This document shows positions 1-64,000 of a stretch of DNA of 64,000 nt, piece by piece (position 1 is the stretch's first letter; every line of letters starts with the position of its first letter). A model generated the notes under the pieces. The model searched no databases and had not been told where the DNA came from. It saw only the letters and a list, made by a program, of their open reading frames with translations. The DNA is taken from the NCBI RefSeq assembly GCF_020271745.1, contig NZ_CP084296.1:1798001-1862000 (forward strand), read 5' to 3'. The stretch is from Providencia alcalifaciens (GTDB taxonomy: Bacteria > Pseudomonadota > Gammaproteobacteria > Enterobacterales > Enterobacteriaceae). The translations under genes and the position numbers were made by a program.

Positions 1-189
1 AAAGGTAAGACGGAAGTTGCTAATTTTGAACCTATTATGGTTCCACCACGTGGTGAAACTAGCTTAGGCAAAAATACAGGGGATATCGGGACATCACCAA
101 CCTTAGTATATCTCAATGATTTTGGCGGTACGATTGATTTGAAATTTAACTGCAGCGCGGTTGAGTGTTCTGTCGTACCTAGAAAATAA
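1..189 (+). CDS. Fimbrial periplasmic chaperone, C-terminal fragment (PapD/MrpD-like)
   Basis: The window opens inside this gene; 62 residues and the stop codon are present. The fragment matches the end of the second immunoglobulin-like domain of PapD-type chaperones, which hold pilus subunits in the periplasm and deliver them to the usher. The supporting signature is a YLNDFGG turn followed by a strand and two cysteines near the C-terminus. The downstream gene begins 11 bases after the stop on the same strand, as expected for an MR/P-like order of chaperone then minor subunits. The start and first domain lie outside the window, so the exact family member cannot be named. Confidence 0.8.
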   Translation, partial: KGKTEVANFEPIMVPPRGETSLGKNTGDIGTSPTLVYLNDFGGTIDLKFNCSAVECSVVPRK

Positions 190-200
190 GGTCTACCGCT

Positions 201-692
201 ATGATGTCTATTAAAAATTTAGCCAAGGTATTATTGATATCATCGACTCTTTTTACGTCAGGTGCCTTTGGATTTTCAGGCTACCTGTATATAGAAATTA
301 AAGGTGTCGTCTTATCCAAACCCTGCCAGATTAATAATGGACAAGCCATAGAGGTCAATTTTGGTGATGTCATGACTACGCGTATTGAAGGTGAAGTGTA
401 TAAACAGCCAATGGAGTACACAATTACCTGTCAAGACGGCGTTCAACCAAAATTGAATATGTATATTGACGGCACACCCGCAGCGTTTGACCAGCGGGTG
501 CTTAAAACGAGTGTCGATAATCTCGGTGTCCTTTTTAAGGCGGATGCTACTGATTTCCCATTAAAGAGTAAGCGTGGTTTTAACTTTGCATCACCAGCTA
601 AATTATTTGCGGTATTGGTGAAGAAAAGTGGCGCTGATTTACCAGCGAAAGCCTTTACGGCCAATGCAACACTCAAAGTCGAGTATCAATAA
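201..692 (+). CDS. Minor fimbrial subunit (MrpE-position pilin)
   Basis: A 163-residue pilin-type protein with an N-terminal signal peptide (residues 1-25) and the usual pilin landmarks: a cysteine in a KPCQINNG context near residue 40, a VNFGD strand shortly after, a second cysteine near residue 76, and a C-terminal KVEYQ strand that would be donated or capped in the usher pathway. The start has two consecutive ATG codons; the first sits 9 bases after AAGG. It lies between the chaperone and two similar pilins. By position it corresponds to MrpE of the Proteus mirabilis MR/P operon, but sequence alone only supports a minor pilin or adaptor. It would be exported and assembled near the fibre tip. 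Confidence 0.8.
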   Translation: MMSIKNLAKVLLISSTLFTSGAFGFSGYLYIEIKGVVLSKPCQINNGQAIEVNFGDVMTTRIEGEVYKQPMEYTITCQDGVQPKLNMYIDGTPAAFDQRVLKTSVDNLGVLFKADATDFPLKSKRGFNFASPAKLFAVLVKKSGADLPAKAFTANATLKVEYQ

Positions 693-703
693 GGGTGATA
701 AAC

Positions 704-1198
704 ATGCGGGACATTTATAAACTTATTGGGGTGTTTTTACTGTTTATCTTATTCCCTTTCTCTTCAACGGCGAGAGATAACGAAACAGACATTTTAATTC
801 AAGGTAATTTAATCACTCCGCCGCCGTGCCATATTGATAATGGTAAAGATATTGAAGTGGATTTTGGTAACGTTTCTATTAAATCCATCCAAGGTAATGC
901 CCAAAAAAGACAAGTGAATTACCAAATCCAGTGTGAAGAAAACAAGAACAACTGGGCCATGTATTTAACGTTAAATGGCGCAAAAAGTACGTTTGATACC
1001 AACGGGTTGAATACAGGCATTACTAACCTCGCGGTTAAATTTCAACTGGGCGATCAAACTTTAGATTTAGGCAAAAAATATTTAATTAACCCAAGTAACC
1101 CTGGGATACTTTGGGCTGTATTGGTTCGTGATGGTAATAAAGAGCTGAAAACGGGCGACTTTCTTGCAAACGGAACCATGCTGGTGGAGTACCAATAA
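704..1198 (+). CDS. Minor fimbrial subunit (MrpF-position pilin)
   Basis: A pilin-domain protein of about 164 residues, clearly paralogous to the gene before it: signal peptide, a PPPCHIDNG motif, a VDFGNV strand, a second cysteine, and a C-terminal MLVEYQ strand. I prefer the ATG, which has AAGGG eight bases upstream; an in-frame GTG nine bases earlier (695) is the alternative. The stop overlaps the next ATG as TAATG, which suggests translational coupling and equal production of tip-adaptor subunits. Its role is inferred from the family and from its place between chaperone and adhesin genes. Confidence 0.8.
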   Translation: MRDIYKLIGVFLLFILFPFSSTARDNETDILIQGNLITPPPCHIDNGKDIEVDFGNVSIKSIQGNAQKRQVNYQIQCEENKNNWAMYLTLNGAKSTFDTNGLNTGITNLAVKFQLGDQTLDLGKKYLINPSNPGILWAVLVRDGNKELKTGDFLANGTMLVEYQ

Positions 1199-1749
1199 TG
1201 AATAAGAAAATACGTTTTGGAATTTTATTTGCATTACTGGGAAACCTCGCTGCGGTAGCAGCGATGCCTGCGCAAGCGGCACAGAATAATATGAAAATAA
1301 CAGGGACGCTGGTAAATGCACCTTGTGTGGTATTACCAGAAAATTCAAAGGTTGAAGTCGATTTTGGTGATATCCGGTTGCTGGATATCTATGAGCCGGG
1401 ATTTCAATTTCCTAATGAATCCTTCACGTTGGTGTTGTCAGATTGCGATTTGACCATTGCACAAAAATTGAAAGTGAAATTCTCAGGAACTGAAAACTTA
1501 TTGCTGCCAGGCTCCCTCGCGTTGACAGGCAGTGATTTAAACCCAGGATTAGGTATTTTTATTGAGTTAACCGATGGAACTCCGATGAAAATTAACCAAT
1601 TCTCATCGCTAATGCCAATCAGTAAAGCGGGTAAAAATGAATTACAGTTTAATTCATTTATCAAAGCAACATCGGATGTTGTGAATAATAAACAAGTGAA
1701 AGTCGGTAAAATATCAGCCACTGCAACATTTATATTTGAGTACGAATAA
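1198..1749 (+). CDS. Fimbrial subunit (MrpG-position pilin)
   Basis: A 183-residue pilin-like protein with a long signal peptide ending near an AQAA site around residue 28. It carries the paired-cysteine pilin fold (VNAPCVVLPENSK, then SDCDLT) and a VEVDFGDIRLLD strand. It ends in FIFEYE rather than the VEYQ of its two neighbours, and the alternating hydrophobic C-terminal strand is kept. Its ATG shares one base with the preceding stop. In the MR/P operon the gene here, MrpG, lies just before the tip adhesin MrpH, so an adaptor linking the adhesin to the fibre is the likely role. That assignment rests on order, not on a diagnostic residue. Confidence 0.78.
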   Translation: MNKKIRFGILFALLGNLAAVAAMPAQAAQNNMKITGTLVNAPCVVLPENSKVEVDFGDIRLLDIYEPGFQFPNESFTLVLSDCDLTIAQKLKVKFSGTENLLLPGSLALTGSDLNPGLGIFIELTDGTPMKINQFSSLMPISKAGKNELQFNSFIKATSDVVNNKQVKVGKISATATFIFEYE

Positions 1750-1814
1750 CTTTATTATCAAAGTATACATCTTTGATTTAACTAAGCTTTATTAAGTAAA
1801 TAAAGAGAACTGAA

Positions 1815-2669
1815 ATGGGAAAACGAATTCAAAGGTTATTTTTAATACCGTTGCTTTTTATAAGCTCCCTTGGTTATGGGTCGACGTATTTCTCATATGT
1901 TGAAAATATTGTCTCTTCAGGTAGTAGTCATATCTATTATTACCAATTTGATTATTGGAACGCGAGCTATCCTACGGAACCAAACCCATGTGTTTCTGTT
2001 CTCGGTTCAGGAGGTGCTAAGAACTGTTATTTTACGATTAACCATTTACATACATCTCCAAATATTGGGGGAGCCGGGTCTCGTAAAGACTGGGAGTGCT
2101 CCATAAATTTTGCGACTTACCCAACGATGCAATCAATTATCGATGCAGCGCAAAGCCAATGTGGTTTGAGTTTTCCTAAACGAGGGGAAACCCGCCACTC
2201 CGGATCTATTAAAGCAGATGAGTGTGTTGGTTTCTTTTTAGATACAAACCGCACTAGTGGCTCTGCGAAAATGTTACCCGGTGGAATCTGTGGTATTGCG
2301 CCGCCACCTGCTGGTAAGTGCTATTTCAGTTATGTTGCAAATAACCGAATGGAATTAGACCACGGTACATTGAATATTGGGGAGTTGAATGGAGATAAGC
2401 AGAGTGGATTTTTCTCTGTTGTTTGTAACCAAAATATGCGAGTAAAAGTTTCTTCAAACATGTTGCAAGAGTATGTGAATTTACGTCCGAATGGTGAGCT
2501 GATGTCACGAGTGACATTGAACGGTCAACCTGCATGGTCTGGCACCATTATCAATGCAAGAGCAAATACGAATGAGATTGTGACGGTAGAATCTGTATTG
2601 AAAACGAATGGTACGGTTGAACCGGGTAATTTTAGTGGTGTGATTACACTGGTAATGACCATTCCATGA
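1815..2669 (+). CDS. mrpH: MrpH-like fimbrial tip adhesin with a predicted zinc site
   Basis: A 284-residue exported protein with two parts: an N-terminal receptor-binding region (about 24-160, rich in Cys, Tyr and Ser) and a C-terminal pilin domain (about 165-284, starting at GKCYFSY and ending in an alternating hydrophobic strand). Length and architecture match tip adhesins. In P. mirabilis MrpH, three histidines in an HxH plus H pattern bind zinc and are needed for biofilm formation. Here His77 and His79 (NHLHT) and His128 (TRHSG) fall in the same arrangement, so I infer a metal-dependent adhesin. It follows three minor pilins and is the last fimbrial gene. No MrpJ-type regulator follows; a terminator comes instead. 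Confidence 0.72.
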   Translation: MGKRIQRLFLIPLLFISSLGYGSTYFSYVENIVSSGSSHIYYYQFDYWNASYPTEPNPCVSVLGSGGAKNCYFTINHLHTSPNIGGAGSRKDWECSINFATYPTMQSIIDAAQSQCGLSFPKRGETRHSGSIKADECVGFFLDTNRTSGSAKMLPGGICGIAPPPAGKCYFSYVANNRMELDHGTLNIGELNGDKQSGFFSVVCNQNMRVKVSSNMLQEYVNLRPNGELMSRVTLNGQPAWSGTIINARANTNEIVTVESVLKTNGTVEPGNFSGVITLVMTIP

Positions 2670-2720
2670 TGTAAAGCGTTAAGAATTTTGTATTCGTCAT
2701 TTTCCCATGTTGACGGTTTT

Positions 2721-2757
2721 GCCTACTTAAACGTAAATGTTAGTAGGCTTTTTTTTA
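2721..2757 (+). terminator. Rho-independent terminator of the fimbrial operon
   Basis: GCCTACTTAA pairs with TTAGTAGGC across a short loop and is followed by eight T residues. It lies about 50 bases after the adhesin stop, between converging genes, and marks the end of the fimbrial operon. Confidence 0.85.
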
Positions 2758-2815
2758 TCTTTTTTATTTATTCTAAAGTACATGTTTTTAATATAGATCT
2801 TATTAAAATTTATGA

Positions 2816-3292
2816 TTATTCAACATAACAAGTGAAGGCAGAATAGGCCTCATCCTTCAAAATATAAACATTATCTTCCATTCTCGTAACATTCACATAA
2901 TATTTTATTTTGTCTTTTTCCAATTGAATGAAATTGGAGAATACTTCATTGGGGGTACTATCAGAGTTTGTCACTGATGAAGAATTCATAACGATTGAGT
3001 AATTACCCTTATTATCTACAGGTGTATAGGAAAAATAAATAGCACGATCTAATCGATAAGTTGTTTCTTGGTTTTTTATATAACCATAAAAATTCATTCT
3101 GCCATTATGATTATCTGAAACCTGTAATGAAATTTTAGATTTAAGGGTAATGCCATCCGGTGTGCCATTTTCTTTTATCCAAACAACTTCAGAATGACAA
3201 AGTTTTACATTATTTTTATCTTTTGCAAAGGTAACATAGGTAATGGGGATAATAACCGCCGCTAGAGCTGCAGTAATAAGATACTTTTTCAT
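2816..3292 (-). CDS. FidL-like exported protein
   Basis: A 158-residue protein with one N-terminal hydrophobic segment (about 5-22, a signal peptide or membrane anchor) and a periplasmic domain with cysteines near both ends (KLCHSEV and FTCYVE). It resembles the FidL-like family of enterobacterial membrane proteins, which are usually encoded directly downstream of MarT/CadC-type winged-helix membrane regulators. That is the context here: its ATG follows the regulator stop codon without a gap (TAAATG). Function is not established; a partner of the regulator's periplasmic sensor is the natural guess. The regulator upstream has an in-frame stop, so this gene may be poorly expressed or a remnant. 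Confidence 0.62.
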   Translation of the reverse strand: MKKYLITAALAAVIIPITYVTFAKDKNNVKLCHSEVVWIKENGTPDGITLKSKISLQVSDNHNGRMNFYGYIKNQETTYRLDRAIYFSYTPVDNKGNYSIVMNSSSVTNSDSTPNEVFSNFIQLEKDKIKYYVNVTRMEDNVYILKDEAYSAFTCYVE

Positions 3293-4252
3293 TTAAATTC
3301 TCTGATCGTTAATGGAAATACAGTCAAACTTATTATTTTTTTCTTTGCAAACGCTAATTGCAGCATTTTTATCGAATGAGTAAGAGGTATTGATATCAGA
3401 AAGAACAATAATTCGCTTTGGTTCTTCGCAGGCAATATTATATTTATCTAGCTTTTTATTAATAAAATCGAGATTGGTTTTTTTTGCTTGTTCATTCATT
3501 TTGATGGGAGATTGAAATACGCAATTACCTCGGCTTCCAAACGTTGTATAGCTATTCCCTTCATTACCATTTGGCTTCAATTGCTTGATAAACAAGTAAA
3601 ATAATCCAATTAAGATGAGTGAGATGATAGCAACTAAAAGTATTTTACCTTTTAGATTACCATTTTTAGTGGTAATTACTTCTGAAGTTGCAATGGATTT
3701 TGGTTTTGAATCATCAGCATTGCTACTTATTGAAGTGTCAAGTACCACAGTTTGATCCACACCATCTGAAATAGAGACTTTTGTCAGTTCGGTATTTTGA
3801 GATATTAGTAAATTCTTAGATGGGGTGATAAGTGTTTCTGTTATACCATAATTATCTGAAGTGATAATTTCACTGGATACAGTGTTTTTGTTATCATTAT
3901 CCATTGCAATACTGGATAGATGGCTATCGATTCTAAATCCTTTTTTAGGAACCGTAACAATTGTTTTTGGATCAATACCGACCAGCTCGAGTTTTTTTCT
4001 TATTTCACTGATATAGGTGTTTAAATTATTATTTGAGCCAACCAGACCATATTCTTCCCAAACATTTGTAAGAAGTTCGTCTCGAGTAGCAATTCCTTTC
4101 TTTAAATTTAACAAAAGGATTTCACCAAATAATCGAGCGGCAGGTTTGGATAATTAAATATGTTGATCTGGATCATCTTTTAGAAAAATACGACTTGTCC
4201 TTTGCTCAAAAATAAACTTGTTATCGATTGTATAATCATGTTTTTCAATCAT
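3293..4252 (-). pseudogene. CadC/MarT-like membrane-bound winged-helix regulator with in-frame stop
   Basis: Read from the ATG at 4252, one frame gives a transcriptional regulator of about 319 residues: an N-terminal winged-helix domain (about 1-105, including NNLNTYISEIRKKLE and VPKKGFRI), a Ser/Asn-rich linker, one transmembrane helix (KILLVAIISLILIGLFYLF) and a periplasmic domain with cysteines. Codon 33 is TAA (4154-4156, minus strand), followed in the same frame by LSKPAARLFGEILLLN, typical winged-helix sequence. No frameshift is needed, so a single CAA-to-TAA change would explain it. A TTG at 4114 could restart translation, but would give a protein lacking the first part of the DNA-binding domain. 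Either a pseudogene, a readthrough gene or a sequencing error. Confidence 0.75.
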
Positions 4253-4663
4253 AGTTACTATCAGCTCTCTGAAATTCAAATAATTCAATAGCTAAGCCAC
4301 TATTAATTAGTGGTTTAGTGTAATTTAAGTTAAATTTATTTTGGGGATTTATATATTTTTATTAATCTAATTATGAGTATAGTCTAAATAGGGATTGGAA
4401 TAACTTCAAGTATTCGGAGATGAGCTTTTTTGCTATAAATTAGCAAAAATATTGATTTGAATATCATATTGGATTAATAAACTATATAAAACATTATAAT
4501 CAGTTTATTATTATAAATATATTCGTTTTTGTTGTTATATCAGTAGATAAAACTAAATTTTGAGGGTATTAAGTAGAGTCTATTCGTAAGAATCATCCTA
4601 AGTGATTTAACTTAATTCGATATATAAGTTAAATTAATTGATAAGACAATTTATTTCTCCAAT
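4253..4663. other. AT-rich intergenic region, no gene seen
   Basis: About 410 very AT-rich bases upstream of the broken regulator and downstream of the TonB receptor gene. The only structure I see is a 9-bp inverted repeat TTTAACTTA...TAAGTTAAA (4606-4633). The base composition resembles the H-NS-silenced DNA common around CadC/MarT-type regulators, but no specific operator or RNA can be supported. Confidence 0.5.
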
Positions 4664-4695
4664 TATAAGGCAAGAAAGTAATATCTTGCCTTATA
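4664..4695 (-). terminator. Stem-loop after the TonB receptor gene
   Basis: A perfect 12-bp inverted repeat, TATAAGGCAAGA...TCTTGCCTTATA, with an 8-base loop begins about 10 bases beyond the receptor stop. A uniform T tract is lacking on the minus strand, so it may be a weak terminator or an RNA-stabilising hairpin. Confidence 0.5.
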
Positions 4696-4705
4696 TAATT
4701 AAGTA

Positions 4706-6736
4706 TTAGTATTTATATTCAATTCCTAGCCAATAGTTGCGACCTTCTTCTATATAGCCATCAGTATATTCATAGGACTTGTCGAACAGGTTGTTGACTG
4801 AGCTGTTCACGGATAGCCCATGTCCTAAGTCATAATCCACGCGGACATCGGTTTTGGCAAAGCCGCGAACCTTATCTTCATTATCAACATAGTTAAATGC
4901 CCAACTTCTGGCTTCTTCTGTAATCGTCAGGCTCATCGGTTGATATGGGGTAAATTTTACCCAAGCAAACGCTTTGTGAGTGGGCAGTTCTGAAACATGG
5001 CGTACGCTGTAATGTTTCGGGTCAGCGTGGATATAGCTGTAGTTCACACCCGCTTCCATCCAGTCAGTGATCTGCCCTGTGGTACCTAAATCCGCGCCGA
5101 TATAATCCACTTTGCCGCTATTACGGTTTTGCAGTAATGCGCCGCCTTTTTTATTTTCGCCTACATGGTGCGCCATAATGGCATCAGAAACGTGGTTATA
5201 GTAAGTGCTTGCGGTGTAGCTCCATACTGGGGTGAAATGCCCTTTGTAGGTTAAATCAAAGGTCAGTGCGCGTTCAGCATCTAAATGAGGGTTAATGAGG
5301 AAAGAATCATTATTCTTCATTTTGTTTTCGGTGTAGCGCTCTTTCTGAGTTGGGAAACGTGTTCTTTCGGATACAGAGAATTGAACGGTATCTTCATTTT
5401 CTAAATGGTAACGGGCCATCATTTCCCAGTTAAAGGCATGTTGGTTGTTATTGTCATAATGTTGAACGCCTTCCATTGCGCCGGTTTTTTTATTGTATAC
5501 ATAGCGTTTTCCATCATCACTATCACGCCAGTCATAGCCAATTCCGCCGATGATGTCGAGCTTATCAGTCACGACCCATTGGTATTCGGTGGAAACAGAC
5601 CATGTTTGATCTTTATAGCGGTCAAATGGATTGGTTTTATTACTGCGAGAGCGGTGAATGTCTTCTTTCCAGTGTGCGGCAAATGACAGCATATCTAAAT
5701 CACGGATGGTAAAGTCTGCACGCAAGTCGGCACCGTTGCTGTAGTCGTCATAGCGGCTGTAGTTATAAATACCTTTTTGATAATCTTTGACGGATTTGTA
5801 CTGGTGTAGCGTGTTTTTGAATGAGTCGTGATAAATGCGGCTTTGCAAGGCAATACCGTCAGTAACTTGGGTGGTGCCGTTAAAGTAGATGCTCTCTTTA
5901 TCATAAGCTGGCCACTGCCAGATTTGCTGCTTATCGGAGTTGGCATTCGGTGCACTATTTTTATCACCATCTTGCTTAATGTAAGTGACCACATACTCAT
6001 CGGTTTCTCGTGGTGTCCAGCCCATTTTCAACATTAAACGCTTATCATCGGTGGCTGAGTTAGTACGGCGTCCGTGAGTTCCTGCATTGGGGTTATTATC
6101 GTCAGAGCTAGGTAGACCCATAAATCGCTGCTTATATTGGCTGCCACTGATTTGAATAAAGCCTAAATCATTACGACCACCTAGGCGGGCACTAATGTTA
6201 TGAGCATTGTCCGAACCGCGCGCAAAGCCTTGATTGAAGCTTAAATTAGCCTCGAACGGTTTTTTTGGGGTTGCAGTGGTTAAATTGATGGCGCCGCCCA
6301 TTAAGTTCGGGCCTTGTAACAGGGAAGTATACCCCGTAGAAAGCTCGACACTCGCCAGTTCACTGGTCATAAAGCGCCCAAGGTCAAGGGTGCCATCATA
6401 AGGAACATAAGTCGGGATACCGTCGAAGAAAACAGGCACTTGGCGACTGTCAAAGCCACGTACGTTGACTTGAGTTTCGTTACGGTTACCAGATTTTTGA
6501 ATCGCCACGCCGGGTAAGGTACTGAGGGCTTGAGCGACGTTGGTTTTATTGAGTTGCTTCATTTGCGACTCAGTGATCACGTTAGCATCAGCGGCGAGTG
6601 GGGTACTCCAAACCGACATCACATCGCGGCTCGTGTCAGCTTGAGCCTGATTTTTCTCTGGGGTAGCGGTTGCTGCTTGCCCGTGTGCTGCGAATAACGC
6701 CATTCCTATCAAATAGGTAATTTGTTTTATTTTCAT
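4706..6736 (-). CDS. TonB-dependent outer-membrane receptor, probably for a molybdenum/tungsten compound
   Basis: A 676-residue protein with a signal peptide (about 1-21, ending HGQA), a plug domain (about 45-155 with VNVRGFDSRQ and FFDGIPTYVPYDG) and a 22-strand-type barrel that ends with an aromatic residue (GIEYKY), as expected for TonB-dependent transporters. It brings a scarce ligand across the outer membrane using TonB energy. Next on the same strand upstream is an ABC importer operon with ModD, and an excellent ModE-box match lies 38 bases before the start. Ligand identity is therefore inferred as molybdate, tungstate or a chelate of them rather than iron or cobalamin. It has its own promoter region, separated from modD by about 140 bases. 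Confidence 0.85.
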   Translation of the reverse strand: MKIKQITYLIGMALFAAHGQAATATPEKNQAQADTSRDVMSVWSTPLAADANVITESQMKQLNKTNVAQALSTLPGVAIQKSGNRNETQVNVRGFDSRQVPVFFDGIPTYVPYDGTLDLGRFMTSELASVELSTGYTSLLQGPNLMGGAINLTTATPKKPFEANLSFNQGFARGSDNAHNISARLGGRNDLGFIQISGSQYKQRFMGLPSSDDNNPNAGTHGRRTNSATDDKRLMLKMGWTPRETDEYVVTYIKQDGDKNSAPNANSDKQQIWQWPAYDKESIYFNGTTQVTDGIALQSRIYHDSFKNTLHQYKSVKDYQKGIYNYSRYDDYSNGADLRADFTIRDLDMLSFAAHWKEDIHRSRSNKTNPFDRYKDQTWSVSTEYQWVVTDKLDIIGGIGYDWRDSDDGKRYVYNKKTGAMEGVQHYDNNNQHAFNWEMMARYHLENEDTVQFSVSERTRFPTQKERYTENKMKNNDSFLINPHLDAERALTFDLTYKGHFTPVWSYTASTYYNHVSDAIMAHHVGENKKGGALLQNRNSGKVDYIGADLGTTGQITDWMEAGVNYSYIHADPKHYSVRHVSELPTHKAFAWVKFTPYQPMSLTITEEARSWAFNYVDNEDKVRGFAKTDVRVDYDLGHGLSVNSSVNNLFDKSYEYTDGYIEEGRNYWLGIEYKY

Positions 6737-6773
6737 TATTCATAATTTCCAGTTAATTTTTACTGCGACTGAC

Positions 6774-6801
6774 ATCGATATATTTATTTTTATATAACGA
6801 T
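6774..6801 (-). promoter_or_regulatory. ModE-box-like operator upstream of the TonB receptor
   Basis: The published ModE consensus is ATCGNTATATA-N6-TATATAACGAT. The plus strand here reads ATCGATATATT, six bases, then TATATAACGAT: only one mismatch over the 21 defined positions, with exact spacing. It sits 38 bases upstream of the receptor start, so molybdate-bound ModE would probably repress the gene. This is a consensus match by eye; binding is inferred. Confidence 0.8.
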
Positions 6802-6877
6802 GTGCGTCGCTTTTGCCATAAAACACCATCCCGCGGTTAGCCGCAGGATAAGGTTTTAAATCTATGTTATCGAATGT

Positions 6878-7723
6878 TTAAGATTTAAATATCTGTACTT
6901 TGATGTCTCTTGGATTTGCGTAATAGGGCGCCGAAGTGACCAACAGAGGAACACCTGTTTGAACGAAACTTTCGAGGGTTTGCAGGTTAACGCCTCCTGC
7001 AATGGATAAGCGGCAGCGGGATTTTTTCTTATTCACTAAGTTTTGTAATTGCTGAATCTGCTCTACGGGAAGCTTATCCAACTGCACAATATCGGCATTG
7101 GCATTAATGGCAAGTCGGGCTTGCTGATAGTCATCGGCTTCAACGATGATCTGCTTCTCAGGAGCTGAAGCTCGTAACGTATCAACATGAGACTGCCAAT
7201 CATCGGGATTGGTAAGGCAGTTGCGATGATTAGTGAATAGCAAGATAGTTTCTGCGCTGCCAGCTCGATGGATAATGCCACCACCAGCGAGGATCGCGGT
7301 TAACGCAAGGGGCTTAGTCGCGGGAATGGTTTTTCGTGTGCAAGCGAGCTGCCCATTAGGGTGATATTTTTTTAATATCGTGACCATTTGATGGGTATAG
7401 TGGCTGACGCCACCGCACCATTCCAAGACATTCTGGACTGCCTTCCACCCTTGATGTAGCGCTTCAACCGAGCCGGACGCGTTAATTAAGCGGCTTTGTG
7501 GCTCCACGATATCCCCATCACGAAATAGGCATTCGCTGTGCACGCCCAGCTTGGTGAGCATACGCTGGGCGATATCCAACCCGCTGACACAGCCACCGAG
7601 CTTGGAGGTAAAGGTCATGGTGCCTTGCTGGGTATGCAAGCCAAGGGCACGGCTGGTGAGATCCCCATACTGGATATCGTCGAGAAGCAGCTGGTCAATT
7701 AGGGTGTCAGGCAAGTAGATCAT
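6878..7723 (-). CDS. modD: ModD, nicotinate-nucleotide-pyrophosphorylase-like molybdenum utilisation protein
   Basis: A 281-residue protein of the quinolinate phosphoribosyltransferase fold, in the ModD branch: it starts with a DDIQYGDLTSRALG segment and contains TRKTIPATKPLALTAILAGG and a barrel end with SIAGGVNLQTL. ModD proteins are named from molybdenum transport operons of nitrogen fixers; their reaction is not settled. Its ATG overlaps the stop of the methyltransferase gene by four bases (ATGA), so it is the last gene of the five-gene importer operon. Its presence is the main protein-level evidence for molybdenum or tungsten specificity. A true NadC is unlikely because of the operon and the ModE-like sites. 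Confidence 0.8.
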   Translation of the reverse strand: MIYLPDTLIDQLLLDDIQYGDLTSRALGLHTQQGTMTFTSKLGGCVSGLDIAQRMLTKLGVHSECLFRDGDIVEPQSRLINASGSVEALHQGWKAVQNVLEWCGGVSHYTHQMVTILKKYHPNGQLACTRKTIPATKPLALTAILAGGGIIHRAGSAETILLFTNHRNCLTNPDDWQSHVDTLRASAPEKQIIVEADDYQQARLAINANADIVQLDKLPVEQIQQLQNLVNKKKSRCRLSIAGGVNLQTLESFVQTGVPLLVTSAPYYANPRDIKVQIFKS

Positions 7724-8538
7724 AATGTCAGTTCCGATTCATTCACCACATCCCACGACACCATCGCCCAATCGCGGGATGGGAACGGCAGGGCTTTGCC
7801 GTCTGCGGTTTGTTTTTGATAATAAACACGTAATTTTTCAATTTCTTCTTCGGTGAGATCTTTAAGCGACCAATTTACGCTGTCGATAAATGCATCCACG
7901 TTATCGAATCCACCTCGATTTGGACTTTTAATCAAGTCGACACTGGCGTGGATCCCCATTTGATGCAGAATATTCACCGCATAGATATAGGTAGGTAGGC
8001 TTACCACTTCGCGCCCAATTTCACGGATAATTTTTTCATCAATAAATGTCGGGTTAACGGTGTGCGTGGTATAGACGCGTAGGTTAGTTTGGCGATTGAG
8101 TTTTAGCATCGCGGCTTTTAAGTCATCCACAAGGGTAGAGCGAGAGGCCACAGAAATATCGGCTTTCGGTAAATCGTCCCAGCTATCTTCCCACGCGAGG
8201 GTTTTAAACTGTGCATTGGTCACGTTCATCTCTTTGGCACGAATATTGGCCATTTCGAGCATACCTGCGCTGTAGTCTATCCCAGTCACTGATTGAAATT
8301 GGTTAGCGAGATAAAGGCTAATAGAGCCAGGTCCACATCCCACATCCAGCAAGGTTTTTGCACCTGTCAAATCCATTAATTGGCGAAAGCGAATTAAGTA
8401 TGGATCGTTAGGATTGGCACAGTTTTTCGCCATTTGCGAGGCTTTTTTATCCCAATGCTCCGGCTCTTTACGAGAGCGCTGTGCTTGTTGCATATGTTGC
8501 TGGTACATTTTTGCGAAATCGAGTTGGTGAATAAGCAT
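7720..8538 (-). CDS. Class I SAM-dependent methyltransferase in the Mo/W-uptake operon
   Basis: A 272-residue Rossmann-fold methyltransferase. Motif I is LLDVGCGPGSISLYLA (around residue 60), followed by VTGIDYSAGML (acidic SAM-ribose ligand) and a C-terminal mixed region. The target is unknown. It is translationally coupled to modD and begins 11 bases after the ABC ATPase, so it probably works on the imported compound, for example processing an organic metal ligand. It could also be a small-molecule methylase recruited by chance. Methyltransferases of this type beside FecCD importers and ModD form a recurrent but unexplained association as far as I know. Confidence 0.7.
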   Translation of the reverse strand: MLIHQLDFAKMYQQHMQQAQRSRKEPEHWDKKASQMAKNCANPNDPYLIRFRQLMDLTGAKTLLDVGCGPGSISLYLANQFQSVTGIDYSAGMLEMANIRAKEMNVTNAQFKTLAWEDSWDDLPKADISVASRSTLVDDLKAAMLKLNRQTNLRVYTTHTVNPTFIDEKIIREIGREVVSLPTYIYAVNILHQMGIHASVDLIKSPNRGGFDNVDAFIDSVNWSLKDLTEEEIEKLRVYYQKQTADGKALPFPSRDWAMVSWDVVNESELTL

Positions 8539-8549
8539 GACGCTTGGCC

Positions 8550-9317
8550 TTAATAAGTAAAATTGAGTGGAAGCTGAAAATGCGCCGTAATACTCGGTGC
8601 ATCGATATTATAAAGTTCTGCCAAGTTAGTAAGCGTTAACATACTTTGGGTTGAGCCTTGCCGTGCTTGCTGTTGTTTATTTAATAAAATCACATGATCG
8701 GCAATAGCGGCGGCATGTTGTGGATGATGGGTGGACATCAACACCGTGATCCCATGCAGCTTGAGCGTTTCGACATGCTGTAATAAGCGAATTTGATTGC
8801 CAAAATCGAGGCTTGCAGCGGGTTCATCCATAATCAATAACTTGGGTTTTTGGACTAAGGCTCTGGCAATTAAAACCAGCTGCTTTTCTCCTCCGCTGAG
8901 GGTGCTATACAAGCGCTCTGCAAGGTGAGCAATGCCAAATTGAGTCAATTGCTCCATGGCACTGGCCTTTTCTTTTTCCCCCGGTACGCTAAACGCACAG
9001 AGATAGGGGGTGAGCCCCATCATCACCATATCGACCACTGAAAACGTAAAGGGCGTATCATGAGCTTGGGGTACGTAAGCAATCACTTTCGCGATATCTC
9101 TGTGCTTCAGCCGGCTGATGGATTGCCCTTGCAAGCATATATCCCCATCAATGGCAGGAAGTAACCCTAATAAGGTTTTCATTAAGGTAGTTTTTCCGCA
9201 CCCATTAGCGCCCAGTAAACAGGTCATTTCACCTTCAGGTAAATGCAGGTTAATACCCTCGATAATGGCTTGGCGGTGGTAGCCAATCGCCACATTATCT
9301 AAAGTTAAAATACTCAT
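8550..9317 (-). CDS. ABC importer ATPase (FecE/BtuD/MolC type)
   Basis: A 255-residue ATP-binding subunit of a type II ABC importer. Walker A is GANGCGKTTLMK (about 36-47), the Q-loop lies in YVPQAHD, the signature is LSGGEKQLVLIARAL, Walker B is LLIMDEPAASLD, and the H-loop histidine is in STHHPQH. It would power substrate passage through the FecCD-like permease encoded upstream, with which its start overlaps by four bases. The closest functional parallel by context is the MolBCA molybdate/tungstate importer of Haemophilus, which is built like B12 and siderophore importers. Confidence 0.85.
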   Translation of the reverse strand: MSILTLDNVAIGYHRQAIIEGINLHLPEGEMTCLLGANGCGKTTLMKTLLGLLPAIDGDICLQGQSISRLKHRDIAKVIAYVPQAHDTPFTFSVVDMVMMGLTPYLCAFSVPGEKEKASAMEQLTQFGIAHLAERLYSTLSGGEKQLVLIARALVQKPKLLIMDEPAASLDFGNQIRLLQHVETLKLHGITVLMSTHHPQHAAAIADHVILLNKQQQARQGSTQSMLTLTNLAELYNIDAPSITAHFQLPLNFTY

Positions 9318-10318
9318 TTAACCCGCCTTGTTTGCAGCAAAATGGCTAAGAAAAAAGGTGCGCCCACGGCAGAGGTTAAGATCCCAAGCGGTAACTCAAT
9401 GGCCGCAATGGTGCGAGCGAGCGTATCGGTGATCAGCAGTAAAATAGCACCGATTGCCATTGCCGCAGGGAGTTGATAGCGGAAGTTAGCACCCACTATC
9501 ATTCGTGTAATATGGGGAACAATCAACCCCACCCAGCCAATAATACCCGCAATCGACACGGTGCTGGCGGTAATCAGTGTTGCGCTAACAATCAAAATGG
9601 TGCGATTGAGTGTGACATTTACGCCTAAACTTTTGGCCTCTTCATCGGATAAACTCAGCAAATTCATGCGCCAACGCAGCATCAATAAAGGGACAAAGCC
9701 CACTACCATGATGGGCAGGACTGACCCTAAATCTTGCTGAGTCATGGAAGACAAACCACCGAGTAGCCAGAACGTGATAGAGGGAAGCTGAGTATATGGG
9801 TCGGCTAAAATTTTCATTAATGAGATGGCGGAGCCGCAAATTGCACTGACGGCAACCCCAACCAGCACAAGGGACAAAATCGGGTCGTGCTGGCGGGCTA
9901 GACGAGCTATCAGATATACCACTGCCACGGTGATAAGGCCACCCACAAAGGCAAACAGTTGGATAGAAACCAGTGATTGTCCGAGAAATATCCCTAAAAC
10001 CGCCCCCACGCCCGCCCCTGCTGAAACCCCTAAAATATCAGGTGAAACGAGAGGGTTACGAAACATGCCTTGATAAGCCGCGCCGGCAATCGCCAGTCCA
10101 CCGCCAATCAAGATGGCGGCTAAGACGCGTGGAAAGCGAATTTGCCAAAATACCGTATTGCTACGAGGATCATCAACGGGCGCTTGAGTAAACAAGCGAT
10201 ATAGCTCTTCCAAGGTTAGTGAGTATTTACCACTGGTTAATGCCATCAGAAAGCAGAGTAGCAAAATAGCCATCAATAAGAATGGCTTAGTTTTGGTGTT
10301 GAGCCAGCTCGCCGTCAT
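9314..10318 (-). CDS. ABC importer permease, FecCD family
   Basis: A 334-residue polytopic protein with roughly nine to ten membrane helices. Family landmarks include FPRVLAAILIGGGLAIAGAA near residue 65, the NPLVSPDILGVSAGAG segment, and GIIGWVGLIVPHITRMIVG near the coupling region. It forms the homodimeric channel of a vitamin B12/siderophore/molybdate-type importer in the inner membrane. Start and stop overlap the neighbouring genes by four bases each, so binding protein, permease and ATPase are made as a coupled set. Substrate is inferred from ModD and the ModE-like boxes. Confidence 0.87.
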   Translation of the reverse strand: MTASWLNTKTKPFLLMAILLLCFLMALTSGKYSLTLEELYRLFTQAPVDDPRSNTVFWQIRFPRVLAAILIGGGLAIAGAAYQGMFRNPLVSPDILGVSAGAGVGAVLGIFLGQSLVSIQLFAFVGGLITVAVVYLIARLARQHDPILSLVLVGVAVSAICGSAISLMKILADPYTQLPSITFWLLGGLSSMTQQDLGSVLPIMVVGFVPLLMLRWRMNLLSLSDEEAKSLGVNVTLNRTILIVSATLITASTVSIAGIIGWVGLIVPHITRMIVGANFRYQLPAAMAIGAILLLITDTLARTIAAIELPLGILTSAVGAPFFLAILLQTRRVK

Positions 10319-11346
10319 GACCTTTCCATTAGTAAGTCGACCTGCTCTTGAGTGAGCGATGAGTGGTAGAACAGCTCAAAAAATTGCCTGAGATCGTGCG
10401 TGATAGTCTCTTCAACCGCTTTATCAAAGTGGCTCTGTAAGCGTCTCATGCCCAGTAAACGGTTGATCCCCGGCGGGCCATCTAACCAACCGAATGGCAT
10501 CCCACTGAATACGAAAAAATTATTCGATGAGACGGCTTTGAGTCCCGCCCATAATGGCGAGCGAGTGATTAATTCAACAGATTCATCATATTGGGTGATG
10601 ATAATATCTGGCTCCCACTGGTACAGCTGTTCCATGGAAACATCGGTCAAACCGTGGAATCCATCGATGCCCACTACATTGCGAAAACCGAGCATTTCGA
10701 TGGCTTCAGTGTGAATGGAGCCTTTTGTGCCGGTTTGTAGCCCTTTAGCACCTCTGGCTAGGTAAAAACTGAGGGGTTTTTGTTGTTGAGTCAGTGCAAA
10801 TTGCTGCGCATTGCTAAGATAGCGTTCTGCGATCATACTCAGTTTTTCAGCTTGCTGATTGACATTCAATAGACGACCAAGTTGACGGAGCTGTTGCGGA
10901 GCATCAATTAGCTTACCGTCCATCAGCAAATATGGGATCCCCGTTTGTTTGGCGACTTTTTCCGCTTGGGAGCGGTAGGTTTCATCGATATTGCCAGTAT
11001 CGAGGATCAAATCAGGATGGTAAGCCAATAATTGTTCAAGGGATAACGTGCTACCTCGTCCCGCAAGACGACCATAAACAGGCAAATTCATCCATTGTGG
11101 CGCAAACAGTTCACTATTCCCTTTTTTCAAGTTAATAGCGGCAAAACCCACCATGTTTTCTGGGGCGAGGGCAAACATCAGCAAGTCTGCGGGCGGACCA
11201 GCCGTGATCACCTTTTGAATGTTACCGTTTGCAGGTAAAGTACCGAATAATGCCTCTGCGACAGGGCTGCGACTAAAAGCAGGTAAACTGTAGAATGCCG
11301 CAAGGACAGTGCAGGATTGGATAAAATGTCTTCTATTCATGCCCAT
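10315..11346 (-). CDS. ABC importer periplasmic substrate-binding protein, Tat-type signal
   Basis: A 343-residue protein of the FecB/BtuF/MolB class: two lobes joined by a long helix, with VITAGPPADLLMFALAPENMVGF at the start and HPDLILDTG in the first lobe. The N-terminus MNRRHFIQS has the RRxFxx pattern of twin-arginine signals, so it may be exported folded. Two starts are possible, ATG at 11346 or at 11340; the second places RRHF at residues 3-6. It is the first gene of the importer operon, and a ModE-box-like palindrome lies directly upstream. Iron-complex binding is the default annotation for this fold; molybdate or tungstate is the better guess here. Confidence 0.82.
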   Translation of the reverse strand: MGMNRRHFIQSCTVLAAFYSLPAFSRSPVAEALFGTLPANGNIQKVITAGPPADLLMFALAPENMVGFAAINLKKGNSELFAPQWMNLPVYGRLAGRGSTLSLEQLLAYHPDLILDTGNIDETYRSQAEKVAKQTGIPYLLMDGKLIDAPQQLRQLGRLLNVNQQAEKLSMIAERYLSNAQQFALTQQQKPLSFYLARGAKGLQTGTKGSIHTEAIEMLGFRNVVGIDGFHGLTDVSMEQLYQWEPDIIITQYDESVELITRSPLWAGLKAVSSNNFFVFSGMPFGWLDGPPGINRLLGMRRLQSHFDKAVEETITHDLRQFFELFYHSSLTQEQVDLLMERS

Positions 11347-11353
11347 AATTAAT

Positions 11354-11381
11354 ATCGTTATACTTATATTTATATAACGAG
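11354..11381 (-). promoter_or_regulatory. ModE-box-like operator of the importer operon
   Basis: Plus-strand ATCGTTATACT, six bases, TATATAACGAG: three mismatches over the 21 defined positions of the ModE consensus with exact six-base spacing. It ends about 8 bases before the first gene, where a bound repressor would block the promoter or start region. A second copy lies before the TonB receptor of the same locus. Confidence 0.75.
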
Positions 11382-11540
11382 AAAATTAGCGAAGTCAGGC
11401 AATAGAGTCAACAGCAAAAATGAGATAGAACTAAAAAGTCGATGTTTCTGTGATTTAAAGCAATATCAAGGATTGATATCCACAGGCAGATCGCAGAACA
11501 TAGCGAAATATAACGGCGTATTATAGATAATCTGGGATAT

Positions 11541-12536
11541 ATGAAGAATAAAAGACCTTCTTTGCAAGATGTAGCCGACCGAGTCGGTATCACGAAAATG
11601 ACTGTAAGCCGTTTTCTGCGTAATCCTGAGCAAGTTTCAGAATCCTTACGCGGGAAAATTGCCAGCGCAGTGGAGGAATTAGGTTATATCCCAAACAAAG
11701 CGCCCGATATTTTGTCGAATGCCACAAGCCATGCTATCGGTGTCCTATTGCCATCATTAACCAACCAAGTTTTTGCGGAAGTGATCCGCGGTATTGAAGC
11801 CGTCACCGACAAACACGGTTATCAAACTATGTTGGCGCACTATGGCTATCGCGCAGAAAAAGAGGAAGAACGCTTAACTTCGTTACTGTCTTATAACATC
11901 GATGGTGTGATCTTAGCGGAACGTACCCATACTGAGCGCACCCTGCGCATGTTAAAAACGGCGGGGATCCCAGTCGTCGAAATTATGGACAGCGTTTCGC
12001 CTTGTTTTGATGCTGCGGTAGGCATTGATAACTTTGAAGCGTCACGCAAAATGACACAGGCGATGATCGACCGAGGCTGTCAAAAAGTGGTCTATTTAGG
12101 AGCCAGGCAGGATGAGCGGACAATCATTCGTTTGGAAGGTTATGAAAAAGCCATGCTCGATGCCAAACTGATTCCGCGTAATTTAATGACTCAAGAGAGC
12201 TCTTCTTATTCTCTTGGCGCGCAATTACTTCAAGAATGCCGCGTAAAATACCCCGATGCAGATGGGCTATTCTGTACCAACGATGACTTAGCTATCGGTG
12301 CTATTTTTGAGTGCCAGCGTTTAGGGATCAATGTTCCCGATGATTTGGCCATTTCTGGCTTTCACGGACATGACGTAGGGCAAGTAATGACGCCAAAACT
12401 CGCCAGTATCTTAACCCCCCGTGACCTAATGGGGCGCAAGGCGGCAGAAGTGCTGCTGGCACGGATGCGCGGTGAGAAATTATTACATAAAAAATTCGAT
12501 GTTGGTTTTAAGTTACTAACTGGTGAAAGTATCTAG
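11541..12536 (+). CDS. gntR: Gluconate operon repressor GntR (LacI family)
   Basis: A 331-residue LacI-family repressor, the same length as E. coli GntR. The helix-turn-helix and hinge are at residues 6-55 (LQDVADRVGITKMTVSRFLR, then LGYIPNKA), followed by the periplasmic-binding-protein-like effector domain. The sequence closely resembles GntR throughout, including the YRAEKEEERLTSLLSYNIDG and NDDLAIGAIFECQRLGI stretches. It would bind the palindromes found just downstream, upstream of gntK, and release them when gluconate is present. A 17-base inverted repeat, ATATCAA-GGA-TTGATAT (11463-11479), precedes the gene and might be part of its own control. Confidence 0.93.
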   Translation: MKNKRPSLQDVADRVGITKMTVSRFLRNPEQVSESLRGKIASAVEELGYIPNKAPDILSNATSHAIGVLLPSLTNQVFAEVIRGIEAVTDKHGYQTMLAHYGYRAEKEEERLTSLLSYNIDGVILAERTHTERTLRMLKTAGIPVVEIMDSVSPCFDAAVGIDNFEASRKMTQAMIDRGCQKVVYLGARQDERTIIRLEGYEKAMLDAKLIPRNLMTQESSSYSLGAQLLQECRVKYPDADGLFCTNDDLAIGAIFECQRLGINVPDDLAISGFHGHDVGQVMTPKLASILTPRDLMGRKAAEVLLARMRGEKLLHKKFDVGFKLLTGESI

Positions 12537-12630
12537 TTAGGTTGCATCGAGTCAGCAAAACATTATTGCGATTACCATCACAGTTCCGTTGTTTTCTTCA
12601 CCTATCTAATTGCTAAATAAATATCGACTA

Positions 12631-12672
12631 GCAATAATGTTACCCGTAACCTGTTACCGGTAACATTATTGC
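12631..12672 (+). promoter_or_regulatory. Tandem GntR operators before gntKU
   Basis: Two GntR-type sites abut: ATGTTACCCGTAAC (12637-12650) and the perfect palindrome TGTTACCGGTAACA (12652-12665). Both lie inside a larger inverted repeat with 13-base arms, GCAATAATGTTAC and GTAACATTATTGC. The spacing would allow two dimers side by side. The region lies about 80 bases before gntK. Confidence 0.85.
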
Positions 12673-12751
12673 CGAGCACCGGAATAACAAACTAAATCAA
12701 ATTTCAAATCTAGAATTAAATAACCTCTTTTCAACACCCGAGGAGTTTCCT

Positions 12752-13294
12752 ATGAGTGATACCCAAAATCAAAACTACACATTTGTCTTAATGGGGGTAT
12801 CGGGTAGCGGCAAATCCGCAGTGGCGAGTGGCGTTGCCCAGCAGTTACAAGCAGCTTTTTTAGACGGGGACTTTTTGCACCCGAAATCCAATATTATGAA
12901 AATGGCATCCGGACATGCGCTGAATGATGATGATCGTCGTCCGTGGTTGGAAGCGCTGAACGGTGCCATTTTTGCAATGCAAAGAACCAATCAAGTTTCT
13001 CTGGTTGTGTGCTCTGCATTGAAAAAGAGCTATCGCGATATTCTTCGTGAAGATAATAAAAATCTCTATTTTATCTATCTGAAAGGCGATGCAGCGGTGA
13101 TTGAAGAGCGCTTAAGAGCCCGTCGTGGTCATTTCTTTAAACCAGAAATGTTGAAATCACAGTTCGATACACTGCAAGAACCCGATACCCAAGAAGCCGA
13201 CGCGTATGCAGTTGATATCCGTCCTGCGCTCAATGAGGTTATCGATAATACCTGTGCAACCATTCGTCAAATCATGACGGGAGATAAAGCATGA
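12752..13294 (+). CDS. gntK: Gluconokinase
   Basis: A 180-residue cytoplasmic kinase that phosphorylates D-gluconate to 6-phosphogluconate using ATP, feeding the Entner-Doudoroff and pentose-phosphate routes. It has a P-loop GVSGSGKSAVA (about 15-25), the DGDFLHPKSNIMKMASGHAL substrate region and a CSALKKSYRD segment typical of GntK. An AGGAG site precedes the ATG. The stop overlaps the permease start by four bases (ATGA), so uptake and phosphorylation are coupled. The GntR operators are just upstream. Confidence 0.95.
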   Translation: MSDTQNQNYTFVLMGVSGSGKSAVASGVAQQLQAAFLDGDFLHPKSNIMKMASGHALNDDDRRPWLEALNGAIFAMQRTNQVSLVVCSALKKSYRDILREDNKNLYFIYLKGDAAVIEERLRARRGHFFKPEMLKSQFDTLQEPDTQEADAYAVDIRPALNEVIDNTCATIRQIMTGDKA

Positions 13295-14649
13295 ACACAC
13301 CAGTGGAAACATTAAGTACCTTAACATTGGTACTGACCGCCGTTGGCTCGGTGGTGTTATTGCTATTTTTAGTGATGTATGCGCGCTTACACGCTTTTGT
13401 GGCATTAATGATTGTCTCGATTGGCGCGGGGCTATTTTCCGGTATGCCAATCCAAGATATTACGGCAACTATGCAAAAAGGGATGGCGGGAACCCTTGGA
13501 TTCCTCGCTATCGTCGTCGCCTTAGGTGCCATGTTCGGTAAAATCCTGCATGAAACGGGCGCTTTGGATCAGGTCGCTCATAAGTTATTAGACCTTTTTG
13601 GTGAAAAACGCGCGCACTATGCTGTTGGTGTCGCGGGTCTCATTTGTGCATTACCGCTGTTTTTTGACGTCGCTATTGTTTTACTCATCGGCGTGGTTTT
13701 TGCGGTAGCAAACCGTACTGGTCACAATGTGGTTCGCTTAGCGATTCCTCTGTTTGCTGGTGTGGCAGCAGCGGCAGCCTTCCTGTTACCGGGGCCAACA
13801 CCAATGCTGGTGGCGTCACAAATGGGTGCAGATTATGGCTGGATGATTTTAATTGGTCTGTGTGCGGCTATTCCAAGCATGATTTTAGCGGGTCCACTGT
13901 TTGGTAGCTTTATCAGTAAGTTTGTTCATATTGATATTCCTGCTGACTACCAAGCGCCACAAAGCTCTAACGGCAAAATGCCAAGCTTTGGCTTCAGTTT
14001 AAGCCTCGTGTTGTTCCCATTATTACTGGTCGGTTTAAAAACCATCGGGACCCACTTTGTGGAAAAAGGCTCGAATGTTGAGCATTGGTTAGAATTTATT
14101 GGTCACCCATTCACCGCATTGTTATTGGCTTGTTTGCTGGCAATCTACGGTTTGGGCTTCCGCTACGGTATGGATAAAGAGCGCGTGATGGCGGTCTGCT
14201 CTGCGGCAATTCAACCAGCGGGTATCATCCTGTTAGTGACGGGTGCAGGTGGTGTATTCAAACAAGTACTGGTGGATTCAGGTGTGGGTCCAGCATTGGG
14301 TGATTCACTGATTGGTGCAGGTTTACCGATTGCGGTAGCGTGTTTCGTCTTAGCGGGGGCAGTGCGTGTTATCCAAGGCTCTGCGACTGTGGCCTGTTTA
14401 ACGACTGTTGGTTTAGTCCTGCCTGTTATCGGTGAGCTAGGTTACTCTGGCGCACAACTGGCAGCATTAGCGATTTGTATCTCTGGTGGTTCATTAATTC
14501 TGAGCCATGTGAATGACTCCGGTTTCTGGCTATTTGGTAAGTTCACGGGTGCAACTGAAGCTCAAACCTTAAAAACGTGGACTATCATGGAAACGATTTT
14601 AGGCACGACGGGTGCGATTGTTGGGATGATTTTCTTTACGTTCCTGTAA
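13291..14649 (+). CDS. gntU: Gluconate permease GntU
   Basis: A 452-residue inner-membrane gluconate:H+ symporter of the GntP family with about 12-14 membrane segments. It is nearly collinear with E. coli GntU, including LTLVLTAVGSVVLLLFLVM at the start, GTLGFLAIVVALGAMFGKIL, and GGVFKQVLVDSGVGPALG. The N-terminus is a few residues longer than in E. coli because the start overlaps the gntK stop. It completes a gntR-gntK-gntU unit; a strong terminator follows 35 bases later. Confidence 0.92.
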   Translation: MNTPVETLSTLTLVLTAVGSVVLLLFLVMYARLHAFVALMIVSIGAGLFSGMPIQDITATMQKGMAGTLGFLAIVVALGAMFGKILHETGALDQVAHKLLDLFGEKRAHYAVGVAGLICALPLFFDVAIVLLIGVVFAVANRTGHNVVRLAIPLFAGVAAAAAFLLPGPTPMLVASQMGADYGWMILIGLCAAIPSMILAGPLFGSFISKFVHIDIPADYQAPQSSNGKMPSFGFSLSLVLFPLLLVGLKTIGTHFVEKGSNVEHWLEFIGHPFTALLLACLLAIYGLGFRYGMDKERVMAVCSAAIQPAGIILLVTGAGGVFKQVLVDSGVGPALGDSLIGAGLPIAVACFVLAGAVRVIQGSATVACLTTVGLVLPVIGELGYSGAQLAALAICISGGSLILSHVNDSGFWLFGKFTGATEAQTLKTWTIMETILGTTGAIVGMIFFTFL

Positions 14650-14683
14650 AACTGATTTCTCTCTATCTCTTCTGTAAAAAACA

Positions 14684-14716
14684 AAAGTCAGCTTACTTAG
14701 GTAGGCTGACTTTTTT
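14684..14716 (+). terminator. Bidirectional terminator between gntU and the GHKL gene
   Basis: AAAGTCAGC pairs with GCTGACTTT around a CTTAC/GTAG-containing loop and is flanked by T and A runs on the two sides, so it can end transcription from both converging genes. Confidence 0.85.
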
Positions 14717-14720
14717 ATTA

Positions 14721-16745
14721 TTAAACAGTAGGTAATCCAAGAGCATCAAAAAATGCGCGATTACGTTCTTTCGCAGATTGAACAAGTTGTTCAAAACCAA
14801 TAACTTCAATATAGGCATGGGAAGGTTCATTGTAGCCAAAATAGCCCATTCCATCGGAAGTCACTCGTAAATTCGCTCGTCGGCATCGGCGGATCATTGA
14901 ATCGGTCAGGTCACAAATAATGTAGCAATAACCAGGAATATTGTTGCTTTGTGGAATAGGGCGCCCGTTGGTTGTTTTGATTCGACCTTCTCGTACCCGC
15001 TCTAGATAACCAAGTGCTTGGTCAATTGGGTTTTTATCTTCACCTTCAGCCATATCATTTCGCATTGGGCGTTTAATCTCAATGACGGTGATGGATGCCA
15101 AAGGGCCGTTTTCTTTATCATTAACGAGAATGGGATTATCAAATAAGCGAAGACTTAAAATGTCGGGTTCTTTAGTGGAGTCGCATTCTGTTATGGGCAT
15201 GGTACTGAGTGGCTTGTCGGATGCTAAATAGTGATGAAAGGCGAGGCGTTCATCAACAAGCCATAAATTACAGTTTTCTGTCGATATCTCTGTTGAGTCT
15301 TTACGCATGGGCATAATTAACTCATGAATAATGGCTTCTTTAGCATATTGTCCATCGGTGAGTTTTTTTATGGAATCTTGCAGTAGGTCAATAATAATTT
15401 TTCGATGGGAAACGTAGTTGGCCAAATCTGATTTTTTTAAATCTCCCGCTTTTTTTAAATATTCAGCAAGGCGTATTTTGTAGGCTTGCGTTTTTTCATT
15501 GTGGAATGGATGCCGAATACTATGTCCTTCCGCAACAATCTGTTGTTCAATTTCATACCATTGAGTATGTAAATGTAGTTCCAATTCTTTATCTGAACGG
15601 TCTGGGTCAAAAATTAATAACGCTTCATCGACATAGTTGATAAGTGGTTTATAACGAGGAGCATGGTTATTAATAAAAGAATCAACACGCTGGCGACCGA
15701 TAGCAATATTATGAATCAACATATCATTTAGATATTTTTTGGTGCATTCATAGACGGCATCTCGGATATCTTTAAATGAAATTTCATTGAGCAAGTGATC
15801 GACGTGATCTGATATCTCAAACGATGTTCTTTCACTGCGCACGCGTTCAGTTAAAAAGTCAGATGAGACATAGCAGGTGTAAATAAACTCACCTTTTTCA
15901 TCGGTAATTTTATTGTACAGACCAGGAATTTTTCCTTGAATAGATTCTTCTTTTACTAAGCGATTCGCTGCACAGAGAGCGAGTTGATGCCTTTTATTCA
16001 CTGACGCTCTAAACTTGATATGAGTCAGTTGAAATAATTGATCGCGAATAGAAATCTCTTCGTTATAAGCACTTTCATGCATGTATTGGTCATACAGTGA
16101 ATCTAAATCGATGGATTGCTCGTTATCTTCAACAATGATTTTAGGAGCACGTTCTTCACGGACAAAATACCAAAGCACATGTTCCAGTAATTGTGTTGCA
16201 ATTTGTTTGCTATCGGAAGGAACTTTGGCGGCGTAGTTTAAGTCGAAGCCAATGAGTTTGACTTCCGTACCTGTGTGGCTTTGTGTGGCCGTATTCAATG
16301 TCAAACTATGCACGCCATGTTTGGTATCAAAGCGAAAATGTCGCTGTTTTAGGGAACTCTTAGGGTCGTGAAAATGGCTTGTAATTTCGACATGGTCAAA
16401 GGTTTTTAACCACATTAATCGGCCAACACCTCGGCAACCTTTATCAATTTTATGGTCTGAGTCGAGGGTTTCAAAAGAAGCAAAATTGATGTCATTAAAG
16501 CCACAGCCATTATCAATAATGCTGAAACTGACGATGCGATTGGGTTTGGTCGGAGTGGCTAAGTCAAGATGCTGTTGAGCTTCTCGATGGATCCGCAAAG
16601 TAATCGTACCTTGTTTGGTATGATCATTTTGTTCTTCAATAGAATGGATTGAATTCACTACAGCTTCAAAGACCGGCATAAGCCCATGATTTTTAGATAG
16701 AGAAGTATTGCGTAATCGTCCTTTCAGATTTGTTTGCAGGCTCAT
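14721..16745 (-). CDS. GHKL ATPase fused to a RecB-like nuclease-type domain, candidate defence protein
   Basis: A 674-residue cytoplasmic protein. The N-terminal quarter is an Hsp90/MutL-type GHKL ATPase: EAVVN (27-31), DNGCGF (78-83) and KGCRGVGRL (102-110). The middle (about 200-520) is unassigned and helical. The C-terminal part carries an acid and ExK pattern (Asp528; Glu556-Ile-Lys558 in VIEIKRP), then Gln576-x3-Tyr580, which resembles PD-(D/E)xK nucleases of the RecB/Cas4 type. No partner gene is present; it stands alone between gluconate genes and the peptidoglycan-acetylation operon. A one-gene anti-phage or DNA-repair role is plausible but inferred. The ATPase assignment is firm, the nuclease assignment moderate. 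Confidence 0.72.
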   Translation of the reverse strand: MSLQTNLKGRLRNTSLSKNHGLMPVFEAVVNSIHSIEEQNDHTKQGTITLRIHREAQQHLDLATPTKPNRIVSFSIIDNGCGFNDINFASFETLDSDHKIDKGCRGVGRLMWLKTFDHVEITSHFHDPKSSLKQRHFRFDTKHGVHSLTLNTATQSHTGTEVKLIGFDLNYAAKVPSDSKQIATQLLEHVLWYFVREERAPKIIVEDNEQSIDLDSLYDQYMHESAYNEEISIRDQLFQLTHIKFRASVNKRHQLALCAANRLVKEESIQGKIPGLYNKITDEKGEFIYTCYVSSDFLTERVRSERTSFEISDHVDHLLNEISFKDIRDAVYECTKKYLNDMLIHNIAIGRQRVDSFINNHAPRYKPLINYVDEALLIFDPDRSDKELELHLHTQWYEIEQQIVAEGHSIRHPFHNEKTQAYKIRLAEYLKKAGDLKKSDLANYVSHRKIIIDLLQDSIKKLTDGQYAKEAIIHELIMPMRKDSTEISTENCNLWLVDERLAFHHYLASDKPLSTMPITECDSTKEPDILSLRLFDNPILVNDKENGPLASITVIEIKRPMRNDMAEGEDKNPIDQALGYLERVREGRIKTTNGRPIPQSNNIPGYCYIICDLTDSMIRRCRRANLRVTSDGMGYFGYNEPSHAYIEVIGFEQLVQSAKERNRAFFDALGLPTV

Positions 16746-16823
16746 TTTTTATCCCGTTATGACTATTAGCGATTTAACCATAATTGGTGTAACTAAAGAG
16801 AAACGGGGTAATACTAGAATAGA

Positions 16824-16850
16824 AAAAAATCAGCTGCCAGAGCAGCTGAT
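16824..16850 (-). terminator. Terminator of the patA-patB-ape1-like operon
   Basis: On the minus strand ATCAGCTGC-TCTG-GCAGCTGAT is followed by seven T residues: a nine-base-pair stem with a four-base loop. It lies about 45 bases beyond the last operon stop and before the GHKL gene, separating the two units. Confidence 0.9.
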
Positions 16851-16893
16851 GGGATAGGTCATATATCCAAGATTTTAGGACAAACTACAAAGT

Positions 16894-18120
16894 TTATTTC
16901 AACATCTGATTAAACTGGCTATACAGTGCCTGTGCGCTTTTCTTATAACCATCCGCAGAGAAATGCACATTATCAGGACGGGCTAAACCTTGGGACGCCC
17001 ATGCGCGGATAGAACAAGGTCCACCCATGTTCGCTTGCCAATCCCAAAACAGCGTATGTTCTTGAGCTGCAATGTTTTTTTGAATACGTATCACATCCAT
17101 CAAATTCACTGGCATCTGGGCGCTACAACCCGCCGCATGACTGAATTTAATTGAGTCGCTTGGCCCCACTAGCATAATCACCGCATTGGGCGATTGCTGG
17201 CGAATTTGACGAATTTTATCCCGTAGGTTTTGCTCGTAAGCTACCAAGTTCAGGGTGTCATTAAACGCTTCGTTAGTGCCGAAGGCTAAAATCACCATAT
17301 CCGGCGACATTTGAGCCAATGTGGCGCTCCACTGCGGTTGCCATTTATCCAGCATGTTGATGGTTGCACCGTTCAAACCGATAGCGGATAACATCACGCC
17401 GGGTTTATTTGAACGGACTAACCATCCACCCACTTTGAAATTACTTGCCGCTCCAACTGATACTGTTGATGGCAATTGCGTGCTCACTGGCGCAGAAAAT
17501 TGCCAGCTATTTCCCGTAGCAGGTAAGGCAACCGTCGAAGATGATGATGGCGAAACCTGCATCTGGGTGCTATTCGAGCTTTGGTACAGTGCTTGTAAGC
17601 GATAACTATTTTGGACAGGCTGCAATGGCTTTAATAAAACATGACTTTTGCTGCCTTGTGGCTCGGCTATCAATCCACCTAACGGGTAGTCAAAACGCTC
17701 GTCCTTACGGCTACTTGAAAGCGACCAATTCGACTTATCACTGATGCGATTAATGGTGGCGGTGCGTTGACCCGGTACCGAAATTGGCGGTACAAAACCA
17801 GGACCTGCATCTCCATAGCGTTGTTGGAACAATGCTCTTAATTCACCAGTGAAAAAATCTGCGGCCGTGTGTGAATCCCCTATCTGGACGATATGGATTT
17901 GTTGACCACCTTGGCGCAGTTTAGACGCTAACTGGCTTAAATTTGGTTCGCCGTTATTGATTAACTGCCCTTGCTCTGTAGGCGCTTGCCACTGAGTTTG
18001 TGACGTTTTTCCGCGTTTAGTATCAGGTGTTTGACAAGAGACTAAGCCTAATGACAGCAGTGTAATGACACTAGCTGTGAGTAGCTTGCTCTTGACCTGA
18101 TTCTGGTTGTTCAGTTTCAT
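16894..18120 (-). CDS. SGNH-hydrolase lipoprotein, probable peptidoglycan O-acetylesterase (Ape1-like)
   Basis: A 408-residue lipoprotein: the signal peptide ends in LVSC with Cys29 as the lipid site. The SGNH triad is visible as QIGDSHTAADFF (Ser83) near the start and DNVHF (Asp383, His386) near the end, with an FGTNEAFND block between. In Gram-negatives with O-acetylated peptidoglycan, Ape1 removes acetyl groups from MurNAc so that lytic transglycosylases can act. It is the last gene of a MBOAT-SGNH-SGNH operon and overlaps the preceding gene by 50 bases in another frame, which is unusually long. A different sugar acetylesterase is possible, but the context fits Ape1. Confidence 0.72.
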   Translation of the reverse strand: MKLNNQNQVKSKLLTASVITLLSLGLVSCQTPDTKRGKTSQTQWQAPTEQGQLINNGEPNLSQLASKLRQGGQQIHIVQIGDSHTAADFFTGELRALFQQRYGDAGPGFVPPISVPGQRTATINRISDKSNWSLSSSRKDERFDYPLGGLIAEPQGSKSHVLLKPLQPVQNSYRLQALYQSSNSTQMQVSPSSSSTVALPATGNSWQFSAPVSTQLPSTVSVGAASNFKVGGWLVRSNKPGVMLSAIGLNGATINMLDKWQPQWSATLAQMSPDMVILAFGTNEAFNDTLNLVAYEQNLRDKIRQIRQQSPNAVIMLVGPSDSIKFSHAAGCSAQMPVNLMDVIRIQKNIAAQEHTLFWDWQANMGGPCSIRAWASQGLARPDNVHFSADGYKKSAQALYSQFNQMLK

Positions 18121-19255
18121 GAGGTTCCTTGTCTTCCTCTTCGAAATGGATCAGTGAAAATATGCTTTCGGCAATCATTTGTTGCCCTTTACCACTGAAA
18201 TGGATCCCATCACCACTGCGCAATTTTATAGCATTGCTACCATCCCCAATATAGTCGGAATAGTCGTCATTTTTATATTTAAAGACGTCATTGGCAGAAA
18301 TGTACATTTCGCCATATTTCGCGACTTCAGTCTGGTAAAGACCACGAAGAAATTTCATACCATCGGAAAGGGTATTTTTACGCATATTGGGTGGTCCCAC
18401 CCAAATCACATCGACATGATGTTGGCGTGCGGTGGTGAGAATTTCACTGATACGCGAGCGATAGGTTTGTTCCCACTCTTCACTCTTGAATTTCACATAC
18501 TTATAGCCCGACTGTGGTGGCATATCCCACGGGTCATTAGGCCCTAAAAATACCACTAAGACTTTAATGTTCGGGTTATTGTTCAATGCGTTGGCAATGG
18601 TCTCTGGCCAGTTAAAGAATTTAGGATACGCGAGACCTGTACTCTGCTTACTTAAGTTAATGCTCTCAATATTATACTTTTTCAACAGCATGTTTTTAAC
18701 ATGGGGAGCGACGCCCTGCATCATGGAGTCTCCAGCAAACAAGACTTGATCCCCCGCAGCGATATTGGCTATCTGTTTTTGAACGACAGGTCCTTCAGGT
18801 TGTGCAATAGTCACGCCAGCAAAGGTTCGACCCGGAATTTTGGTGCGAGCTTGAGGGCGTTTTAATAACTCAGGGAAGGTTACCGATAAGCTCTCTGCGG
18901 GATGAATATAACCATTAACAAAGTGCAGTCCGACACGAAAGTCTTGAGGGAAAACTAACGTTTCGTGGTTAGCAGCCATTTGGGCTGCAAGTTTATCTTC
19001 AGCGGCTTTTTGCCCAGACGCGTGATAAGCAAAAGTTGCCCCCGCTTCTTGGGCACCATCATGTAGCGCCCTTCCGTAATCCCAGACGGGGTTTCCGCTG
19101 ATTTTCGCCCATGGGGTATCTTGGTGATACTTTTGCTGCCAGAATCGCTCTAAGGAGCTTTGGTTTAGCCAAATCAATAGCAAGCCAGTGATGATGACAA
19201 TCAGCACCACTTGTCCGGTTTTTTTCAGGTTATTTTTAAACTCAGAAGTTAGCAT
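18071..19255 (-). CDS. SGNH/DUF459-type periplasmic O-acetyltransferase (PatB-like)
   Basis: A 394-residue protein with one N-terminal membrane anchor (about 13-31) and a periplasmic SGNH fold: FAGDSMMQG (Ser177), FLGPNDPWDM (Asn239) and GDGIHFSGKG (Asp348, His351). PatB-type enzymes transfer acetate, brought across the membrane by the MBOAT protein PatA, onto MurNAc O-6 of peptidoglycan. The gene overlaps the MBOAT gene by 14 bases upstream and the esterase-like gene by 50 bases downstream. The C-terminal 25 residues are Glu/Gln-rich and lie in the overlap. A transferase for another glycan cannot be excluded. Confidence 0.72.
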   Translation of the reverse strand: MLTSEFKNNLKKTGQVVLIVIITGLLLIWLNQSSLERFWQQKYHQDTPWAKISGNPVWDYGRALHDGAQEAGATFAYHASGQKAAEDKLAAQMAANHETLVFPQDFRVGLHFVNGYIHPAESLSVTFPELLKRPQARTKIPGRTFAGVTIAQPEGPVVQKQIANIAAGDQVLFAGDSMMQGVAPHVKNMLLKKYNIESINLSKQSTGLAYPKFFNWPETIANALNNNPNIKVLVVFLGPNDPWDMPPQSGYKYVKFKSEEWEQTYRSRISEILTTARQHHVDVIWVGPPNMRKNTLSDGMKFLRGLYQTEVAKYGEMYISANDVFKYKNDDYSDYIGDGSNAIKLRSGDGIHFSGKGQQMIAESIFSLIHFEEEDKEPHETEQPESGQEQATHS

Positions 19256-20660
19256 AGATAAATCCTGGCATTCCCGAAGGTGAAAGCATAAACATAATCG
19301 TTAACACGATGGCTAATGGGATAGGGTAATAGTACCAAGCGATATCTTGATATTTCTTAGCAACATACTGATAGCCTTGAACAAAATATGGATAGGCGAG
19401 GAACAGTAACCAGAATGCAGTCAGCAAGCCGAGATTCGCACTCATTGAGGCGATAAATCCAGGTTCAATAAATTGATTGAGCATCACCAGTGCGTCATCA
19501 AACGATGGGCTACGGAAGAAAATCCATGCAAAGCAAACAAAATGGAAAGTCAGAATTCGTGCAAGTAATTTTGAAACATGGGCATTGGGAATTAAGTGGG
19601 TTCTCCCCAGTTTTTTCATTAGCTCAGTTTTAATATTAAAAATTACCGTTCCTAAACCATGAATCGCACCCCAAATAACAAACGTCATTGCCGCACCATG
19701 CCATAGACCTGAAATTAACATTGCGGTTAATACGTTGATATTTTTGCGCACAAATCCTTTGCGACTGCCGCCCAATGGAATATAGATATAGTCCATGATG
19801 AAGGTCGATAAACTGATATGCCAGCGTTTCCAGAAATCTTGCAAGTTGGTGGCTAAATATGGCGCATTAAAGTTAAGTGGCACTCTAAAGCCTAATAGCA
19901 ACGCAATACCCGTTACTAAGTTGGTATAACCTGAAAAGTTAAAATAGATATTCCACGCATAAGCGTAGGTGGCAATTAATATTTCCCCTGCACTAAAGCC
20001 CGCGGGAGCATCAAATACCGGATTAACGTAGTTTTCAGCAAGGTAAGAGCTAAATAGAAACAGCTTTACCAGTGCTAAGCTAATTAACAAAATGGCACGG
20101 CGGGAGTCGAGAATAACGCGGCTTTCGGCTTGAATTTGCGGTAAAAAGTTTTTTGCACGGTTAATTGGACCTGCCACGATACTTGGGAAAAAAGCCAAAT
20201 ATAATACGACGTCAAAAAAATCGGCTTTTTCAATTTCTTTGCGACACACCGAAACGGTATAGCTGACGGAATGAAAGGCGTAGAAAGAGAGCCCCAATGG
20301 AGCCAGTAGTTCCAGCACAGGCAGTCCAACGCTAAATCCAAACTTATCGAGGGTTTGCTGAATAGTTTCTTGGAAGAAAGAATAATATTTAAATGCGGTA
20401 AAGCAGCCAATGATCCCGGCGGCTAATAACGAGTATATCCATCGGTTAGATAACCAAACTGTCGCCCAGTTGGTGAGAAAATAGATAAATAACGTGTAGC
20501 CAAACAGAATATAGGCAAAGTCAGGGCTAAATGAGTAGACAAAGAAATAACTTGCTGTGATGAGCAATCCATTCTGCAATTTAGAGCTGGATTGGCAGCC
20601 CCAATAAATAAGAAAAAAAACTAAAAAAGAGCCAAGAAACTCAAATGAGAAGAAATTCAT
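19242..20660 (-). CDS. MBOAT-family O-acetyltransferase (PatA-like)
   Basis: A 472-residue polytopic membrane protein of the membrane-bound O-acyltransferase family with about 11-12 helices. Family features are NFSGYTNLVTGIALLLGFRV, NLQDFWKRWHISLSTFIMDY, IPLGGSRKG and the catalytic-histidine segment SGLWHGAAMTFVIWG. It would move acetyl groups from cytoplasmic acetyl-CoA to the periplasmic side, as AlgI, DltB and PatA do. It is the first of three overlapping genes with two SGNH enzymes, the arrangement known for peptidoglycan O-acetylation, a modification long studied in Providencia and Proteus. Confidence 0.78.
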   Translation of the reverse strand: MNFFSFEFLGSFLVFFLIYWGCQSSSKLQNGLLITASYFFVYSFSPDFAYILFGYTLFIYFLTNWATVWLSNRWIYSLLAAGIIGCFTAFKYYSFFQETIQQTLDKFGFSVGLPVLELLAPLGLSFYAFHSVSYTVSVCRKEIEKADFFDVVLYLAFFPSIVAGPINRAKNFLPQIQAESRVILDSRRAILLISLALVKLFLFSSYLAENYVNPVFDAPAGFSAGEILIATYAYAWNIYFNFSGYTNLVTGIALLLGFRVPLNFNAPYLATNLQDFWKRWHISLSTFIMDYIYIPLGGSRKGFVRKNINVLTAMLISGLWHGAAMTFVIWGAIHGLGTVIFNIKTELMKKLGRTHLIPNAHVSKLLARILTFHFVCFAWIFFRSPSFDDALVMLNQFIEPGFIASMSANLGLLTAFWLLFLAYPYFVQGYQYVAKKYQDIAWYYYPIPLAIVLTIMFMLSPSGMPGFIYANF

Positions 20661-20750
20661 ATTAGACTCAGGTGTTATTTGTTATGGGTGACCATAATAT
20701 TTATTCTTTTTCCCTATGCAATCGGAATTTCGTCATATTTCAATTTACTC

Positions 20751-20866
20751 GTCATACTTCGAATTTTAGGGGTGTTGGCTGTGCTCAGCTACCCTAGTCA
20801 CATACTTATGTATGCTCCTAGGGATATCTTCTCTTGCCGCCTACCTAAAACCCGAATTATTTAGCG
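20751..20866. repeat. Palindromic intergenic repeat, enterobacterial interspersed type
   Basis: Roughly 115 bases form a long imperfect inverted repeat. Outer arms are ACTTCGAATTTTAGG and CCTAAAACCCGAATT. The core CCCTAGTCACATACTTATG pairs with TATGCTCCTAGGG around CATAC/TATG. Elements of this look (CATACTTATGTATG core, TTGCCGCC near one end) recur between genes in Enterobacterales. A partial second copy of one end, CGTCATATTTCAA, lies just before it at 20731. No coding function is supported. Confidence 0.6.
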
Positions 20867-20898
20867 TAAATCGGGGATAGGGAAAATAAGTTATACAA

Positions 20899-20926
20899 GA
20901 CTCAAGACTCAAGACTCGAGATTCAA
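20899..20926. repeat. Four tandem 7-bp repeats (GACTCAA type)
   Basis: Two exact GACTCAA units are followed by GACTCGA and GATTCAA with no spacing. The array is short and decaying. It lies between bax and patA, in DNA that also holds a palindromic repeat; the rest of this roughly 400-base gap shows nothing else apart from the bax terminator. Confidence 0.6.
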
Positions 20927-20996
20927 AGTTTAAGAAGTATAGCTGCGGTGGGGTGGGTTGTCATATTTCGAGTGGATGGGAGAAAGTGTGCAAAAA

Positions 20997-21025
20997 AAAA
21001 TCCACTTTCGAAAAAGTGGATTTTT
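20997..21025 (-). terminator. Terminator after bax
   Basis: AAAATCCACTTT and AAAGTGGATTTTT form a stem around a short CGAA loop, with A and T runs on both sides, about 30 bases beyond the bax stop on the minus strand. Confidence 0.85.
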
Positions 21026-21056
21026 ATACAGTGTACCTGGTGTGTAGATACTAAAA

Positions 21057-21863
21057 TTAGCTGCGAGTCGCTGCTCTTTTTTGAGCTTGTGTAATCAATT
21101 CTTCGTTGCTCGCGTACATCTCTTTCAAATAGCGGTTATATGATGAACCTAACTCTGAGTACCCTTTCATATCGTTAATCAGTTTGATGGAGTCTAACTC
21201 ATCTTTTGATTGACGCTGTTTAGCACGCGAGTGACGTAAAGACTCATACGCGTTATGGGTATTCATGTTCTTCATATAGGCAGTCACTGTTGCTTCAACA
21301 GAAGCGTAAGCTGAGTAGCCTTTGATCTTTCCTTTTCTAACTTGGCAACCGCTACCACAGCGCATACCAAATAAATTTCCGTTTTGTAGAGCAAGCTGAG
21401 AAGTACCCCAACCAGACTCTGTTGCCGCTTGTGTCGCAACTAAATGTGTTGGCATGATGTCTACGCGACTTAACAGCTTATCCCAATTAATACGTTTTGG
21501 GTTGCTGCAACTGATGCCATAACTATCGCAGATCTGGGTTAGGCGACGTAGCTCTTGGGCGCTCCATTTGGTGTTTGTGCGCACGGAAAGCAGCCAGTTA
21601 CGCTCTTCCATAATCTGTTGATTGACTTTTTCAATCACAGGGACAATCGTTTTCAAAAACGCTTTCTTACGTGGAGTACCAGATGGGTATTTACGCATAT
21701 CAGGCAGTGGTGTTTCTGCTTGATTTGAGTTTTGTGCCGACTTCAGTGTGAAGTCTTTTTTAAGCATCGTACTGGTACTGGTGGAGCCAAAACTGAGGCT
21801 CGAAAACAAAAGTAAAAATAAGAAAGCGAAGACGGCGTTTGTCCTCATCGTTCGAGAGGGCAT
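21057..21863 (-). CDS. bax: Bax-like glucosaminidase-domain protein
   Basis: A 268-residue exported protein close in length to E. coli Bax (about 274). After a signal peptide (to about residue 26) and a low-complexity linker comes a glucosaminidase-type domain: LVATQAATESGWGTSQLALQ contains the catalytic-type glutamate, and NLFGMRCGSGCQ, YSAYASVEATVTAYM and the C-terminal YNRYLKEMYASNEEL helix follow. It should cleave peptidoglycan in the periplasm; its physiological role is poorly defined. It stands alone with its own terminator. The neighbouring patA-like operon also acts on peptidoglycan, but the two are separated by repeats. Confidence 0.88.
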   Translation of the reverse strand: MPSRTMRTNAVFAFLFLLLFSSLSFGSTSTSTMLKKDFTLKSAQNSNQAETPLPDMRKYPSGTPRKKAFLKTIVPVIEKVNQQIMEERNWLLSVRTNTKWSAQELRRLTQICDSYGISCSNPKRINWDKLLSRVDIMPTHLVATQAATESGWGTSQLALQNGNLFGMRCGSGCQVRKGKIKGYSAYASVEATVTAYMKNMNTHNAYESLRHSRAKQRQSKDELDSIKLINDMKGYSELGSSYNRYLKEMYASNEELITQAQKRAATRS

Positions 21864-22263
21864 TTGCTTCTCCTATGTTTCTCTGAACAAAAATCGAGCG
21901 AATGGTAGCAGAATAATTTTTCACGAGCTACCTTTATCCGACTCACATTAACTAAATTTCTGCATTAGTAAGCCATTAAGTGTTGATTTATCTTAACTCA
22001 ATGATTTTAGGATATATATAATTCCATTATTTATATTTTCAATGCTCTATTTATCAATTTTTGTTTTTTATTTCAGTCTGTAATCATCTAACTTAAGTTA
22101 AATTTGGTTGAATTTCAAGCAATTAGCAGGTGTATTATAGGGTTATTATGATTAAAAAATAATCAAACGGTAGTCTAATTTTTAAACAAAATGGGGTGTT
22201 TCGCATTTTATGAGTGGTATTGGTTGTTAAAAATACAGAATCAAAATCGACTTTCAATATGTG
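21864..22263. other. AT-rich intergenic region upstream of bax, no gene seen
   Basis: About 400 bases between the divergent end of an outer-membrane operon and bax. It should hold the bax promoter, but no specific box stands out. I see no small gene, RNA or conserved repeat here. Confidence 0.5.
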
Positions 22264-22298
22264 AAAAGGTCAAAAAAAAAGCCGTTTTTTGACCTTTT
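22264..22298 (-). terminator. Terminator of the outer-membrane operon
   Basis: AAAAGGTCAAAAAA and TTTTTTGACCTTTT flank a GCCG-containing loop, about 37 bases beyond the last stop of the minus-strand operon. It is symmetric enough to act in both directions. Confidence 0.85.
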
Positions 22299-22334
22299 AT
22301 CTTAGCCAAATATCACCGTTGGTCGACGACTTTT

Positions 22335-23486
22335 TTAGTCATTGAATGGCACCGTTTTTTGTTTTTGATCTTCAATTTTTGCATTCTCAGCGAGCCGTTT
22401 GAAGTCATCAACTGTCCAATATGTTTCTGGTATAGGGAGTTGCGCCATATGATCGGTGGGTACTAAGCGAAACTGTGCGAGAGAGGATAACGTAAATCCT
22501 GCATATTCTGGCGGTAAACTGAGCTTTAGCCCTAAAGTCGCTACAATTTGGCTAGGTAAAAACGGATAACGGCTATCGGTGATGTCATAATCGCGAGTGA
22601 GCACTAAAAATTTATCTGGAACACGCTTCGAACTATTCCACCAAAGCCCATCAACTTTGTTAAATGCACGATGAGTTAAGGATTTTTCTTGGGCCCCAAG
22701 TTGATGTAATGCAATAGGAAGCAGTGCTTCGAGAGATTGCGAGAATATCGCAAGTGACTCAGCACGACCTTGTAAAATCAGTGAGCTCGCGAGCCTCGCA
22801 CCCACTAAGTTGGAATATAAGTCTTCGGGAGAGAAGGCGGATATACCCTCAGAAAAGCCGGGAGCCGATTGATAACCATACCATTGTGCAATTTCATGCC
22901 AAGCAGCTAACTGAAATGCAAGTTTGGCCGCTAGATAGGTACTTAACGTGTAGCGCTCAGAGGGTGATGCGGGTGGTGTAAAGGCAGAGAAATGGATTTG
23001 CCTGCTCGCGAGTTCATCGCTGAGAGTTAATGTCCACTCTTCACCAAGCTTTGGGTAAATCTGGCTAAAGAGATATAGCGTATAGTCGGCGGTATCTCGG
23101 ACATGGGCAATATCAATAAAACCGCCATCGGTGGTGTAGATAAGTCCCAATTTTTCGTTACTGATCCCCATTAGGCCAGCGGTGGCGGCCAAGTAGCTAT
23201 CATTATAATGGTGTTCACCGAGATTATCGGCTTCAACAATATTGTCGATGGTATAGAAAGGAACGGGGATACCTGCCACTTCTGCTTGCAGATCATAGCC
23301 AAAAGCGCAGCAGGCTCGAAGCCCTTGAGGGGCTTTGAGGCCTTGCAGAATAGGCCACGCTTGGGATGCTTCCTCGTAGGAAACCGTATCTAGATTAAGG
23401 TTCGCCGCAGGTAAGTTCAGTTCTTCGCGAGTTTGGCAGGCGACGAGCATAAATAAAAAACATGAAGTTATTAGCAGCTTAAACAT
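22335..23486 (-). CDS. DUF4056-like lipoprotein
   Basis: A 383-residue lipoprotein with a signal peptide ending LVAC (Cys17). It resembles the DUF4056 family, recognised by an LRACCAFGYDLQA segment near residue 56. A WHEIAQWYG segment (about 195-203) has an HExxxxW pattern reminiscent of zincin-like proteases, but a third ligand cannot be pointed out, so enzymatic activity is only a possibility. Its ATG shares one base with the stop of the BamA-like barrel gene upstream, so it is co-translated with two outer-membrane proteins. Function is unknown; a periplasm-facing partner of the barrel proteins is the simplest guess. Confidence 0.68.
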   Translation of the reverse strand: MFKLLITSCFLFMLVACQTREELNLPAANLNLDTVSYEEASQAWPILQGLKAPQGLRACCAFGYDLQAEVAGIPVPFYTIDNIVEADNLGEHHYNDSYLAATAGLMGISNEKLGLIYTTDGGFIDIAHVRDTADYTLYLFSQIYPKLGEEWTLTLSDELASRQIHFSAFTPPASPSERYTLSTYLAAKLAFQLAAWHEIAQWYGYQSAPGFSEGISAFSPEDLYSNLVGARLASSLILQGRAESLAIFSQSLEALLPIALHQLGAQEKSLTHRAFNKVDGLWWNSSKRVPDKFLVLTRDYDITDSRYPFLPSQIVATLGLKLSLPPEYAGFTLSSLAQFRLVPTDHMAQLPIPETYWTVDDFKRLAENAKIEDQKQKTVPFND

Positions 23487-24631
23487 TAGAAAGATTCACC
23501 AACTTGGAAATAGACGCCCGTACTGTTGCGACCAACACCAAAATCCAGTCTTACATTCATCCGAGGCTTAAATTCAAAACGATAACCCACTCCGGCACTT
23601 GGTAGCCAGTGTCCAGCACCTAACTCTGAGGGAGAGTCGCTCATGGTTCCTGTTCCTAGCCAGCCAACGACGCCATGCCGCCAGTCTAATTTATGGCGTA
23701 ACTCAACTTGGCTAGTAAAAATATTATTGTCCCGATAACGCCCTTCATAGTAACCCCGCATGCGGTTGCTATTCCCTAATAAAGATAGTTGGTTCCATGG
23801 CACATCTCCCGTGGTAAAACGCGCATAGTTATCAATAGCTACGACGGTTTTCTCTGTGAGCTCATGGTAATAGGCATACTGCAACTGAGTTGCTTGAAAG
23901 CGGGTATCGCTACCAAGGTTAGGCGAAAAATAGGTATAGATGACTTCGAGTGTTTGCCCATGGTGTGCGTTGGGTAAAAAATCTCGGGTATCATAGCTAT
24001 AATAAGCGCTGATGCCTGAACTGATAACCGAACGCCCGCCCACTGATTGCGAGAAGTAAGCTTTTGCACCTTCATCGGGGTCGCTGGCATTGACTGACGA
24101 AAAATTCCAGCCCAGTCCCACATAGGTGGCATCGGTTAGCTTATATAAAGCCCTTGGGGTAATTTTGAACTCTTGGGAATGGTATTTTTCTTTATTACTC
24201 TCTTTTTTACCCGCTGCGTATCCTTTGCCCCAATAATAAGTTGGCACATTATTGATGGTGCCGGAGACAAACAGCCGCCATTGGTCACTATCCACAAAGT
24301 TGTAGTTCGTGAAATTCAGTCCAAAAGCCCCTGTGGATGAGGCAAAACCGCTTAACCCAATCGAAGACGGCTGGGTTTTGGTATCTTGTTTGTCGAGACG
24401 ATACAAACCCACTAAAGCGGTACCAACACCTAACCCCATTTCAGGGGTATAAAAAGGCCCCGGTAAGACGCCCCAGTCGATAGTTTTGGATTCATCAAAG
24501 CTATTTTCTCCCCCAAGCTCGCTGAGCCAACCATCAATTTGTTCCCGTTCAGGAAGGATTTGCGCTTGCGAGGAGAAGGTAACGATAAGGCTGAGCAGTG
24601 TCAGCCTACGCAGGTATTTCTGTTGCAACAT
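23486..24631 (-). CDS. BamA/TamA-family outer-membrane barrel without POTRA domains
   Basis: A 381-residue exported beta-barrel protein of the bacterial surface antigen (Omp85) superfamily. It has a short signal peptide ending SSQAQ and a 16-strand-type C-terminal barrel with the conserved RGYYEGRYRDNN region (equivalent to the lid-lock RGF motif), finishing with VGESF, a terminal aromatic. The segment before the barrel is only about 50 residues, too short for POTRA domains, so it is not BamA or TamA. It may secrete or anchor the linked DUF4056-like lipoprotein. TAATG overlaps on both sides place it in the middle of a three-gene operon. Confidence 0.78.
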   Translation of the reverse strand: MLQQKYLRRLTLLSLIVTFSSQAQILPEREQIDGWLSELGGENSFDESKTIDWGVLPGPFYTPEMGLGVGTALVGLYRLDKQDTKTQPSSIGLSGFASSTGAFGLNFTNYNFVDSDQWRLFVSGTINNVPTYYWGKGYAAGKKESNKEKYHSQEFKITPRALYKLTDATYVGLGWNFSSVNASDPDEGAKAYFSQSVGGRSVISSGISAYYSYDTRDFLPNAHHGQTLEVIYTYFSPNLGSDTRFQATQLQYAYYHELTEKTVVAIDNYARFTTGDVPWNQLSLLGNSNRMRGYYEGRYRDNNIFTSQVELRHKLDWRHGVVGWLGTGTMSDSPSELGAGHWLPSAGVGYRFEFKPRMNVRLDFGVGRNSTGVYFQVGESF

Positions 24632-25644
24632 TAAAAACGGAACTCGCCTGAAATAAAGAAGCTGTTACGGTTGTTAAAGCCGATTTCGGTCAGCACGTTA
24701 AAGTTACGGGTTAATTCAACACGCGCACCCACGGTATTGTTCCATTTATGGGCAAGGTGTTGTTTAACGTCGAATTTTACATCACCAATCATAGGCTTAA
24801 ATGGACCATTCATATAAAAATCAAGTTCTTCAGGTAAATCCAGCTTACTGACATCCCCTTTAAAGCGTTGGGTGATATCTTGGTACATAGCCCCTGTCCA
24901 GACTTGAATTTTGGTATTCCCTTGACCGGCAATTAAAGGTTCAAAAACGAATTCATAACCAATACGTGGTGTGACAACAAAGGCACTGATATCCCCATCA
25001 AGAATATCGAGGTTGGTACGGGTATAGTTCATATCTAACGTACCGAAGAATTGATTGTATGCGCCAGCAAATGTGACACCACCACCATAGGATTTACCAT
25101 CATAATTCAGTTCGAATGGTAGGTCTTTACCGATATTTTTGACCTTAGGTTTTCCAAATAAACCTTTATATCGGATGTCAACACTATTTAAATTAGTCGT
25201 TGATGAACCTTTAGTTTTTCCATATACGCCATAAACATTCATAAATGGGAGCACCCATGTATCAAGTTTTAGCATTTGAGATTCATTTTTACTTCTAGTA
25301 TGCCCTGTTTCAATGCTAAGTAATTTCTCTAGGTCTAGTTTAGAGTTAGTGCTAAATCCAATCTTATCCACGACGACATCTTGACGCAGATTCATATAGC
25401 CATAACTGACCCCAAAAGGTTGTGGTAAGTCGTAACCTTGAGCGCGTGCTTCGTCTCCCCAAATAGGCAAAATACGGGATTCAGTTGTCGATGAACGCGT
25501 TACGCCGCCTTCTTCATTCGCTTTAGGGACTCCAGATTCGCTCATGCTTAATGAAAACAGTGGTGTGTCACTATCGGCAAAACTGGCAGGGACAACCAGA
25601 CAAGAGGAAAGCAGCAGCGCTGCGCTGTAATGAATGCGTGTCAT
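24631..25644 (-). CDS. Uncharacterised outer-membrane beta-barrel protein
   Basis: A 337-residue protein with a clear signal peptide (about 1-23, ending SFADS) and many short amphipathic strands ending in SGEFRF, the aromatic-terminated last strand of an outer-membrane barrel. I cannot assign a named family. Segments such as GVTFAGAYNQFFGTLDMNYT and WTGAMYQDITQRF look like barrel strands with extracellular loops. It is the first gene of a tight operon with a POTRA-less BamA-like barrel and a DUF4056-like lipoprotein. About 270 bases separate it from the next gene upstream, and no regulator is linked. Confidence 0.6.
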   Translation of the reverse strand: MTRIHYSAALLLSSCLVVPASFADSDTPLFSLSMSESGVPKANEEGGVTRSSTTESRILPIWGDEARAQGYDLPQPFGVSYGYMNLRQDVVVDKIGFSTNSKLDLEKLLSIETGHTRSKNESQMLKLDTWVLPFMNVYGVYGKTKGSSTTNLNSVDIRYKGLFGKPKVKNIGKDLPFELNYDGKSYGGGVTFAGAYNQFFGTLDMNYTRTNLDILDGDISAFVVTPRIGYEFVFEPLIAGQGNTKIQVWTGAMYQDITQRFKGDVSKLDLPEELDFYMNGPFKPMIGDVKFDVKQHLAHKWNNTVGARVELTRNFNVLTEIGFNNRNSFFISGEFRF

Positions 25645-25910
25645 AATGGACTCAGTGATTTGTAGAATAGAATGAAGGAAAAAATAAATTATCTTAAATT
25701 AATTAACTTACAGTTATCGGCAAAAGTTTAGCATAGATGGCAATGGATAATATGGGTAATGGTGCTATTTCAATGATATTTCGCTACCTATTAATGCGTA
25801 TTGTTATCAATGTGCTGGATGTGATTAAAATATTAGGAAGATACTATTGAAGTGCGAAAGGGAGTGCTGAAATTTTGGATATTTCAGCACGAATACCAAT
25901 AAGAAAGGTA

Positions 25911-26093
25911 TTATTTGCTGTTTTTCTGATGAAACTGAACACGCTCATGGAAGTAATCTTTTAAATGCGCTTCCATGCTGTGAATTTTTTGTTCCAGTGC
26001 ATTAATTAAGACATCATCATTGTTCATATCAAAAACGCGCTGCATTGCGAGGTCATCAATATATTCTTTTTGTTTCTCAGATAAATCAGCCAT
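25911..26093 (-). CDS. Small hypothetical protein, 60 residues
   Basis: A charged, mostly helical 60-residue protein (DLSEKQKEYIDDLAMQRVFD at the start, a heptad-like LEQKIHSMEAHLKDYF segment later) with no signal peptide or cysteine. GAGG nine bases before the ATG supports translation. A hairpin GTGCTGAAAT...ATTTCAGCAC (25864-25890) follows and may end the transcript. The predicted coiled coil suggests a small protein-binding factor, but no function is recognised. Confidence 0.55.
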   Translation of the reverse strand: MADLSEKQKEYIDDLAMQRVFDMNNDDVLINALEQKIHSMEAHLKDYFHERVQFHQKNSK

Positions 26094-26358
26094 GTTGTAA
26101 AGCCTCTATTTTCAAAACCTATATATAAGAAAGGATTATTTCATCAACCAACAACATTGGTGACGTTAATTCTCATTGTGCCCCAGAGAATACGGGATGA
26201 AAAGTGGAATTATGTTGCATTAAATAATGATGATTGGTGCTCCTAGTTTAAATATGAGAGATTAAACCCCTATCTGATTGGGTTAAGAATAATCACAATA
26301 TTCTTACCGAATATAAGCTGATATCCTCCGGTAAGATAATAAATAACAGGGCAAAATA

Positions 26359-27807
26359 GTGAACAATAAACAACAATACCTTGATATTGCTGCTGGAAAC
26401 GGGGAAAAAGAAGCTTCGATGATGGTGGCAATCCCTGCGTCAGAGCTGACCTCTCTACAACTTGAACAGCGTCTGGAAGAGCAAACTTACTTTACTGAAG
26501 GTGAAATCGACTACCTGCCTGATGAAGAAGGCGGCGGTTTCTTCTTTACCTGTAAACGTGGCGAAGAAGAGTTACGTTTTTACATTTCGCTTGTGGAAAG
26601 CGACCCGGAATACACCATCAACCCGTATTTCGCGACAGATCCTATTAGCCAAGAACTCTATACGCAGGCAAGTAATGCGCCACAAGCCGTGGTGGTTGAA
26701 TGCCTATTCCAAGAAAAGCCTCTAGTGAGCTACTTACAGCAGCTTAAAATTATCCAAATTTTAGTGCCTGATTTATTACTGGGCTTGGATATTTCTGCCG
26801 CAGGTAAAGTCTTTACCCGTGAATGGCTTAACTTCCAACTGATCGACGATTTAATGCCAAGCGTTGATTCCCTGTATGTGGTACATGCCATTTACGATCA
26901 CGATGAAAACTCAGAAGATTCCGCGCCAACCAAATATTGGTTCCATACCCATGGTTTAGCCCGTTGTGGTTTATCGGAAGCGGAAATTATCATTCCACAC
27001 CCGATTGCGTCTTATTATGGGATCCCTGAGTTGTTCTGGAGCTTTGTGAACAACAGCATTACCAACGGAAAAATCGACTTTAATGAGCCAATTTTTATTG
27101 GGCAAACACAAAATGGCTATGAGTATTTAGTGGCGGTGCCTTTTGAAGAAGGTTTACTTCATGTAGGCACCTCCACCCCGATTGATAACTTAAAACCGCT
27201 GGAAGAGATGAACTTTGAGTTTGGCGATATGAGTTCTGAGCGCTTTATGGGGGATTGGCACGACCGTGATGAATCTCACCAGCATCCGTCCGTAATGTTA
27301 TTCCGTGTCACTCAAGAAAACCCAACATTAGAAAGCTTCTTCGAAGGGTTTGAAGACCAAAATGCGATGATGTTTATGCGCACTGATGAAGAAACGGCGG
27401 ATATGTCCAGCAAAGCCAGACTGCGTTGGGAATATTTCACTCACATGTTGGATAACTATGGTCCAAAGCCGGTTGCACCGAAAAAAGGGCTATTTGCGAA
27501 ACTGCTCGGAAAATCGGAAGAAGAGGAAGAGTCAGAGTGGCGCTTTCTAGTAAAATGCGGCATTAGTTATCAAGATGAAGAGGGTGATGAAGGGCACGAA
27601 CATATGTGGTTTGAGCCACTGACCTGGAACGGCGATCAATTTGAAGGCCGTTTAATTAATCACCCATTCTATGTGGAAACCATGGAGGAAGGCGGCATTT
27701 ATCCGCTAACGCGTGACGACATCACGGATTGGACTATTTATTATCAGGACGGTAGCTATACTCCTGATACAATCTATAAACTTCTTAGTGGTGCTCAAGT
27801 TCATTAG
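26359..27807 (+). CDS. DUF4026-like cytoplasmic protein with C-terminal DUF2314-type region
   Basis: A 482-residue acidic cytoplasmic protein starting at GTG, for which AGGG lies 11 bases upstream. It resembles DUF4026 proteins: an N-terminal MVAIPASELTSLQLEQRL segment, a central YWFHTHGLARCGLSEAEIII region, then a C-terminal domain (about 395-475: GHEHMWFEPLTWNGDQFEGRL, ending in ITDWTIYYQDG) like DUF2314. No catalytic motif is evident. It is followed by a perfect-palindrome terminator and then a RecX-like gene, so the two are probably separate units. Function unknown. Confidence 0.7.
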   Translation: MNNKQQYLDIAAGNGEKEASMMVAIPASELTSLQLEQRLEEQTYFTEGEIDYLPDEEGGGFFFTCKRGEEELRFYISLVESDPEYTINPYFATDPISQELYTQASNAPQAVVVECLFQEKPLVSYLQQLKIIQILVPDLLLGLDISAAGKVFTREWLNFQLIDDLMPSVDSLYVVHAIYDHDENSEDSAPTKYWFHTHGLARCGLSEAEIIIPHPIASYYGIPELFWSFVNNSITNGKIDFNEPIFIGQTQNGYEYLVAVPFEEGLLHVGTSTPIDNLKPLEEMNFEFGDMSSERFMGDWHDRDESHQHPSVMLFRVTQENPTLESFFEGFEDQNAMMFMRTDEETADMSSKARLRWEYFTHMLDNYGPKPVAPKKGLFAKLLGKSEEEEESEWRFLVKCGISYQDEEGDEGHEHMWFEPLTWNGDQFEGRLINHPFYVETMEEGGIYPLTRDDITDWTIYYQDGSYTPDTIYKLLSGAQVH

Positions 27808-27833
27808 TCTATCCTGACTGGCTAATATGAATA

Positions 27834-27858
27834 GGGCACTGAATTCAGTGCCCTTTTT
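27834..27858 (+). terminator. Rho-independent terminator
   Basis: GGGCACTGAA-TTCAGTGCCC is a 20-base perfect palindrome followed by five T residues, placed 26 bases after the DUF4026-like gene and only about a dozen bases before the RecX-like start. Readthrough may be needed for the latter if it lacks its own promoter. Confidence 0.88.
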
Positions 27859-27870
27859 AATGAGCTAAAT

Positions 27871-28335
27871 GTGACAATGACCCAACCTGAACTGTACCAA
27901 TATGCCCTATTTTTACTTTCCAGACGCGATTATGGCAAAGCGGAGTTATTCGCCCGTATGAAGCGCCGTATGTATGAGAAAAATGAGGGTATTATCGATG
28001 AGCAGCTGATTGAAGGGGTGTTAGATAAGCTGAGTGAGCAGCATTTCTTGGATGATGACCGCGTGGTATCGCTTTTATTGCAAGGGTATGCGCGTAAAGG
28101 ATACGGACCTTTGCGGATCAAACAAGAGATGCGCCAAAAAGGATTTGCTGAGACATTAGTCGAACACCATTTTGCTGAGCTTGATGTGGATTGGTTTGAA
28201 AAGGCAGCAGAAGTGCGTAGTAAAAAATTTGGTGATGAAATCCCAACTGACTTTAAAGATAAAGGTAAACAAATTCGTTATCTGCAATACCGAGGTTTTT
28301 TTGGTGACATGATATTTGAGTTATTTTCACGCTAA
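27871..28335 (+). CDS. recX: RecX-family regulatory protein
   Basis: A 154-residue basic, helical protein aligned by eye to E. coli RecX along its length: LLSRRDYGKAEL near the start, the RKGYGPLRIKQEMRQKG core, a VDW segment, then FGDEIP and the C-terminal QIRYLQYRGF. RecX caps RecA filaments and limits recombination and SOS signalling. It is not beside recA here, unlike the usual arrangement, so it may be a relocated single copy or a paralogue. Start may be GTG (27871) or ATG two codons later; the weak TGAGC site does not decide. A terminator just upstream means its promoter must be very close or readthrough must occur. Confidence 0.75.
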   Translation: MTMTQPELYQYALFLLSRRDYGKAELFARMKRRMYEKNEGIIDEQLIEGVLDKLSEQHFLDDDRVVSLLLQGYARKGYGPLRIKQEMRQKGFAETLVEHHFAELDVDWFEKAAEVRSKKFGDEIPTDFKDKGKQIRYLQYRGFFGDMIFELFSR

Positions 28336-28615
28336 TTTTTGCAGTTAATCCTATATTATTTATGATTGTCATTATATGAATAATCACGCCATTTAATATC
28401 GTTAAGGTTACTATTATTTGACTTTAGTTTAGGTAATTAATGGGCTTGAGTTTCCTTTCTTTTGCTTAATCAAAAAATAATATTTTTTTGACTTGTGTTT
28501 TTATCTATTTCTAGATTAAAAATATTGTCCACTATGATCATTATCAGTGTATTTCGCTTTTTTTTTAGGCAGAGTACCACCAATAATTACAAAATGAGAC
28601 GGGCAGGAGAAACAC

Positions 28616-29974
28616 ATGATTGAGCTCTTAATAGGCGTATTAGTCGCCGTTGGAGTAGGGCGCTATATAATAAAGGGTTACTCTGCAACAGGGGTATTAA
28701 TGACGGGGGGTATTTTACTCCTAATTATTACTGCGTTAATGGGTAAAAGCATTTTACCAGAATCAGTGAAAGCAACGGGATGGCGTGTTACTGATATTCT
28801 GGAATACATCAAGTTTTTATTAATGAGCCGAGGTGGTGATCTCGGTATGATGATCATGGTGCTGTGTGGGTTTGCGTCTTATATGACTCACATTGGTGCG
28901 AATGACGTGGTGGTTAAAATTGCCTCCAAGCCATTAAAAATGATCAACTCCCCATACTTACTGATGGTTGCGGCGTATATTGTTGCTTGCTTGATGTCGC
29001 TGGCAGTTTCGTCGGCAACAGGTTTAGGGGTGTTATTAATGGCAACCTTGTTCCCTGTGATGGTTAACGTCGGGATCAGCCGTGGCGCAGCGGCAGCTAT
29101 CTGTGCGTCACCTGCCGCTATCATTCTGGCACCAACGTCTGGAGACGTTATCTTAGCGGCGAAAGCAGCGGAAATGCCTCTGATTGATTTTGCATTCAAA
29201 ACCACACTGCCTATCTCCATCGCTGCCATTGTTGCGATGTCAGTGGCTCACTTCTTCTGGCAGCGTTTTCTGGATAGAAAAGAGCACGTTAAAACCGAAA
29301 TGCTGGATGTGAATGAAATTAAAACCCATGCACCGGGTTTCTACGCAATTTTACCGTTTACCCCAATCATCGGCGTATTAGTGTTTGATGGAAAATGGGC
29401 ACCTGAACTGCATATCGTCACCATAATTGTTGGCTGTATTATTATGGCAGCAATTATTGAATTTATTCGTAGCTTCAGTGCAAAACATGTCTATGGTGGC
29501 TTAGAAGTTTGCTATAGAGGCATGGCGGATGCGTTTGCAACCGTCGTGATGCTGTTAGTAGCCGCCGGCGTCTTCGCGCAAGGTCTAAGCACTATCGGAT
29601 TTATTAAAGGCTTGATCGACTTAGCACAATCCTTTGGTTCAGGCGCGATTGTGATGATGATTGCGCTGGTGGTGATCACCATGTTAGCCGCGATGACGAC
29701 AGGTTCTGGTAACGCACCATTCTATGCATTCGTTGAACTTATCCCTCACTTAGCGAAACAAATGGGTGTAAACCCAGCTTACCTTGTCATCCCAATGTTA
29801 CAGGCATCTAACTTAGGTCGTACATTATCACCGGTTTCTGGGGTGGTAGTTGCGGTATCGGGGATGGCGAAGATTTCACCGTTTGAAGTGGTGAAAAGAA
29901 CCTCGGTTCCCGTATTAGTTGGGCTTATCGTTGTTGTGATTGCTACTGAGATTTTAGTGCCAGTCTATTTGTAA
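28616..29974 (+). CDS. dcuC: Anaerobic C4-dicarboxylate transporter DcuC
   Basis: A 452-residue inner-membrane carrier with about 12 helices, near the 461 of E. coli DcuC. Recognisable stretches are GRYIIKGYSATGVLMTGG, FASYMTHIGAND, AVSSATGLGVLLMATLFPVM and TTGSGNAPFYAFVELIPHLA. DcuC exports succinate during fermentation and can exchange fumarate. GGCAGGAGAAA upstream is a strong ribosome-binding site. The roughly 280-base AT-rich region before it should hold an anaerobically controlled promoter, but I could not identify a convincing FNR site by eye. Fumarate made by the catabolic cluster later in the window would be a natural substrate, though linkage is distant. Confidence 0.92.
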   Translation: MIELLIGVLVAVGVGRYIIKGYSATGVLMTGGILLLIITALMGKSILPESVKATGWRVTDILEYIKFLLMSRGGDLGMMIMVLCGFASYMTHIGANDVVVKIASKPLKMINSPYLLMVAAYIVACLMSLAVSSATGLGVLLMATLFPVMVNVGISRGAAAAICASPAAIILAPTSGDVILAAKAAEMPLIDFAFKTTLPISIAAIVAMSVAHFFWQRFLDRKEHVKTEMLDVNEIKTHAPGFYAILPFTPIIGVLVFDGKWAPELHIVTIIVGCIIMAAIIEFIRSFSAKHVYGGLEVCYRGMADAFATVVMLLVAAGVFAQGLSTIGFIKGLIDLAQSFGSGAIVMMIALVVITMLAAMTTGSGNAPFYAFVELIPHLAKQMGVNPAYLVIPMLQASNLGRTLSPVSGVVVAVSGMAKISPFEVVKRTSVPVLVGLIVVVIATEILVPVYL

Positions 29975-30000
29975 CAAAATAGGTATTTACCAAACAAAAA

Positions 30001-30027
30001 TGGCTAGAAATTATTCTAGCCATTTTT
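30001..30027 (+). terminator. Terminator after dcuC
   Basis: TGGCTAGAA and TTCTAGCCA flank a short loop and are followed by TTTTT, 26 bases beyond the dcuC stop. The remaining 260 bases up to the next gene are AT-rich and show no further feature. Confidence 0.87.
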
Positions 30028-30286
30028 CTATCGATATTTATTTTGGTTAAAATTAAGTTGAAAAGAAAAAAACGCTATGCTTTTTTGATGTGGTGTTTTT
30101 GTATTTTTAATCAAATGAATAAAATTTATTTGCGATTATTAATAAATTGTCATTTTTTAAAACTCAGATATGAGATCTACACCAAAAAGCCAGAAAGATT
30201 AATCAAAATAAGCTAGTTGCTCTAACGCATTTAATGCAAAATTCGCGCATCTTTTTTTATCCATTTTAAAACGATGAAGTGACGCT

Positions 30287-31546
30287 ATGAGCACAATAAA
30301 AACCTCAGTAAACACGACAGACAAACCTGCCAGTAAGTGGACTTATAAAGACTTCACTTGGGTATTATCTCTTTTTGGTACCGCCGTTGGTGCAGGTGTT
30401 CTTTTTCTGCCGATTAAAGCAGGTGCGGGTGGTTTCTGGCCATTAGTTGTATTAGCTTTAATTGCAACCCCAATGATTTGGTTAGCCCATAAAGGGTTAG
30501 CGCGTTTTGTTTTATCTGCAAAGAAACACGATGCTGATATTACCGATACTGTGGAAGAACATTTCGGTAAAACAGGTGCGAATATCATCACTTTTGCTTA
30601 TTTCTTTGCGATTTACCCAATCGTATTAATTTACGGCGTGGGCATCACCAACACGGTGGACTCATTCTTAGTGAACCAAATTGATATGGACCCACTTCCA
30701 CGTTGGTTACTGTCTGGTGTGTTAATTGCAGCAATGACGGCGGGTGTCGTATTTGGTCGTGATTTAATGCTGAAACTCACCTCTATGATGGTTTATCCAT
30801 TAGTCTTCATCTTATTAGCACTGTCTCTGTACCTGATCCCTGAGTGGAACACGTCGATGTTAGAAGTCGCACCAGATTGGAGTGCAATGCCAATTGTTGT
30901 TTGGATGGCGATTCCTATCATTGTATTCTCTTTTAACCACAGCCCAATCATCAGCCAGTTTGCGAAAGACCAGCGTCAGCAATTTGGTGACAACGCCGTG
31001 ATTAAAACTGACATGATCACGGGTGGCGCAGCATTTATGCTGACTGGCTTCGTGATGTTCTTCGTATTCTCAGTGGTACTGTCACTGAGCCCAGCGGAGT
31101 TAGACATCGCGAAGAAAGAAAACATCAGCGTGTTGTCTCACATTGCTAACATTAACCCGTCACCAATCCTGTCTTACTTAGGTCCTATCGTGGCATTCGC
31201 AGCTATCGTTTCTAGCTACTTTGGTCACTTCTTAGGTGCGCATGAAGGTCTGGTTGGTTTAGTGAAATCACGCTCTTCAGTTTCTGTGAAGAAAATTGAG
31301 TTAATCTCTTTACTGTTCATCGTGATCACCACTTGGATCGTCGCGATTATCAACCCAAGTATCTTAGGTATGATTGAAACCATGGGTGCCCCAATGATTG
31401 CGGCAATCTTGTTCATCCTGCCAGTTGTGGCGATGCGTATCATTCCTGCAATGAAACCGTTCAGTACCTCTAAGCCAGCGCAAATCTTTACGCTGTTATG
31501 TGGTTTAGCGTCAATTACCTCTGTAATTTATGGTGCGTTCGCGTAA
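30287..31546 (+). CDS. HAAAP-family amino-acid permease (SdaC/TdcC-like, probable serine/threonine:H+ symporter)
   Basis: A 419-residue inner-membrane protein with about 11 helices. After a short soluble N-terminus, the first helix WVLSLFGTAVGAGVLFLPI is the hallmark of the hydroxy and aromatic amino-acid permease family. MAIPIIVFSFNHSPIISQFA and SSYFGHFLGAHEG are also typical of the SdaC-type branch. It should import serine, or possibly threonine, with protons. It stands alone between dcuC and a sulfhydrylase gene with its own terminator, so no linked deaminase shows its substrate; YhaO- and DlsT-like roles remain possible. Confidence 0.82.
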   Translation: MSTIKTSVNTTDKPASKWTYKDFTWVLSLFGTAVGAGVLFLPIKAGAGGFWPLVVLALIATPMIWLAHKGLARFVLSAKKHDADITDTVEEHFGKTGANIITFAYFFAIYPIVLIYGVGITNTVDSFLVNQIDMDPLPRWLLSGVLIAAMTAGVVFGRDLMLKLTSMMVYPLVFILLALSLYLIPEWNTSMLEVAPDWSAMPIVVWMAIPIIVFSFNHSPIISQFAKDQRQQFGDNAVIKTDMITGGAAFMLTGFVMFFVFSVVLSLSPAELDIAKKENISVLSHIANINPSPILSYLGPIVAFAAIVSSYFGHFLGAHEGLVGLVKSRSSVSVKKIELISLLFIVITTWIVAIINPSILGMIETMGAPMIAAILFILPVVAMRIIPAMKPFSTSKPAQIFTLLCGLASITSVIYGAFA

Positions 31547-31566
31547 TTAAATCCAGTTGTACACAG

Positions 31567-31598
31567 ACCCATATTGCCAAAAACAATATGGGTTTTTT
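31567..31598 (+). terminator. Terminator after the HAAAP permease gene
   Basis: ACCCATATTG and CAATATGGGT pair around CCAAAAA and are followed by TTTTT. Confidence 0.9.
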
Positions 31599-31780
31599 GT
31601 TTCTAATGCGGGCTTATTTATTTTATGAATAACTTTAGATGAAATTATTTCAAGTCTAGGTGGTTGTGTGAGGGATCTACTTGGGGGATATTGAAGAAGA
31701 TTACCGTGAAATAATAAGTACCGTAAAATAAAAACAAAAACCCATTCAATTGGCAGTGCGGGTATAACAAGGATAACGCA

Positions 31781-33055
31781 ATGAAATTAGAAACATTATC
31801 AATCCACGCAGGCTATTCTCCAGACCCTACAACCAAGTCTGTCGCGGTGCCTATTTATCAAACTACTTCTTATGCATTTGACGATACACAGCACGGCGCA
31901 GATCTGTTCGATTTAAAAGTTGCAGGTAATATCTATACCCGCATTATGAACCCGACTAACGATGTGCTAGAAAAACGCGTTGCTGCCCTTGAAGGGGGGA
32001 TTGCCGGGCTGGCGGTGGCTTCAGGCATGGCCGCTATCACCTATGCAATTCAAACTATTGCCCAAGTCGGCGATAACATTGTTTCGGTGGCAAAACTGTA
32101 TGGCGGTACATACAACTTATTGGCGCATACTCTGCCGCGCCTTGGTATCGAAACCCGTTTTGCTGAACACGACGATTTAGCTGCACTAGAAGCCTTGATT
32201 GACGAGAAAACAAAAGCCGTTTTCTGCGAATCTATCTCTAACCCTGCGGGCTTTATTGTCGACCTTGCGGCACTGGCGGAGGTCGCTCATCGCCATGGAG
32301 TACCTCTGATTGTCGATAATACCGTGGCGACTCCGTATTTATGCCGCCCATTCGAACACGGTGCGGACATTGTGGTGCACTCGTTAACTAAATATATCGG
32401 TGGCCATGGCACTTCAATCGGTGGAATGGTGATTGATTCAGGGAAATTCCCGTGGGCGGAACACGCAGAGCGTTTTTCTCTGTTAGTTGAGCCGGATATC
32501 GCGTATCACGGTGTCAGCTATACTGAACACTTCGGTGCTGCGGCTTTTATTGCGCGTTGCCGCGTGGCACCGCTGCGTGGAACGGGAGCTGCATTATCGC
32601 CATTTAACTCTTTCTTGATCTTACAAGGTCTGGAAACGCTCGCCTTAAGGATGGAGCGCCATACTGAAAACGCATTGAAAGTGGCACAATTCCTCGAAAA
32701 CCATCCACAAGTGGCATGGGTAAAATATGCGGGTCTACCCAGCAACCCTGAGCACGCACTGGCGCAAAAGTATATGCAAGGCAAACCTGCCAGTATTATG
32801 TCTTTTGGGATCAAAGGCGGGCAAGAGGCGGGGGCGCGTTTTATTGATGCACTGAACCTGATTGTTCGTTTGGTCAATATTGGAGATGCAAAATCATTAG
32901 CTTGCCATCCAGCATCCACCACCCATCGTCAATTAAATGATGCGGAGCTAGCTCGTGCGGGGGTATCGCGTGATATGATCCGTTTATCCATTGGTATTGA
33001 GCATATCGATGACATTCTAGCTGACTTAATCCAAGCCTTGGATGCAGCCAAATAA
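31781..33055 (+). CDS. metY: O-acetylhomoserine sulfhydrylase (Cys/Met-metabolism PLP enzyme)
   Basis: A 424-residue cytoplasmic PLP enzyme that makes homocysteine from O-acetylhomoserine and sulfide. Family landmarks: [28 protein letters not shown] at the N-terminus, [22 protein letters not shown], the PLP-lysine segment [17 protein letters not shown], and the end [22 protein letters not shown] followed by VRLSIG-like [10 protein letters not shown]. The length is that of MetY rather than the shorter MetB or MetC. Enterobacteria usually use MetA/MetB with succinylhomoserine, so this is a parallel route. It is monocistronic with its own terminator. Confidence 0.88.
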
Positions 33056-33079
33056 AGCCTGTTAAACAGTGACAGATAA

Positions 33080-33121
33080 AAAGGCGGTTATTGTGAAGAA
33101 TATATTGCAATAACTGCCTTT
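33080..33121 (+). terminator. Terminator-like stem-loop after metY
   Basis: AAAGGCGGTTATTG pairs with CAATAACTGCCTTT, with one mismatch, across a 14-base loop. The T tract is short. The rest of the roughly 400-base gap before arnT is AT-rich and contains the PhoP-type promoter. Confidence 0.65.
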
Positions 33122-33368
33122 ATTGCTATCTGTGTGATTAACTATTGGGTTTTATTCTTCTTTCTAGAATTAATAACTATTTGCAAGCCGCGCTGTTTTT
33201 TTAATTTATTTTTCATTCTGTTAAAAATAAATGGTAATCGCTGAACTATTGTTTTTTAATCGAGTCTCAATAAGCAGCTCATCCTGTTATCTTAATGTTG
33301 AAATAAAAGATTCATTCATTTATTGATTGTTTATCTCATATGGGCAGATGTAATACGAAAATGTTTAT

Positions 33369-33402
33369 GGTTTATACTGGGTTTAGTCGAACTAATGATA
33401 AT
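33369..33402 (+). promoter_or_regulatory. PhoP-box promoter of arnT
   Basis: GGTTTA-TACTG-GGTTTA is an exact PhoP direct repeat, (G/T)GTTTA with a five-base spacer (33369-33385). GATAAT lies 11 bases downstream (33397-33402), the usual distance between a PhoP box and the -10 hexamer at directly activated promoters. An extra TGTTTA sits just upstream. Activation by PhoP under low magnesium or cationic peptides is inferred. Confidence 0.75.
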
Positions 33403-33491
33403 AGAACCCTAATTTGATTAATCAAAAGTGCCTAAAGCTTCGGCACAAATAATAATTATTAAATATTTATGACAATAATGGTTGAGATTAA

Positions 33492-35138
33492 ATGATGATG
33501 GCAAATAATAAAGTTGCCTACTTTAAGTGGTGCCTATTATTCGGTTTTGTACTTATAACCTATTTTCTTCCTCTCAATGGGCGCATGCTATGGCAGCCCG
33601 ATGAGCTACGCTATGCAGAAATCAGCCGTGAGCTGATATTAAGTCGCCATTGGAGCGTACCTGAGCTGCTCGGTGTTCGCTATTTTGAAAAACCGATTTT
33701 TGGTTATTGGGTCGGTTCTTTCTTCCAAATGTTATTTGGTGAAAATAATGTCTCAGTTCGATTAGGTGTGGTTTTTAGCACCCTGATCAGCGGGTTATTT
33801 GTTTACCTCAGTGCAAAGATGGCATGGAAAAATAAAGACCTCGCGTTTAATGCGATGCTTATTTATCTCTCCATGTTTATGATTTTGACCATTGGGACTT
33901 ATAATATCCTTGACCCAATTGTGACCGCCTTTATTACAATGATTATCTTCTTTTTTCAATGGGGGATAACCACTACGCAGCGCGCTCATAAATTGTATGC
34001 CTATATTCTGATTGGTGTGGCATGCGGCTTAGGCGTCATGACAAAAGGCTTTTTAGTCTTAGTGCTTCCCGTTTTAGTGTGTTCCGTTAGCGCAATTTAC
34101 TTCAAAAAGCTCAAAGACGTCTGCCTGTACGCATTAATTTCGATTCTTGTCGCCGTGTTAGTTTGCTTACCGTGGGCGCTCACTATTGCCAGCCTAGAGC
34201 CAGATTTCTGGAGCTACTTTTTCTGGGTTGAGCATATTCAGCGTTTTATGGCCGATAATGCACAAAACAAATCTCCGTTCTGGTTCTATATGCCGATTTT
34301 ATTGGTGGCGGTGCTTCCGTGGCTAGGTTACCTATTTTCATCCATTGCACACGCAGTTCGCGCTAGAGGCATGAACCTCTATTTCTTACTGTGGGCGGTG
34401 CTGCCTTTCCTATTTTTTAGTGTGACGAAAGGAAAGCTACTCACCTATATTCTGCCGTGCATCGCACCTATCGCAATTTTGATGGCATCCTATTTGCAGC
34501 AAGTTTTAGCCCAAAATAAAGTGGCTACCATTCGCCTGAATGCGCTGATAAACATCACGCTGGGTATCGTGGCAGCAGGGGCATTTATTGCTTCACCTTA
34601 CTTCCCTGAAATGAACTTATATCAAGGGGATGAAAGCTACAAAATGTGGATTGCGGCAGGGGCATTTCTGTTTTGGGCAGTGATGGGGGTCGTGTCATTT
34701 AACCGCAAATTCTGGTCATTGGCAGCCGCCTGTACGTTAGTACTTAGCCTCAGTATTGGGCATGTGATCCCTAAATACATTGAGAGCAATAACACCCCGC
34801 AAGGCGTGTTAACTAAATACCAAGATCAGCTACAAAACCGCGCGATACTCTTAACCAATAACGTGGGATTAGGCACTGCGTTGGCTTGGGTATTAAAACG
34901 CGATGACATTACCATGCTGTATCAAACGGGTGAGCTAGGTTACGGGCTGAATTACCCTGATGCAGAAAACCGTTTTTACCGTTTAGAGCAGTTACCAAGC
35001 TTGCTGGCGAACGAAAATAACCGCAACGTCGCGGTGGTGGTTGAAGCTTCGCAAAATGAAGTCATTGATGCTTTACCAGGTACTCCAATCATTATTAAAG
35101 AAGGTAAGTTAGTGATGGCTTTCTATGAAGGTCAGTAA
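33492..35138 (+). CDS. arnT: Lipid A 4-amino-4-deoxy-L-arabinose transferase ArnT
   Basis: A 548-residue GT-C glycosyltransferase of the inner membrane with about 12 helices and a periplasmic C-terminal domain. The first loop carries MLWQPDELRYAEISREL, holding the catalytic acidic pair; YFEKPIFGYWVGS and TKGKLLTYILPCIAP further identify ArnT. It transfers L-Ara4N from undecaprenyl phosphate to lipid A, giving resistance to polymyxin and cationic peptides. It is not inside an arnBCADTEF operon, as seen in Proteus relatives that keep arnT apart. Three ATGs open the frame; the first is given. The PhoP-box promoter about 110 bases upstream fits its role. Confidence 0.85.
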   Translation: MMMANNKVAYFKWCLLFGFVLITYFLPLNGRMLWQPDELRYAEISRELILSRHWSVPELLGVRYFEKPIFGYWVGSFFQMLFGENNVSVRLGVVFSTLISGLFVYLSAKMAWKNKDLAFNAMLIYLSMFMILTIGTYNILDPIVTAFITMIIFFFQWGITTTQRAHKLYAYILIGVACGLGVMTKGFLVLVLPVLVCSVSAIYFKKLKDVCLYALISILVAVLVCLPWALTIASLEPDFWSYFFWVEHIQRFMADNAQNKSPFWFYMPILLVAVLPWLGYLFSSIAHAVRARGMNLYFLLWAVLPFLFFSVTKGKLLTYILPCIAPIAILMASYLQQVLAQNKVATIRLNALINITLGIVAAGAFIASPYFPEMNLYQGDESYKMWIAAGAFLFWAVMGVVSFNRKFWSLAAACTLVLSLSIGHVIPKYIESNNTPQGVLTKYQDQLQNRAILLTNNVGLGTALAWVLKRDDITMLYQTGELGYGLNYPDAENRFYRLEQLPSLLANENNRNVAVVVEASQNEVIDALPGTPIIIKEGKLVMAFYEGQ

Positions 35139-35161
35139 ATTAATAGCCTGATAATAGATTG

Positions 35162-35199
35162 AAAAAGAGCCGCATTGCGAAAGTATGCGGCTCTTTTTT
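35162..35199. terminator. Bidirectional terminator between arnT and the RND operon
   Basis: AAAAAGAGCCGCAT pairs with ATGCGGCTCTTTTTT around a nine-base loop; A and T runs on both sides serve both converging units. Confidence 0.9.
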
Positions 35200-35238
35200 C
35201 TATTAACTAAAATATTAACTAAAACATAGCCGAGAACA

Positions 35239-35427
35239 CTATTTACGCCATCGGTTCGTGACGTCTGAGTGCGTATTCCTTACCGGATAAGGATGATAAA
35301 TCATCATCATTGCCACACTATTGCTCATAGGATGAGTCGTAGAATCCGTTGATTTGCTATCATGAACCGTTCGCTTTTCCTTGCGAGCGGGAACAAGCGA
35401 AAGATGGTTTAACGATGATAAATTCAT
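35239..35427 (-). CDS. Possible small protein coupled to the RND pump gene
   Basis: A 62-residue frame whose ATG overlaps the pump stop as ATGA and has GAGGAGA eight bases upstream, inside the end of the pump gene. The protein is polar, Ser/Thr/His-rich, with one MSNSVAMMMIYHPYPV stretch and no clear membrane helix. Nothing in it is recognised. The overlap and good binding site argue for translation; the odd composition argues for a chance frame. It ends about 40 bases before the bidirectional terminator, so it would be on the pump transcript. Confidence 0.4.
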   Translation of the reverse strand: MNLSSLNHLSLVPARKEKRTVHDSKSTDSTTHPMSNSVAMMMIYHPYPVRNTHSDVTNRWRK

Positions 35428-38400
35428 GGTGCCGTCTCCTCAGAGTGTTTAATTAAACGGTTAGCTTCAGCCAGCTCATAACGTCTTGGGGTTAACGCTG
35501 TCGCACTGTGATTACGTGCGAGCACGGAATAGATAGTTGGCAATACAAACAGGGTAAATAGCGTCCCCACCAGCATGCCTGTGACAATCACCAAGCCAAG
35601 CCCAAAACGGCTATTTGCTCCGGCGCCAGTCGCGAACAGAAGGGGAACTAAACCGATAACCATCGCCGCTGTTGTCATCAAAATAGGACGTAAACGGATT
35701 TGCGCTGCTTTTAAAATGGCATGGCGTTTATCTAACCCTTCGCTAGCTTGCAGTTCATTGGCAAACTCCACCATTAAGATCCCGTGTTTACTGATTAGCC
35801 CGATCAAAGTGACTAAGCCAATTTGGGTATAAATATTGAGAGTGGCATAACCCAATGCCAGCGGGATCAAGGCACCACAGATAGACAGCGGAACGGTAAT
35901 TAAGATAATCAACGGATCCACTAAACTTTCATACTGCGCCGCGAGCACTAAATAGATAATGATCAGCGCCGCCATAAACGCAAAGGCGAGGGTGTTTCCT
36001 TCTTGCTTATATTGGCGCGAATCGGATTGCCAATCATGGCTAAAACCGGCTGGCAACTCGCTGGCTATCTCATCGAGATACGCCACCGCTTGCCCTAAGG
36101 TAACGCCCGGTGCAGGAATAGCTTGGAAAATGGCGGCATTTTGCTGATTAAACTGGGACAGTTTATTCGGCTCTACTTGTGTTGAAATATCCACCACCGT
36201 TGAAAGTGGGATCATGCTGCCATCTTCGGACTTAACATAATGGCGGGATAACGCTTCTGGGGTCAGCCGTTGGCTGCGCAAGCTTTGCGGGATCACATCA
36301 TAAGAGCGTCCATCCATGCCAAAGCGGTTGATATAATTCTCACCCACCAGCAGCGTTAGGGACTCACCAATATCCTGCATACGAATGCCTAAACTGTTGG
36401 CTTTCGAACGATTAATACGCACCTCAACCACTGGGTTGTTATAGTCGAGGTCGCTATCTACCACCATAAACAGGCCGCTTTCACGAGCTTGTTGTTTGAT
36501 CTCTTCCATGGTGCGATACAGTACCGGATAATCTTGCGGGCTTTTTAGCACCATTTGAATAGGTAAGCCGCCTGTAGAGCCAGGTAATGCCGGTAACTGG
36601 AACACAAAGATACTGTTACCTTCCACATCGCCAACGCGGCCTTGTAAATCCGATTGGACCATCGATGCAGAACGCTCCCGTTGCTCCCAAGACGTTAAGT
36701 TTGTACCCCCGAAGCTGGTGGAAGGGCCATCGGTGCCGTTAATAATCCACGTACTTTCAGTTTCGGGCAGCGCCATAAACACATCGTGCAATTTACGGGA
36801 AAAACGCTCTACATACTCCAGGTTGGCATGTTGCGGAGACTTAATCGCCGTTAATACGCTCGACTGATCCTCTACAGGGGCCAGTTCTCGCGGCGCAGCT
36901 TGATACAACATCGGCAGGCTGATCACAACGCCGACAGCTAAAATTCCGGTGATCCAGCGATTCTTCAATGAAAAATTCAGTACCGCCGTATAGTAATGGG
37001 CAAGGGTCTCGAAGACGGTTTCTGCCATTCGCGCCATGCGCCCTTCATTCTGTTTCGAGTTCAACATAAATGAACTCATGACAGGGGAGAGGGTTAAAGC
37101 CACTATTCCTGATACAATCACCGCCCCTGCCAATGTGAGCGCAAACTCTTTAAACAATGCCCCTGTTAATCCAGACATTAAGCCAATCGGTGCATACACT
37201 GCAGCGAGGGTAATGGTCATTGCGAGAACGGGACCTGCCACCTCACGGGCGCCGATCAAGGCTGCCAGAACAGGGGATTTTCCCTCTTCAATATGGCGAT
37301 GCACGTTTTCCACCACCACAATGGCATCATCCACCACCAATCCAATCGCCAGCACCATCGCCAGTAAGGTCAGCAAGTTAATACTAAAGCCGAACGCCAT
37401 CATCAATGCCGCCGCACCCAGCATGGACAGCGGAATGGCAAGGATAGGAATAATCACACTGCGAATCGAGCCAAGGCACAGATAAATCACGGCGATAACA
37501 ATTAGCAGGGCTTCAACGAGGGTATGGATCACTTGGTCGATGGAGGCTTTAATAAACCGTGAAGTTTCAAAGGCCATTTCCACTTTTACCCCCGGCGGTA
37601 GGGTTTTGATGATATCTGGCATTAACGTGTTCATACTATCTACAATCACCAACGGGTTGCCAGTTGGTGTGGCAAACAAACCTAAGTAAATAGCAGGTTC
37701 CCCGTTCATTAAACCGCTGGTCTCAGTGGATGCAGCCCCCAGTTCAATGGTGCCCACATCTTTTAAACGCACCAATCCGTTACCGTCATTGCGGATCACC
37801 AAATCGCGAAATTCATCCACATTGGTTAAATCGGTGTTCACATATACGTTAGAAATGACAAACTCCCCCTTCACCTTACCGGGAGCGGCTTGATAGTTAT
37901 TTTGGCGTACCGCTTGGGCGACCTCAGCCGCTGAAATGCCGCGACCCGCGAGTTTATCCGCATCCAACCATAAACGCATTGCCAGCTGTTGCCCGCCGAA
38001 CACCTGCACTTTCGCTACGCCATCAATGGCGGAATACATCGGCTCCACCACGCGGGAAAGGTAATCGGTTAGTGCAGGGATCGACAGTTCGGTACTGGAA
38101 AAACCAATATAAGCGACGGCAGTGGACTCCCCAGAAGAGAGCTCTATCACAGGGTCATAGGCCTCTTTCGGCAGCTTATAACGCACTTGATTCACCTTTG
38201 CCATCACTTGGGTGAGAGCTTGGGTAGAATCGCGGTTTAGCTCCATGCGCACGGTCACAAGGCTGCTGCCTTGAACGGAGGATGACGACAAGTAATCAAC
38301 TCCTTCAACGGAAGAGACCGCTTGGGCAATCGGCTGAGTCACAAACCCCTGCATCAATTTTGCCGAGGCACCCGGATATTGCGTAGCAATGGTGATGGTT

Positions 38401-38528
38401 GAACTTTCTAATTGAGGATATTGGCGAATGGGTAATTTATTCAGCGCAAACAGCCCCATCAACACAATCAAGGCGCTGACCACTAAAGCCAATACCGGCC
38501 GGCGCACAAACAAGTCCGTAAATTTCAT
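35424..38528 (-). CDS. RND multidrug efflux permease (HAE1 family, SoxR-controlled)
   Basis: A 1034-residue inner-membrane pump with the RND layout: first helix after MKFTDLFVRRPVLALVVSAL, a large periplasmic loop, a helix bundle, a second large loop and a second bundle. The proton-relay aspartate pair is in GLVVDDAIVVVENVHRHIEEG. It exports drugs, dyes or redox-active compounds with the adaptor encoded 9 bases upstream. No outer-membrane channel gene is linked, so it probably uses TolC. The divergent soxR gene and its operator suggest induction by redox-cycling compounds, as for MexGHI of Pseudomonas. Substrate is unknown. Confidence 0.9.
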   Translation of the reverse strand: MKFTDLFVRRPVLALVVSALIVLMGLFALNKLPIRQYPQLESSTITIATQYPGASAKLMQGFVTQPIAQAVSSVEGVDYLSSSSVQGSSLVTVRMELNRDSTQALTQVMAKVNQVRYKLPKEAYDPVIELSSGESTAVAYIGFSSTELSIPALTDYLSRVVEPMYSAIDGVAKVQVFGGQQLAMRLWLDADKLAGRGISAAEVAQAVRQNNYQAAPGKVKGEFVISNVYVNTDLTNVDEFRDLVIRNDGNGLVRLKDVGTIELGAASTETSGLMNGEPAIYLGLFATPTGNPLVIVDSMNTLMPDIIKTLPPGVKVEMAFETSRFIKASIDQVIHTLVEALLIVIAVIYLCLGSIRSVIIPILAIPLSMLGAAALMMAFGFSINLLTLLAMVLAIGLVVDDAIVVVENVHRHIEEGKSPVLAALIGAREVAGPVLAMTITLAAVYAPIGLMSGLTGALFKEFALTLAGAVIVSGIVALTLSPVMSSFMLNSKQNEGRMARMAETVFETLAHYYTAVLNFSLKNRWITGILAVGVVISLPMLYQAAPRELAPVEDQSSVLTAIKSPQHANLEYVERFSRKLHDVFMALPETESTWIINGTDGPSTSFGGTNLTSWEQRERSASMVQSDLQGRVGDVEGNSIFVFQLPALPGSTGGLPIQMVLKSPQDYPVLYRTMEEIKQQARESGLFMVVDSDLDYNNPVVEVRINRSKANSLGIRMQDIGESLTLLVGENYINRFGMDGRSYDVIPQSLRSQRLTPEALSRHYVKSEDGSMIPLSTVVDISTQVEPNKLSQFNQQNAAIFQAIPAPGVTLGQAVAYLDEIASELPAGFSHDWQSDSRQYKQEGNTLAFAFMAALIIIYLVLAAQYESLVDPLIILITVPLSICGALIPLALGYATLNIYTQIGLVTLIGLISKHGILMVEFANELQASEGLDKRHAILKAAQIRLRPILMTTAAMVIGLVPLLFATGAGANSRFGLGLVIVTGMLVGTLFTLFVLPTIYSVLARNHSATALTPRRYELAEANRLIKHSEETAP

Positions 38529-38537
38529 TGTTCGTCC

Positions 38538-39647
38538 TTATGAGCCTTGCGGGGTTTCAGATAATGTATTTTGAGCGACAGGGGTAATGGCAGAGCCATT
38601 ATTCAGACGTAGCTGCCCTGAACTGACCACTTGGTCGCCCTCCGTAAGTCCATGCTCAATTTCGATATTGCCATCAAAACGTTGCCCCGTTTTCACGGAA
38701 ACGCGCTTGACCGCCATGGCGTCCCCAGTACCTTTAGCAATAAATACCGTATCCCCATAAGCGGTGTAAGTGACTGCCGTTTCAGGAATTGTTAGCACCG
38801 GATTGTTGGCTTGCCGCACTACCGTGACATTGGCGTACATCCCCGCTTTTAACTTGCCATTGCTGTTATCCAGCGTAGCTTGCAGAGCAATCGTTCGGGA
38901 CTTGCCAATCAACGGATCAATGGCCGTCACTTTGGCGGGGAATGGTGTATCGGGGTAAGCATCGACAGTGATATCCACTACTTGCCCTTGATGCAATTCA
39001 GGGGAGGCTTGTTCATCCAAAGAAAAATTCAGCTTCAATGTTTGGGTATCCACAAGGCTGGCAATGGCCTCACCGGGGCTAAGGTATTGCCCTTCATGGA
39101 CTTGGCGAATACCAATGGTGCCATCGAAAGGGGCATGAATGGCTTTTTGCGCAATTAATGCTTGAGTTTGCTGAATCAGCCCCTGAGCCATATCTCGCTC
39201 GGCACGGGTGCTATCCACCTGTGCTTCTGCCACTAAATGTTGCGCAGACAGAGAACGAGTTCTGTTATATAGGCGGGCGGCATTGCGGTATTGTGCTTGA
39301 TAGCGCGCTAAATCTGCACGCTCTACCGCATCATTGAGCTGTACCAATAATTGCCCTTTTTTGACCTGTTGACCGGATTCAAAACCAATTTTGGTGATGC
39401 GCCCACTGGTTTCTGCTGCGACAAACACCTGACTACCCGCTTCTAATTCCCCCACACCATAAAAAGTTCGTGGCGCATTAGCCAAGGTGACAGGTGCTAG
39501 GGCAACTTTTACAGGGGGGTATTGATAAGCCGCTTGTGGCTTATTGTCTGAGCTGGCGTAAGTCGAGTAAATGGCGGCTCCTCCACCGGCGGTGAGAAGC
39601 CCTGCACATAGCAACGTTAGCGTTTTTTTATTTATCATCATTGGCAT
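38538..39647 (-). CDS. RND efflux periplasmic adaptor subunit
   Basis: A 369-residue membrane-fusion protein: an N-terminal hydrophobic anchor (about 10-30), a lipoyl/barrel-sandwich half KIGFESGQQVKKGQLLVQLN (about 93-112), a short coiled coil, the second half HAPFDGTIGIRQVHEGQYL, and a C-terminal barrel. It bridges the RND pump to an outer-membrane channel. It is the first gene of the pump operon and sits directly behind a promoter with the 19-base spacer typical of SoxR activation. Flavin- or phenazine-like compounds would be likely inducers. Confidence 0.9.
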   Translation of the reverse strand: MPMMINKKTLTLLCAGLLTAGGGAAIYSTYASSDNKPQAAYQYPPVKVALAPVTLANAPRTFYGVGELEAGSQVFVAAETSGRITKIGFESGQQVKKGQLLVQLNDAVERADLARYQAQYRNAARLYNRTRSLSAQHLVAEAQVDSTRAERDMAQGLIQQTQALIAQKAIHAPFDGTIGIRQVHEGQYLSPGEAIASLVDTQTLKLNFSLDEQASPELHQGQVVDITVDAYPDTPFPAKVTAIDPLIGKSRTIALQATLDNSNGKLKAGMYANVTVVRQANNPVLTIPETAVTYTAYGDTVFIAKGTGDAMAVKRVSVKTGQRFDGNIEIEHGLTEGDQVVSSGQLRLNNGSAITPVAQNTLSETPQGS

Positions 39648-39674
39648 CTTAAATTGACAATTAAAGAGGCTGGC

Positions 39675-39705
39675 ACTATAAAACCTTAAGTTAAGTTGAG
39701 GTCAA
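39675..39705 (-). promoter_or_regulatory. SoxR-type operator-promoter between the pump operon and soxR
   Basis: On the minus strand TTGACC and TATAGT are separated by exactly 19 bases, the overlong spacer that SoxR corrects by twisting DNA. The spacer holds the near-palindrome CCTCAACTTAACTTAAGG (39684-39701), close to the soxS operator. The pump operon reads away from it; soxR starts 16 bases on the other side. Confidence 0.85.
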
Positions 39706-39720
39706 TAGGGGGGGAGCAAA

Positions 39721-40218
39721 ATGGTGGGCAAAACCATGAATACGATAAAAACGCGGAAAATTGCCGCGGAAAAGGTAGATTTTTCACGGGCACTGACGGT
39801 AGGAGAAGTGGCAAAACGCGCAGGCGTTCCGGTTTCTACCGTGCATTTTTATGAAGCGAAAGGGCTGATTCAAAGCACTCGAACACAAGGGAATCAGCGA
39901 CGTTTTCCACCGGTGGTTTTACGCTACATTGCCATTATCAAAGTGGCCCAAAGTACCGGCATTCCCCTTAAAGAGATCCAAGATGCACTTGGTCAGTTCC
40001 CAGCAAACAGCAAATTGACGGCAGAAGAGTGGAAAGGGATGTCAACGGAATGGAAAAGTTCATTAGATAGACGAATCAAACAGTTAACTCGATTGCGCAA
40101 TGAGTTGGACCACTGTATTGGTTGTGGTTGTTTGTCTCTCAAAGATTGCCCATTGCGCAACCCTGAAGATATCTTAGGTCATCAGGGGTCGGGTGCCCAA
40201 ATCCTCGAACGTCCTTAA
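39721..40218 (+). CDS. soxR: Redox-sensing regulator SoxR
   Basis: A 165-residue MerR-family activator. The helix-turn-helix and wing are at about 25-65 ([21 protein letters not shown]), followed by a dimerisation helix and the [2Fe-2S] ligands Cys132, Cys135, Cys137 and Cys143 in the C-x2-C-x-C-x5-C pattern ([12 protein letters not shown]). Oxidised SoxR activates its target promoter. Here the target next door is an RND pump rather than soxS. The N-terminus is about 15 residues longer than in E. coli; GGGGAG precedes the chosen ATG, but the internal ATG at residue 6 is possible. Confidence 0.93.
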
Positions 40219-40239
40219 ATCACACTTTTCACTATCTGG

Positions 40240-40263
40240 ATAGCCACTGCAAAATGTGGCTAT
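40240..40263 (+). terminator. Weak terminator-like hairpin after soxR
   Basis: ATAGCCAC and GTGGCTAT flank an eight-base loop and are followed by a broken T run (TATTTATT), 20 bases beyond the soxR stop. Confidence 0.55.
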
Positions 40264-40412
40264 TTATTCAATATAATCATTAAGTTATTAATCAAATAGC
40301 CGCGCTGTGTGGATAATCTTTGCGCATATGGGCTACCGATTTTTGCCTTTTTTGCGTAATGATTCGTCATGTTAATTTTTTGTGAACGAATGAGAGCGAA
40401 GAGGGCACAGCG

Positions 40413-41198
40413 ATGAAAGGTCTGAATAACAAAATTGCCATCGTGACGGGTGGTGCAACCAAAATCGGCGCAACCGTGGCAAAAATCTTATGTTCCTATG
40501 GGGTCAAAGTCACCATTTTTGATATCGACAAAACCAATGGGGAAAGTGTGGCGCAATCAGAGCCCAATATTGACTTTTTGCCCGTGGATATCACCGATGA
40601 CCAACAGCTAAAGCAAGGCATTGACCGTGTTGCGCAAAAATATGGTCAACTCGATTTTTTGGTTAATCTGGCCGCCACCTATCTGGATGACGGTCAAGCC
40701 TCTTCACGTCAAGATTGGCTAACGGCATTAAATATCAACGTGGTGAGTGCCGTGATGGCTGCGCAATTTGCCAAGCCTCATTTAGCCAAAGCGGGCAAAG
40801 GGGCAATTGTTAACTTCACCAGTATCTCCTCTTCGGTGGCGCAAACGGGTCGCTGGCTTTATCCCGCATCGAAAGCCGCTATGTTAGAAGTGACGCGCAG
40901 CCAAGCGATGGATTATGCCCCCGATGGTATTCGCGTCAATTCCGTTTCCCCTGGCTGGACATGGTCTCGGGTGATGGACGAATTGACTGGCGGCGACCGC
41001 CAAAAAACCGACCGCGTCGCGGCGGATTATCATCTTTTACAACGTGTTGGCGACCCTGAAGAGGTGGCTCAAGTTGTGGCATTCCTACTGTCTGAGCTGG
41101 CGAGTTTTGTTACTGGCGCAGATTACTCGGTCGATGGTGGATACTCCGCCATGGGGCCTGAACAGGCGAAACCCGCCATTCCCCGTCTTGCTGAATAA
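40413..41198 (+). CDS. SDR-family dehydrogenase, probable indole-dihydrodiol (IifB-like) dehydrogenase
   Basis: A 261-residue short-chain dehydrogenase: cofactor motif TGGATKIGA (about 11-19), an acidic residue after the second strand (FDIDKT) pointing to NAD, NLAAT, and the catalytic Ser in NFTSISSS with YPASK (Tyr, Lys). It opens a six-gene catabolic operon directly before a StyA-like oxygenase. In Acinetobacter the iif operon pairs these families, the SDR oxidising indole-2,3-dihydrodiol to 3-hydroxyindolin-2-one. That role is inferred from context; SDR sequences alone do not define substrate. Confidence 0.72.
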   Translation: MKGLNNKIAIVTGGATKIGATVAKILCSYGVKVTIFDIDKTNGESVAQSEPNIDFLPVDITDDQQLKQGIDRVAQKYGQLDFLVNLAATYLDDGQASSRQDWLTALNINVVSAVMAAQFAKPHLAKAGKGAIVNFTSISSSVAQTGRWLYPASKAAMLEVTRSQAMDYAPDGIRVNSVSPGWTWSRVMDELTGGDRQKTDRVAADYHLLQRVGDPEEVAQVVAFLLSELASFVTGADYSVDGGYSAMGPEQAKPAIPRLAE

Positions 41199-41233
41199 GA
41201 CACCCTGATTTTAATTTTATCGAGGAATTCACT

Positions 41234-42481
41234 ATGCGTCGTATTGCAATCGTAGGTGGTGGCCAGGCGGGTATGCCATTGGCATTAGGGCTGCTGAACA
41301 AAGGTTATGATGTGACGGTTGCGACTAACCGTACCCCAGATGATGTGAAAAATGGTCGCGTGATGTCCAGCCAATGCATGTTTGATATTTCGCTACAATT
41401 TGAGCGCGATTTAGGGATCAACTTCTGGGAAGACAAGTGCCCACCCGTTGAAGGTATTGGTTTTACCGTCCCGCATCCTGAAAAAGCGGGTGAAAAAGCC
41501 ATTAGCTGGCGCTCACGTATTGATAACTACGCCCAAGCCGTTGATCAGCGGATCAAAATGCCTTACTGGCTGGAGTTATTTGCTGCTCGCGGCGGCAACT
41601 TAATGATTGAAGATGTGGGCGTCGCAGAGTTAGAGAAACTCGCTGAAACTCACGATTTAGTGATTTTAGCGGGGGGAAAAGGGGAAATCGTTAAGCTGTT
41701 AGAACGTGACCCGACTCGCTCACCGTACGATAAACCTCAGCGTGCGTTAGCGCTCACTTATGTTCACGGCATGCTGCCAACCCCTGAATTTTCCCAAGTT
41801 TCCTTCAACTTGATACCGGGCGTGGGGGAGTACTTTGTGTTCCCATCTCTAACCAATAGCGGCGACTGCCACATTATGGTTTTTGAAGGTGTGCCGGGTG
41901 GGCCCATGGATCAATGGGGGGAAGCGCGTACTCCACAAGAACATTTGGCCTACAGCAAAAAAATCATCGATACCTATTTACCGTGGGAAGCAGAGCGCTG
42001 CCGTCATGTAGAACTAACTGACGAAAACGGCATTCTGGCAGGGCGCTTTGCCCCAACAGTCCGTAAGCCAGTTCTCACGCTGCCATCAGGCAAAATTGTC
42101 TTCGGTTTAGGGGATGCATTAGTGACCAACGATCCATTAACCGGGCAAGGATCGAATAACGCCACGAAAGCCAGTAAAGTCTACTACGACGCCATTTTAG
42201 CCCGTGGTGATAAGCCATATACCGCAGAATGGATGAACGAAACGTTTGAACAATTCTGGAAATACGGTCGCCATGTGGTGGAGTGGACGAACGCTCTGTT
42301 AGCGCCGCCACAGCCACATATTCTTAATGCGCTAGGTGCTGCGCAACAACTGCCAACCTTAGCGCACACCATCGCGAATGCCTTTAACTACCCACCGGTT
42401 CTTGCACCATGGTGGCACGATGCCCATGCCTGCGATGTGTATATTCAATCGTTGATGCAAGAAGAAGTTCGCGCTTCGTAG
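41234..42481 (+). CDS. Indole oxygenase, StyA/IifC-like FAD monooxygenase
   Basis: A 415-residue flavoprotein of the styrene monooxygenase group (two-component, uses reduced FAD supplied by a reductase). FAD-binding starts at IVGGGQAGM (residues 5-13). Characteristic segments are TNRTPDDVKNGRVMSSQCMFD near residue 33 and a later GDALVTNDPLTGQGSNNATK. Sequence and neighbours fit indole oxygenases such as IifC or IndA, which epoxidise the indole C2-C3 bond and give indigo as a by-product in hosts. The flavin reductase follows 11 bases after the stop. Styrene epoxidation is the alternative, but no styrene-oxide isomerase or phenylacetaldehyde dehydrogenase is linked. Confidence 0.78.
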   Translation: MRRIAIVGGGQAGMPLALGLLNKGYDVTVATNRTPDDVKNGRVMSSQCMFDISLQFERDLGINFWEDKCPPVEGIGFTVPHPEKAGEKAISWRSRIDNYAQAVDQRIKMPYWLELFAARGGNLMIEDVGVAELEKLAETHDLVILAGGKGEIVKLLERDPTRSPYDKPQRALALTYVHGMLPTPEFSQVSFNLIPGVGEYFVFPSLTNSGDCHIMVFEGVPGGPMDQWGEARTPQEHLAYSKKIIDTYLPWEAERCRHVELTDENGILAGRFAPTVRKPVLTLPSGKIVFGLGDALVTNDPLTGQGSNNATKASKVYYDAILARGDKPYTAEWMNETFEQFWKYGRHVVEWTNALLAPPQPHILNALGAAQQLPTLAHTIANAFNYPPVLAPWWHDAHACDVYIQSLMQEEVRAS

Positions 42482-42492
42482 GAGAAATCAGT

Positions 42493-43029
42493 ATGTCGAT
42501 GATTGCAGAGGACACACTTATGTGCGAAAGCGAATGGGGTCATACCGAGTTTGAATCGAAAACCTTACGCAATTTACTAGGCTGCTACCCCACAGGGGTA
42601 GCGGTTGTGACCACTCGCACCCCTGATGGACGTGACGTTGGGTTGACCATCAACTCATTCGCATCACTGTCATTAGATCCGCCTCTGGTGTTGTGGAGCT
42701 TAGTGAATCATTCACCTAATCTGGCGGTATTTCGTGATTGCCAACATTTCACGATTAATATCTTAGGTAAAGATCACCAAGAGTTGGCGATGCGTTTTGC
42801 TAACCCTCGAGTCGAAAATAAATTTGAAGATGTCGCCGTGCACATTACGCCAGAAGGGATCCCCGCCTTACACGGCGCGATCGTGACCTTAGTGTGTGAA
42901 AACCATAAACAAGATCATATTGGCGACCACTTACTGATGGTGGGGCATGTGCGCCGTATCGGTAGTGAAACGGGCAAGCCTTTAGTTTTCCATGGCGGCA
43001 CATTTACCGCCCTACATGAAGCGCAATAG
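42493..43029 (+). CDS. Flavin reductase partner of the indole oxygenase (IifD/StyB-like)
   Basis: About 178 residues of the flavin-reductase-like split-barrel family: GCYPTGVAVVTTRTPDGRDVGLTINSF is the FMN/FAD-binding start, LDPPLVLWSL follows, and GDHLLMVGHV lies near the end. It reduces FAD with NADH for the StyA-like oxygenase. I choose the ATG preceded by GGAGA at eight bases; the frame is open further upstream into the previous gene, but without a comparable site. Immediate placement after the oxygenase gene supports a dedicated pair. Confidence 0.82.
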   Translation: MSMIAEDTLMCESEWGHTEFESKTLRNLLGCYPTGVAVVTTRTPDGRDVGLTINSFASLSLDPPLVLWSLVNHSPNLAVFRDCQHFTINILGKDHQELAMRFANPRVENKFEDVAVHITPEGIPALHGAIVTLVCENHKQDHIGDHLLMVGHVRRIGSETGKPLVFHGGTFTALHEAQ

Positions 43030-43043
43030 GCGCAGGAGATAGT

Positions 43044-43826
43044 ATGGAACAGCAAACTTTGATGTCATTCGCCAGCGAGTTACAAAAAGGCAATATTCAG
43101 ATTATCGACCTGACACAAACCTTATCGCCTTCATTTCCGGCATTGCAACTGCCAGCTGAGTTTGGGCAAGTGTGGTCATTCAAAATGGAGCAAATCTCCC
43201 GTTATGATGAAAATGGTCCCGCTTGGTATTGGAACAATTTTAGCTGCGGTGAACACACCGGCACCCACTTTGATGCGCCAATTCATTGGATAAGCGGTAA
43301 AGATCAGCCCAAAAACACCGTTGATACCATCCCGCTCCACCACTTTATTGCCCCAGCGGTAGTGGTTGATGCAAGTAAAGAAGTGGCGCAAAACCCCGAT
43401 TGGGTCCTAACGGTGGATTTCCTGCAAAAGTGGGAAGAGAAACACGGCAAAATTCCCAAAGCAGCATGGGTTTTACTGCGCACAGATTGGTCGAAAAAGT
43501 CCGATAACCCAGAAGCGTATGTGAATATGCGCGAAGATGGCGCTCACACGCCGGGTCCTTCTCAAGAAGCGGTTGAATGGCTTATCCACCAGCGTGATGT
43601 TAAAGGCTTTGGGGTTGAAACTATCAATACCGATGCGGGGCAATCTTACAGCTGGCCAGTACCGTACCCGTGCCACACGTTAATGCACGGCAACAATAAA
43701 TACGGTTTGCAATGTTTGAAAAATCTCGACCAACTACCAGCCACTGGGGTGGTGATCGTTGCGGCGCCCCTGAAAATTGAAGGCGGCTCAGGCAGCCCAT
43801 TACGCGTGCTTGCGCTGGTGGGGTGA
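43044..43826 (+). CDS. Cyclase-family metal hydrolase, isatin hydrolase/IifA-like
   Basis: A 260-residue member of the cyclase superfamily (kynurenine formamidase, isatin hydrolase). The metal motif is HTGTHFDAPIHW, with His71, His75 and Asp77 as probable Mn or Zn ligands, matching the HxxxHxD pattern of isatin hydrolase. Other family blocks are IDLTQTLSPSFPALQLP and VETINTDAG. Isatin hydrolase opens isatin to isatinate; the related IifA of the Acinetobacter iif operon acts on 3-hydroxyindolin-2-one. Either fits a position after an indole oxygenase, reductase and SDR. Formamidase is less likely because no tryptophan or kynurenine genes are near. Confidence 0.78.
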   Translation: MEQQTLMSFASELQKGNIQIIDLTQTLSPSFPALQLPAEFGQVWSFKMEQISRYDENGPAWYWNNFSCGEHTGTHFDAPIHWISGKDQPKNTVDTIPLHHFIAPAVVVDASKEVAQNPDWVLTVDFLQKWEEKHGKIPKAAWVLLRTDWSKKSDNPEAYVNMREDGAHTPGPSQEAVEWLIHQRDVKGFGVETINTDAGQSYSWPVPYPCHTLMHGNNKYGLQCLKNLDQLPATGVVIVAAPLKIEGGSGSPLRVLALVG

Positions 43827-43829
43827 AGT

Positions 43830-45443
43830 ATGGCGAGCTTATCCAACCCCCAAGTGATCGTGGTCGGCAGCGGGATGAATTCGCTGATGTGCGCCGCCTT
43901 ATTGGCGGTGCGCGGGAAATCGGTTTTGGTTCTGGAACGTAACGATCGCCTTGGCGGTTGTATTCGTACCGAAGCGCTATTTGAAGGTTATACCCACGAC
44001 CTGCTTTCTTGCTGGTATTCACTGTTTGTTGGTAGCCCTGGCTACCAAGAATTAGCGCCATTGCTTCAACAACAGGGTTTGGAGTTCGCGCAATGCGACT
44101 ATTCCACTGGATTGGTGCAGCCAAATGGAAAATCAGTGGCATTAAAGCGGGATATTGCGGAGGCTGCCAAACAGCTAGATGCTCTCGCCCCCGGAGATGG
44201 CTTAGTGTTTCGCCAAATGGCCGAAAAGCTGTTTAGCGAAGATGCGGCGCTGACATTTGGTTTATTAGGGCAAAACCCCTACAGCGGCGGCATGTTCAAG
44301 TTACTGTTTTCCGAGTGGCGCAAACGCGGCGTTGATGGCTTGCTGGATTTCGCTAAATCCGGAGTGGAAAGCTTTCGTCGCTGGTCTGAGCGGGAATTAC
44401 AACATGATTTTAGCCGAGCCTTGATGGCACCGTGGGTGCTGCATACAGGGCTAGGGCCTGATGAAGCCAGCTCGGCGCTGATTGGTAAACTGACGTTTGC
44501 TGCGGTTGTGGCGGGGGGTATGCCCGTTGTCAAAGGTGGCAGCTACCGGATTGTTGAAGCGTTCGCCAAAGTGATTGAGCAACATGGTGGCGAGTTACGT
44601 ACCAACGCCCATGTAGAGAAAATTATCACGCAGGGCAGCGGTAAAAACAGCCGCGCCACAGGGGTTCGTGTGGATGGGCAGTTTATCCCCGCGAGTGAAA
44701 GTGTGGTGTGCAACGTAACGCCAACCCAGCTATATGGCGGCTTGCTCGATGAGGTTTCGCCGCAAGTGAAACAACGGGCGGAGGGCTATCGCTATGGGCG
44801 CGGTGGAATGCAAATCCATTTTGCGCTAAGCGCGCCGCCACCTTGGTGTAATCCTGAATTACTCAATGTGCCATTGGTTCATTTCACAGAGAGTATGGAG
44901 CAAGTGTGTTTGTCCGTCACTCAAGCCAATAATGGTTATCTGCCTGATCGCCCGACGTTTGGGATCGGTCAACCCACCACATTAGACCCAAGCCGTGCTC
45001 CTGAGGGCGGGTGGATCTTGTGGATCCAAATGCAGGAACTGCCTCGCCATCTTAAAGGGGATGCGGCGGGAGAAATTGCGATCCCTGAGGATGGCCGTTG
45101 GAATAACGCGGTGCGTGAAGCGGTTGCCGATCGCATTCAACAGCGTTTGGAAATGGTGATGCCCGGTGTATCTGATTTGATAGTCGGACGTAAAGCGATT
45201 TCCCCCGCCGATCTTGAACGTTATAACTGCAATCTGGTGGGTGGGGATCCGTACTCAGGAACCTGTTCGCCAGATCAATTCTTTTGGTTGCGACCGTTTG
45301 CGGCTTCAGGGCAGACAAAAGCGCATCAAACGGCAGTCAAAAATTTGTTCCATATTGGAGCATCAACCCATCCGGGTCCTGGTCTTGGCGGGGGCTCTGG
45401 GTATTTAGTTGCTGAGAAATTAGCAGCGAAGAAAAAGCGGTAA
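43830..45443 (+). CDS. FAD-dependent oxidoreductase, phytoene-desaturase-like
   Basis: A 537-residue flavoprotein with the dinucleotide fold at VIVVGSGMNSLMCAALLAVRG (about 9-29), then ERNDRLGGCIRTE, and a C-terminal FAD site with HIGASTHPGPGLGGGSGYL. This matches the NAD(P)/FAD-dependent amine oxidase or phytoene-desaturase group. It is the fifth gene of the operon with only three bases after the preceding stop. The substrate is unknown; dehydrogenation of an indoxyl or 3-hydroxyoxindole intermediate towards isatin would fit the pathway. I do not know of a characterised homologue in indole degradation. Confidence 0.68.
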   Translation: MASLSNPQVIVVGSGMNSLMCAALLAVRGKSVLVLERNDRLGGCIRTEALFEGYTHDLLSCWYSLFVGSPGYQELAPLLQQQGLEFAQCDYSTGLVQPNGKSVALKRDIAEAAKQLDALAPGDGLVFRQMAEKLFSEDAALTFGLLGQNPYSGGMFKLLFSEWRKRGVDGLLDFAKSGVESFRRWSERELQHDFSRALMAPWVLHTGLGPDEASSALIGKLTFAAVVAGGMPVVKGGSYRIVEAFAKVIEQHGGELRTNAHVEKIITQGSGKNSRATGVRVDGQFIPASESVVCNVTPTQLYGGLLDEVSPQVKQRAEGYRYGRGGMQIHFALSAPPPWCNPELLNVPLVHFTESMEQVCLSVTQANNGYLPDRPTFGIGQPTTLDPSRAPEGGWILWIQMQELPRHLKGDAAGEIAIPEDGRWNNAVREAVADRIQQRLEMVMPGVSDLIVGRKAISPADLERYNCNLVGGDPYSGTCSPDQFFWLRPFAASGQTKAHQTAVKNLFHIGASTHPGPGLGGGSGYLVAEKLAAKKKR

Positions 45444-45544
45444 TAGAGAATGGGCTTGAGTCAATTCTAGGTAAGACAAACACAGCGATCATAAAAGTAA
45501 CTATATAAAAAATATCATAAAATCACTACAGCGGCAGGTAAATG

Positions 45545-46438
45545 ATGAATAAAGAAATGGTGAATAAGCTGCTCGTCGGCTCGTGCTTGGGTGCACTGTC
45601 ATTTGGTGCTGTCGCAACAGAAGGGGGCGGTCTTGGGATCTACCCTGATGGGCTAGAAAACTTTATGTCTGGCGCACTTCCACCGCAAGGTGTCCATGTG
45701 CTGGTCTATGGTGGAAATGCCCACTATGACAGTGTTCGTGACAACAAAGGCGATAAAATTCCGATCCCCGGCTTTAGTGTGAATGTGAACGTGCTAGCAC
45801 CGCGCTTTATCTGGGTGACTGACCAAAAAGTGTTTGGTGGTGATTTAGCGTTTCACACCATTCTTCCTTTGTTGGATGTGACGGCGAAGGCGGCGGGGAA
45901 TAAAGAAACCAGTCGTGGGCTAGGGGATATTACTTTTGGCCCCGCATTAGGTTTCCATCCTTCAGCTGACTTGCATTATGTATTGGGGCTGGATGCTTAT
46001 GCGCCAACCGGAAAATACAGTAAAACCGACCCATCAAGTTTAGGAAAAAATTACTGGGTATTACAGCCTGTGTGGGCGATCAGCTACATTCCACCTGTAG
46101 GAGTGAATGCGGATTTAAAAATGATGTATGACTTTAACTTCCGCAACAATGATACGGATACTCGTTCAGGACAAGCATTCCACGCCGATTATGCATTAGG
46201 TTGGGGCTTTGGTAATGGCTGGGTAGCGGGGATTGGGGGTTATGGATTTATGCAAACCACCAACGACAGCGGTTCAAATTCAGCACAAGGTAAGGCTCAA
46301 GCCTTTGCGGTAGGTCCTTCAATCCGTTATGCAAACCCACAAGGTTGGCTATTTACGGCGAAGTGGGAGAAGGATTTTTCGGTGAAAAACCGTCCAGAAG
46401 GTTCACAAATTTACCTCAAAGCGTCTATTCCGTTTTAA
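45545..46438 (+). CDS. Outer-membrane channel of the aromatic-degradation type (phenol meta-pathway family)
   Basis: A 297-residue exported barrel protein with a signal peptide ending in GAVATEGG, resembling the family named for the meta-pathway of phenol degradation (SphA/COG4313-like): GGLGIYPDGLENFMSGALPPQG at the mature N-terminus, regular GLGDITFGPALG and LDAYAPTGKY strands, and a C-terminal LKASIPF. It probably admits hydrophobic aromatics through the outer membrane. I choose the second of two adjacent ATGs because AGGT is six bases before it; the first is at 45542. It closes the indole-oxidation operon. Confidence 0.75.
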   Translation: MNKEMVNKLLVGSCLGALSFGAVATEGGGLGIYPDGLENFMSGALPPQGVHVLVYGGNAHYDSVRDNKGDKIPIPGFSVNVNVLAPRFIWVTDQKVFGGDLAFHTILPLLDVTAKAAGNKETSRGLGDITFGPALGFHPSADLHYVLGLDAYAPTGKYSKTDPSSLGKNYWVLQPVWAISYIPPVGVNADLKMMYDFNFRNNDTDTRSGQAFHADYALGWGFGNGWVAGIGGYGFMQTTNDSGSNSAQGKAQAFAVGPSIRYANPQGWLFTAKWEKDFSVKNRPEGSQIYLKASIPF

Positions 46439-46448
46439 TCCCTTTATC

Positions 46449-46482
46449 TCAATATTGGCAGCCGAAAGGCTGCTGATATTGA
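46449..46482 (+). terminator. Long stem-loop with GAAA loop after the indole operon
   Basis: TCAATATTGGCAGCC and GGCTGCTGATATTGA form a 15-bp stem (two G-U pairs as RNA) closed by a GAAA tetraloop, 11 bases after the channel gene stop. No T tract follows directly, so it may end transcription weakly or protect the 3' end. Confidence 0.65.
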
Positions 46483-46613
46483 AGTGTATAATTCCTATTA
46501 CCCATTTTCATTTTCAGGTGATAATCAAGTCTTTCATATATGAAAAAATGACCGCGCTGCTTGCTAATTAGCCATACGGTCATTGTAATCTAGAATGGTT
46601 TTAATACGTGAAT

Positions 46614-47621
46614 TTACGCTTTTTTCATACTTTGGCTGGGGCTTTCTCCGTAACGTTGTTTGTATTCTGCGCTAAACCGTCCCATGTGGGCGAATCCCCA
46701 ACGCAATGCCACGCCAGTCACGCTGGTGGCTTCCCCTGACATCAATTCGGCTCTAACTCGCTCCATACGCAAATCACGTAAATATTGCATCGGACTAATA
46801 TCTAAAAACTCTTTAAAACCGGCATATAAGCTGCGCAAACTCACCCCAGCAATATGGGCGAGTTGTTCTACCGTGATAGGTTCGTGGGCGTGAGCTTCAA
46901 GATATTCTTGAACGCGGCGAACATGGCGTGGACGAATAGTGGCACGACGCATACCGGAATCTTCCAAATAATTATGCTGGTGGGTGGATAATAGAGTGAC
47001 AGAAACTAATTGCTCTACTTGGGTGGTGATCAGTTTATGCTGCAGTAAATCAGGTGTACGTGTAGCGCATTCAACCAAATAATTCATCAACGTACGCCAT
47101 GCAATGCAAGACTGCCAAGCAAACCCCAATTCAAAAACTAACGGTTTCTCTAAGGTATGCCCAAGCTGTCCAACCAACGTACGCTCTAATAAAGAACGAG
47201 AAATTCGCAGCATAAATTGGTCATTGTCACTATTCCAACGCATCACCGTGGACTCTTCTGGGCTAAGCAAAGAAGCCATCTGCGGTGTGGATTCTATAGT
47301 TTTCCCGCCGCTTTCGATAATTGCACTGCCTGATAATGGCATTTGCACCAGAAAAAAATCTTCCAATTGCCCGGGGGTGATAGCCACATCTGCCCCATAG
47401 CGTAGCCGGCTGAGGGAAATATCCCCCATTGGAATGTAATGCATGCGAGCATCAAGACGCTGATGCGGGTTAAGTAGCTGAAATTGATGGGGTTTCATCA
47501 CGCGTCCCACCATGGATTTGATCTCTTCAGGATCAGCTGAACTGAATAATAATCGCTCAGAAGAACAGAGTTGGTTCTCTATCTGAGGTGCAGGTACGTA
47601 AGGCCATGAATTGCTCAACAT
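46614..47621 (-). CDS. AraC-family activator of the indole/aromatic genes
   Basis: A 335-residue regulator with an N-terminal cupin-like effector domain (about 30-200) and a C-terminal pair of helix-turn-helix motifs (ITVEQLAHIAGVSLRSLYAGF and TSVTGVALRWGFAHMGRFSAEY). Size and layout match AraC-type activators of aromatic pathways, such as the one found beside iif operons. It is convergent with the indole operon and divergent from the ior operon, so it could serve either. Its GGAGG ribosome-binding site is followed by complementary CCTCC before the ATG, which could fold and limit translation. Confidence 0.8.
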   Translation of the reverse strand: MLSNSWPYVPAPQIENQLCSSERLLFSSADPEEIKSMVGRVMKPHQFQLLNPHQRLDARMHYIPMGDISLSRLRYGADVAITPGQLEDFFLVQMPLSGSAIIESGGKTIESTPQMASLLSPEESTVMRWNSDNDQFMLRISRSLLERTLVGQLGHTLEKPLVFELGFAWQSCIAWRTLMNYLVECATRTPDLLQHKLITTQVEQLVSVTLLSTHQHNYLEDSGMRRATIRPRHVRRVQEYLEAHAHEPITVEQLAHIAGVSLRSLYAGFKEFLDISPMQYLRDLRMERVRAELMSGEATSVTGVALRWGFAHMGRFSAEYKQRYGESPSQSMKKA

Positions 47622-47635
47622 AAGGAGGTGCCTCC

Positions 47636-48335
47636 AAAGTAAACACTGTGCCCTTGATAGGTTGCCTAGCGAGTGTCGCGATAAGCTAGAATCCTTTAGG
47701 GTCTCTATGGGATATTTCGATATCTCATTATTATTTTTTATTATCTTCGACTCATCACAGGGTCGGTTTTGTTAACATTTCATTAAACAATTTTTAACCA
47801 ATTGTGCTTCGAACATAGCATAAAGGAATTTGCTTACCTAGCCATATTTGTATAAAAACTATCCGAATACTGCAAAAAAATAGAGAGAATACGCTGATTG
47901 TGATTTACGTAACAAACTAAAAAATAAAGTTATTTTTATTTATTGTTAGTTTTAAATATATGATTATTCATGTTGTTTTGTATATTTGGCTACCTATTAG
48001 TTAAGCGAAAAGTTATCTGTAGAGATATTTTGTCTTTAATCAGAATAATACTCTAATGACTCTTTATTTGTAGGGGTTAATTAGGGCTATTAGTTGATTT
48101 ATTAGGAAAATTGGTCATGGGTTTCTTTGGCTCGAATTCTTATTAATCATTCTTCTCTTTGCCATTTTTTCATTATTTTACAATGATTTTGTCCGCTCTA
48201 TGCACCTCTTATCCACTCTCTGCAAAAATCTAATATGCATGATTAATCATGAATTGACCAATTATTAACAAATGAGATACAAGAAAGAAACACAAAAAAG
48301 ATAACAACGTGCTGACGTTGACTGGTGAGGTTAAA
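47636..48335. promoter_or_regulatory. Long AT-rich regulatory region with a palindrome before iorA
   Basis: About 700 non-coding bases separate the divergent AraC gene and iorA. The clearest element is the perfect 14-base palindrome CATGATTAATCATG (48238-48251), a plausible MarR operator since a MarR gene closes the operon. TTGACC a few bases later, with GATACA 16 bases on, is a weak promoter candidate. The remainder is AT-rich without a gene or RNA I can support. Confidence 0.55.
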
Positions 48336-50534
48336 ATGGCTGAGCGCTCGTTTGTTCAAGAAGTTCAAAAATTACGGCAGGGTGAAGGCGAAGTTTTCAG
48401 CGGTGAAGGGATCCTTGCCGTCACTAAAGCATTACTCGAATCGGGAGTCTCCTATGTGGCAGGCTATCAGGGAGCCCCCATCTCCCACCTGATGGATGTG
48501 CTGGCTGATGCGCAGGATATCTTATCGGATTATGGTATTCGTTTTGAAAACAGCGCCAGTGAAGCTACCGCTGCCGCAACACTGGCCGCATCGGTTAACT
48601 ACCCTTTACGTGGCGCAGTGACATTCAAAGCAACCGTGGGTACTAACGTTGCTTCAGATGCATTAGCAAACTTAGCTTCTGGCGGTGTACTGGGTGGTGC
48701 GCTGATCATCGTCGGTGAAGATTATGGCGAAGGTTCCTCCATCATGCAGGAACGCAGCCACGCATTTGCTATGAAATCCCAAATGTGGTTACTCGACCCA
48801 CGCCCTAATTTACCTTGCATTGTTCAAGCAGTTAAAGATGGTTTTGATCTTTCTGAAGCCAGCAACACCCCAGTTATGCTGCAAATGCGTATTCGCTCTT
48901 GCCATGTTCATGGGCAGTTCACATGCTCTGATAACCAGTATCCTAAATTTACGGTCAAAGATGCGCTAGAAAACCCAACTCGGGACGTGAGCCGTATCGT
49001 GTTACCGCCAGCCAGTTTTTTACATGAAAAAGAGAAAATTGAGGCTCGCTGGCCTGCTGCCATCAAATTTATTCAACAACGTGAACTCAATGAATTTTTT
49101 GCGGAAGATGCCGAAGATGTGGGGATCGCCTTACAGGGCGGCAACTACAACACGCTGATCCGTGCATTAAACCAGATTGGTCTCGCCGATGTTTTTGGTA
49201 ACAGTAAAATCCCGTTGTATGTCATGAATGTGGCATACCCGTTGATTGATGATGAGTTTGAACGCTTTTGCCGCAATAAAAAAGCCATTTTAGTTTTAGA
49301 GGAAGGGCAACCAAACTTTGTTGAGCAAAACGTGGCGAATATTTTACGTCAACGCAATATTGATGTGGCACTGCATGGTAAAGATATGCTGCCGATGGCG
49401 GGGGAATATAACACGGCAACGGTATTAGCAGGGCTACGATCATTTTTCGAACGCTATGGCAAAATTGAGCCACAAGTGAAAGCGGCTGCAAATCAAATTC
49501 GTATTCCAACCATTAATGTTGCGGCTGTCAAAGTCGATGATGACCTACCTGAATATGTGAATGCTGCGGAACCTACTTTAAATGAAACGGTACATGCGCG
49601 TCCACCGGGGTTCTGTACGGGTTGCCCTGAACGTCCCATTTTTACTGCAATGAAGCTAATTGAGCGTGAACTGGGTGAACACCATGTGAGCGCAGACATT
49701 GGCTGCCATTTATTCTCTATTCTGCCGCCATTTAACCTCGGTAACACCACGATGGGATACGGACTTGGTGGTGCGGGTGCTGCCGCGTTAAATGCCAAAG
49801 CGGGTAAGCGAGCCATTTCAGTGATGGGGGATGGTGGTTTTTGGCACAACGGATTAACCAGCGGTATTGCTAATAGTGTATTTAACCGTAGCGATAACTT
49901 AACCATTGTTGTTGATAACAGTTATACCTCTGCAACAGGTGGGCAAGATATTTTGTCGTCAACGGCGCTAAATTCTACTCGCAGCACAGGGCATGAGATT
50001 GAAAAAGCAGTCAAAGGCGTTGGGGTGAATTGGGTAAAAACCATCAAGCGTACCTACGATTTAAAAGCCATGACGAATACGTTACGTGAGGCACTGACGA
50101 CCACAGAAAGTGGCCCGAAAGTGTTAATTGCGCAAAGCGAATGTATGTTGAACAAACAGCGCCGCGAAAAGAAAAAAGTTCGTGAAGACGTTTCAGCAGG
50201 CAAGCGAGTTATCCGTGAACGTTTTGGTGTCGATTCAGACACTTGCACGGGAGACCACTCCTGTATTCGTTTATCAGGTTGTCCATCGTTATCAATCAAA
50301 CCTAACCCAGATCCTTTACGGACAGACCCTGTCGCGACGGTGATGGATAGCTGCGTAGGCTGTGGGCTGTGCGGTGAGGTTTCCCATGCCGCAGTGCTGT
50401 GTCCCTCATTCTTTAAAGCTCAGATTATTACCAATCCAAATGGTTGGGACAAGTTGCGCCACCGTGTTCGCGGCTGGTTTATTGGCTTCTTACAGCGCCG
50501 TGATGCACGCCGCCGTGAACAACTGAGTTTTTAG
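48336..50534 (+). CDS. iorA: 2-oxoacid:acceptor oxidoreductase alpha subunit (IorA-like)
   Basis: About 732 residues, of the indolepyruvate ferredoxin oxidoreductase alpha family: N-terminal pyrimidine-binding half (VAGYQGAPISHLMDVL), thiamine-diphosphate half with GDGGFWHNGLTSGIANSVFN, and a C-terminal iron-sulfur segment with CVGCGLC. Such enzymes decarboxylate an aryl 2-oxoacid and make the acyl-CoA. The usual substrate is indole-3-pyruvate. Here the context of an isatin-hydrolase-like gene and a 2-aminobenzoyl-CoA-type monooxygenase suggests isatinate to anthraniloyl-CoA. I choose the ATG with GAGG six bases upstream; an in-frame GTG at 48309 is weaker. First gene of a nine-gene operon. 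Confidence 0.83.
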   Translation: MAERSFVQEVQKLRQGEGEVFSGEGILAVTKALLESGVSYVAGYQGAPISHLMDVLADAQDILSDYGIRFENSASEATAAATLAASVNYPLRGAVTFKATVGTNVASDALANLASGGVLGGALIIVGEDYGEGSSIMQERSHAFAMKSQMWLLDPRPNLPCIVQAVKDGFDLSEASNTPVMLQMRIRSCHVHGQFTCSDNQYPKFTVKDALENPTRDVSRIVLPPASFLHEKEKIEARWPAAIKFIQQRELNEFFAEDAEDVGIALQGGNYNTLIRALNQIGLADVFGNSKIPLYVMNVAYPLIDDEFERFCRNKKAILVLEEGQPNFVEQNVANILRQRNIDVALHGKDMLPMAGEYNTATVLAGLRSFFERYGKIEPQVKAAANQIRIPTINVAAVKVDDDLPEYVNAAEPTLNETVHARPPGFCTGCPERPIFTAMKLIERELGEHHVSADIGCHLFSILPPFNLGNTTMGYGLGGAGAAALNAKAGKRAISVMGDGGFWHNGLTSGIANSVFNRSDNLTIVVDNSYTSATGGQDILSSTALNSTRSTGHEIEKAVKGVGVNWVKTIKRTYDLKAMTNTLREALTTTESGPKVLIAQSECMLNKQRREKKKVREDVSAGKRVIRERFGVDSDTCTGDHSCIRLSGCPSLSIKPNPDPLRTDPVATVMDSCVGCGLCGEVSHAAVLCPSFFKAQIITNPNGWDKLRHRVRGWFIGFLQRRDARRREQLSF

Positions 50535-50542
50535 GGGGGCAC

Positions 50543-52087
50543 ATGACTCAATCTTTAATGACTTCTCAACCGTTAATGACTTCTCAACCGCTAATGGCTT
50601 TACAGCCGATCAAAATCGCCATCCTCGCGATGGGCGGTGAAGGCGGTGGTGTTCTCGCCGATTGGATTGTCAATCTTGGCGAAGATAACGGTTATTTTGC
50701 GCAAACTACGTCAGTGCCAGGCGTGGCGCAGCGTACAGGGGCAACAATTTATTATGTTGAATTATTCCCCGGCGCTGATAACCCGCAAACCCCTTCACCT
50801 GTTTTAGCGTTAATGCCAATGCCCGGTGATGTGGATGTGGTGTTGGCTTCAGAGCTGATGGAAGCTGGACGCGCGGTACAACGTGGTTTTGTGACTGCGG
50901 AGCGTACCACGCTGATTAGTTCGACCCATCGGGTTTATTCCATCGCAGAAAAATCCGCAATGGGGGATGGGCGAGTGGATAGCCAAGCGTTGATCCGCCA
51001 TGCGGGGCAAGCCGCCCGCCAATTTGTGCATTTTGATATGGCGCAAGCGGCGCAAGAAAGTGGCAGCGTGATCAGCGCCGTATTGTTCGGTGCGCTGTTT
51101 GGTTCGGGGGTTCTGCCCTTTAGCCGTGAACAATTTGAAGAAACCATCGTTCGTGGTGGCGTTGGCGTGAAACCGAGCTTGCGGGCATTTGCATTGGGCG
51201 CTGAAAAAGCGGCTCAGCCGGAAGAAGCTTATCAAGCAGAATCTGCAAAATCGGTGGAAAAAACACCAAAAAACAAACATGTAGCGGCTCTCCTTTCTCA
51301 GATTGAAAGTCAGTTTCCTGACCATGTTCACTACCTTGCGACAGAAGGTGTTCGTCGTCTGGTTGATTATCAAGACCCTGCATATGCCGAGGCGTACCTC
51401 AATCGATTGCAAGGGCTGTTTGCGCAAAAAGGTGGTGATGACCCGCGTTTGCAGCGTGCGTTAGTGCGCCACCTAGCGCTGTGGATGTCTTATGAAGACA
51501 CCATTCGTGTTGCGGACTTAAAAATTCGTGATAGCCGTTTTGCTCGAGTACGCAGTGAAGTCCAAGCGAAAGATAACCAATTGCTCGACATCAATGAATT
51601 TATGCATCCAAGAATTGAAGAGATTTGCGAAACGCTTCCCAAAAATTTAGGCAAGTGGTTGATGAAACCACATTGGGTACACAAAGCCGTTCGCAAATTG
51701 ACGCAAAGGGGACGAACAATCACTACCAGTTCCTTGTGGGGATTCTTACAGTTGTACGTGCTAGCCGCATGGCGCAGAGGGCGTCGCTCAACGCTACGTT
51801 ATCAGCTTGAAAATAACCGTATTGAAAAATGGCTAGCCGCTGTGGCGCAAGCCGCAAGTAGTAATCCTGCTTTGGCAACTGAAATTGCGCAATGTCAGAG
51901 AGTAGTGAAGGGGTATAGCGACACCCATGCTCGTGGATTACGTAATTTCCAAGTTTTGATGGAGATTGTTGAGCGTCATGGTAGCCAGCTAGCACCGATA
52001 AATTTACGTGAACTTCGTGAAGCTGCACTGGCAGATGAACATGGTAATGAGTTGAAAAAATGCCGTCAGCGTTTGGCGATGGAATAA
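50543..52087 (+). CDS. iorB: 2-oxoacid:acceptor oxidoreductase beta subunit, long form (IorB-like)
   Basis: 514 residues, against about 200 for classical IorB. The gamma-type catalytic domain covers about 25-210 (IAILAMGGEGGGVLADWIVN, VPGVAQRTGATIYYVELFP). The following 300 helical residues match the extension found in proteobacterial long IorB proteins. It pairs with IorA encoded eight bases upstream. The N-terminus is odd: three near-identical 18-base units give a repeated LMTSQP-type hexapeptide with an ATG in each, so translation could start at 50543 or at three later ATGs. The repeat probably arose by slippage. Confidence 0.8.
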   Translation: MTQSLMTSQPLMTSQPLMALQPIKIAILAMGGEGGGVLADWIVNLGEDNGYFAQTTSVPGVAQRTGATIYYVELFPGADNPQTPSPVLALMPMPGDVDVVLASELMEAGRAVQRGFVTAERTTLISSTHRVYSIAEKSAMGDGRVDSQALIRHAGQAARQFVHFDMAQAAQESGSVISAVLFGALFGSGVLPFSREQFEETIVRGGVGVKPSLRAFALGAEKAAQPEEAYQAESAKSVEKTPKNKHVAALLSQIESQFPDHVHYLATEGVRRLVDYQDPAYAEAYLNRLQGLFAQKGGDDPRLQRALVRHLALWMSYEDTIRVADLKIRDSRFARVRSEVQAKDNQLLDINEFMHPRIEEICETLPKNLGKWLMKPHWVHKAVRKLTQRGRTITTSSLWGFLQLYVLAAWRRGRRSTLRYQLENNRIEKWLAAVAQAASSNPALATEIAQCQRVVKGYSDTHARGLRNFQVLMEIVERHGSQLAPINLRELREAALADEHGNELKKCRQRLAME

Positions 52088-52097
52088 GGATAGCATC

Positions 52098-52520
52098 ATG
52101 AGTTTACTGACATTTTCTCGAAACCACCGGATCAATTTTTCAGAGTGTGATCCTGCGGGCATTGTGTTTTATCCACAATATTTCGTGATGTTTAACAACC
52201 TCATTGAGCGTTGGTTTGATGAATTACTTCCTGAAGGATTTGCAGGGTATATCCTCGATCAGCGCTTTGGTTTGCCCACAGTGCATTTAGAGGCGGATTT
52301 TAAAGCGATTAGCCGTATGGGGGATGATGTTCAGCTTGAGCTGCATGTCGAACGCATTGGCGGTAAATCACTGACTCTACTTCAACGCTGTATCAGCCTT
52401 GATGGCGAGTTGCGCATGGAAGTGACGCAAACCTATGTCACTACATCACTGATTACGCATCAGGCTATTCCAATTCCTGAAGCACTGTATCGCGCCTTAA
52501 CCCAGCAGCAACCGGTGTAA
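52098..52520 (+). CDS. Acyl-CoA thioesterase, 4-hydroxybenzoyl-CoA thioesterase family
   Basis: A 140-residue hot-dog-fold protein. The active-site segment is ECDPAGIVFYPQYFVMF, with Asp18 as the likely catalytic residue, as in the 4HBT group. It lies between iorB and the CoA-ester monooxygenase gene, ten bases after the former. It would release a hydroxylated aromatic acid (5-hydroxyanthranilate or gentisate) from its CoA ester so that the ring-cleavage dioxygenase can act. Family membership is clear; the substrate is inferred from neighbours. Confidence 0.82.
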   Translation: MSLLTFSRNHRINFSECDPAGIVFYPQYFVMFNNLIERWFDELLPEGFAGYILDQRFGLPTVHLEADFKAISRMGDDVQLELHVERIGGKSLTLLQRCISLDGELRMEVTQTYVTTSLITHQAIPIPEALYRALTQQQPV

Positions 52521-52549
52521 TGGCACAACGTAATTAAAGGAGAAACTCC

Positions 52550-54865
52550 ATGAATATCGTTTGTATCGGCGGCGGTCCCGCTGGGCTTTATTTCGGGTTG
52601 CTGATGAAACTGCAAAACCCAAGTAACCGTGTAGTAGTGGTTGAACGTAACCGACCTTATGACACCTTTGGTTGGGGCGTGGTATTTTCGGATGCCACAT
52701 TAAGTAATTTGCGCAAAGCAGATCCAGTCTCAGCAGAAACGATCAGTGCTGAATTTAGCCATTGGGATGATATCGACATTCATTTTAAAGGTAGCTGTAA
52801 CCGTAGTGGTGGACATGGCTTCATTGGTATTGGGCGCAAAAAGCTCCTTAATATCTTGCAAGATCGCTGCCTTGAAGTGGGGGTGGAATTGGTATTTGAA
52901 ACCCAAGTGGCGGATGACCAAGAAATTGCACGCCAATATGATGCGGATCTGGTGATTGCATCTGACGGGATCAACAGCGCAGTCCGTACTCGCTATGAAA
53001 ATATCTTCAAACCTGATATTGACCAACGCCGTTGCCGTTTTGTTTGGCTTGGCACGAAAAAGATTTTCGACGCATTTACCTTCTTGTTCGCTGAAAATGA
53101 ACACGGTTGGTTCCAAGTCCACGCTTATCAATTCCAAGAAGGGTTATCCACATTTATCGTGGAAACCACGGAAGAGACTTGGTTGAAAGCAGGTATCGAT
53201 CAAATGTCTCAGGAAGATGGGATTGCTTACTGTGAAAAGCTATTCGCTCCATGGCTGGATGGTGAAAAACTGATTGCGAATGCAGCGCACTTACGTGGTG
53301 CCGCGATTTGGATCCGCTTCCCTCGCGTGATTTGTGATAACTGGGTGCACTGGACACAACCAACAAGCAGCAAGGAAGTTCCTGTGGTGCTAATGGGGGA
53401 TGCCGCTCATACCGCTCACTTCTCTATTGGTTCAGGCACAAAACTGGCTCTGGAAGATGCGATTGAGCTGTGTGAAAGCTTGAAAGCGACTCAAGGGGAT
53501 TTGCGCAAGGGACTCGAGCACTACCAAAAAGTTCGCAGTGTCGAAGTGCTGAAAATCCAGAATGCGGCGCGTAACTCGACCGAGTGGTTTGAAAACGTGC
53601 AACGCTATGAAAACCTTGACCCTGAGCAGTTTGCTTACTCTTTATTAACCCGTTCTCAGCGCATCTCTCATGAAAATTTACGTGTGCGCGATGGTAACTG
53701 GTTAACCCATTATGAAAACTGGTTTGCCGAAAAGTCGGGTTTACCAACGCAGGTGGCTAACCAAAAAGTCGCCCCGATGTTGACACCATTTCGCTTGCGT
53801 AATGTGGAACTGAAAAACCGCGTGATAGCGTCTCCAACGCTGCTGTATTGCGCAACTGATGGGGTCGTCAGTGATTTCCATCTGGTACATATCGGTAGCC
53901 GCGCATTAGGTGGTGCTAGCCTGATTATGACAGAAATGACGGCGATTTCCCCTGAAGCGAGAGTCACGATGGGCTGCCCGGGAATTTGGAATGATGCGCA
54001 AGTGACGGCATGGAAAAATGTGACACAATTTGTACATCAAAAAACAGATGCGAAAATTGGCATCCAACTGGGGCATGCAGGGCGTCGTGGTTCAACACAG
54101 CGCGGTTGGGAACAAGAAAACCACCCAATGAAACACGATAATTGGCCATTAGTTTCTGCGTCACCATTACCTTATCTACCTTCAATTTCACAGACACCTA
54201 CTGAGCTAACAGAAGCCCAAATGGCGACGATTATCGACCAGTTTGTGGCGGCAGCAAAACGTGCAGACCAAGCCGGTTTTGATTGGTTAGAGTTGCAAGC
54301 GGGGCATGGTTATCTGTTATCGAGCTTTATTTCTCCGTTAACTAACCAGCGTACTGATGCATTTGGTGGGTCATTAGAAAATCGTTTACGTTTCCCGTTA
54401 GCGGTCGTGAGCGCGGTCAGAAAAGTATGGTCTGAGGATAAGCCACTATCTGTGCGTATATCTGCAACAGATTGGGTTGAAGGCGGCACAACAGTCGATG
54501 AGGCGGTATTAATTGGTCAGGCGCTTCATCAAGCCGGAGCCGATATTATCGATTGTTCATCCGGTGAAGTTTCCCCACTACAACAGCCTGTTTATGGGCG
54601 TATGTATCAAACTCCAATGGCGGACCGTATTCGCAATGAAGGATCGGTACCCGTGATTGCCGTCGGTGCGATTACCGATGCGGATCAAGTGAATAGCATT
54701 ATTGCATCAGGGCGCGCGGACCTTTGTGCGCTCTCTCGACCACTCCTTGCGGACCCTGCTTGGCTACTCCATGAGTGTGCTCGCTTTGGGTGGAATTCCG
54801 TCACGTGGCCAGCGCCTTATGAATATGGTCGCCAACAATTAATCCAACAATCGAAAAGCCGTTAA
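52550..54865 (+). CDS. 2-aminobenzoyl-CoA/salicylyl-CoA monooxygenase fused to an OYE-type reductase
   Basis: A 771-residue two-domain enzyme. The N-terminal FAD monooxygenase (about 1-370) has CIGGGPAGLYFGLLMK and GDAAHTAHFSIGSGTKLALE. The C-terminal Old Yellow Enzyme domain (about 405-760) has MLTPFRLRNVELKNRVI, QLGHAGRRG and SGRADLCALSRPLLADP. This fusion is the hallmark of 2-aminobenzoyl-CoA monooxygenase/reductase of Azoarcus and of proteins annotated as salicylyl-CoA 5-hydroxylase/oxidoreductase; both oxygenate carbon 5 of the CoA-bound ring. Linkage to indole genes favours the amino substrate. AAGGAG before the ATG is strong. No CoA ligase gene is present in the window. Confidence 0.85.
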   Translation: MNIVCIGGGPAGLYFGLLMKLQNPSNRVVVVERNRPYDTFGWGVVFSDATLSNLRKADPVSAETISAEFSHWDDIDIHFKGSCNRSGGHGFIGIGRKKLLNILQDRCLEVGVELVFETQVADDQEIARQYDADLVIASDGINSAVRTRYENIFKPDIDQRRCRFVWLGTKKIFDAFTFLFAENEHGWFQVHAYQFQEGLSTFIVETTEETWLKAGIDQMSQEDGIAYCEKLFAPWLDGEKLIANAAHLRGAAIWIRFPRVICDNWVHWTQPTSSKEVPVVLMGDAAHTAHFSIGSGTKLALEDAIELCESLKATQGDLRKGLEHYQKVRSVEVLKIQNAARNSTEWFENVQRYENLDPEQFAYSLLTRSQRISHENLRVRDGNWLTHYENWFAEKSGLPTQVANQKVAPMLTPFRLRNVELKNRVIASPTLLYCATDGVVSDFHLVHIGSRALGGASLIMTEMTAISPEARVTMGCPGIWNDAQVTAWKNVTQFVHQKTDAKIGIQLGHAGRRGSTQRGWEQENHPMKHDNWPLVSASPLPYLPSISQTPTELTEAQMATIIDQFVAAAKRADQAGFDWLELQAGHGYLLSSFISPLTNQRTDAFGGSLENRLRFPLAVVSAVRKVWSEDKPLSVRISATDWVEGGTTVDEAVLIGQALHQAGADIIDCSSGEVSPLQQPVYGRMYQTPMADRIRNEGSVPVIAVGAITDADQVNSIIASGRADLCALSRPLLADPAWLLHECARFGWNSVTWPAPYEYGRQQLIQQSKSR

Positions 54866-54893
54866 TGGCGCAAATGCGAGAGGAGGAAACACT

Positions 54894-56021
54894 ATGACGA
54901 CTCAGTCCCATGACCAATACAGAGAAAATGTCGCAGGACGCGCAGATGTGGAAGATACACCAGAATTGTTGGCGTATTACAAACAGTTAGATGAACTAAA
55001 AACGGGCGCATTGTGGACGGTTGCCAACAAAATTGAGCCGTGGCAGCCAAAATCTCAATCTGTGCCTGTGTTATGGCGCTATCAAGATTTACGGGAGCAT
55101 GTTTTACGTTCAGTGGATTTGGTGACCCCGGAAAAAGCGGGTCGCCGTGTGATCTATTTAAACAACCCGGGTCGTCAAGATGTGGCAGCTGCGGTGGGTT
55201 GGTTGTATTCAGGTTTACAGGTGATGCATCCGGGGGAAGCGGCTTCGGCTCACGCACATTCATCCTCAGCATTGCGTTTCATTATGGAAGGGCGCGGCGC
55301 CTACACCATTGTGGAAGGGCAAAAAATGATTTTAGAAGCCAATGATTTTGTACTGACGCCTAACGGTACTTGGCATGAGCATGGTGTGGAAGAAGGCGGG
55401 CTACCGTGTATTTGGCAGGATGGTCTGGATATTCCATTAGTCAATGCGATGGAAGCGGGTTTCTACAAAGTTCATCCTGATTTACATCAAGTGCAAACTC
55501 GCCCAATTGATTATCCCGTTGGCATGTGGGGAGCGACAGCGTTACGCCCGCACCATGTGGGATGGGATAAGCCATATTCGCCATTATTCAAATATCAGTG
55601 GGGACCGACTTATGAAGCGCTACAACGCGCCGCAAAAGTGACGGATGGCTCGGTGTTTGATGATGTTTTAATGAACTACACCAACCCATTAACCGGCGGG
55701 CCAGTGATGCCAACGATTGGAGCTAGTATGCAGTTATTACGCCCTGGGTTTGTTGGTAAAGCTCATCGTCACACGGGTAGCTTTATCTACCAAGTGGCGA
55801 AAGGAAAAGGGTATTCGATTATTAATGGGCAGTGCTTTGACTGGCAAGAGCGAGATATTTTTTGCGTGCCATCGTGGATGTTCCATGAACATGTGAATAC
55901 ATCCCAGAATGAAGATGCGTGTCTGTTCTGTTTTAACGACCTGCCAGTGATGCACTCCCTTGGTCTCTATTATGAAGAGGCGCTTGTGGACAATGATGGG
56001 CACCAAAAAGTGATTAGTTAA
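54894..56021 (+). CDS. Gentisate 1,2-dioxygenase-type cupin ring-cleavage enzyme
   Basis: A 375-residue bicupin. The iron ligands in the first cupin are His120 and His122 (SAHAHSSSALRF) and His161 (TWHEH), positions nearly identical to gentisate dioxygenases. A second cupin follows (AHRHTGSFIYQVAKGKGYS). The family opens the ring between the carboxyl-bearing carbon and its ortho-substituted neighbour, giving maleylpyruvate from gentisate. With 5-hydroxyanthranilate the same cleavage would give the amide maleamylpyruvate. 5-Aminosalicylate or 1-hydroxy-2-naphthoate are other known substrates of the family. GAGGAGG precedes the start. Confidence 0.83.
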   Translation: MTTQSHDQYRENVAGRADVEDTPELLAYYKQLDELKTGALWTVANKIEPWQPKSQSVPVLWRYQDLREHVLRSVDLVTPEKAGRRVIYLNNPGRQDVAAAVGWLYSGLQVMHPGEAASAHAHSSSALRFIMEGRGAYTIVEGQKMILEANDFVLTPNGTWHEHGVEEGGLPCIWQDGLDIPLVNAMEAGFYKVHPDLHQVQTRPIDYPVGMWGATALRPHHVGWDKPYSPLFKYQWGPTYEALQRAAKVTDGSVFDDVLMNYTNPLTGGPVMPTIGASMQLLRPGFVGKAHRHTGSFIYQVAKGKGYSIINGQCFDWQERDIFCVPSWMFHEHVNTSQNEDACLFCFNDLPVMHSLGLYYEEALVDNDGHQKVIS

Positions 56022-56126
56022 CGATGTAGTCTAATTATTTTTCTAACTATTTATTTCGATGACTTATTTTAATTATTTACGTGAAGATTTCAGTTAGGTC
56101 TGAGACCTGACTCAAGGAGAAAAATT

Positions 56127-57038
56127 ATGCGTCTTATTACTTACCGTTCAGATGTTACCGCAGCAGCACGTTTAGGGGCGATTGTTAACGAGCAAGTCGT
56201 GGATTTAGCGAGATTAGCGGAAGAGAATGGCCAATATCTCCCTGACAATATGTTGGATTTCATTGATTTAGGCCCACAAGGCGTTCGTGCAGGAACAGCA
56301 CTACTGAATGGCTACCAAGGGCAATTCCCCGCAGGAACCGCGTGGCCTGTTCAGAACGTGAAAATTTTAGCGCCAATTCCACGTCCAAGAAAAAATATCT
56401 TTGGGATCGGCTTGAACTATGTTGAACACGTTGCAGAATCTAGCCGTACGCTGGATACCTCTAAAGAGCTACCAAAAGAGCCCGTTATCTTTTCTAAACC
56501 ACCAACAACGGTGATTGGGCCAGGTGATGCGATTGAACATAACAGCGAAATTACTCAGCAATTAGATTGGGAAGTGGAGCTGGCAGTGATTATGGGGACG
56601 CGTGCTAAAGGTGTAGAGCAAAAAGAGGCCCTGAATTATGTGTTCGGTTATAGCTTAATGATCGATATGAGTGCGCGTGATTGCCGCCGTGCGGGTCAAT
56701 GGATCTACTCAAAAGGGCAGGATACCTACGCACCATTTGGTCCTTGTATTGTGACTGCCGATGAAATTCCTGATCCTCACACGCTAAACTTAAGTTTAAA
56801 AGTTAACGGCGTAACCAAGCAGGACTCCAATACTCGCCACATGCTGTTCAATGTGAATGCGTTGATTGCGGATATCAGCAAAGGCATTACGTTGGAGCCG
56901 GGGGATATTATCGCGACGGGCACTCCTGAAGGGGTTGGTGCGGGGCGCTCTCCACAAGAATGGGTATGGCCGGGTGATGTGATTGAAGCGTATGTCGAAA
57001 AAATCGGTGAGTTACGCCACCCAGTGGTTGCGGTATAA
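56127..57038 (+). CDS. FAH-family acylpyruvate hydrolase (maleylpyruvate/maleamylpyruvate type)
   Basis: A 303-residue fumarylacetoacetate-hydrolase-family protein. The metal and active-site segments are FGIGLNYVEHVAES, WEVELAVIMG (ExE ligands) and YSLMIDMSARD, ending with GDIIATGTPEGVGAG. It hydrolyses a carbon-carbon bond next to a 1,3-diketone and releases pyruvate. Directly after a gentisate-type dioxygenase, the expected reaction is maleylpyruvate to pyruvate plus maleate, or maleamylpyruvate to pyruvate plus maleamate. No glutathione-dependent maleylpyruvate isomerase is present, so cleavage should occur on the cis isomer, consistent with the maleate isomerase downstream. Confidence 0.83.
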   Translation: MRLITYRSDVTAAARLGAIVNEQVVDLARLAEENGQYLPDNMLDFIDLGPQGVRAGTALLNGYQGQFPAGTAWPVQNVKILAPIPRPRKNIFGIGLNYVEHVAESSRTLDTSKELPKEPVIFSKPPTTVIGPGDAIEHNSEITQQLDWEVELAVIMGTRAKGVEQKEALNYVFGYSLMIDMSARDCRRAGQWIYSKGQDTYAPFGPCIVTADEIPDPHTLNLSLKVNGVTKQDSNTRHMLFNVNALIADISKGITLEPGDIIATGTPEGVGAGRSPQEWVWPGDVIEAYVEKIGELRHPVVAV

Positions 57039-57056
57039 CCTAAGGGAGATAACTAC

Positions 57057-58088
57057 ATGTTGAATTTACCTCAATTTAAGGCGGCGGCAGTACAGGCCGC
57101 CCCTGTATTCCTCGATACCGATGCTACTGTTGATAAAGTGTGTCGGTTGATTGAAGAAGCGGCTGATAATGGCGCCAAACTCGTGGCATTCCCTGAGGTT
57201 TTTGTCTCTGGTTACCCGTATTGGAGCTGGGTGATGAACCCGATTGATGGCAGCCCTTGGTTTGAAAAACTGTGCAAATCTGCCATTGAAGTTCCAGGAC
57301 CTGAAATTAAAAAAATCGCCCAAGCCGCGGCCCGTCACCATATCAACGTGGTTGTGGGGGTGAATGAGCGCAATCCAAACGGCATCGCCACGCTGTACAA
57401 CACCTTAGTGACGATTTCAGATGAAGGCAAAATTTTAGGGCGCCACCGTAAATTAGTCCCTACATGGGCTGAAAAGTTGACGTGGGCAAATGGGGATGCC
57501 TCTTCGCTCAAAGTGCACCAAACTAGCATTGGGCCTTTAGGGGCATTAGCATGCGGAGAAAACACCAATACGTTGGCGCGTTTTTCATTACTAGCTCAAG
57601 GTGAGTTGGTGCATATCGCCAGCTACATTGCCCTCCCAGTAGCGCCAAAAGATTACGATATGGCGGATGCGATTCGTTTACGGGCTTCTGCCCATTGTTT
57701 TGAAGGCAAAGTATTTACCATCATTTCATGTTCAACAGTCTCTGAAGAGATTGTTGAAGCTATGGCTGCGTCGCATCCCGAATCCCGTGAGTTGCTCGCG
57801 CGTCCAAATAGCGCGTTTTCCGGCATTATCGGCCCCGATGGTCGAGTGATTGGAGAACCATTGATTGATAAAGAAGGCATTGTATACGCTGAAATTGATT
57901 TGAATCGCTGTATTCAACCTCGCCAAATGCATGATATTACAGGGCATTATAATCGCTTTGATATCTTTGACTTACAGGTTAATCGTCGCCCATTAACGGC
58001 AGCTCGTTTCCATCATGCAGGGCAAGATATTGATGAACTTAACCAGTTTGCTGAATCGGATGACTCTTCAGTGGAGAAAGGACTATGA
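57057..58088 (+). CDS. Nitrilase-superfamily carbon-nitrogen hydrolase, possible maleamate amidohydrolase
   Basis: A 343-residue enzyme with the complete Glu-Lys-Cys triad: Glu47 (FPEVFVSGYP), Lys132 (HRKLVPTW) and Cys166 (ALACGENTNTLARFSLL). By sequence it falls in the aliphatic/aryl nitrilase branch, so a nitrile substrate such as indole-3-acetonitrile is one reading. Its position suggests another: it lies between the acylpyruvate hydrolase and maleate isomerase and overlaps the latter by four bases. Hydrolysis of maleamate to maleate and ammonia would then supply the isomerase, as NicF does in nicotinate degradation. The triad is seen; the substrate is inference. Confidence 0.75.
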   Translation: MLNLPQFKAAAVQAAPVFLDTDATVDKVCRLIEEAADNGAKLVAFPEVFVSGYPYWSWVMNPIDGSPWFEKLCKSAIEVPGPEIKKIAQAAARHHINVVVGVNERNPNGIATLYNTLVTISDEGKILGRHRKLVPTWAEKLTWANGDASSLKVHQTSIGPLGALACGENTNTLARFSLLAQGELVHIASYIALPVAPKDYDMADAIRLRASAHCFEGKVFTIISCSTVSEEIVEAMAASHPESRELLARPNSAFSGIIGPDGRVIGEPLIDKEGIVYAEIDLNRCIQPRQMHDITGHYNRFDIFDLQVNRRPLTAARFHHAGQDIDELNQFAESDDSSVEKGL

Positions 58089-58840
58089 GCTTAGCGCGTA
58101 CATTTCGTATTGGGCAGATTGTACCTTCATCAAATACCACTATGGAAACTGAAATTCCGGCCATATTGCGTGCCCGTGAAGCGATGTTTTCCGAGCGTTT
58201 TACATTTCATTCTAGCCGCATGCGTATGCAGAAAGTAACTAAGGATGAGCTTGCTAAAATGGACTCAGACAGTGACCGTTGCGCCATTGAACTGTCAGAC
58301 GCCGACGTCGATGTATTGGGGTATGCTTGCTTGGTTGCCATTATGAGCATGGGGAAAGGTTATCACCGTATTTCGCAAAAACGCCTTCATCAATGCACTA
58401 TCGATAATGGGCATCCAGCACCGGTTGTCACCAGTGCAGGAGCGTTAGTCGAAGGGTTACATGCCATTGGCGCGAAAAAAGTGTCGATTTTGACGCCGTA
58501 TATGAAGCCATTAACCCAAATGGTTATCGACTATATTGAACATGAAGGCATTGAAGTGGTTGATAGTATCTCATTGGAGATCCCCGATAACCTCGAGGTG
58601 GGTAGACAAAACCCATTAGCGCCAGTGGAAATCACCAAAAAGCTAAATACCAATGTGGATGCGATTGTGGCATCCGCTTGTGTGCAAATGCCATCATTAC
58701 CGTCGATTCAACTCATCGAAGATAGAGTGGGCTTACCAGTATTGTCATCGTCTGTGGCAACCACCTATATGATGCTAAAAAAATTGGGGCTAGATACGCG
58801 AGTGGATGGTTTTGGCTCGCTACTTAGTGGAAGATTTTAG
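58085..58840 (+). CDS. Maleate cis-trans isomerase (Asp/Glu racemase superfamily)
   Basis: A 251-residue enzyme related to Asp/Glu racemases and arylmalonate decarboxylase. The two catalytic cysteines are Cys82 (YACLVAIMSMGKG) and Cys199 (ASACVQMPSLP), and the carboxylate-binding VPSSNTTMETE segment is near the N-terminus, as in maleate isomerases such as NicE. It converts maleate to fumarate, which enters the citric acid cycle. Its ATG overlaps the nitrilase stop (ATGA). The presence of both cysteines excludes the single-cysteine decarboxylase type. Confidence 0.83.
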   Translation: MSLARTFRIGQIVPSSNTTMETEIPAILRAREAMFSERFTFHSSRMRMQKVTKDELAKMDSDSDRCAIELSDADVDVLGYACLVAIMSMGKGYHRISQKRLHQCTIDNGHPAPVVTSAGALVEGLHAIGAKKVSILTPYMKPLTQMVIDYIEHEGIEVVDSISLEIPDNLEVGRQNPLAPVEITKKLNTNVDAIVASACVQMPSLPSIQLIEDRVGLPVLSSSVATTYMMLKKLGLDTRVDGFGSLLSGRF

Positions 58841-58925
58841 TTAAATTATGTTAAGAGTTCGGTTTCCTTCTGCTACTCTGCTAGCTTCTAATGTCATAAA
58901 ACCAGAAGCAAGAAAAGAGGAATTG

Positions 58926-59378
58926 ATGCCTGAATCGAAAGTCTTCGTTGATAATTACCTGCCTGCTCTTTTGGGGCAGGCATGGATGCTAGTTTCATCT
59001 GAATTTCATGCGGTTGTGGAAGCCAATGGGTTATCGGTTTTGGAGTGGAGAGTGCTTTCTACATTAGCCAATAATGGTTCGATGGGGATCACCGAGCTGT
59101 CGCAAAAAACCGTTAGCAAGCAACCGACAATCACGCGGGTATTACAACGATTGGAACAACAAGGGCATGTGATCCGTCACAATAACCATACGGGAAGTGA
59201 CCGCCGCGTGACACTAGTCAGTGTGACTTCTAGCGGCGTTGAGCTAGTTGAAGGATTATTGATTGCTGCGGAAGAACACGAAAGGCAGGTTTTAGCCCCT
59301 CTTGGTGTTCGTAAAAGCAAAATGCTCAAGCAAGTTTTACAAGAGTTGATTGATAGGCATAGCCCAGAAATCAAATAG
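58926..59378 (+). CDS. MarR-family regulator of the aromatic operon
   Basis: A 150-residue MarR protein with the winged helix at about 40-110 (LSVLEWRVLSTLANNG, TELSQKTVSKQPTITRVLQRLEQQG, DRRVTLVSVT). I choose the ATG with GAGGA six bases upstream; the frame stays open back to 58848 but without a good site. As the last gene of the operon it probably represses the operon in the absence of an aromatic acid or CoA ester, possibly through the palindrome CATGATTAATCATG before iorA. Confidence 0.85.
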   Translation: MPESKVFVDNYLPALLGQAWMLVSSEFHAVVEANGLSVLEWRVLSTLANNGSMGITELSQKTVSKQPTITRVLQRLEQQGHVIRHNNHTGSDRRVTLVSVTSSGVELVEGLLIAAEEHERQVLAPLGVRKSKMLKQVLQELIDRHSPEIK

Positions 59379-59423
59379 ATAAGTTGCATTGAAACACTCG
59401 GAATTATCTATTTTTGATGAGTG

Positions 59424-59461
59424 ATAAGGATTTATAGCAGAAGAACAGATTAAATCCTTAT
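59424..59461. repeat. Perfect 11-bp inverted repeat after the MarR gene
   Basis: ATAAGGATTTA and TAAATCCTTAT are separated by 16 bases, about 45 bases past the marR-like stop. There is no T tract, so it is either an operator or a weak hairpin. The other 190 bases before the antiporter gene show only AT-rich sequence. Confidence 0.5.
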
Positions 59462-59652
59462 GAAACACGAGTATATTGAATGGAAATGTAATGTATTGGA
59501 AATTAAGTAATATTCTGTAACATAATGATTGCAATCGTAGTTTTTGATTTATTTTATTTTTTTATTCAGTAATAAATTGATGCTTTACATTGATTTGATT
59601 TATCTATTTACTGCAAGGCAGATAACTAAGATAAACCATTATGGAGCACTCA

Positions 59653-61299
59653 ATGTCAGTAGTGACACTTGTACTCGTTTTTTTACTTGCAGTCGTCGTG
59701 AGCGTATTTGTTTCTCGATTACTTAAAGACATCATTCCATTGCCAATTATCCAGATAGCGTTAGGGGCTGCTTTATCGTTCTATGGATTTACAGTGGAAT
59801 TCGAACCCCATCTTTTTCTATTTTTATTTATACCTCCATTGCTGTTCCTTGATGGCTGGCGAATTCCAAAAGAAGCATTATTCCAAGAAATTAAGCCAAT
59901 TATGTCATTGGCGATTGGCTTAGTGGTCGTTACCGTTATTGGGATGGGTTTCTTTATCCATTGGCTGATCCCTACGATTTCACTGGCGGTTGCCTTTGCA
60001 CTGGCAGCTATCCTTTCTCCAACTGACCCTGTATCGGTATCAGCAATGACAGTGAATTCACCACTGCCATCGCGTATGGCGCATATTCTTGAAGGGGAAT
60101 CTCTACTCAATGATGCGACGGGCTTAGTGTGCTTTAGCTTTGCGGTTGTGGCTGCGCTGACAGGGGAATTCTCTCTGACATCTGCTGCGGGGCAATTTGT
60201 GCTGGTGGCATTTGGTGGTATAGCGATTGGTTTATTCGTCGCATGGGCAATCGGCTGGTTAAACCAATTCTTGGTCAAGCGTACGGGTGAAGAGCCGGCT
60301 ATCCAAATTATGATCAGCCTGTTAATGCCTTTTACGGCGTATCTGCTGGCGGAACATTTACATGTTTCCGGGATCCTTGCTGCCGTTGTTGCGGGTATTG
60401 CGATGCACTATGAAAAAATCGCAGGGCGTATGCAAGCAGCGACTCGAATGCAAAGTAAGGCAGTTTGGGACACGGTACAGACAGGTTTGAACGGCATGAT
60501 CTTTATTCTGCTGGGTGAGCAGCTACCAGGTATGTGGACCAATCTGCCTAAGGTCGCCGAAGCCGCAGGTGCTAGTCATCCTTGGATGCTGTTTGTGTAT
60601 GTTGCGGTTATCACCATTGCATTAGGTGCACTGCGTTTTGCTTGGGTATGGATATCAATGACCCTGACCGTTTTCCACAATCGTCGTCGTGGAAAGCAAG
60701 CGGATGAAGTGCGTATTCGCATGATGGCGGTAATGGCAACGGCAGGCGTTCGCGGGGCAATTACGTTAGCAGGTATTTTAACATTACCATTCTTAATGCC
60801 AGATGGGTCATTATTCCCTAACCGTGATGTGGCTATCTTTCTCTCGATGGGGGTGATCCTATGTTCGCTGTTAATTGCCAGTATTGCATTGCCGATTTTA
60901 ACTAAAGGTTTAGTGCAAGATTTACCTTACGATAACGATGAGATTCGTGCTCGTCTGGCATTAAATGAAGCGGCAATGGCGCATATTCGTGAATTAATGA
61001 ATCACCCTTCTGATGATATGGATGAAATTGCGATGCGTACCGAAGTGGGGGCTCAGCTATTAGAAATCTATGGTCGTCGTTTAGATAATACGGATGAAAC
61101 AGAGTCGGATGTGTTTGATTTACATCGAATGATCGAAATGGAACGTTCGATGTCAGATTCAGCTCTGAAGGCGAAGCGTGAAGCGTTATACCAAATGCGT
61201 AAAGGGAAAAACATCAATGAGCGAGTGTATCATCGCTTACGTGATGAGCTTGATTTAAAAGAAGAAACATTGAATCATCATAAGAGTTCAAAACACTAG
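59653..61299 (+). CDS. CPA1-family Na+/H+ antiporter (NhaP/YjcE-like)
   Basis: A 548-residue inner-membrane antiporter with about 12 helices (to about 420) and a soluble C-terminal tail of roughly 120 residues rich in charged helices. Family motifs are FLFIPPLLFLDGWRIPK, ILSPTDPVSVSAM and GESLLNDATGLVCF, the last two carrying ion-binding Asp and Asn residues, plus ATAGVRGAITLAG. Length matches E. coli YjcE (about 549). The ATG with GGAG seven bases upstream is preferred; an earlier ATG lies four codons before. It exchanges Na+ or K+ for H+. It is monocistronic with a strong terminator. Confidence 0.88.
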   Translation: MSVVTLVLVFLLAVVVSVFVSRLLKDIIPLPIIQIALGAALSFYGFTVEFEPHLFLFLFIPPLLFLDGWRIPKEALFQEIKPIMSLAIGLVVVTVIGMGFFIHWLIPTISLAVAFALAAILSPTDPVSVSAMTVNSPLPSRMAHILEGESLLNDATGLVCFSFAVVAALTGEFSLTSAAGQFVLVAFGGIAIGLFVAWAIGWLNQFLVKRTGEEPAIQIMISLLMPFTAYLLAEHLHVSGILAAVVAGIAMHYEKIAGRMQAATRMQSKAVWDTVQTGLNGMIFILLGEQLPGMWTNLPKVAEAAGASHPWMLFVYVAVITIALGALRFAWVWISMTLTVFHNRRRGKQADEVRIRMMAVMATAGVRGAITLAGILTLPFLMPDGSLFPNRDVAIFLSMGVILCSLLIASIALPILTKGLVQDLPYDNDEIRARLALNEAAMAHIRELMNHPSDDMDEIAMRTEVGAQLLEIYGRRLDNTDETESDVFDLHRMIEMERSMSDSALKAKREALYQMRKGKNINERVYHRLRDELDLKEETLNHHKSSKH

Positions 61300-61318
61300 T
61301 TTCTAACTTACTACTAAA

Positions 61319-61345
61319 GGGCTTAAGGTAACTTAAGCCCTTTTT
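61319..61345 (+). terminator. Terminator after the antiporter gene
   Basis: GGGCTTAAG and CTTAAGCCC flank GTAA and are followed by TTTTT. Confidence 0.9.
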
Positions 61346-61410
61346 ATATACTCATTGAAAAAAATTTTATTGCTGATAATGTAATCTCTAATTATATTCA
61401 GGAAAAAATT

Positions 61411-61458
61411 ATGTCACAGCATGTAGCTCACCTCATTATTATGATGACCATCACTTAA
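61411..61458 (+). CDS. Short leader peptide (15 residues) before the SnoaL-like gene
   Basis: A 15-codon frame, MSQHVAHLIIMMTIT, has AGGA seven bases before its ATG and ends 25 bases before a Rho-independent terminator that precedes the next gene. Its second half is Ile-Ile-Met-Met-Thr-Ile-Thr. Inside the frame TGTAGC (61422-61427) can pair with GCTACA (61472-61477) downstream, so ribosome position could switch RNA folding. This is the layout of attenuation leaders. I do not recognise the peptide as a known leader (thrL, ilvL, hisL and similar differ). Confidence 0.6.
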   Translation: MSQHVAHLIIMMTIT

Positions 61459-61482
61459 CTGGTGGGAGTTTGCTACATCCTC

Positions 61483-61508
61483 AACCCGCCAGATAAGGCG
61501 GGTTTTTT
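61483..61508 (+). terminator. Attenuator-like terminator ahead of the SnoaL-like gene
   Basis: AACCCGCC-AGATAA-GGCGGGTT followed by a T run forms a strong intrinsic terminator. It lies after the leader peptide and about 37 bases before the next start codon, so it probably controls rather than ends the transcript. Confidence 0.8.
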
Positions 61509-61544
61509 GTCCTTGTCTGGTTAGCCTTCAACAAGGAGCCCTCT

Positions 61545-61961
61545 ATGAATCTTTTTGATAATACTCAAAAACATACACAAGAACTTGAAGCTCTAATTGC
61601 CAGCGCAGATCGTGCCATCACAGAAGAAAATTTCAGCTATTTAATGGATTTTTATTCTGAGAATGGTTCGTTAGTGGTGAAAGACGGTTTACATGTCCAT
61701 GGAAAAGAGAGCCTAAAGAAAGCGTTTTCTGCCATCGCTGAGTTTTTTAATCACAGCCTGCAAGTGTCTCAAGGTACGGTGAAAGTTATTTTTGGCGAAG
61801 ATTGTGCCTTAGTCTTGGCTGAAACCATTTTGAGTGCGCAAATGCAAGATGGTACGTCATTTAACACGGTGCGAGATGCCACCTACGTTTTTAAGCTGAT
61901 TGATGGTAAGTGGCTATGTGTGATTGATAATTCTTATGGAACTTCCCTGCTGAAATCCTAA
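61545..61961 (+). CDS. SnoaL/DUF4440-like NTF2-fold protein
   Basis: A 138-residue cytoplasmic protein of the NTF2-like cone fold: an N-terminal helix ELEALIASADRAITEENFSYLMDFY, then YSENGSLVVKDGLHVHGKESL, and a C-terminal sheet ending GKWLCVIDNSYGTS. Members act as small isomerases, hydrolases or ligand binders; catalytic residues are not clear here. AAGGAG gives a good ribosome-binding site. The upstream leader peptide and attenuator suggest it is controlled by translation of a specific amino acid or by a drug that stalls ribosomes. Confidence 0.72.
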   Translation: MNLFDNTQKHTQELEALIASADRAITEENFSYLMDFYSENGSLVVKDGLHVHGKESLKKAFSAIAEFFNHSLQVSQGTVKVIFGEDCALVLAETILSAQMQDGTSFNTVRDATYVFKLIDGKWLCVIDNSYGTSLLKS

Positions 61962-62124
61962 GGAAAATTTTCGCTCATTTACCCGCGTGTATCATGAAAA
62001 TACAGTGAAATTCAGTTTACGTAATAAATGGTTTTTTATTGTAATTATTCAGTTTTACTGTTGTCTTTGGAGTGAAGTCTAAGGTTTATACTCGGGATAA
62101 GAATAACAGTGGAGGATACTTATT

Positions 62125-62430
62125 ATGTCAATTTTCAGCTGGTTATTTAACCTCGGCAGAAATCGCTATAACTCGAAACGCGATAACCAATATCGAGATT
62201 ATTCAAGGCATGGCAGCAGTTCTAAGCATGGCTCTAGAGGTAAACATGGATCTGGTGATAAACACGGTTATGACTCGAAGCATGGAGGGGGTTATCAATA
62301 CAATGAAGGTCGAGGCGAAAACAATTATTTTTCACGGGGACAAAACATCCAAAAGTTAAGATGCCGACAATGCCAAAGTGCCGTAGACCCAAATGCAAAT
62401 TTTTGCGGTGAATGTGGAGCATCAATGTAA
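62125..62430 (+). CDS. Zinc-ribbon protein with Lys-His-Gly repeats
   Basis: A 101-residue protein with three parts: a hydrophobic-aromatic start MSIFSWLFNLGRN, a low-complexity middle (about 25-55) with four KHG units spaced 6-9 residues apart (SKHGS, GKHGS, DKHGY, SKHGG), and a C-terminal zinc ribbon with CRQC and CGEC pairs (CxxC-x12-CxxC). GGAGG lies ahead of the ATG. The His-rich repeat could bind metal. It precedes a methyltransferase gene by 36 bases and is probably co-transcribed. An overlapping frame from 62072 is not supported. Confidence 0.7.
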   Translation: MSIFSWLFNLGRNRYNSKRDNQYRDYSRHGSSSKHGSRGKHGSGDKHGYDSKHGGGYQYNEGRGENNYFSRGQNIQKLRCRQCQSAVDPNANFCGECGASM

Positions 62431-62466
62431 GGAAATAGAAAAGGTATTTCTGATTCAGGAGGAAGC

Positions 62467-63024
62467 ATGGCGGAATCATTTTTTTCCCATAAAAATCATT
62501 ACCAGCTCTATGTTAAAAATTTCATTACATCTCCAGCTTCGATGGGAACGGTGTTCCCATCATCTCGTTGGCTATGTAATACCATGATTGACAATATTGA
62601 TTGGGCTCAGTGTCATCAAATTGCAGAGATTGGTGCGGGTAACGGCGTCATGACTCGCTATATCGTGAACAAGATTACGGCGCAAACACATTTAGATCTC
62701 TATGAAATTAATCGTGATTTTATCGATATTTTAAATCAGATTAATGACCCGAGAGTGGCCGTGAATCCATGCTCTGCAGAATATTTATTGGGTGATTATG
62801 ATTTGATTATTTCAGGAATTCCTTTTCTTTCCCTGAATAAAAAAACCAGTATGCGAATATTAAAACAGGTGCGTAAGAGCCTAATAAAGCATCAGGGTAA
62901 ATTGGTGTTATTTCAATATACCCAAGGTTGTGAGGCGTTATTTTCACGTTATTTTTCATTCACAAAAGAACGCGTGTATCGCAATTTCCCACCCGCTTGG
63001 GTGTATACCTGTGTACCTAAATAA
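62467..63024 (+). CDS. Class I methyltransferase, phospholipid N-methyltransferase-like (PmtA/COG3963 type)
   Basis: A 185-residue Rossmann-type methyltransferase. The N-terminal FITSPASMGTVFPSSRWLCNTM block matches the FLRSPRTVGAIAPSS-like start of PmtA-type lipid methylases and of KsgA relatives. Motif I is IAEIGAGNGVMTRYI and motif II LDLYEINRDF; DLIISGIPFLSLN occupies the motif IV site. AGGAGG is close upstream. Substrate may be phosphatidylethanolamine, another lipid or a small amine; it is not an rRNA dimethylase by length. Probably in an operon with the zinc-ribbon gene. Confidence 0.72.
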   Translation: MAESFFSHKNHYQLYVKNFITSPASMGTVFPSSRWLCNTMIDNIDWAQCHQIAEIGAGNGVMTRYIVNKITAQTHLDLYEINRDFIDILNQINDPRVAVNPCSAEYLLGDYDLIISGIPFLSLNKKTSMRILKQVRKSLIKHQGKLVLFQYTQGCEALFSRYFSFTKERVYRNFPPAWVYTCVPK

Positions 63025-63029
63025 CGCAT

Positions 63030-63067
63030 CTTAGGCCAGCGTGATAGAAGCTGGCCTAAGACTTTTT
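63030..63067. terminator. Bidirectional terminator between converging genes
   Basis: CTTAGGCCAGC and GCTGGCCTAAG form an 11-bp perfect stem with a nine-base loop, followed by ACTTTTT. It starts six bases after the methyltransferase stop and ends just before the flavin reductase stop. Confidence 0.87.
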
Positions 63068-63070
63068 AAG

Positions 63071-63694
63071 TTATTTAGGGCGATACATTTCGAGTTTTTG
63101 TTGCTCTTCAATCCAATAATAATCCGCAGGTCCACCAGCCCTCATCAGAGGTTTTTGGCGGGCACTGTTATATAAGCCTTGCTCTAAGGTGGCTTCATCA
63201 ATATGCACCATCACTACTTCCCCCATAACCATCCACGTATCCAGTAGGCTGCCGTCTGCTCGCTTTAATTGCTGATATTCAGTGACCACGCATTCCATGG
63301 AAACAGGTGTTTGGGCGATGCGTGGAGGCGTAATTAATGTGGACGGTAAGGTGGAAAGCCCAGTAAGGTCAAACTCACTTTCTCCGCGAGGTAACATTGC
63401 ACTGCTTAAATTGACCTGCTGCCCAAGTTCAAGAGTCGCAAGGTTATAAACGAACTCACCTGTTTCGATAGCATTGGTGACGGAATCTTTTTTTCCAACA
63501 CTGGAAAAGACCAAAATAGGGGGAGAGTAGTTAAAAATATTGAAGAAGCTATAGGGCGCAAGATTGGTGTTGCCTTGCTTATCGCATGTGGAGATCCAAC
63601 CAATAGGGCGCGGACCAATTAATGAGGGGATCGGATCATGGGGAAGCCCATGACCTTGTTGCGGTTGGTAACTGTAAAACTGAGTTTTCATCAT
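63071..63694 (-). CDS. Flavin reductase/FMN-binding split-barrel protein
   Basis: A 207-residue protein of the flavin-reductase-like family: PIPSLIGPRPIGWISTCDKQGNTNLAPYSFFN near the N-terminus carries the FMN-binding loop typical of the group, followed by PPILVFSSVGKKDSVTNAIETGEFVYNLAT. It probably binds FMN and reduces it with NAD(P)H, or acts on a small electrophile. It is a single gene with no linked monooxygenase, so a role is not defined. It belongs to a different subgroup from the IifD-like reductase in the indole operon. Two adjacent ATGs are possible starts. Confidence 0.8.
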   Translation of the reverse strand: MMKTQFYSYQPQQGHGLPHDPIPSLIGPRPIGWISTCDKQGNTNLAPYSFFNIFNYSPPILVFSSVGKKDSVTNAIETGEFVYNLATLELGQQVNLSSAMLPRGESEFDLTGLSTLPSTLITPPRIAQTPVSMECVVTEYQQLKRADGSLLDTWMVMGEVVMVHIDEATLEQGLYNSARQKPLMRAGGPADYYWIEEQQKLEMYRPK

Positions 63695-64000
63695 TGGCTC
63701 CTTTTTTCGTTATCCTAACGGATTAATTTATTCTAGGTAATATTAGAAAATGAAAAGTGCACCATATGTATAGTTTAAGCATGATATGGATAATGGGGCA
63801 TGATTCGCATATTCGATTTTGATAAATTAAAATTATATTTAAAATTTTATTGTTTAAATTTATAAAACTCAAAATACGAGTTATTTAAGTATATTTTTAT
63901 TCTTTATTAAATTATTAAGGTTTTATATTTGATATTATTTATTTTGAGGCGTGAATAAGCTTAATTAATTTATAATCCGAAGTGTTTGTAATTGTATTAT
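63695..64000. other. AT-rich intergenic sequence at the window end, no gene seen
   Basis: About 300 very AT-rich bases. The GAGCC before the minus-strand flavin reductase ATG is its ribosome-binding site. Beyond that I see no open frame with a start signal, no RNA gene and no repeat. Confidence 0.5.

Follow-up and report, generated by a model that had tools for sequence, protein, structure and literature searches.

We conclude that two adjacent operons of Providencia alcalifaciens, at positions 40413-46438 and 48336-59378 of the window (the whole 64-kb stretch of DNA that was analyzed), probably encode a single pathway for the degradation of indole that needs no free anthranilate, a reading to which we assign a probability of roughly 70%. 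That both operons are intact and conserved, and consist of families that chain indole to fumarate plus pyruvate, is confirmed. On balance we also favor a two-part proposal: that IorAB and IadAB are isatinate:acceptor oxidoreductases (2-aminobenzoyl-CoA forming) which would provide an ATP- and anthranilate-free entry for both indole and auxin, and that the monooxygenase/old yellow enzyme (OYE) fusion, of which operon 2 encodes one, has on at least three occasions become solely a hydroxylase through the loss of one His, where a ring-cleaving dioxygenase, and not β-oxidation, follows.

A sequence-only reading had named a series of gene families in the window, and a check of the open reading frames together with family matches bore it out: all are present, in the order it gave, and their reading frames are open. 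Three genes that lie between its steps were absent from its list, encoding a CrtO-like FAD oxidoreductase, a MetA-type channel and an AraC regulator. The region is kept in relatives, its DNA being 93% identical to that of P. rettgeri PROV023 and 79% identical to that of Providencia sp. UBA10704, and relative to the latter dN/dS was ≤0.05 in 14 of the 16 genes, i.e., all of those for which it was estimable, the ratios being rough as dS was high (1.3-2.9); the locus is therefore more than a product of chance. The 19-kb region had no match among 72,556 plasmid records at the megablast level, and a promoter/terminator scan between the operons revealed nothing (6 and 2 sites vs. shuffle means of 5.8 and 1.8). 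Both Providencia genomes in the family sample (119 genomes, 118 genera) have the fusion gene.

Operon 1, whose genes are all on the + strand, has the core of the iif/ind operons, namely a group E indole monooxygenase, a flavin reductase and a short-chain dehydrogenase (SDR). The SDR (40413-41198) has an NCBIfam SDR match and would function by analogy to IifB/GS-B; its 58-77% homologs adjoin indole monooxygenases in related loci. The monooxygenase (41234-42481), of the IifC/IndA/GS-C type, matches PDB 7z4x (E 1.1e-172), and its S45, Q47, M49, V72 and I75 correspond, with an offset of one, to the first five positions of the IMO fingerprint (PMC13101512), while its GS-D-type flavin reductase partner (42469-43029) gave FerA/HpaC/StyB-type matches, all below equivalog cut-offs. 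GS-C of P. rettgeri oxidizes indole and oxidation by GS-CD was shown (Li 2023, PMC9871250); as published for GS-C, D and B, the monooxygenase/flavin reductase and SDR would convert indole to dioxindole, with the SDR acting on indole-2,3-dihydrodiol to give 3-hydroxyindolin-2-one (dioxindole). The outer-membrane channel (45542-46438) had no match in an NCBIfam search and is assigned to the MetA-pathway, GS-E/IpoC type from its position and published annotation (PMC9871250, PMC12538310). The CrtO-like FAD oxidoreductase (GS-O, 43830-45443), whose match is far below cut-off, may oxidize dioxindole to isatin; outside Providencia, indole loci of the isatin-hydrolase type contain its gene at 62-74%, and none was seen in seven classical loci.

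The product of the gene at 43044-43826 (GS-A) is related over its full length to solved isatin hydrolases (PDB 5nmp, E 1.3e-134, residues 6-259) and carries HTGTHFDAP at residue 71, i.e., HxGTHxD, which we take to be the metal motif type of isatin hydrolases; by this strong homology it would convert isatin to isatinate. The sequence-only reading had labeled the gene isatin-hydrolase/IifA-like, and the IifA half of that label fails. IifA, which is described as having two domains, the C-terminal one with a SnoaL fold (PMC7225977), was rejected as its identity on domain content. An IifA-type DLH+SnoaL protein (63-68% alike) is present in all seven classical indole-monooxygenase loci, which have no isatin hydrolase, and such a protein had no match in the window or in the isatin-hydrolase-type loci tested; the two domains were checked in one classical locus and equated with IifA from its published domain description.

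How does operon 1 compare with known systems? In common with the iif/ind operons of Acinetobacter O153 and Cupriavidus SHE (PMC6221969, PMC7225977, PMC12538310) it has the monooxygenase, flavin reductase and SDR and, as described for some of them, a porin and an AraC regulator, but in those operons IifA leads to anthranilate directly, whereas the window has the isatin hydrolase and CrtO-like oxidoreductase instead. By annotation and order operon 1 is like the cluster GS-A to GS-R of P. rettgeri GS-2, in which gene ids 523-529 are R, E, O, A, D, C and B; both this operon and indole consumption by GS-2 are already published (PMC9871250). A Providencia able to consume indole, which the earlier reading held would be notable, is consequently not new in itself, that report and Muller 1986, on indole-making and -degrading Providencia (cited in PMC6221969), having preceded it. 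What the locus offers is candidate genes for how Providencia degrades its own indole, a matter for which PMC6221969 states the need for study.

The GS-2 account, in its accessible text, proposes a catechol pathway (isatin to N-formylanthranilate, anthranilate, salicylate and catechol), gives GS-O no role and makes no mention of operon 2 (PMC9871250). It assigns LC-MS masses to the compounds of that pathway, salicylate and catechol included, and a single Rieske-type PF00848 match occurs in P. rettgeri PROV023 (G507), but homology identifies GS-A as an isatin hydrolase, isatinate shares the formula of N-formylanthranilate and, as we read them, the reported fragments (-CO2, then -CO) fit both compounds alike. 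Moreover, we found no intradiol dioxygenase (PF00775) in the P. alcalifaciens genome, G090, G507 or G512, and no Rieske oxygenase (PF00848) in the first, G090 or G512, in a survey consisting of these two families. Of the alternatives considered we give the catechol pathway the least credence, and the route we favor provides a testable alternative to it.

Which compound, then, enters operon 2? The sequence-only reading had operon 1 end at anthranilate, which some enzyme would activate with CoA for operon 2, with IorAB acting on another 2-oxoacid. Anthranilate was indeed detected in GS-2 (PMC9871250), and pathways in which a ligase supplies 2-aminobenzoyl-CoA have been described (PMC4539516, PMC3534580), but the window has no IifA-type gene, isatin hydrolase accompanies IorA in 23 of 29 genomes, and none of the six AMP-binding enzymes in the genome (FadD, Acs, a FadD11-like enzyme below cut-off, Aas, MenE and PaaK) exceeded the TIGR02262 cut-off for a benzoate-/2-aminobenzoate-type CoA ligase, in a survey limited to AMP-binding enzymes, of which PaaK may be promiscuous. 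As the genome has no intradiol dioxygenase, Rieske oxygenase or benzoate-type CoA ligase by these surveys, it lends no support to the catechol route or to the activation of anthranilate by a ligase. Thus, while the end points of the full indole-to-fumarate pathway are well supported, its passage via anthranilate is probably incorrect, and the version with activated anthranilate is unlikely. Without an IifA-type gene and an anthranilate-type CoA ligase, the most likely way into operon 2 is from isatinate via IorAB.

The genes of operon 2 are also on the + strand. Its IorA/IadA-like large subunit (48336-50534, with the start at 48336 by conservation and not at the GTG at 48309) has the TPP and Fe-S motifs GDGGFWHN, CTGDHSC and CVGCG, and the IorB/IadB-like subunit with DUF6537 (50543-52087; PF20169) scores 714.6 bits with NF006179 (cut-off 348). 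The two belong with the IadA/IadB (IorAB) pair, IorA reaching up to 83% to beta-proteobacterial loci among the best 80 of 591 matches. IorA scores 287 bits with IOR_alpha, below the cut-off of 651, and this shortfall counts against the pathway, as does that of the gentisate model (see below); the steps of operon 2 are predictions. From genomic context we infer that IorAB carries out the oxidative decarboxylation of isatinate to 2-aminobenzoyl-CoA plus CO2 without ATP. In Variovorax with iadC-K2 in which iadAB is deleted, a compound C8H7NO3 accumulates (PMC12633357); this is the formula of isatinate, and on our own reading we count it in favor of the IorAB role. Anthranilate was restored by iadC-K2 without iadAB in V. 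paradoxus; therefore, isatinate can reach anthranilate by another way. The iad loci of Variovorax and Bradyrhizobium share with ours IorAB (= IadAB), isatin/isatinate intermediates and an IadR-type MarR, but entry is by Rieske IadCDE on IAA and anthranilate is the reported end product; as far as their accessible text goes, these accounts assign IadAB no step (PMC9613470, PMC12633357). Our proposal would supply a candidate role for IadAB of auxin-degrading root bacteria, and we found no paper in the open-access literature searched that links IorAB to isatinate or operon 2 to indole.

Support for joining isatin hydrolase to IorAB comes from 398 genomes of the phylum, in which isatin hydrolase was present in 25, IorA in 29 and both in 23 (Fisher p 1e-29, only a guide as the genomes are related). 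The fusion was present in 24 of the 25 and 27 of the 29, respectively. When 25 genomes with high IorA scores were chosen post hoc, p was 7e-33, although our conclusions rest on the plain set of 29. Six genomes have IorA without isatin hydrolase (with strong scores in G137 and G375) and two the reverse (G350 and G438). Isatin hydrolase was also found in 36 of the 50 IorA loci with ≥8 kb on both sides, from the best 80 of 591 matches. Of 11 genomes, 6 have indole monooxygenase together with IorA, and only in G000, G012 and G338 is the monooxygenase locus of the isatin-hydrolase kind; that of G488 is classical, and G308 and G311 have neither IifA nor isatin hydrolase near the monooxygenase. Operon 2 occurring widely without operon 1, which the sequence-only reading had named as one part of a refuting condition, was not seen among 12 genomes picked for operon 2 or part of it, four of them close Providencia: isatin hydrolase was present in all 12 and indole monooxygenase in 10. 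In B. catarinensis operon 2 comprises only IorA, IorB and the thioesterase, and next to isatin hydrolase the monooxygenase and CrtO-like genes are present only as fragments; leaving it out gives 11/11 and 9/11.

The FAD monooxygenase/OYE fusion (52550-54865) belongs to the 2-aminobenzoyl-CoA or salicylyl-CoA 5-hydroxylase family and exceeds the curated cut-off of the salicylyl-CoA 5-hydroxylase model NF006101 (1296 vs. 1078 bits), its substrate being putative. A family member is also part of the Azoarcus evansii 2-aminobenzoyl-CoA pathway (PMC4539516, PMC3534580), but there entry is by CoA ligase and is followed by ring reduction and β-oxidation, whereas the present fusion lacks a His of its OYE half and would be followed by a ring-cleaving dioxygenase. 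Gln583 takes the place of a catalytic residue that is His in three solved OYEs, so that the HxxH of the ring-reducing OYE site appears to be broken. Gln is found in 12 of 60 aligned fusions and His in the other 48, with three independent changes. All 11 copies that adjoin a ring-cleaving dioxygenase are of the Gln type, and the twelfth Gln-type copy is from a genome that holds the dioxygenase; two His-type copies are from genomes with the module elsewhere (G228 and G338, the latter also having a Gln-type copy). The family's enzyme is reported to yield 5-hydroxyanthraniloyl-CoA under limiting NADH (PMC3534580), and we predict that the Gln type hydroxylates 2-aminobenzoyl-CoA at C5 and leaves the ring unreduced. 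Because of the His loss, aromatic 5-hydroxyanthranilate would be released and then undergo ring cleavage. If so, a single-residue rule would predict which of two fates aminobenzoyl-CoA meets.

Release may be the task of the 4HBT thioesterase (52098-52520; PF13279 and PF03061 over cut-off). The gentisate-1,2-dioxygenase-like bicupin (54894-56021) would then cleave 5-hydroxyanthranilate between C1 and C2 to maleamylpyruvate; its closest solved relative, 3bu7 (E 2.9e-160), bears the name gentisate dioxygenase, and it misses the curated gentisate 1,2-dioxygenase cut-off (TIGR02272, 304 vs. 442 bits). An FAH-family hydrolase (56127-57038; PF01557, 237 bits) would split maleamylpyruvate into pyruvate and maleamate, from which the nitrilase-family CN hydrolase (57057-58088; PF00795, PDB nitrilases, Nit6803 model below cut-off) may remove ammonia. 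Nitriles are the substrates of nitrilases proper. A CN hydrolase was found in 13 of 14 dioxygenase loci, as retention of the ring nitrogen would lead one to expect. The maleate cis-trans isomerase (58085-58840; PDB 4fq7, E 5.7e-97), which keeps both cysteines in its YACLV and SACVQM motifs, would yield fumarate; beside the module in L091, L250 and L068 there was none.

Could operon 2 be a salicylate/gentisate pathway of the salicylyl-CoA 5-hydroxylase type that is merely a neighbor of the indole operon? The name of NF006101 and the closeness of the dioxygenase to 3bu7 would suit this, but the six AMP-binding enzymes include no candidate salicylyl-CoA ligase, a nitrogen-free ring leaves the CN hydrolase with no evident job, and isatin hydrolase accompanies operon 2 even where no monooxygenase is matched (P. 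gessardii and G109), making it quite improbable. The pathway via isatinate shares isatin and a gentisate-type end with the indole-isatin-anthranilate-gentisate route of Alcaligenes In3 (Claus and Kutzner 1983, in PMC6221969), for which no genes are given in that text. The conversion of anthranilate to gentisate is called unreported there, and operon 2 now provides candidate enzymes from anthranilate-level compounds to gentisate-type cleavage.

That operon 2 serves external isatin or auxin-type substrates, with indole incidental, is very improbable. P. gessardii and G109 would fit, as would a tryptophanase match in only 5 of the 12 operon-2 genomes and the MarR regulator (58926-59378, + strand), which retains the S, H and R spacing of the IAA-sensing IadR (S28, H32 and R46 of MarR_73; PMC9613470) and thus putatively its carboxylate-binding residues. 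However, the monooxygenase is present in 10 of those 12 genomes, and the P. alcalifaciens genome has a tryptophanase-family gene and, with zero PF00848 matches in the whole genome, no Rieske candidate for an IadDE acting on IAA. Between the operons, the AraC-family regulator (46614-47621, - strand) scores 197 bits with the AndR model (cut-off 350). The MarR start was placed from conservation in the alignment, the first ATG-type start being at 58848.

The two operons lie in a genome of one contig (4.2 Mb) that is close to Providencia rettgeri, since strain PROV023 of that species matches the window at 93% DNA identity across 22 kb. Operon 1 (40413-46438) encodes an SDR, a group E indole monooxygenase, a flavin reductase, an isatin hydrolase, a CrtO-like FAD oxidoreductase and an outer-membrane channel. 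An AraC gene on the strand opposite to the operons (46614-47621) separates it from operon 2 (48336-59378), which encodes IorA, IorB, a thioesterase, a fusion of an FAD monooxygenase with an old yellow enzyme (OYE), a gentisate-dioxygenase-like bicupin, an FAH hydrolase, a nitrilase-family hydrolase, a maleate isomerase and a MarR protein. The sequence-only reading had joined these operons into a chain from indole to fumarate, and family matches and layout bear out its gene families and their order; the join itself we re-read as probably passing through isatinate, there being neither an IifA-type gene in the window nor, among the genome's AMP-binding enzymes, a ligase of the anthranilate type. 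Because the gaps from IorA through the isomerase are at most 29 bases, with a single exception of 105, the layout suggests that operon 2 is one transcript (MarR lies 7 or 85 bases past the isomerase, depending on the start chosen); a promoter scan gave no support for or against this. Relative to Providencia sp. UBA10704, dN/dS was at most 0.05 in 14 of the 16 genes, the other two giving no estimate, although high dS throughout (1.3-2.9) makes these ratios rough.

The upper half of the pathway, operon 1, is already known. It was cloned from P. rettgeri GS-2 by Li et al. (2023; PMC9871250), who demonstrated indole oxidation by GS-CD, assigned no function to GS-O and used LC-MS masses to propose degradation via catechol. 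A review (PMC6221969) cites Muller (1986) for Providencia both making and degrading indole. From Claus and Kutzner (1983) it takes a route in Alcaligenes that leads from indole via isatin and anthranilate to gentisate, and it describes the enzyme acting on anthranilate as unreported.

How, then, are the halves joined? As published, IifA is a two-domain protein that ends in a SnoaL-like domain (PMC7225977), and classical indole-monooxygenase loci carry such a DLH+SnoaL protein (7/7 examined: L235, L236, L237, L240, L241, L242 and L251; domains verified in one copy, the others being 63-68% alike), whereas the window's cyclase-family protein is an end-to-end match to solved isatin hydrolases. The DLH+SnoaL protein had no match in the window or in the searched loci of the isatin-hydrolase type (L233, L234, L243, L244, L246, L086, L116 and the fragmentary L245), and two further monooxygenase loci, L238 (genome G308) and L239 (genome G311), have neither protein nearby. 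Neither an intradiol dioxygenase nor a Rieske alpha subunit turned up in searches of the source genome (control searches were each positive in 4 of 14 known genomes), and its six AMP-binding enzymes are accounted for as FadD, Acs, a FadD11-like protein (below cut-off), Aas, MenE and PaaK. For these reasons a ANTHRANILATE or catechol route is not supported: among intradiol dioxygenases, Rieske alpha subunits and AMP-binding enzymes, the families searched, there is no candidate for anthranilate dioxygenation or for ordinary CoA activation of anthranilate. The GS-2 mass named N-formylanthranilate (C8H7NO3, losing CO2 and CO) fits isatinate equally by our reading.

A join through isatinate, which is new here and has good comparative support, would bypass free anthranilate. 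IorA keeps its TPP and iron-sulphur motifs, and oxidative decarboxylation of isatinate to 2-aminobenzoyl-CoA, which would feed the fusion directly, is the reaction expected of its enzyme class on that substrate. In auxin (iad) loci, whose route runs via isatin and isatinate to anthranilate, IadA and IadB are annotated as indolepyruvate oxidoreductase subunits (PMC9613470). Variovorax carrying iadC-K2 in an iadAB-less background accumulates C8H7NO3, with anthranilate also restored (PMC12633357); action of IorAB on isatinate would explain the build-up, an explanation that is ours and not the authors' in the text concerned.

Co-occurrence is consistent with this join. In a sample of 398 genomes from the phylum, 25 had isatin hydrolase (E 1e-60), 29 had IorA (profile, E 1e-150) and 70 had the fusion (E 1e-150); isatin hydrolase accompanied IorA in 23 and the fusion in 24, and IorA accompanied the fusion in 27, the genomes being related so that p-values are guides. 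IorA occurred without isatin hydrolase in G137, G254, G305, G318, G344 and G375, and the reverse held in G350 and G438. Six of the 11 sampled genomes with indole monooxygenase also have IorA, of which only G000, G012 and G338 have the isatin-hydrolase kind of monooxygenase locus, and these carry full operon 2. Of 591 named IorA loci, the best 80 included 42 with isatin hydrolase (36 of the 50 with at least 8 kb on both sides); such loci came from actinobacteria and acidobacterial MAGs as well as from alpha-, beta- and gammaproteobacteria. In a survey along the lines that the sequence-only reading proposed, twelve genomes were chosen because they carry operon 2, whole or in part; isatin hydrolase was present in 12/12 and indole monooxygenase in 10/12, four of the genomes being close Providencia. 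One, B. catarinensis (G509), has only IorA, IorB and the thioesterase of operon 2, with a full-length monooxygenase in a classical locus and a fragment beside isatin hydrolase; without it the counts are 11/11 and 9/11. P. gessardii and G109 are the two that lack monooxygenase, and in both of them isatin hydrolase adjoins operon 2.

Other arrangements were also seen. In nine alphaproteobacterial loci (L078, L079, L081, L082, L149, L152, L156, L161 and L163) two CrtO-like genes flank isatin hydrolase beside IorAB, in some with the fusion close by; the isatin branch thus exists in a second form. Actinobacterial loci of Pimelobacter and Nocardioides (L150, L151) combine IorAB with isatin hydrolase and the fusion, and an IorA homolog adjoining isatin hydrolase (G459:C1:862168-864291) has one in-frame TGA, from pseudogenization or sequencing error.

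Members of the fusion family hydroxylate 2-aminobenzoyl-CoA and then reduce the ring, reportedly yielding 5-hydroxyanthraniloyl-CoA instead if NADH is limiting (cited in PMC3534580). In the OYE half of the window's fusion, compared with three solved OYEs, Gln583 replaces the first His of HxxH. Among the 60 fusions in fetched loci (a set that does not cover all of the 70 genomes above), 12 have Gln and 48 His. All 11 copies sharing a locus with the ring-cleaving dioxygenase have Gln, the twelfth (L246, Pseudoduganella) having its dioxygenase module on another contig (L132), and the dioxygenase accompanied 0/48 His copies, some in short loci. A quick tree, with motif columns excluded, needs three changes at this site: in a group of ten including Providencia, Xenorhabdus, P. 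gessardii and Paenalcaligenes, in Pseudoduganella, and in alphaproteobacterial L068, on a long branch. G338 has one fusion of each type. Counting against a strict rule, the only fusion found in G228 is His-type, adjoining an acyl-CoA dehydrogenase and a CoA ligase ~30 kb from the dioxygenase module in an iad-like locus. We predict that the Gln form is unable to reduce the ring; such a disabled reductase is likewise a new proposal with good comparative support.

Gentisate-fashion cleavage of 5-hydroxyanthranilate would leave an amide and therefore require a C-N hydrolase; no such enzyme is called for in a gentisate route free of nitrogen. The nitrilase-family hydrolase lies beside the dioxygenase in 13 of 14 loci, window included (four are close Providencia); in the exception, L138, the dioxygenase sits at a contig edge, and the L068 hydrolase is only 35% identical, yet the families are the same. 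The maleate isomerase matches 4fq7 and keeps both motif cysteines, which we take to be catalytic; in L091, L250 and L068 no isomerase was seen adjacent to the module. Comparative support is also good for the putative maleamate branch, again new. The iad-like locus of G228 (L250) combines Rieske-type genes, as read from sequence, with IorAB and a divergent nitrilase-dioxygenase-FAH-thioesterase set, and the lower route may therefore serve to mineralise auxin too.

The strain probably also makes indole, since one of its genes belongs to the tryptophanase family (54% to E. coli TnaA; above the subfamily cut-off, missing the tnaA equivalog at 753.5 vs 825.8 bits). Five of the 12 picked genomes have such a gene; for the others, indole or isatin would have to come from another source. 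All three residues with which MarR_73 binds the IAA carboxylate are conserved in the MarR protein, whose ligand may therefore be one of the pathway's aromatic acids. The stretch at 35424-40218, directly upstream of operon 1, holds a SoxR-family regulator (TIGR01950, above cut-off), a neighbour kept in L034, L086 and L116, and next to it an RND efflux pump on the opposite strand; redox-active indole products may induce this regulator, a candidate link. Near the pump, 33492-35138 matches lipid A 4-amino-4-deoxy-L-arabinosyltransferase (NF009784, above cut-off).
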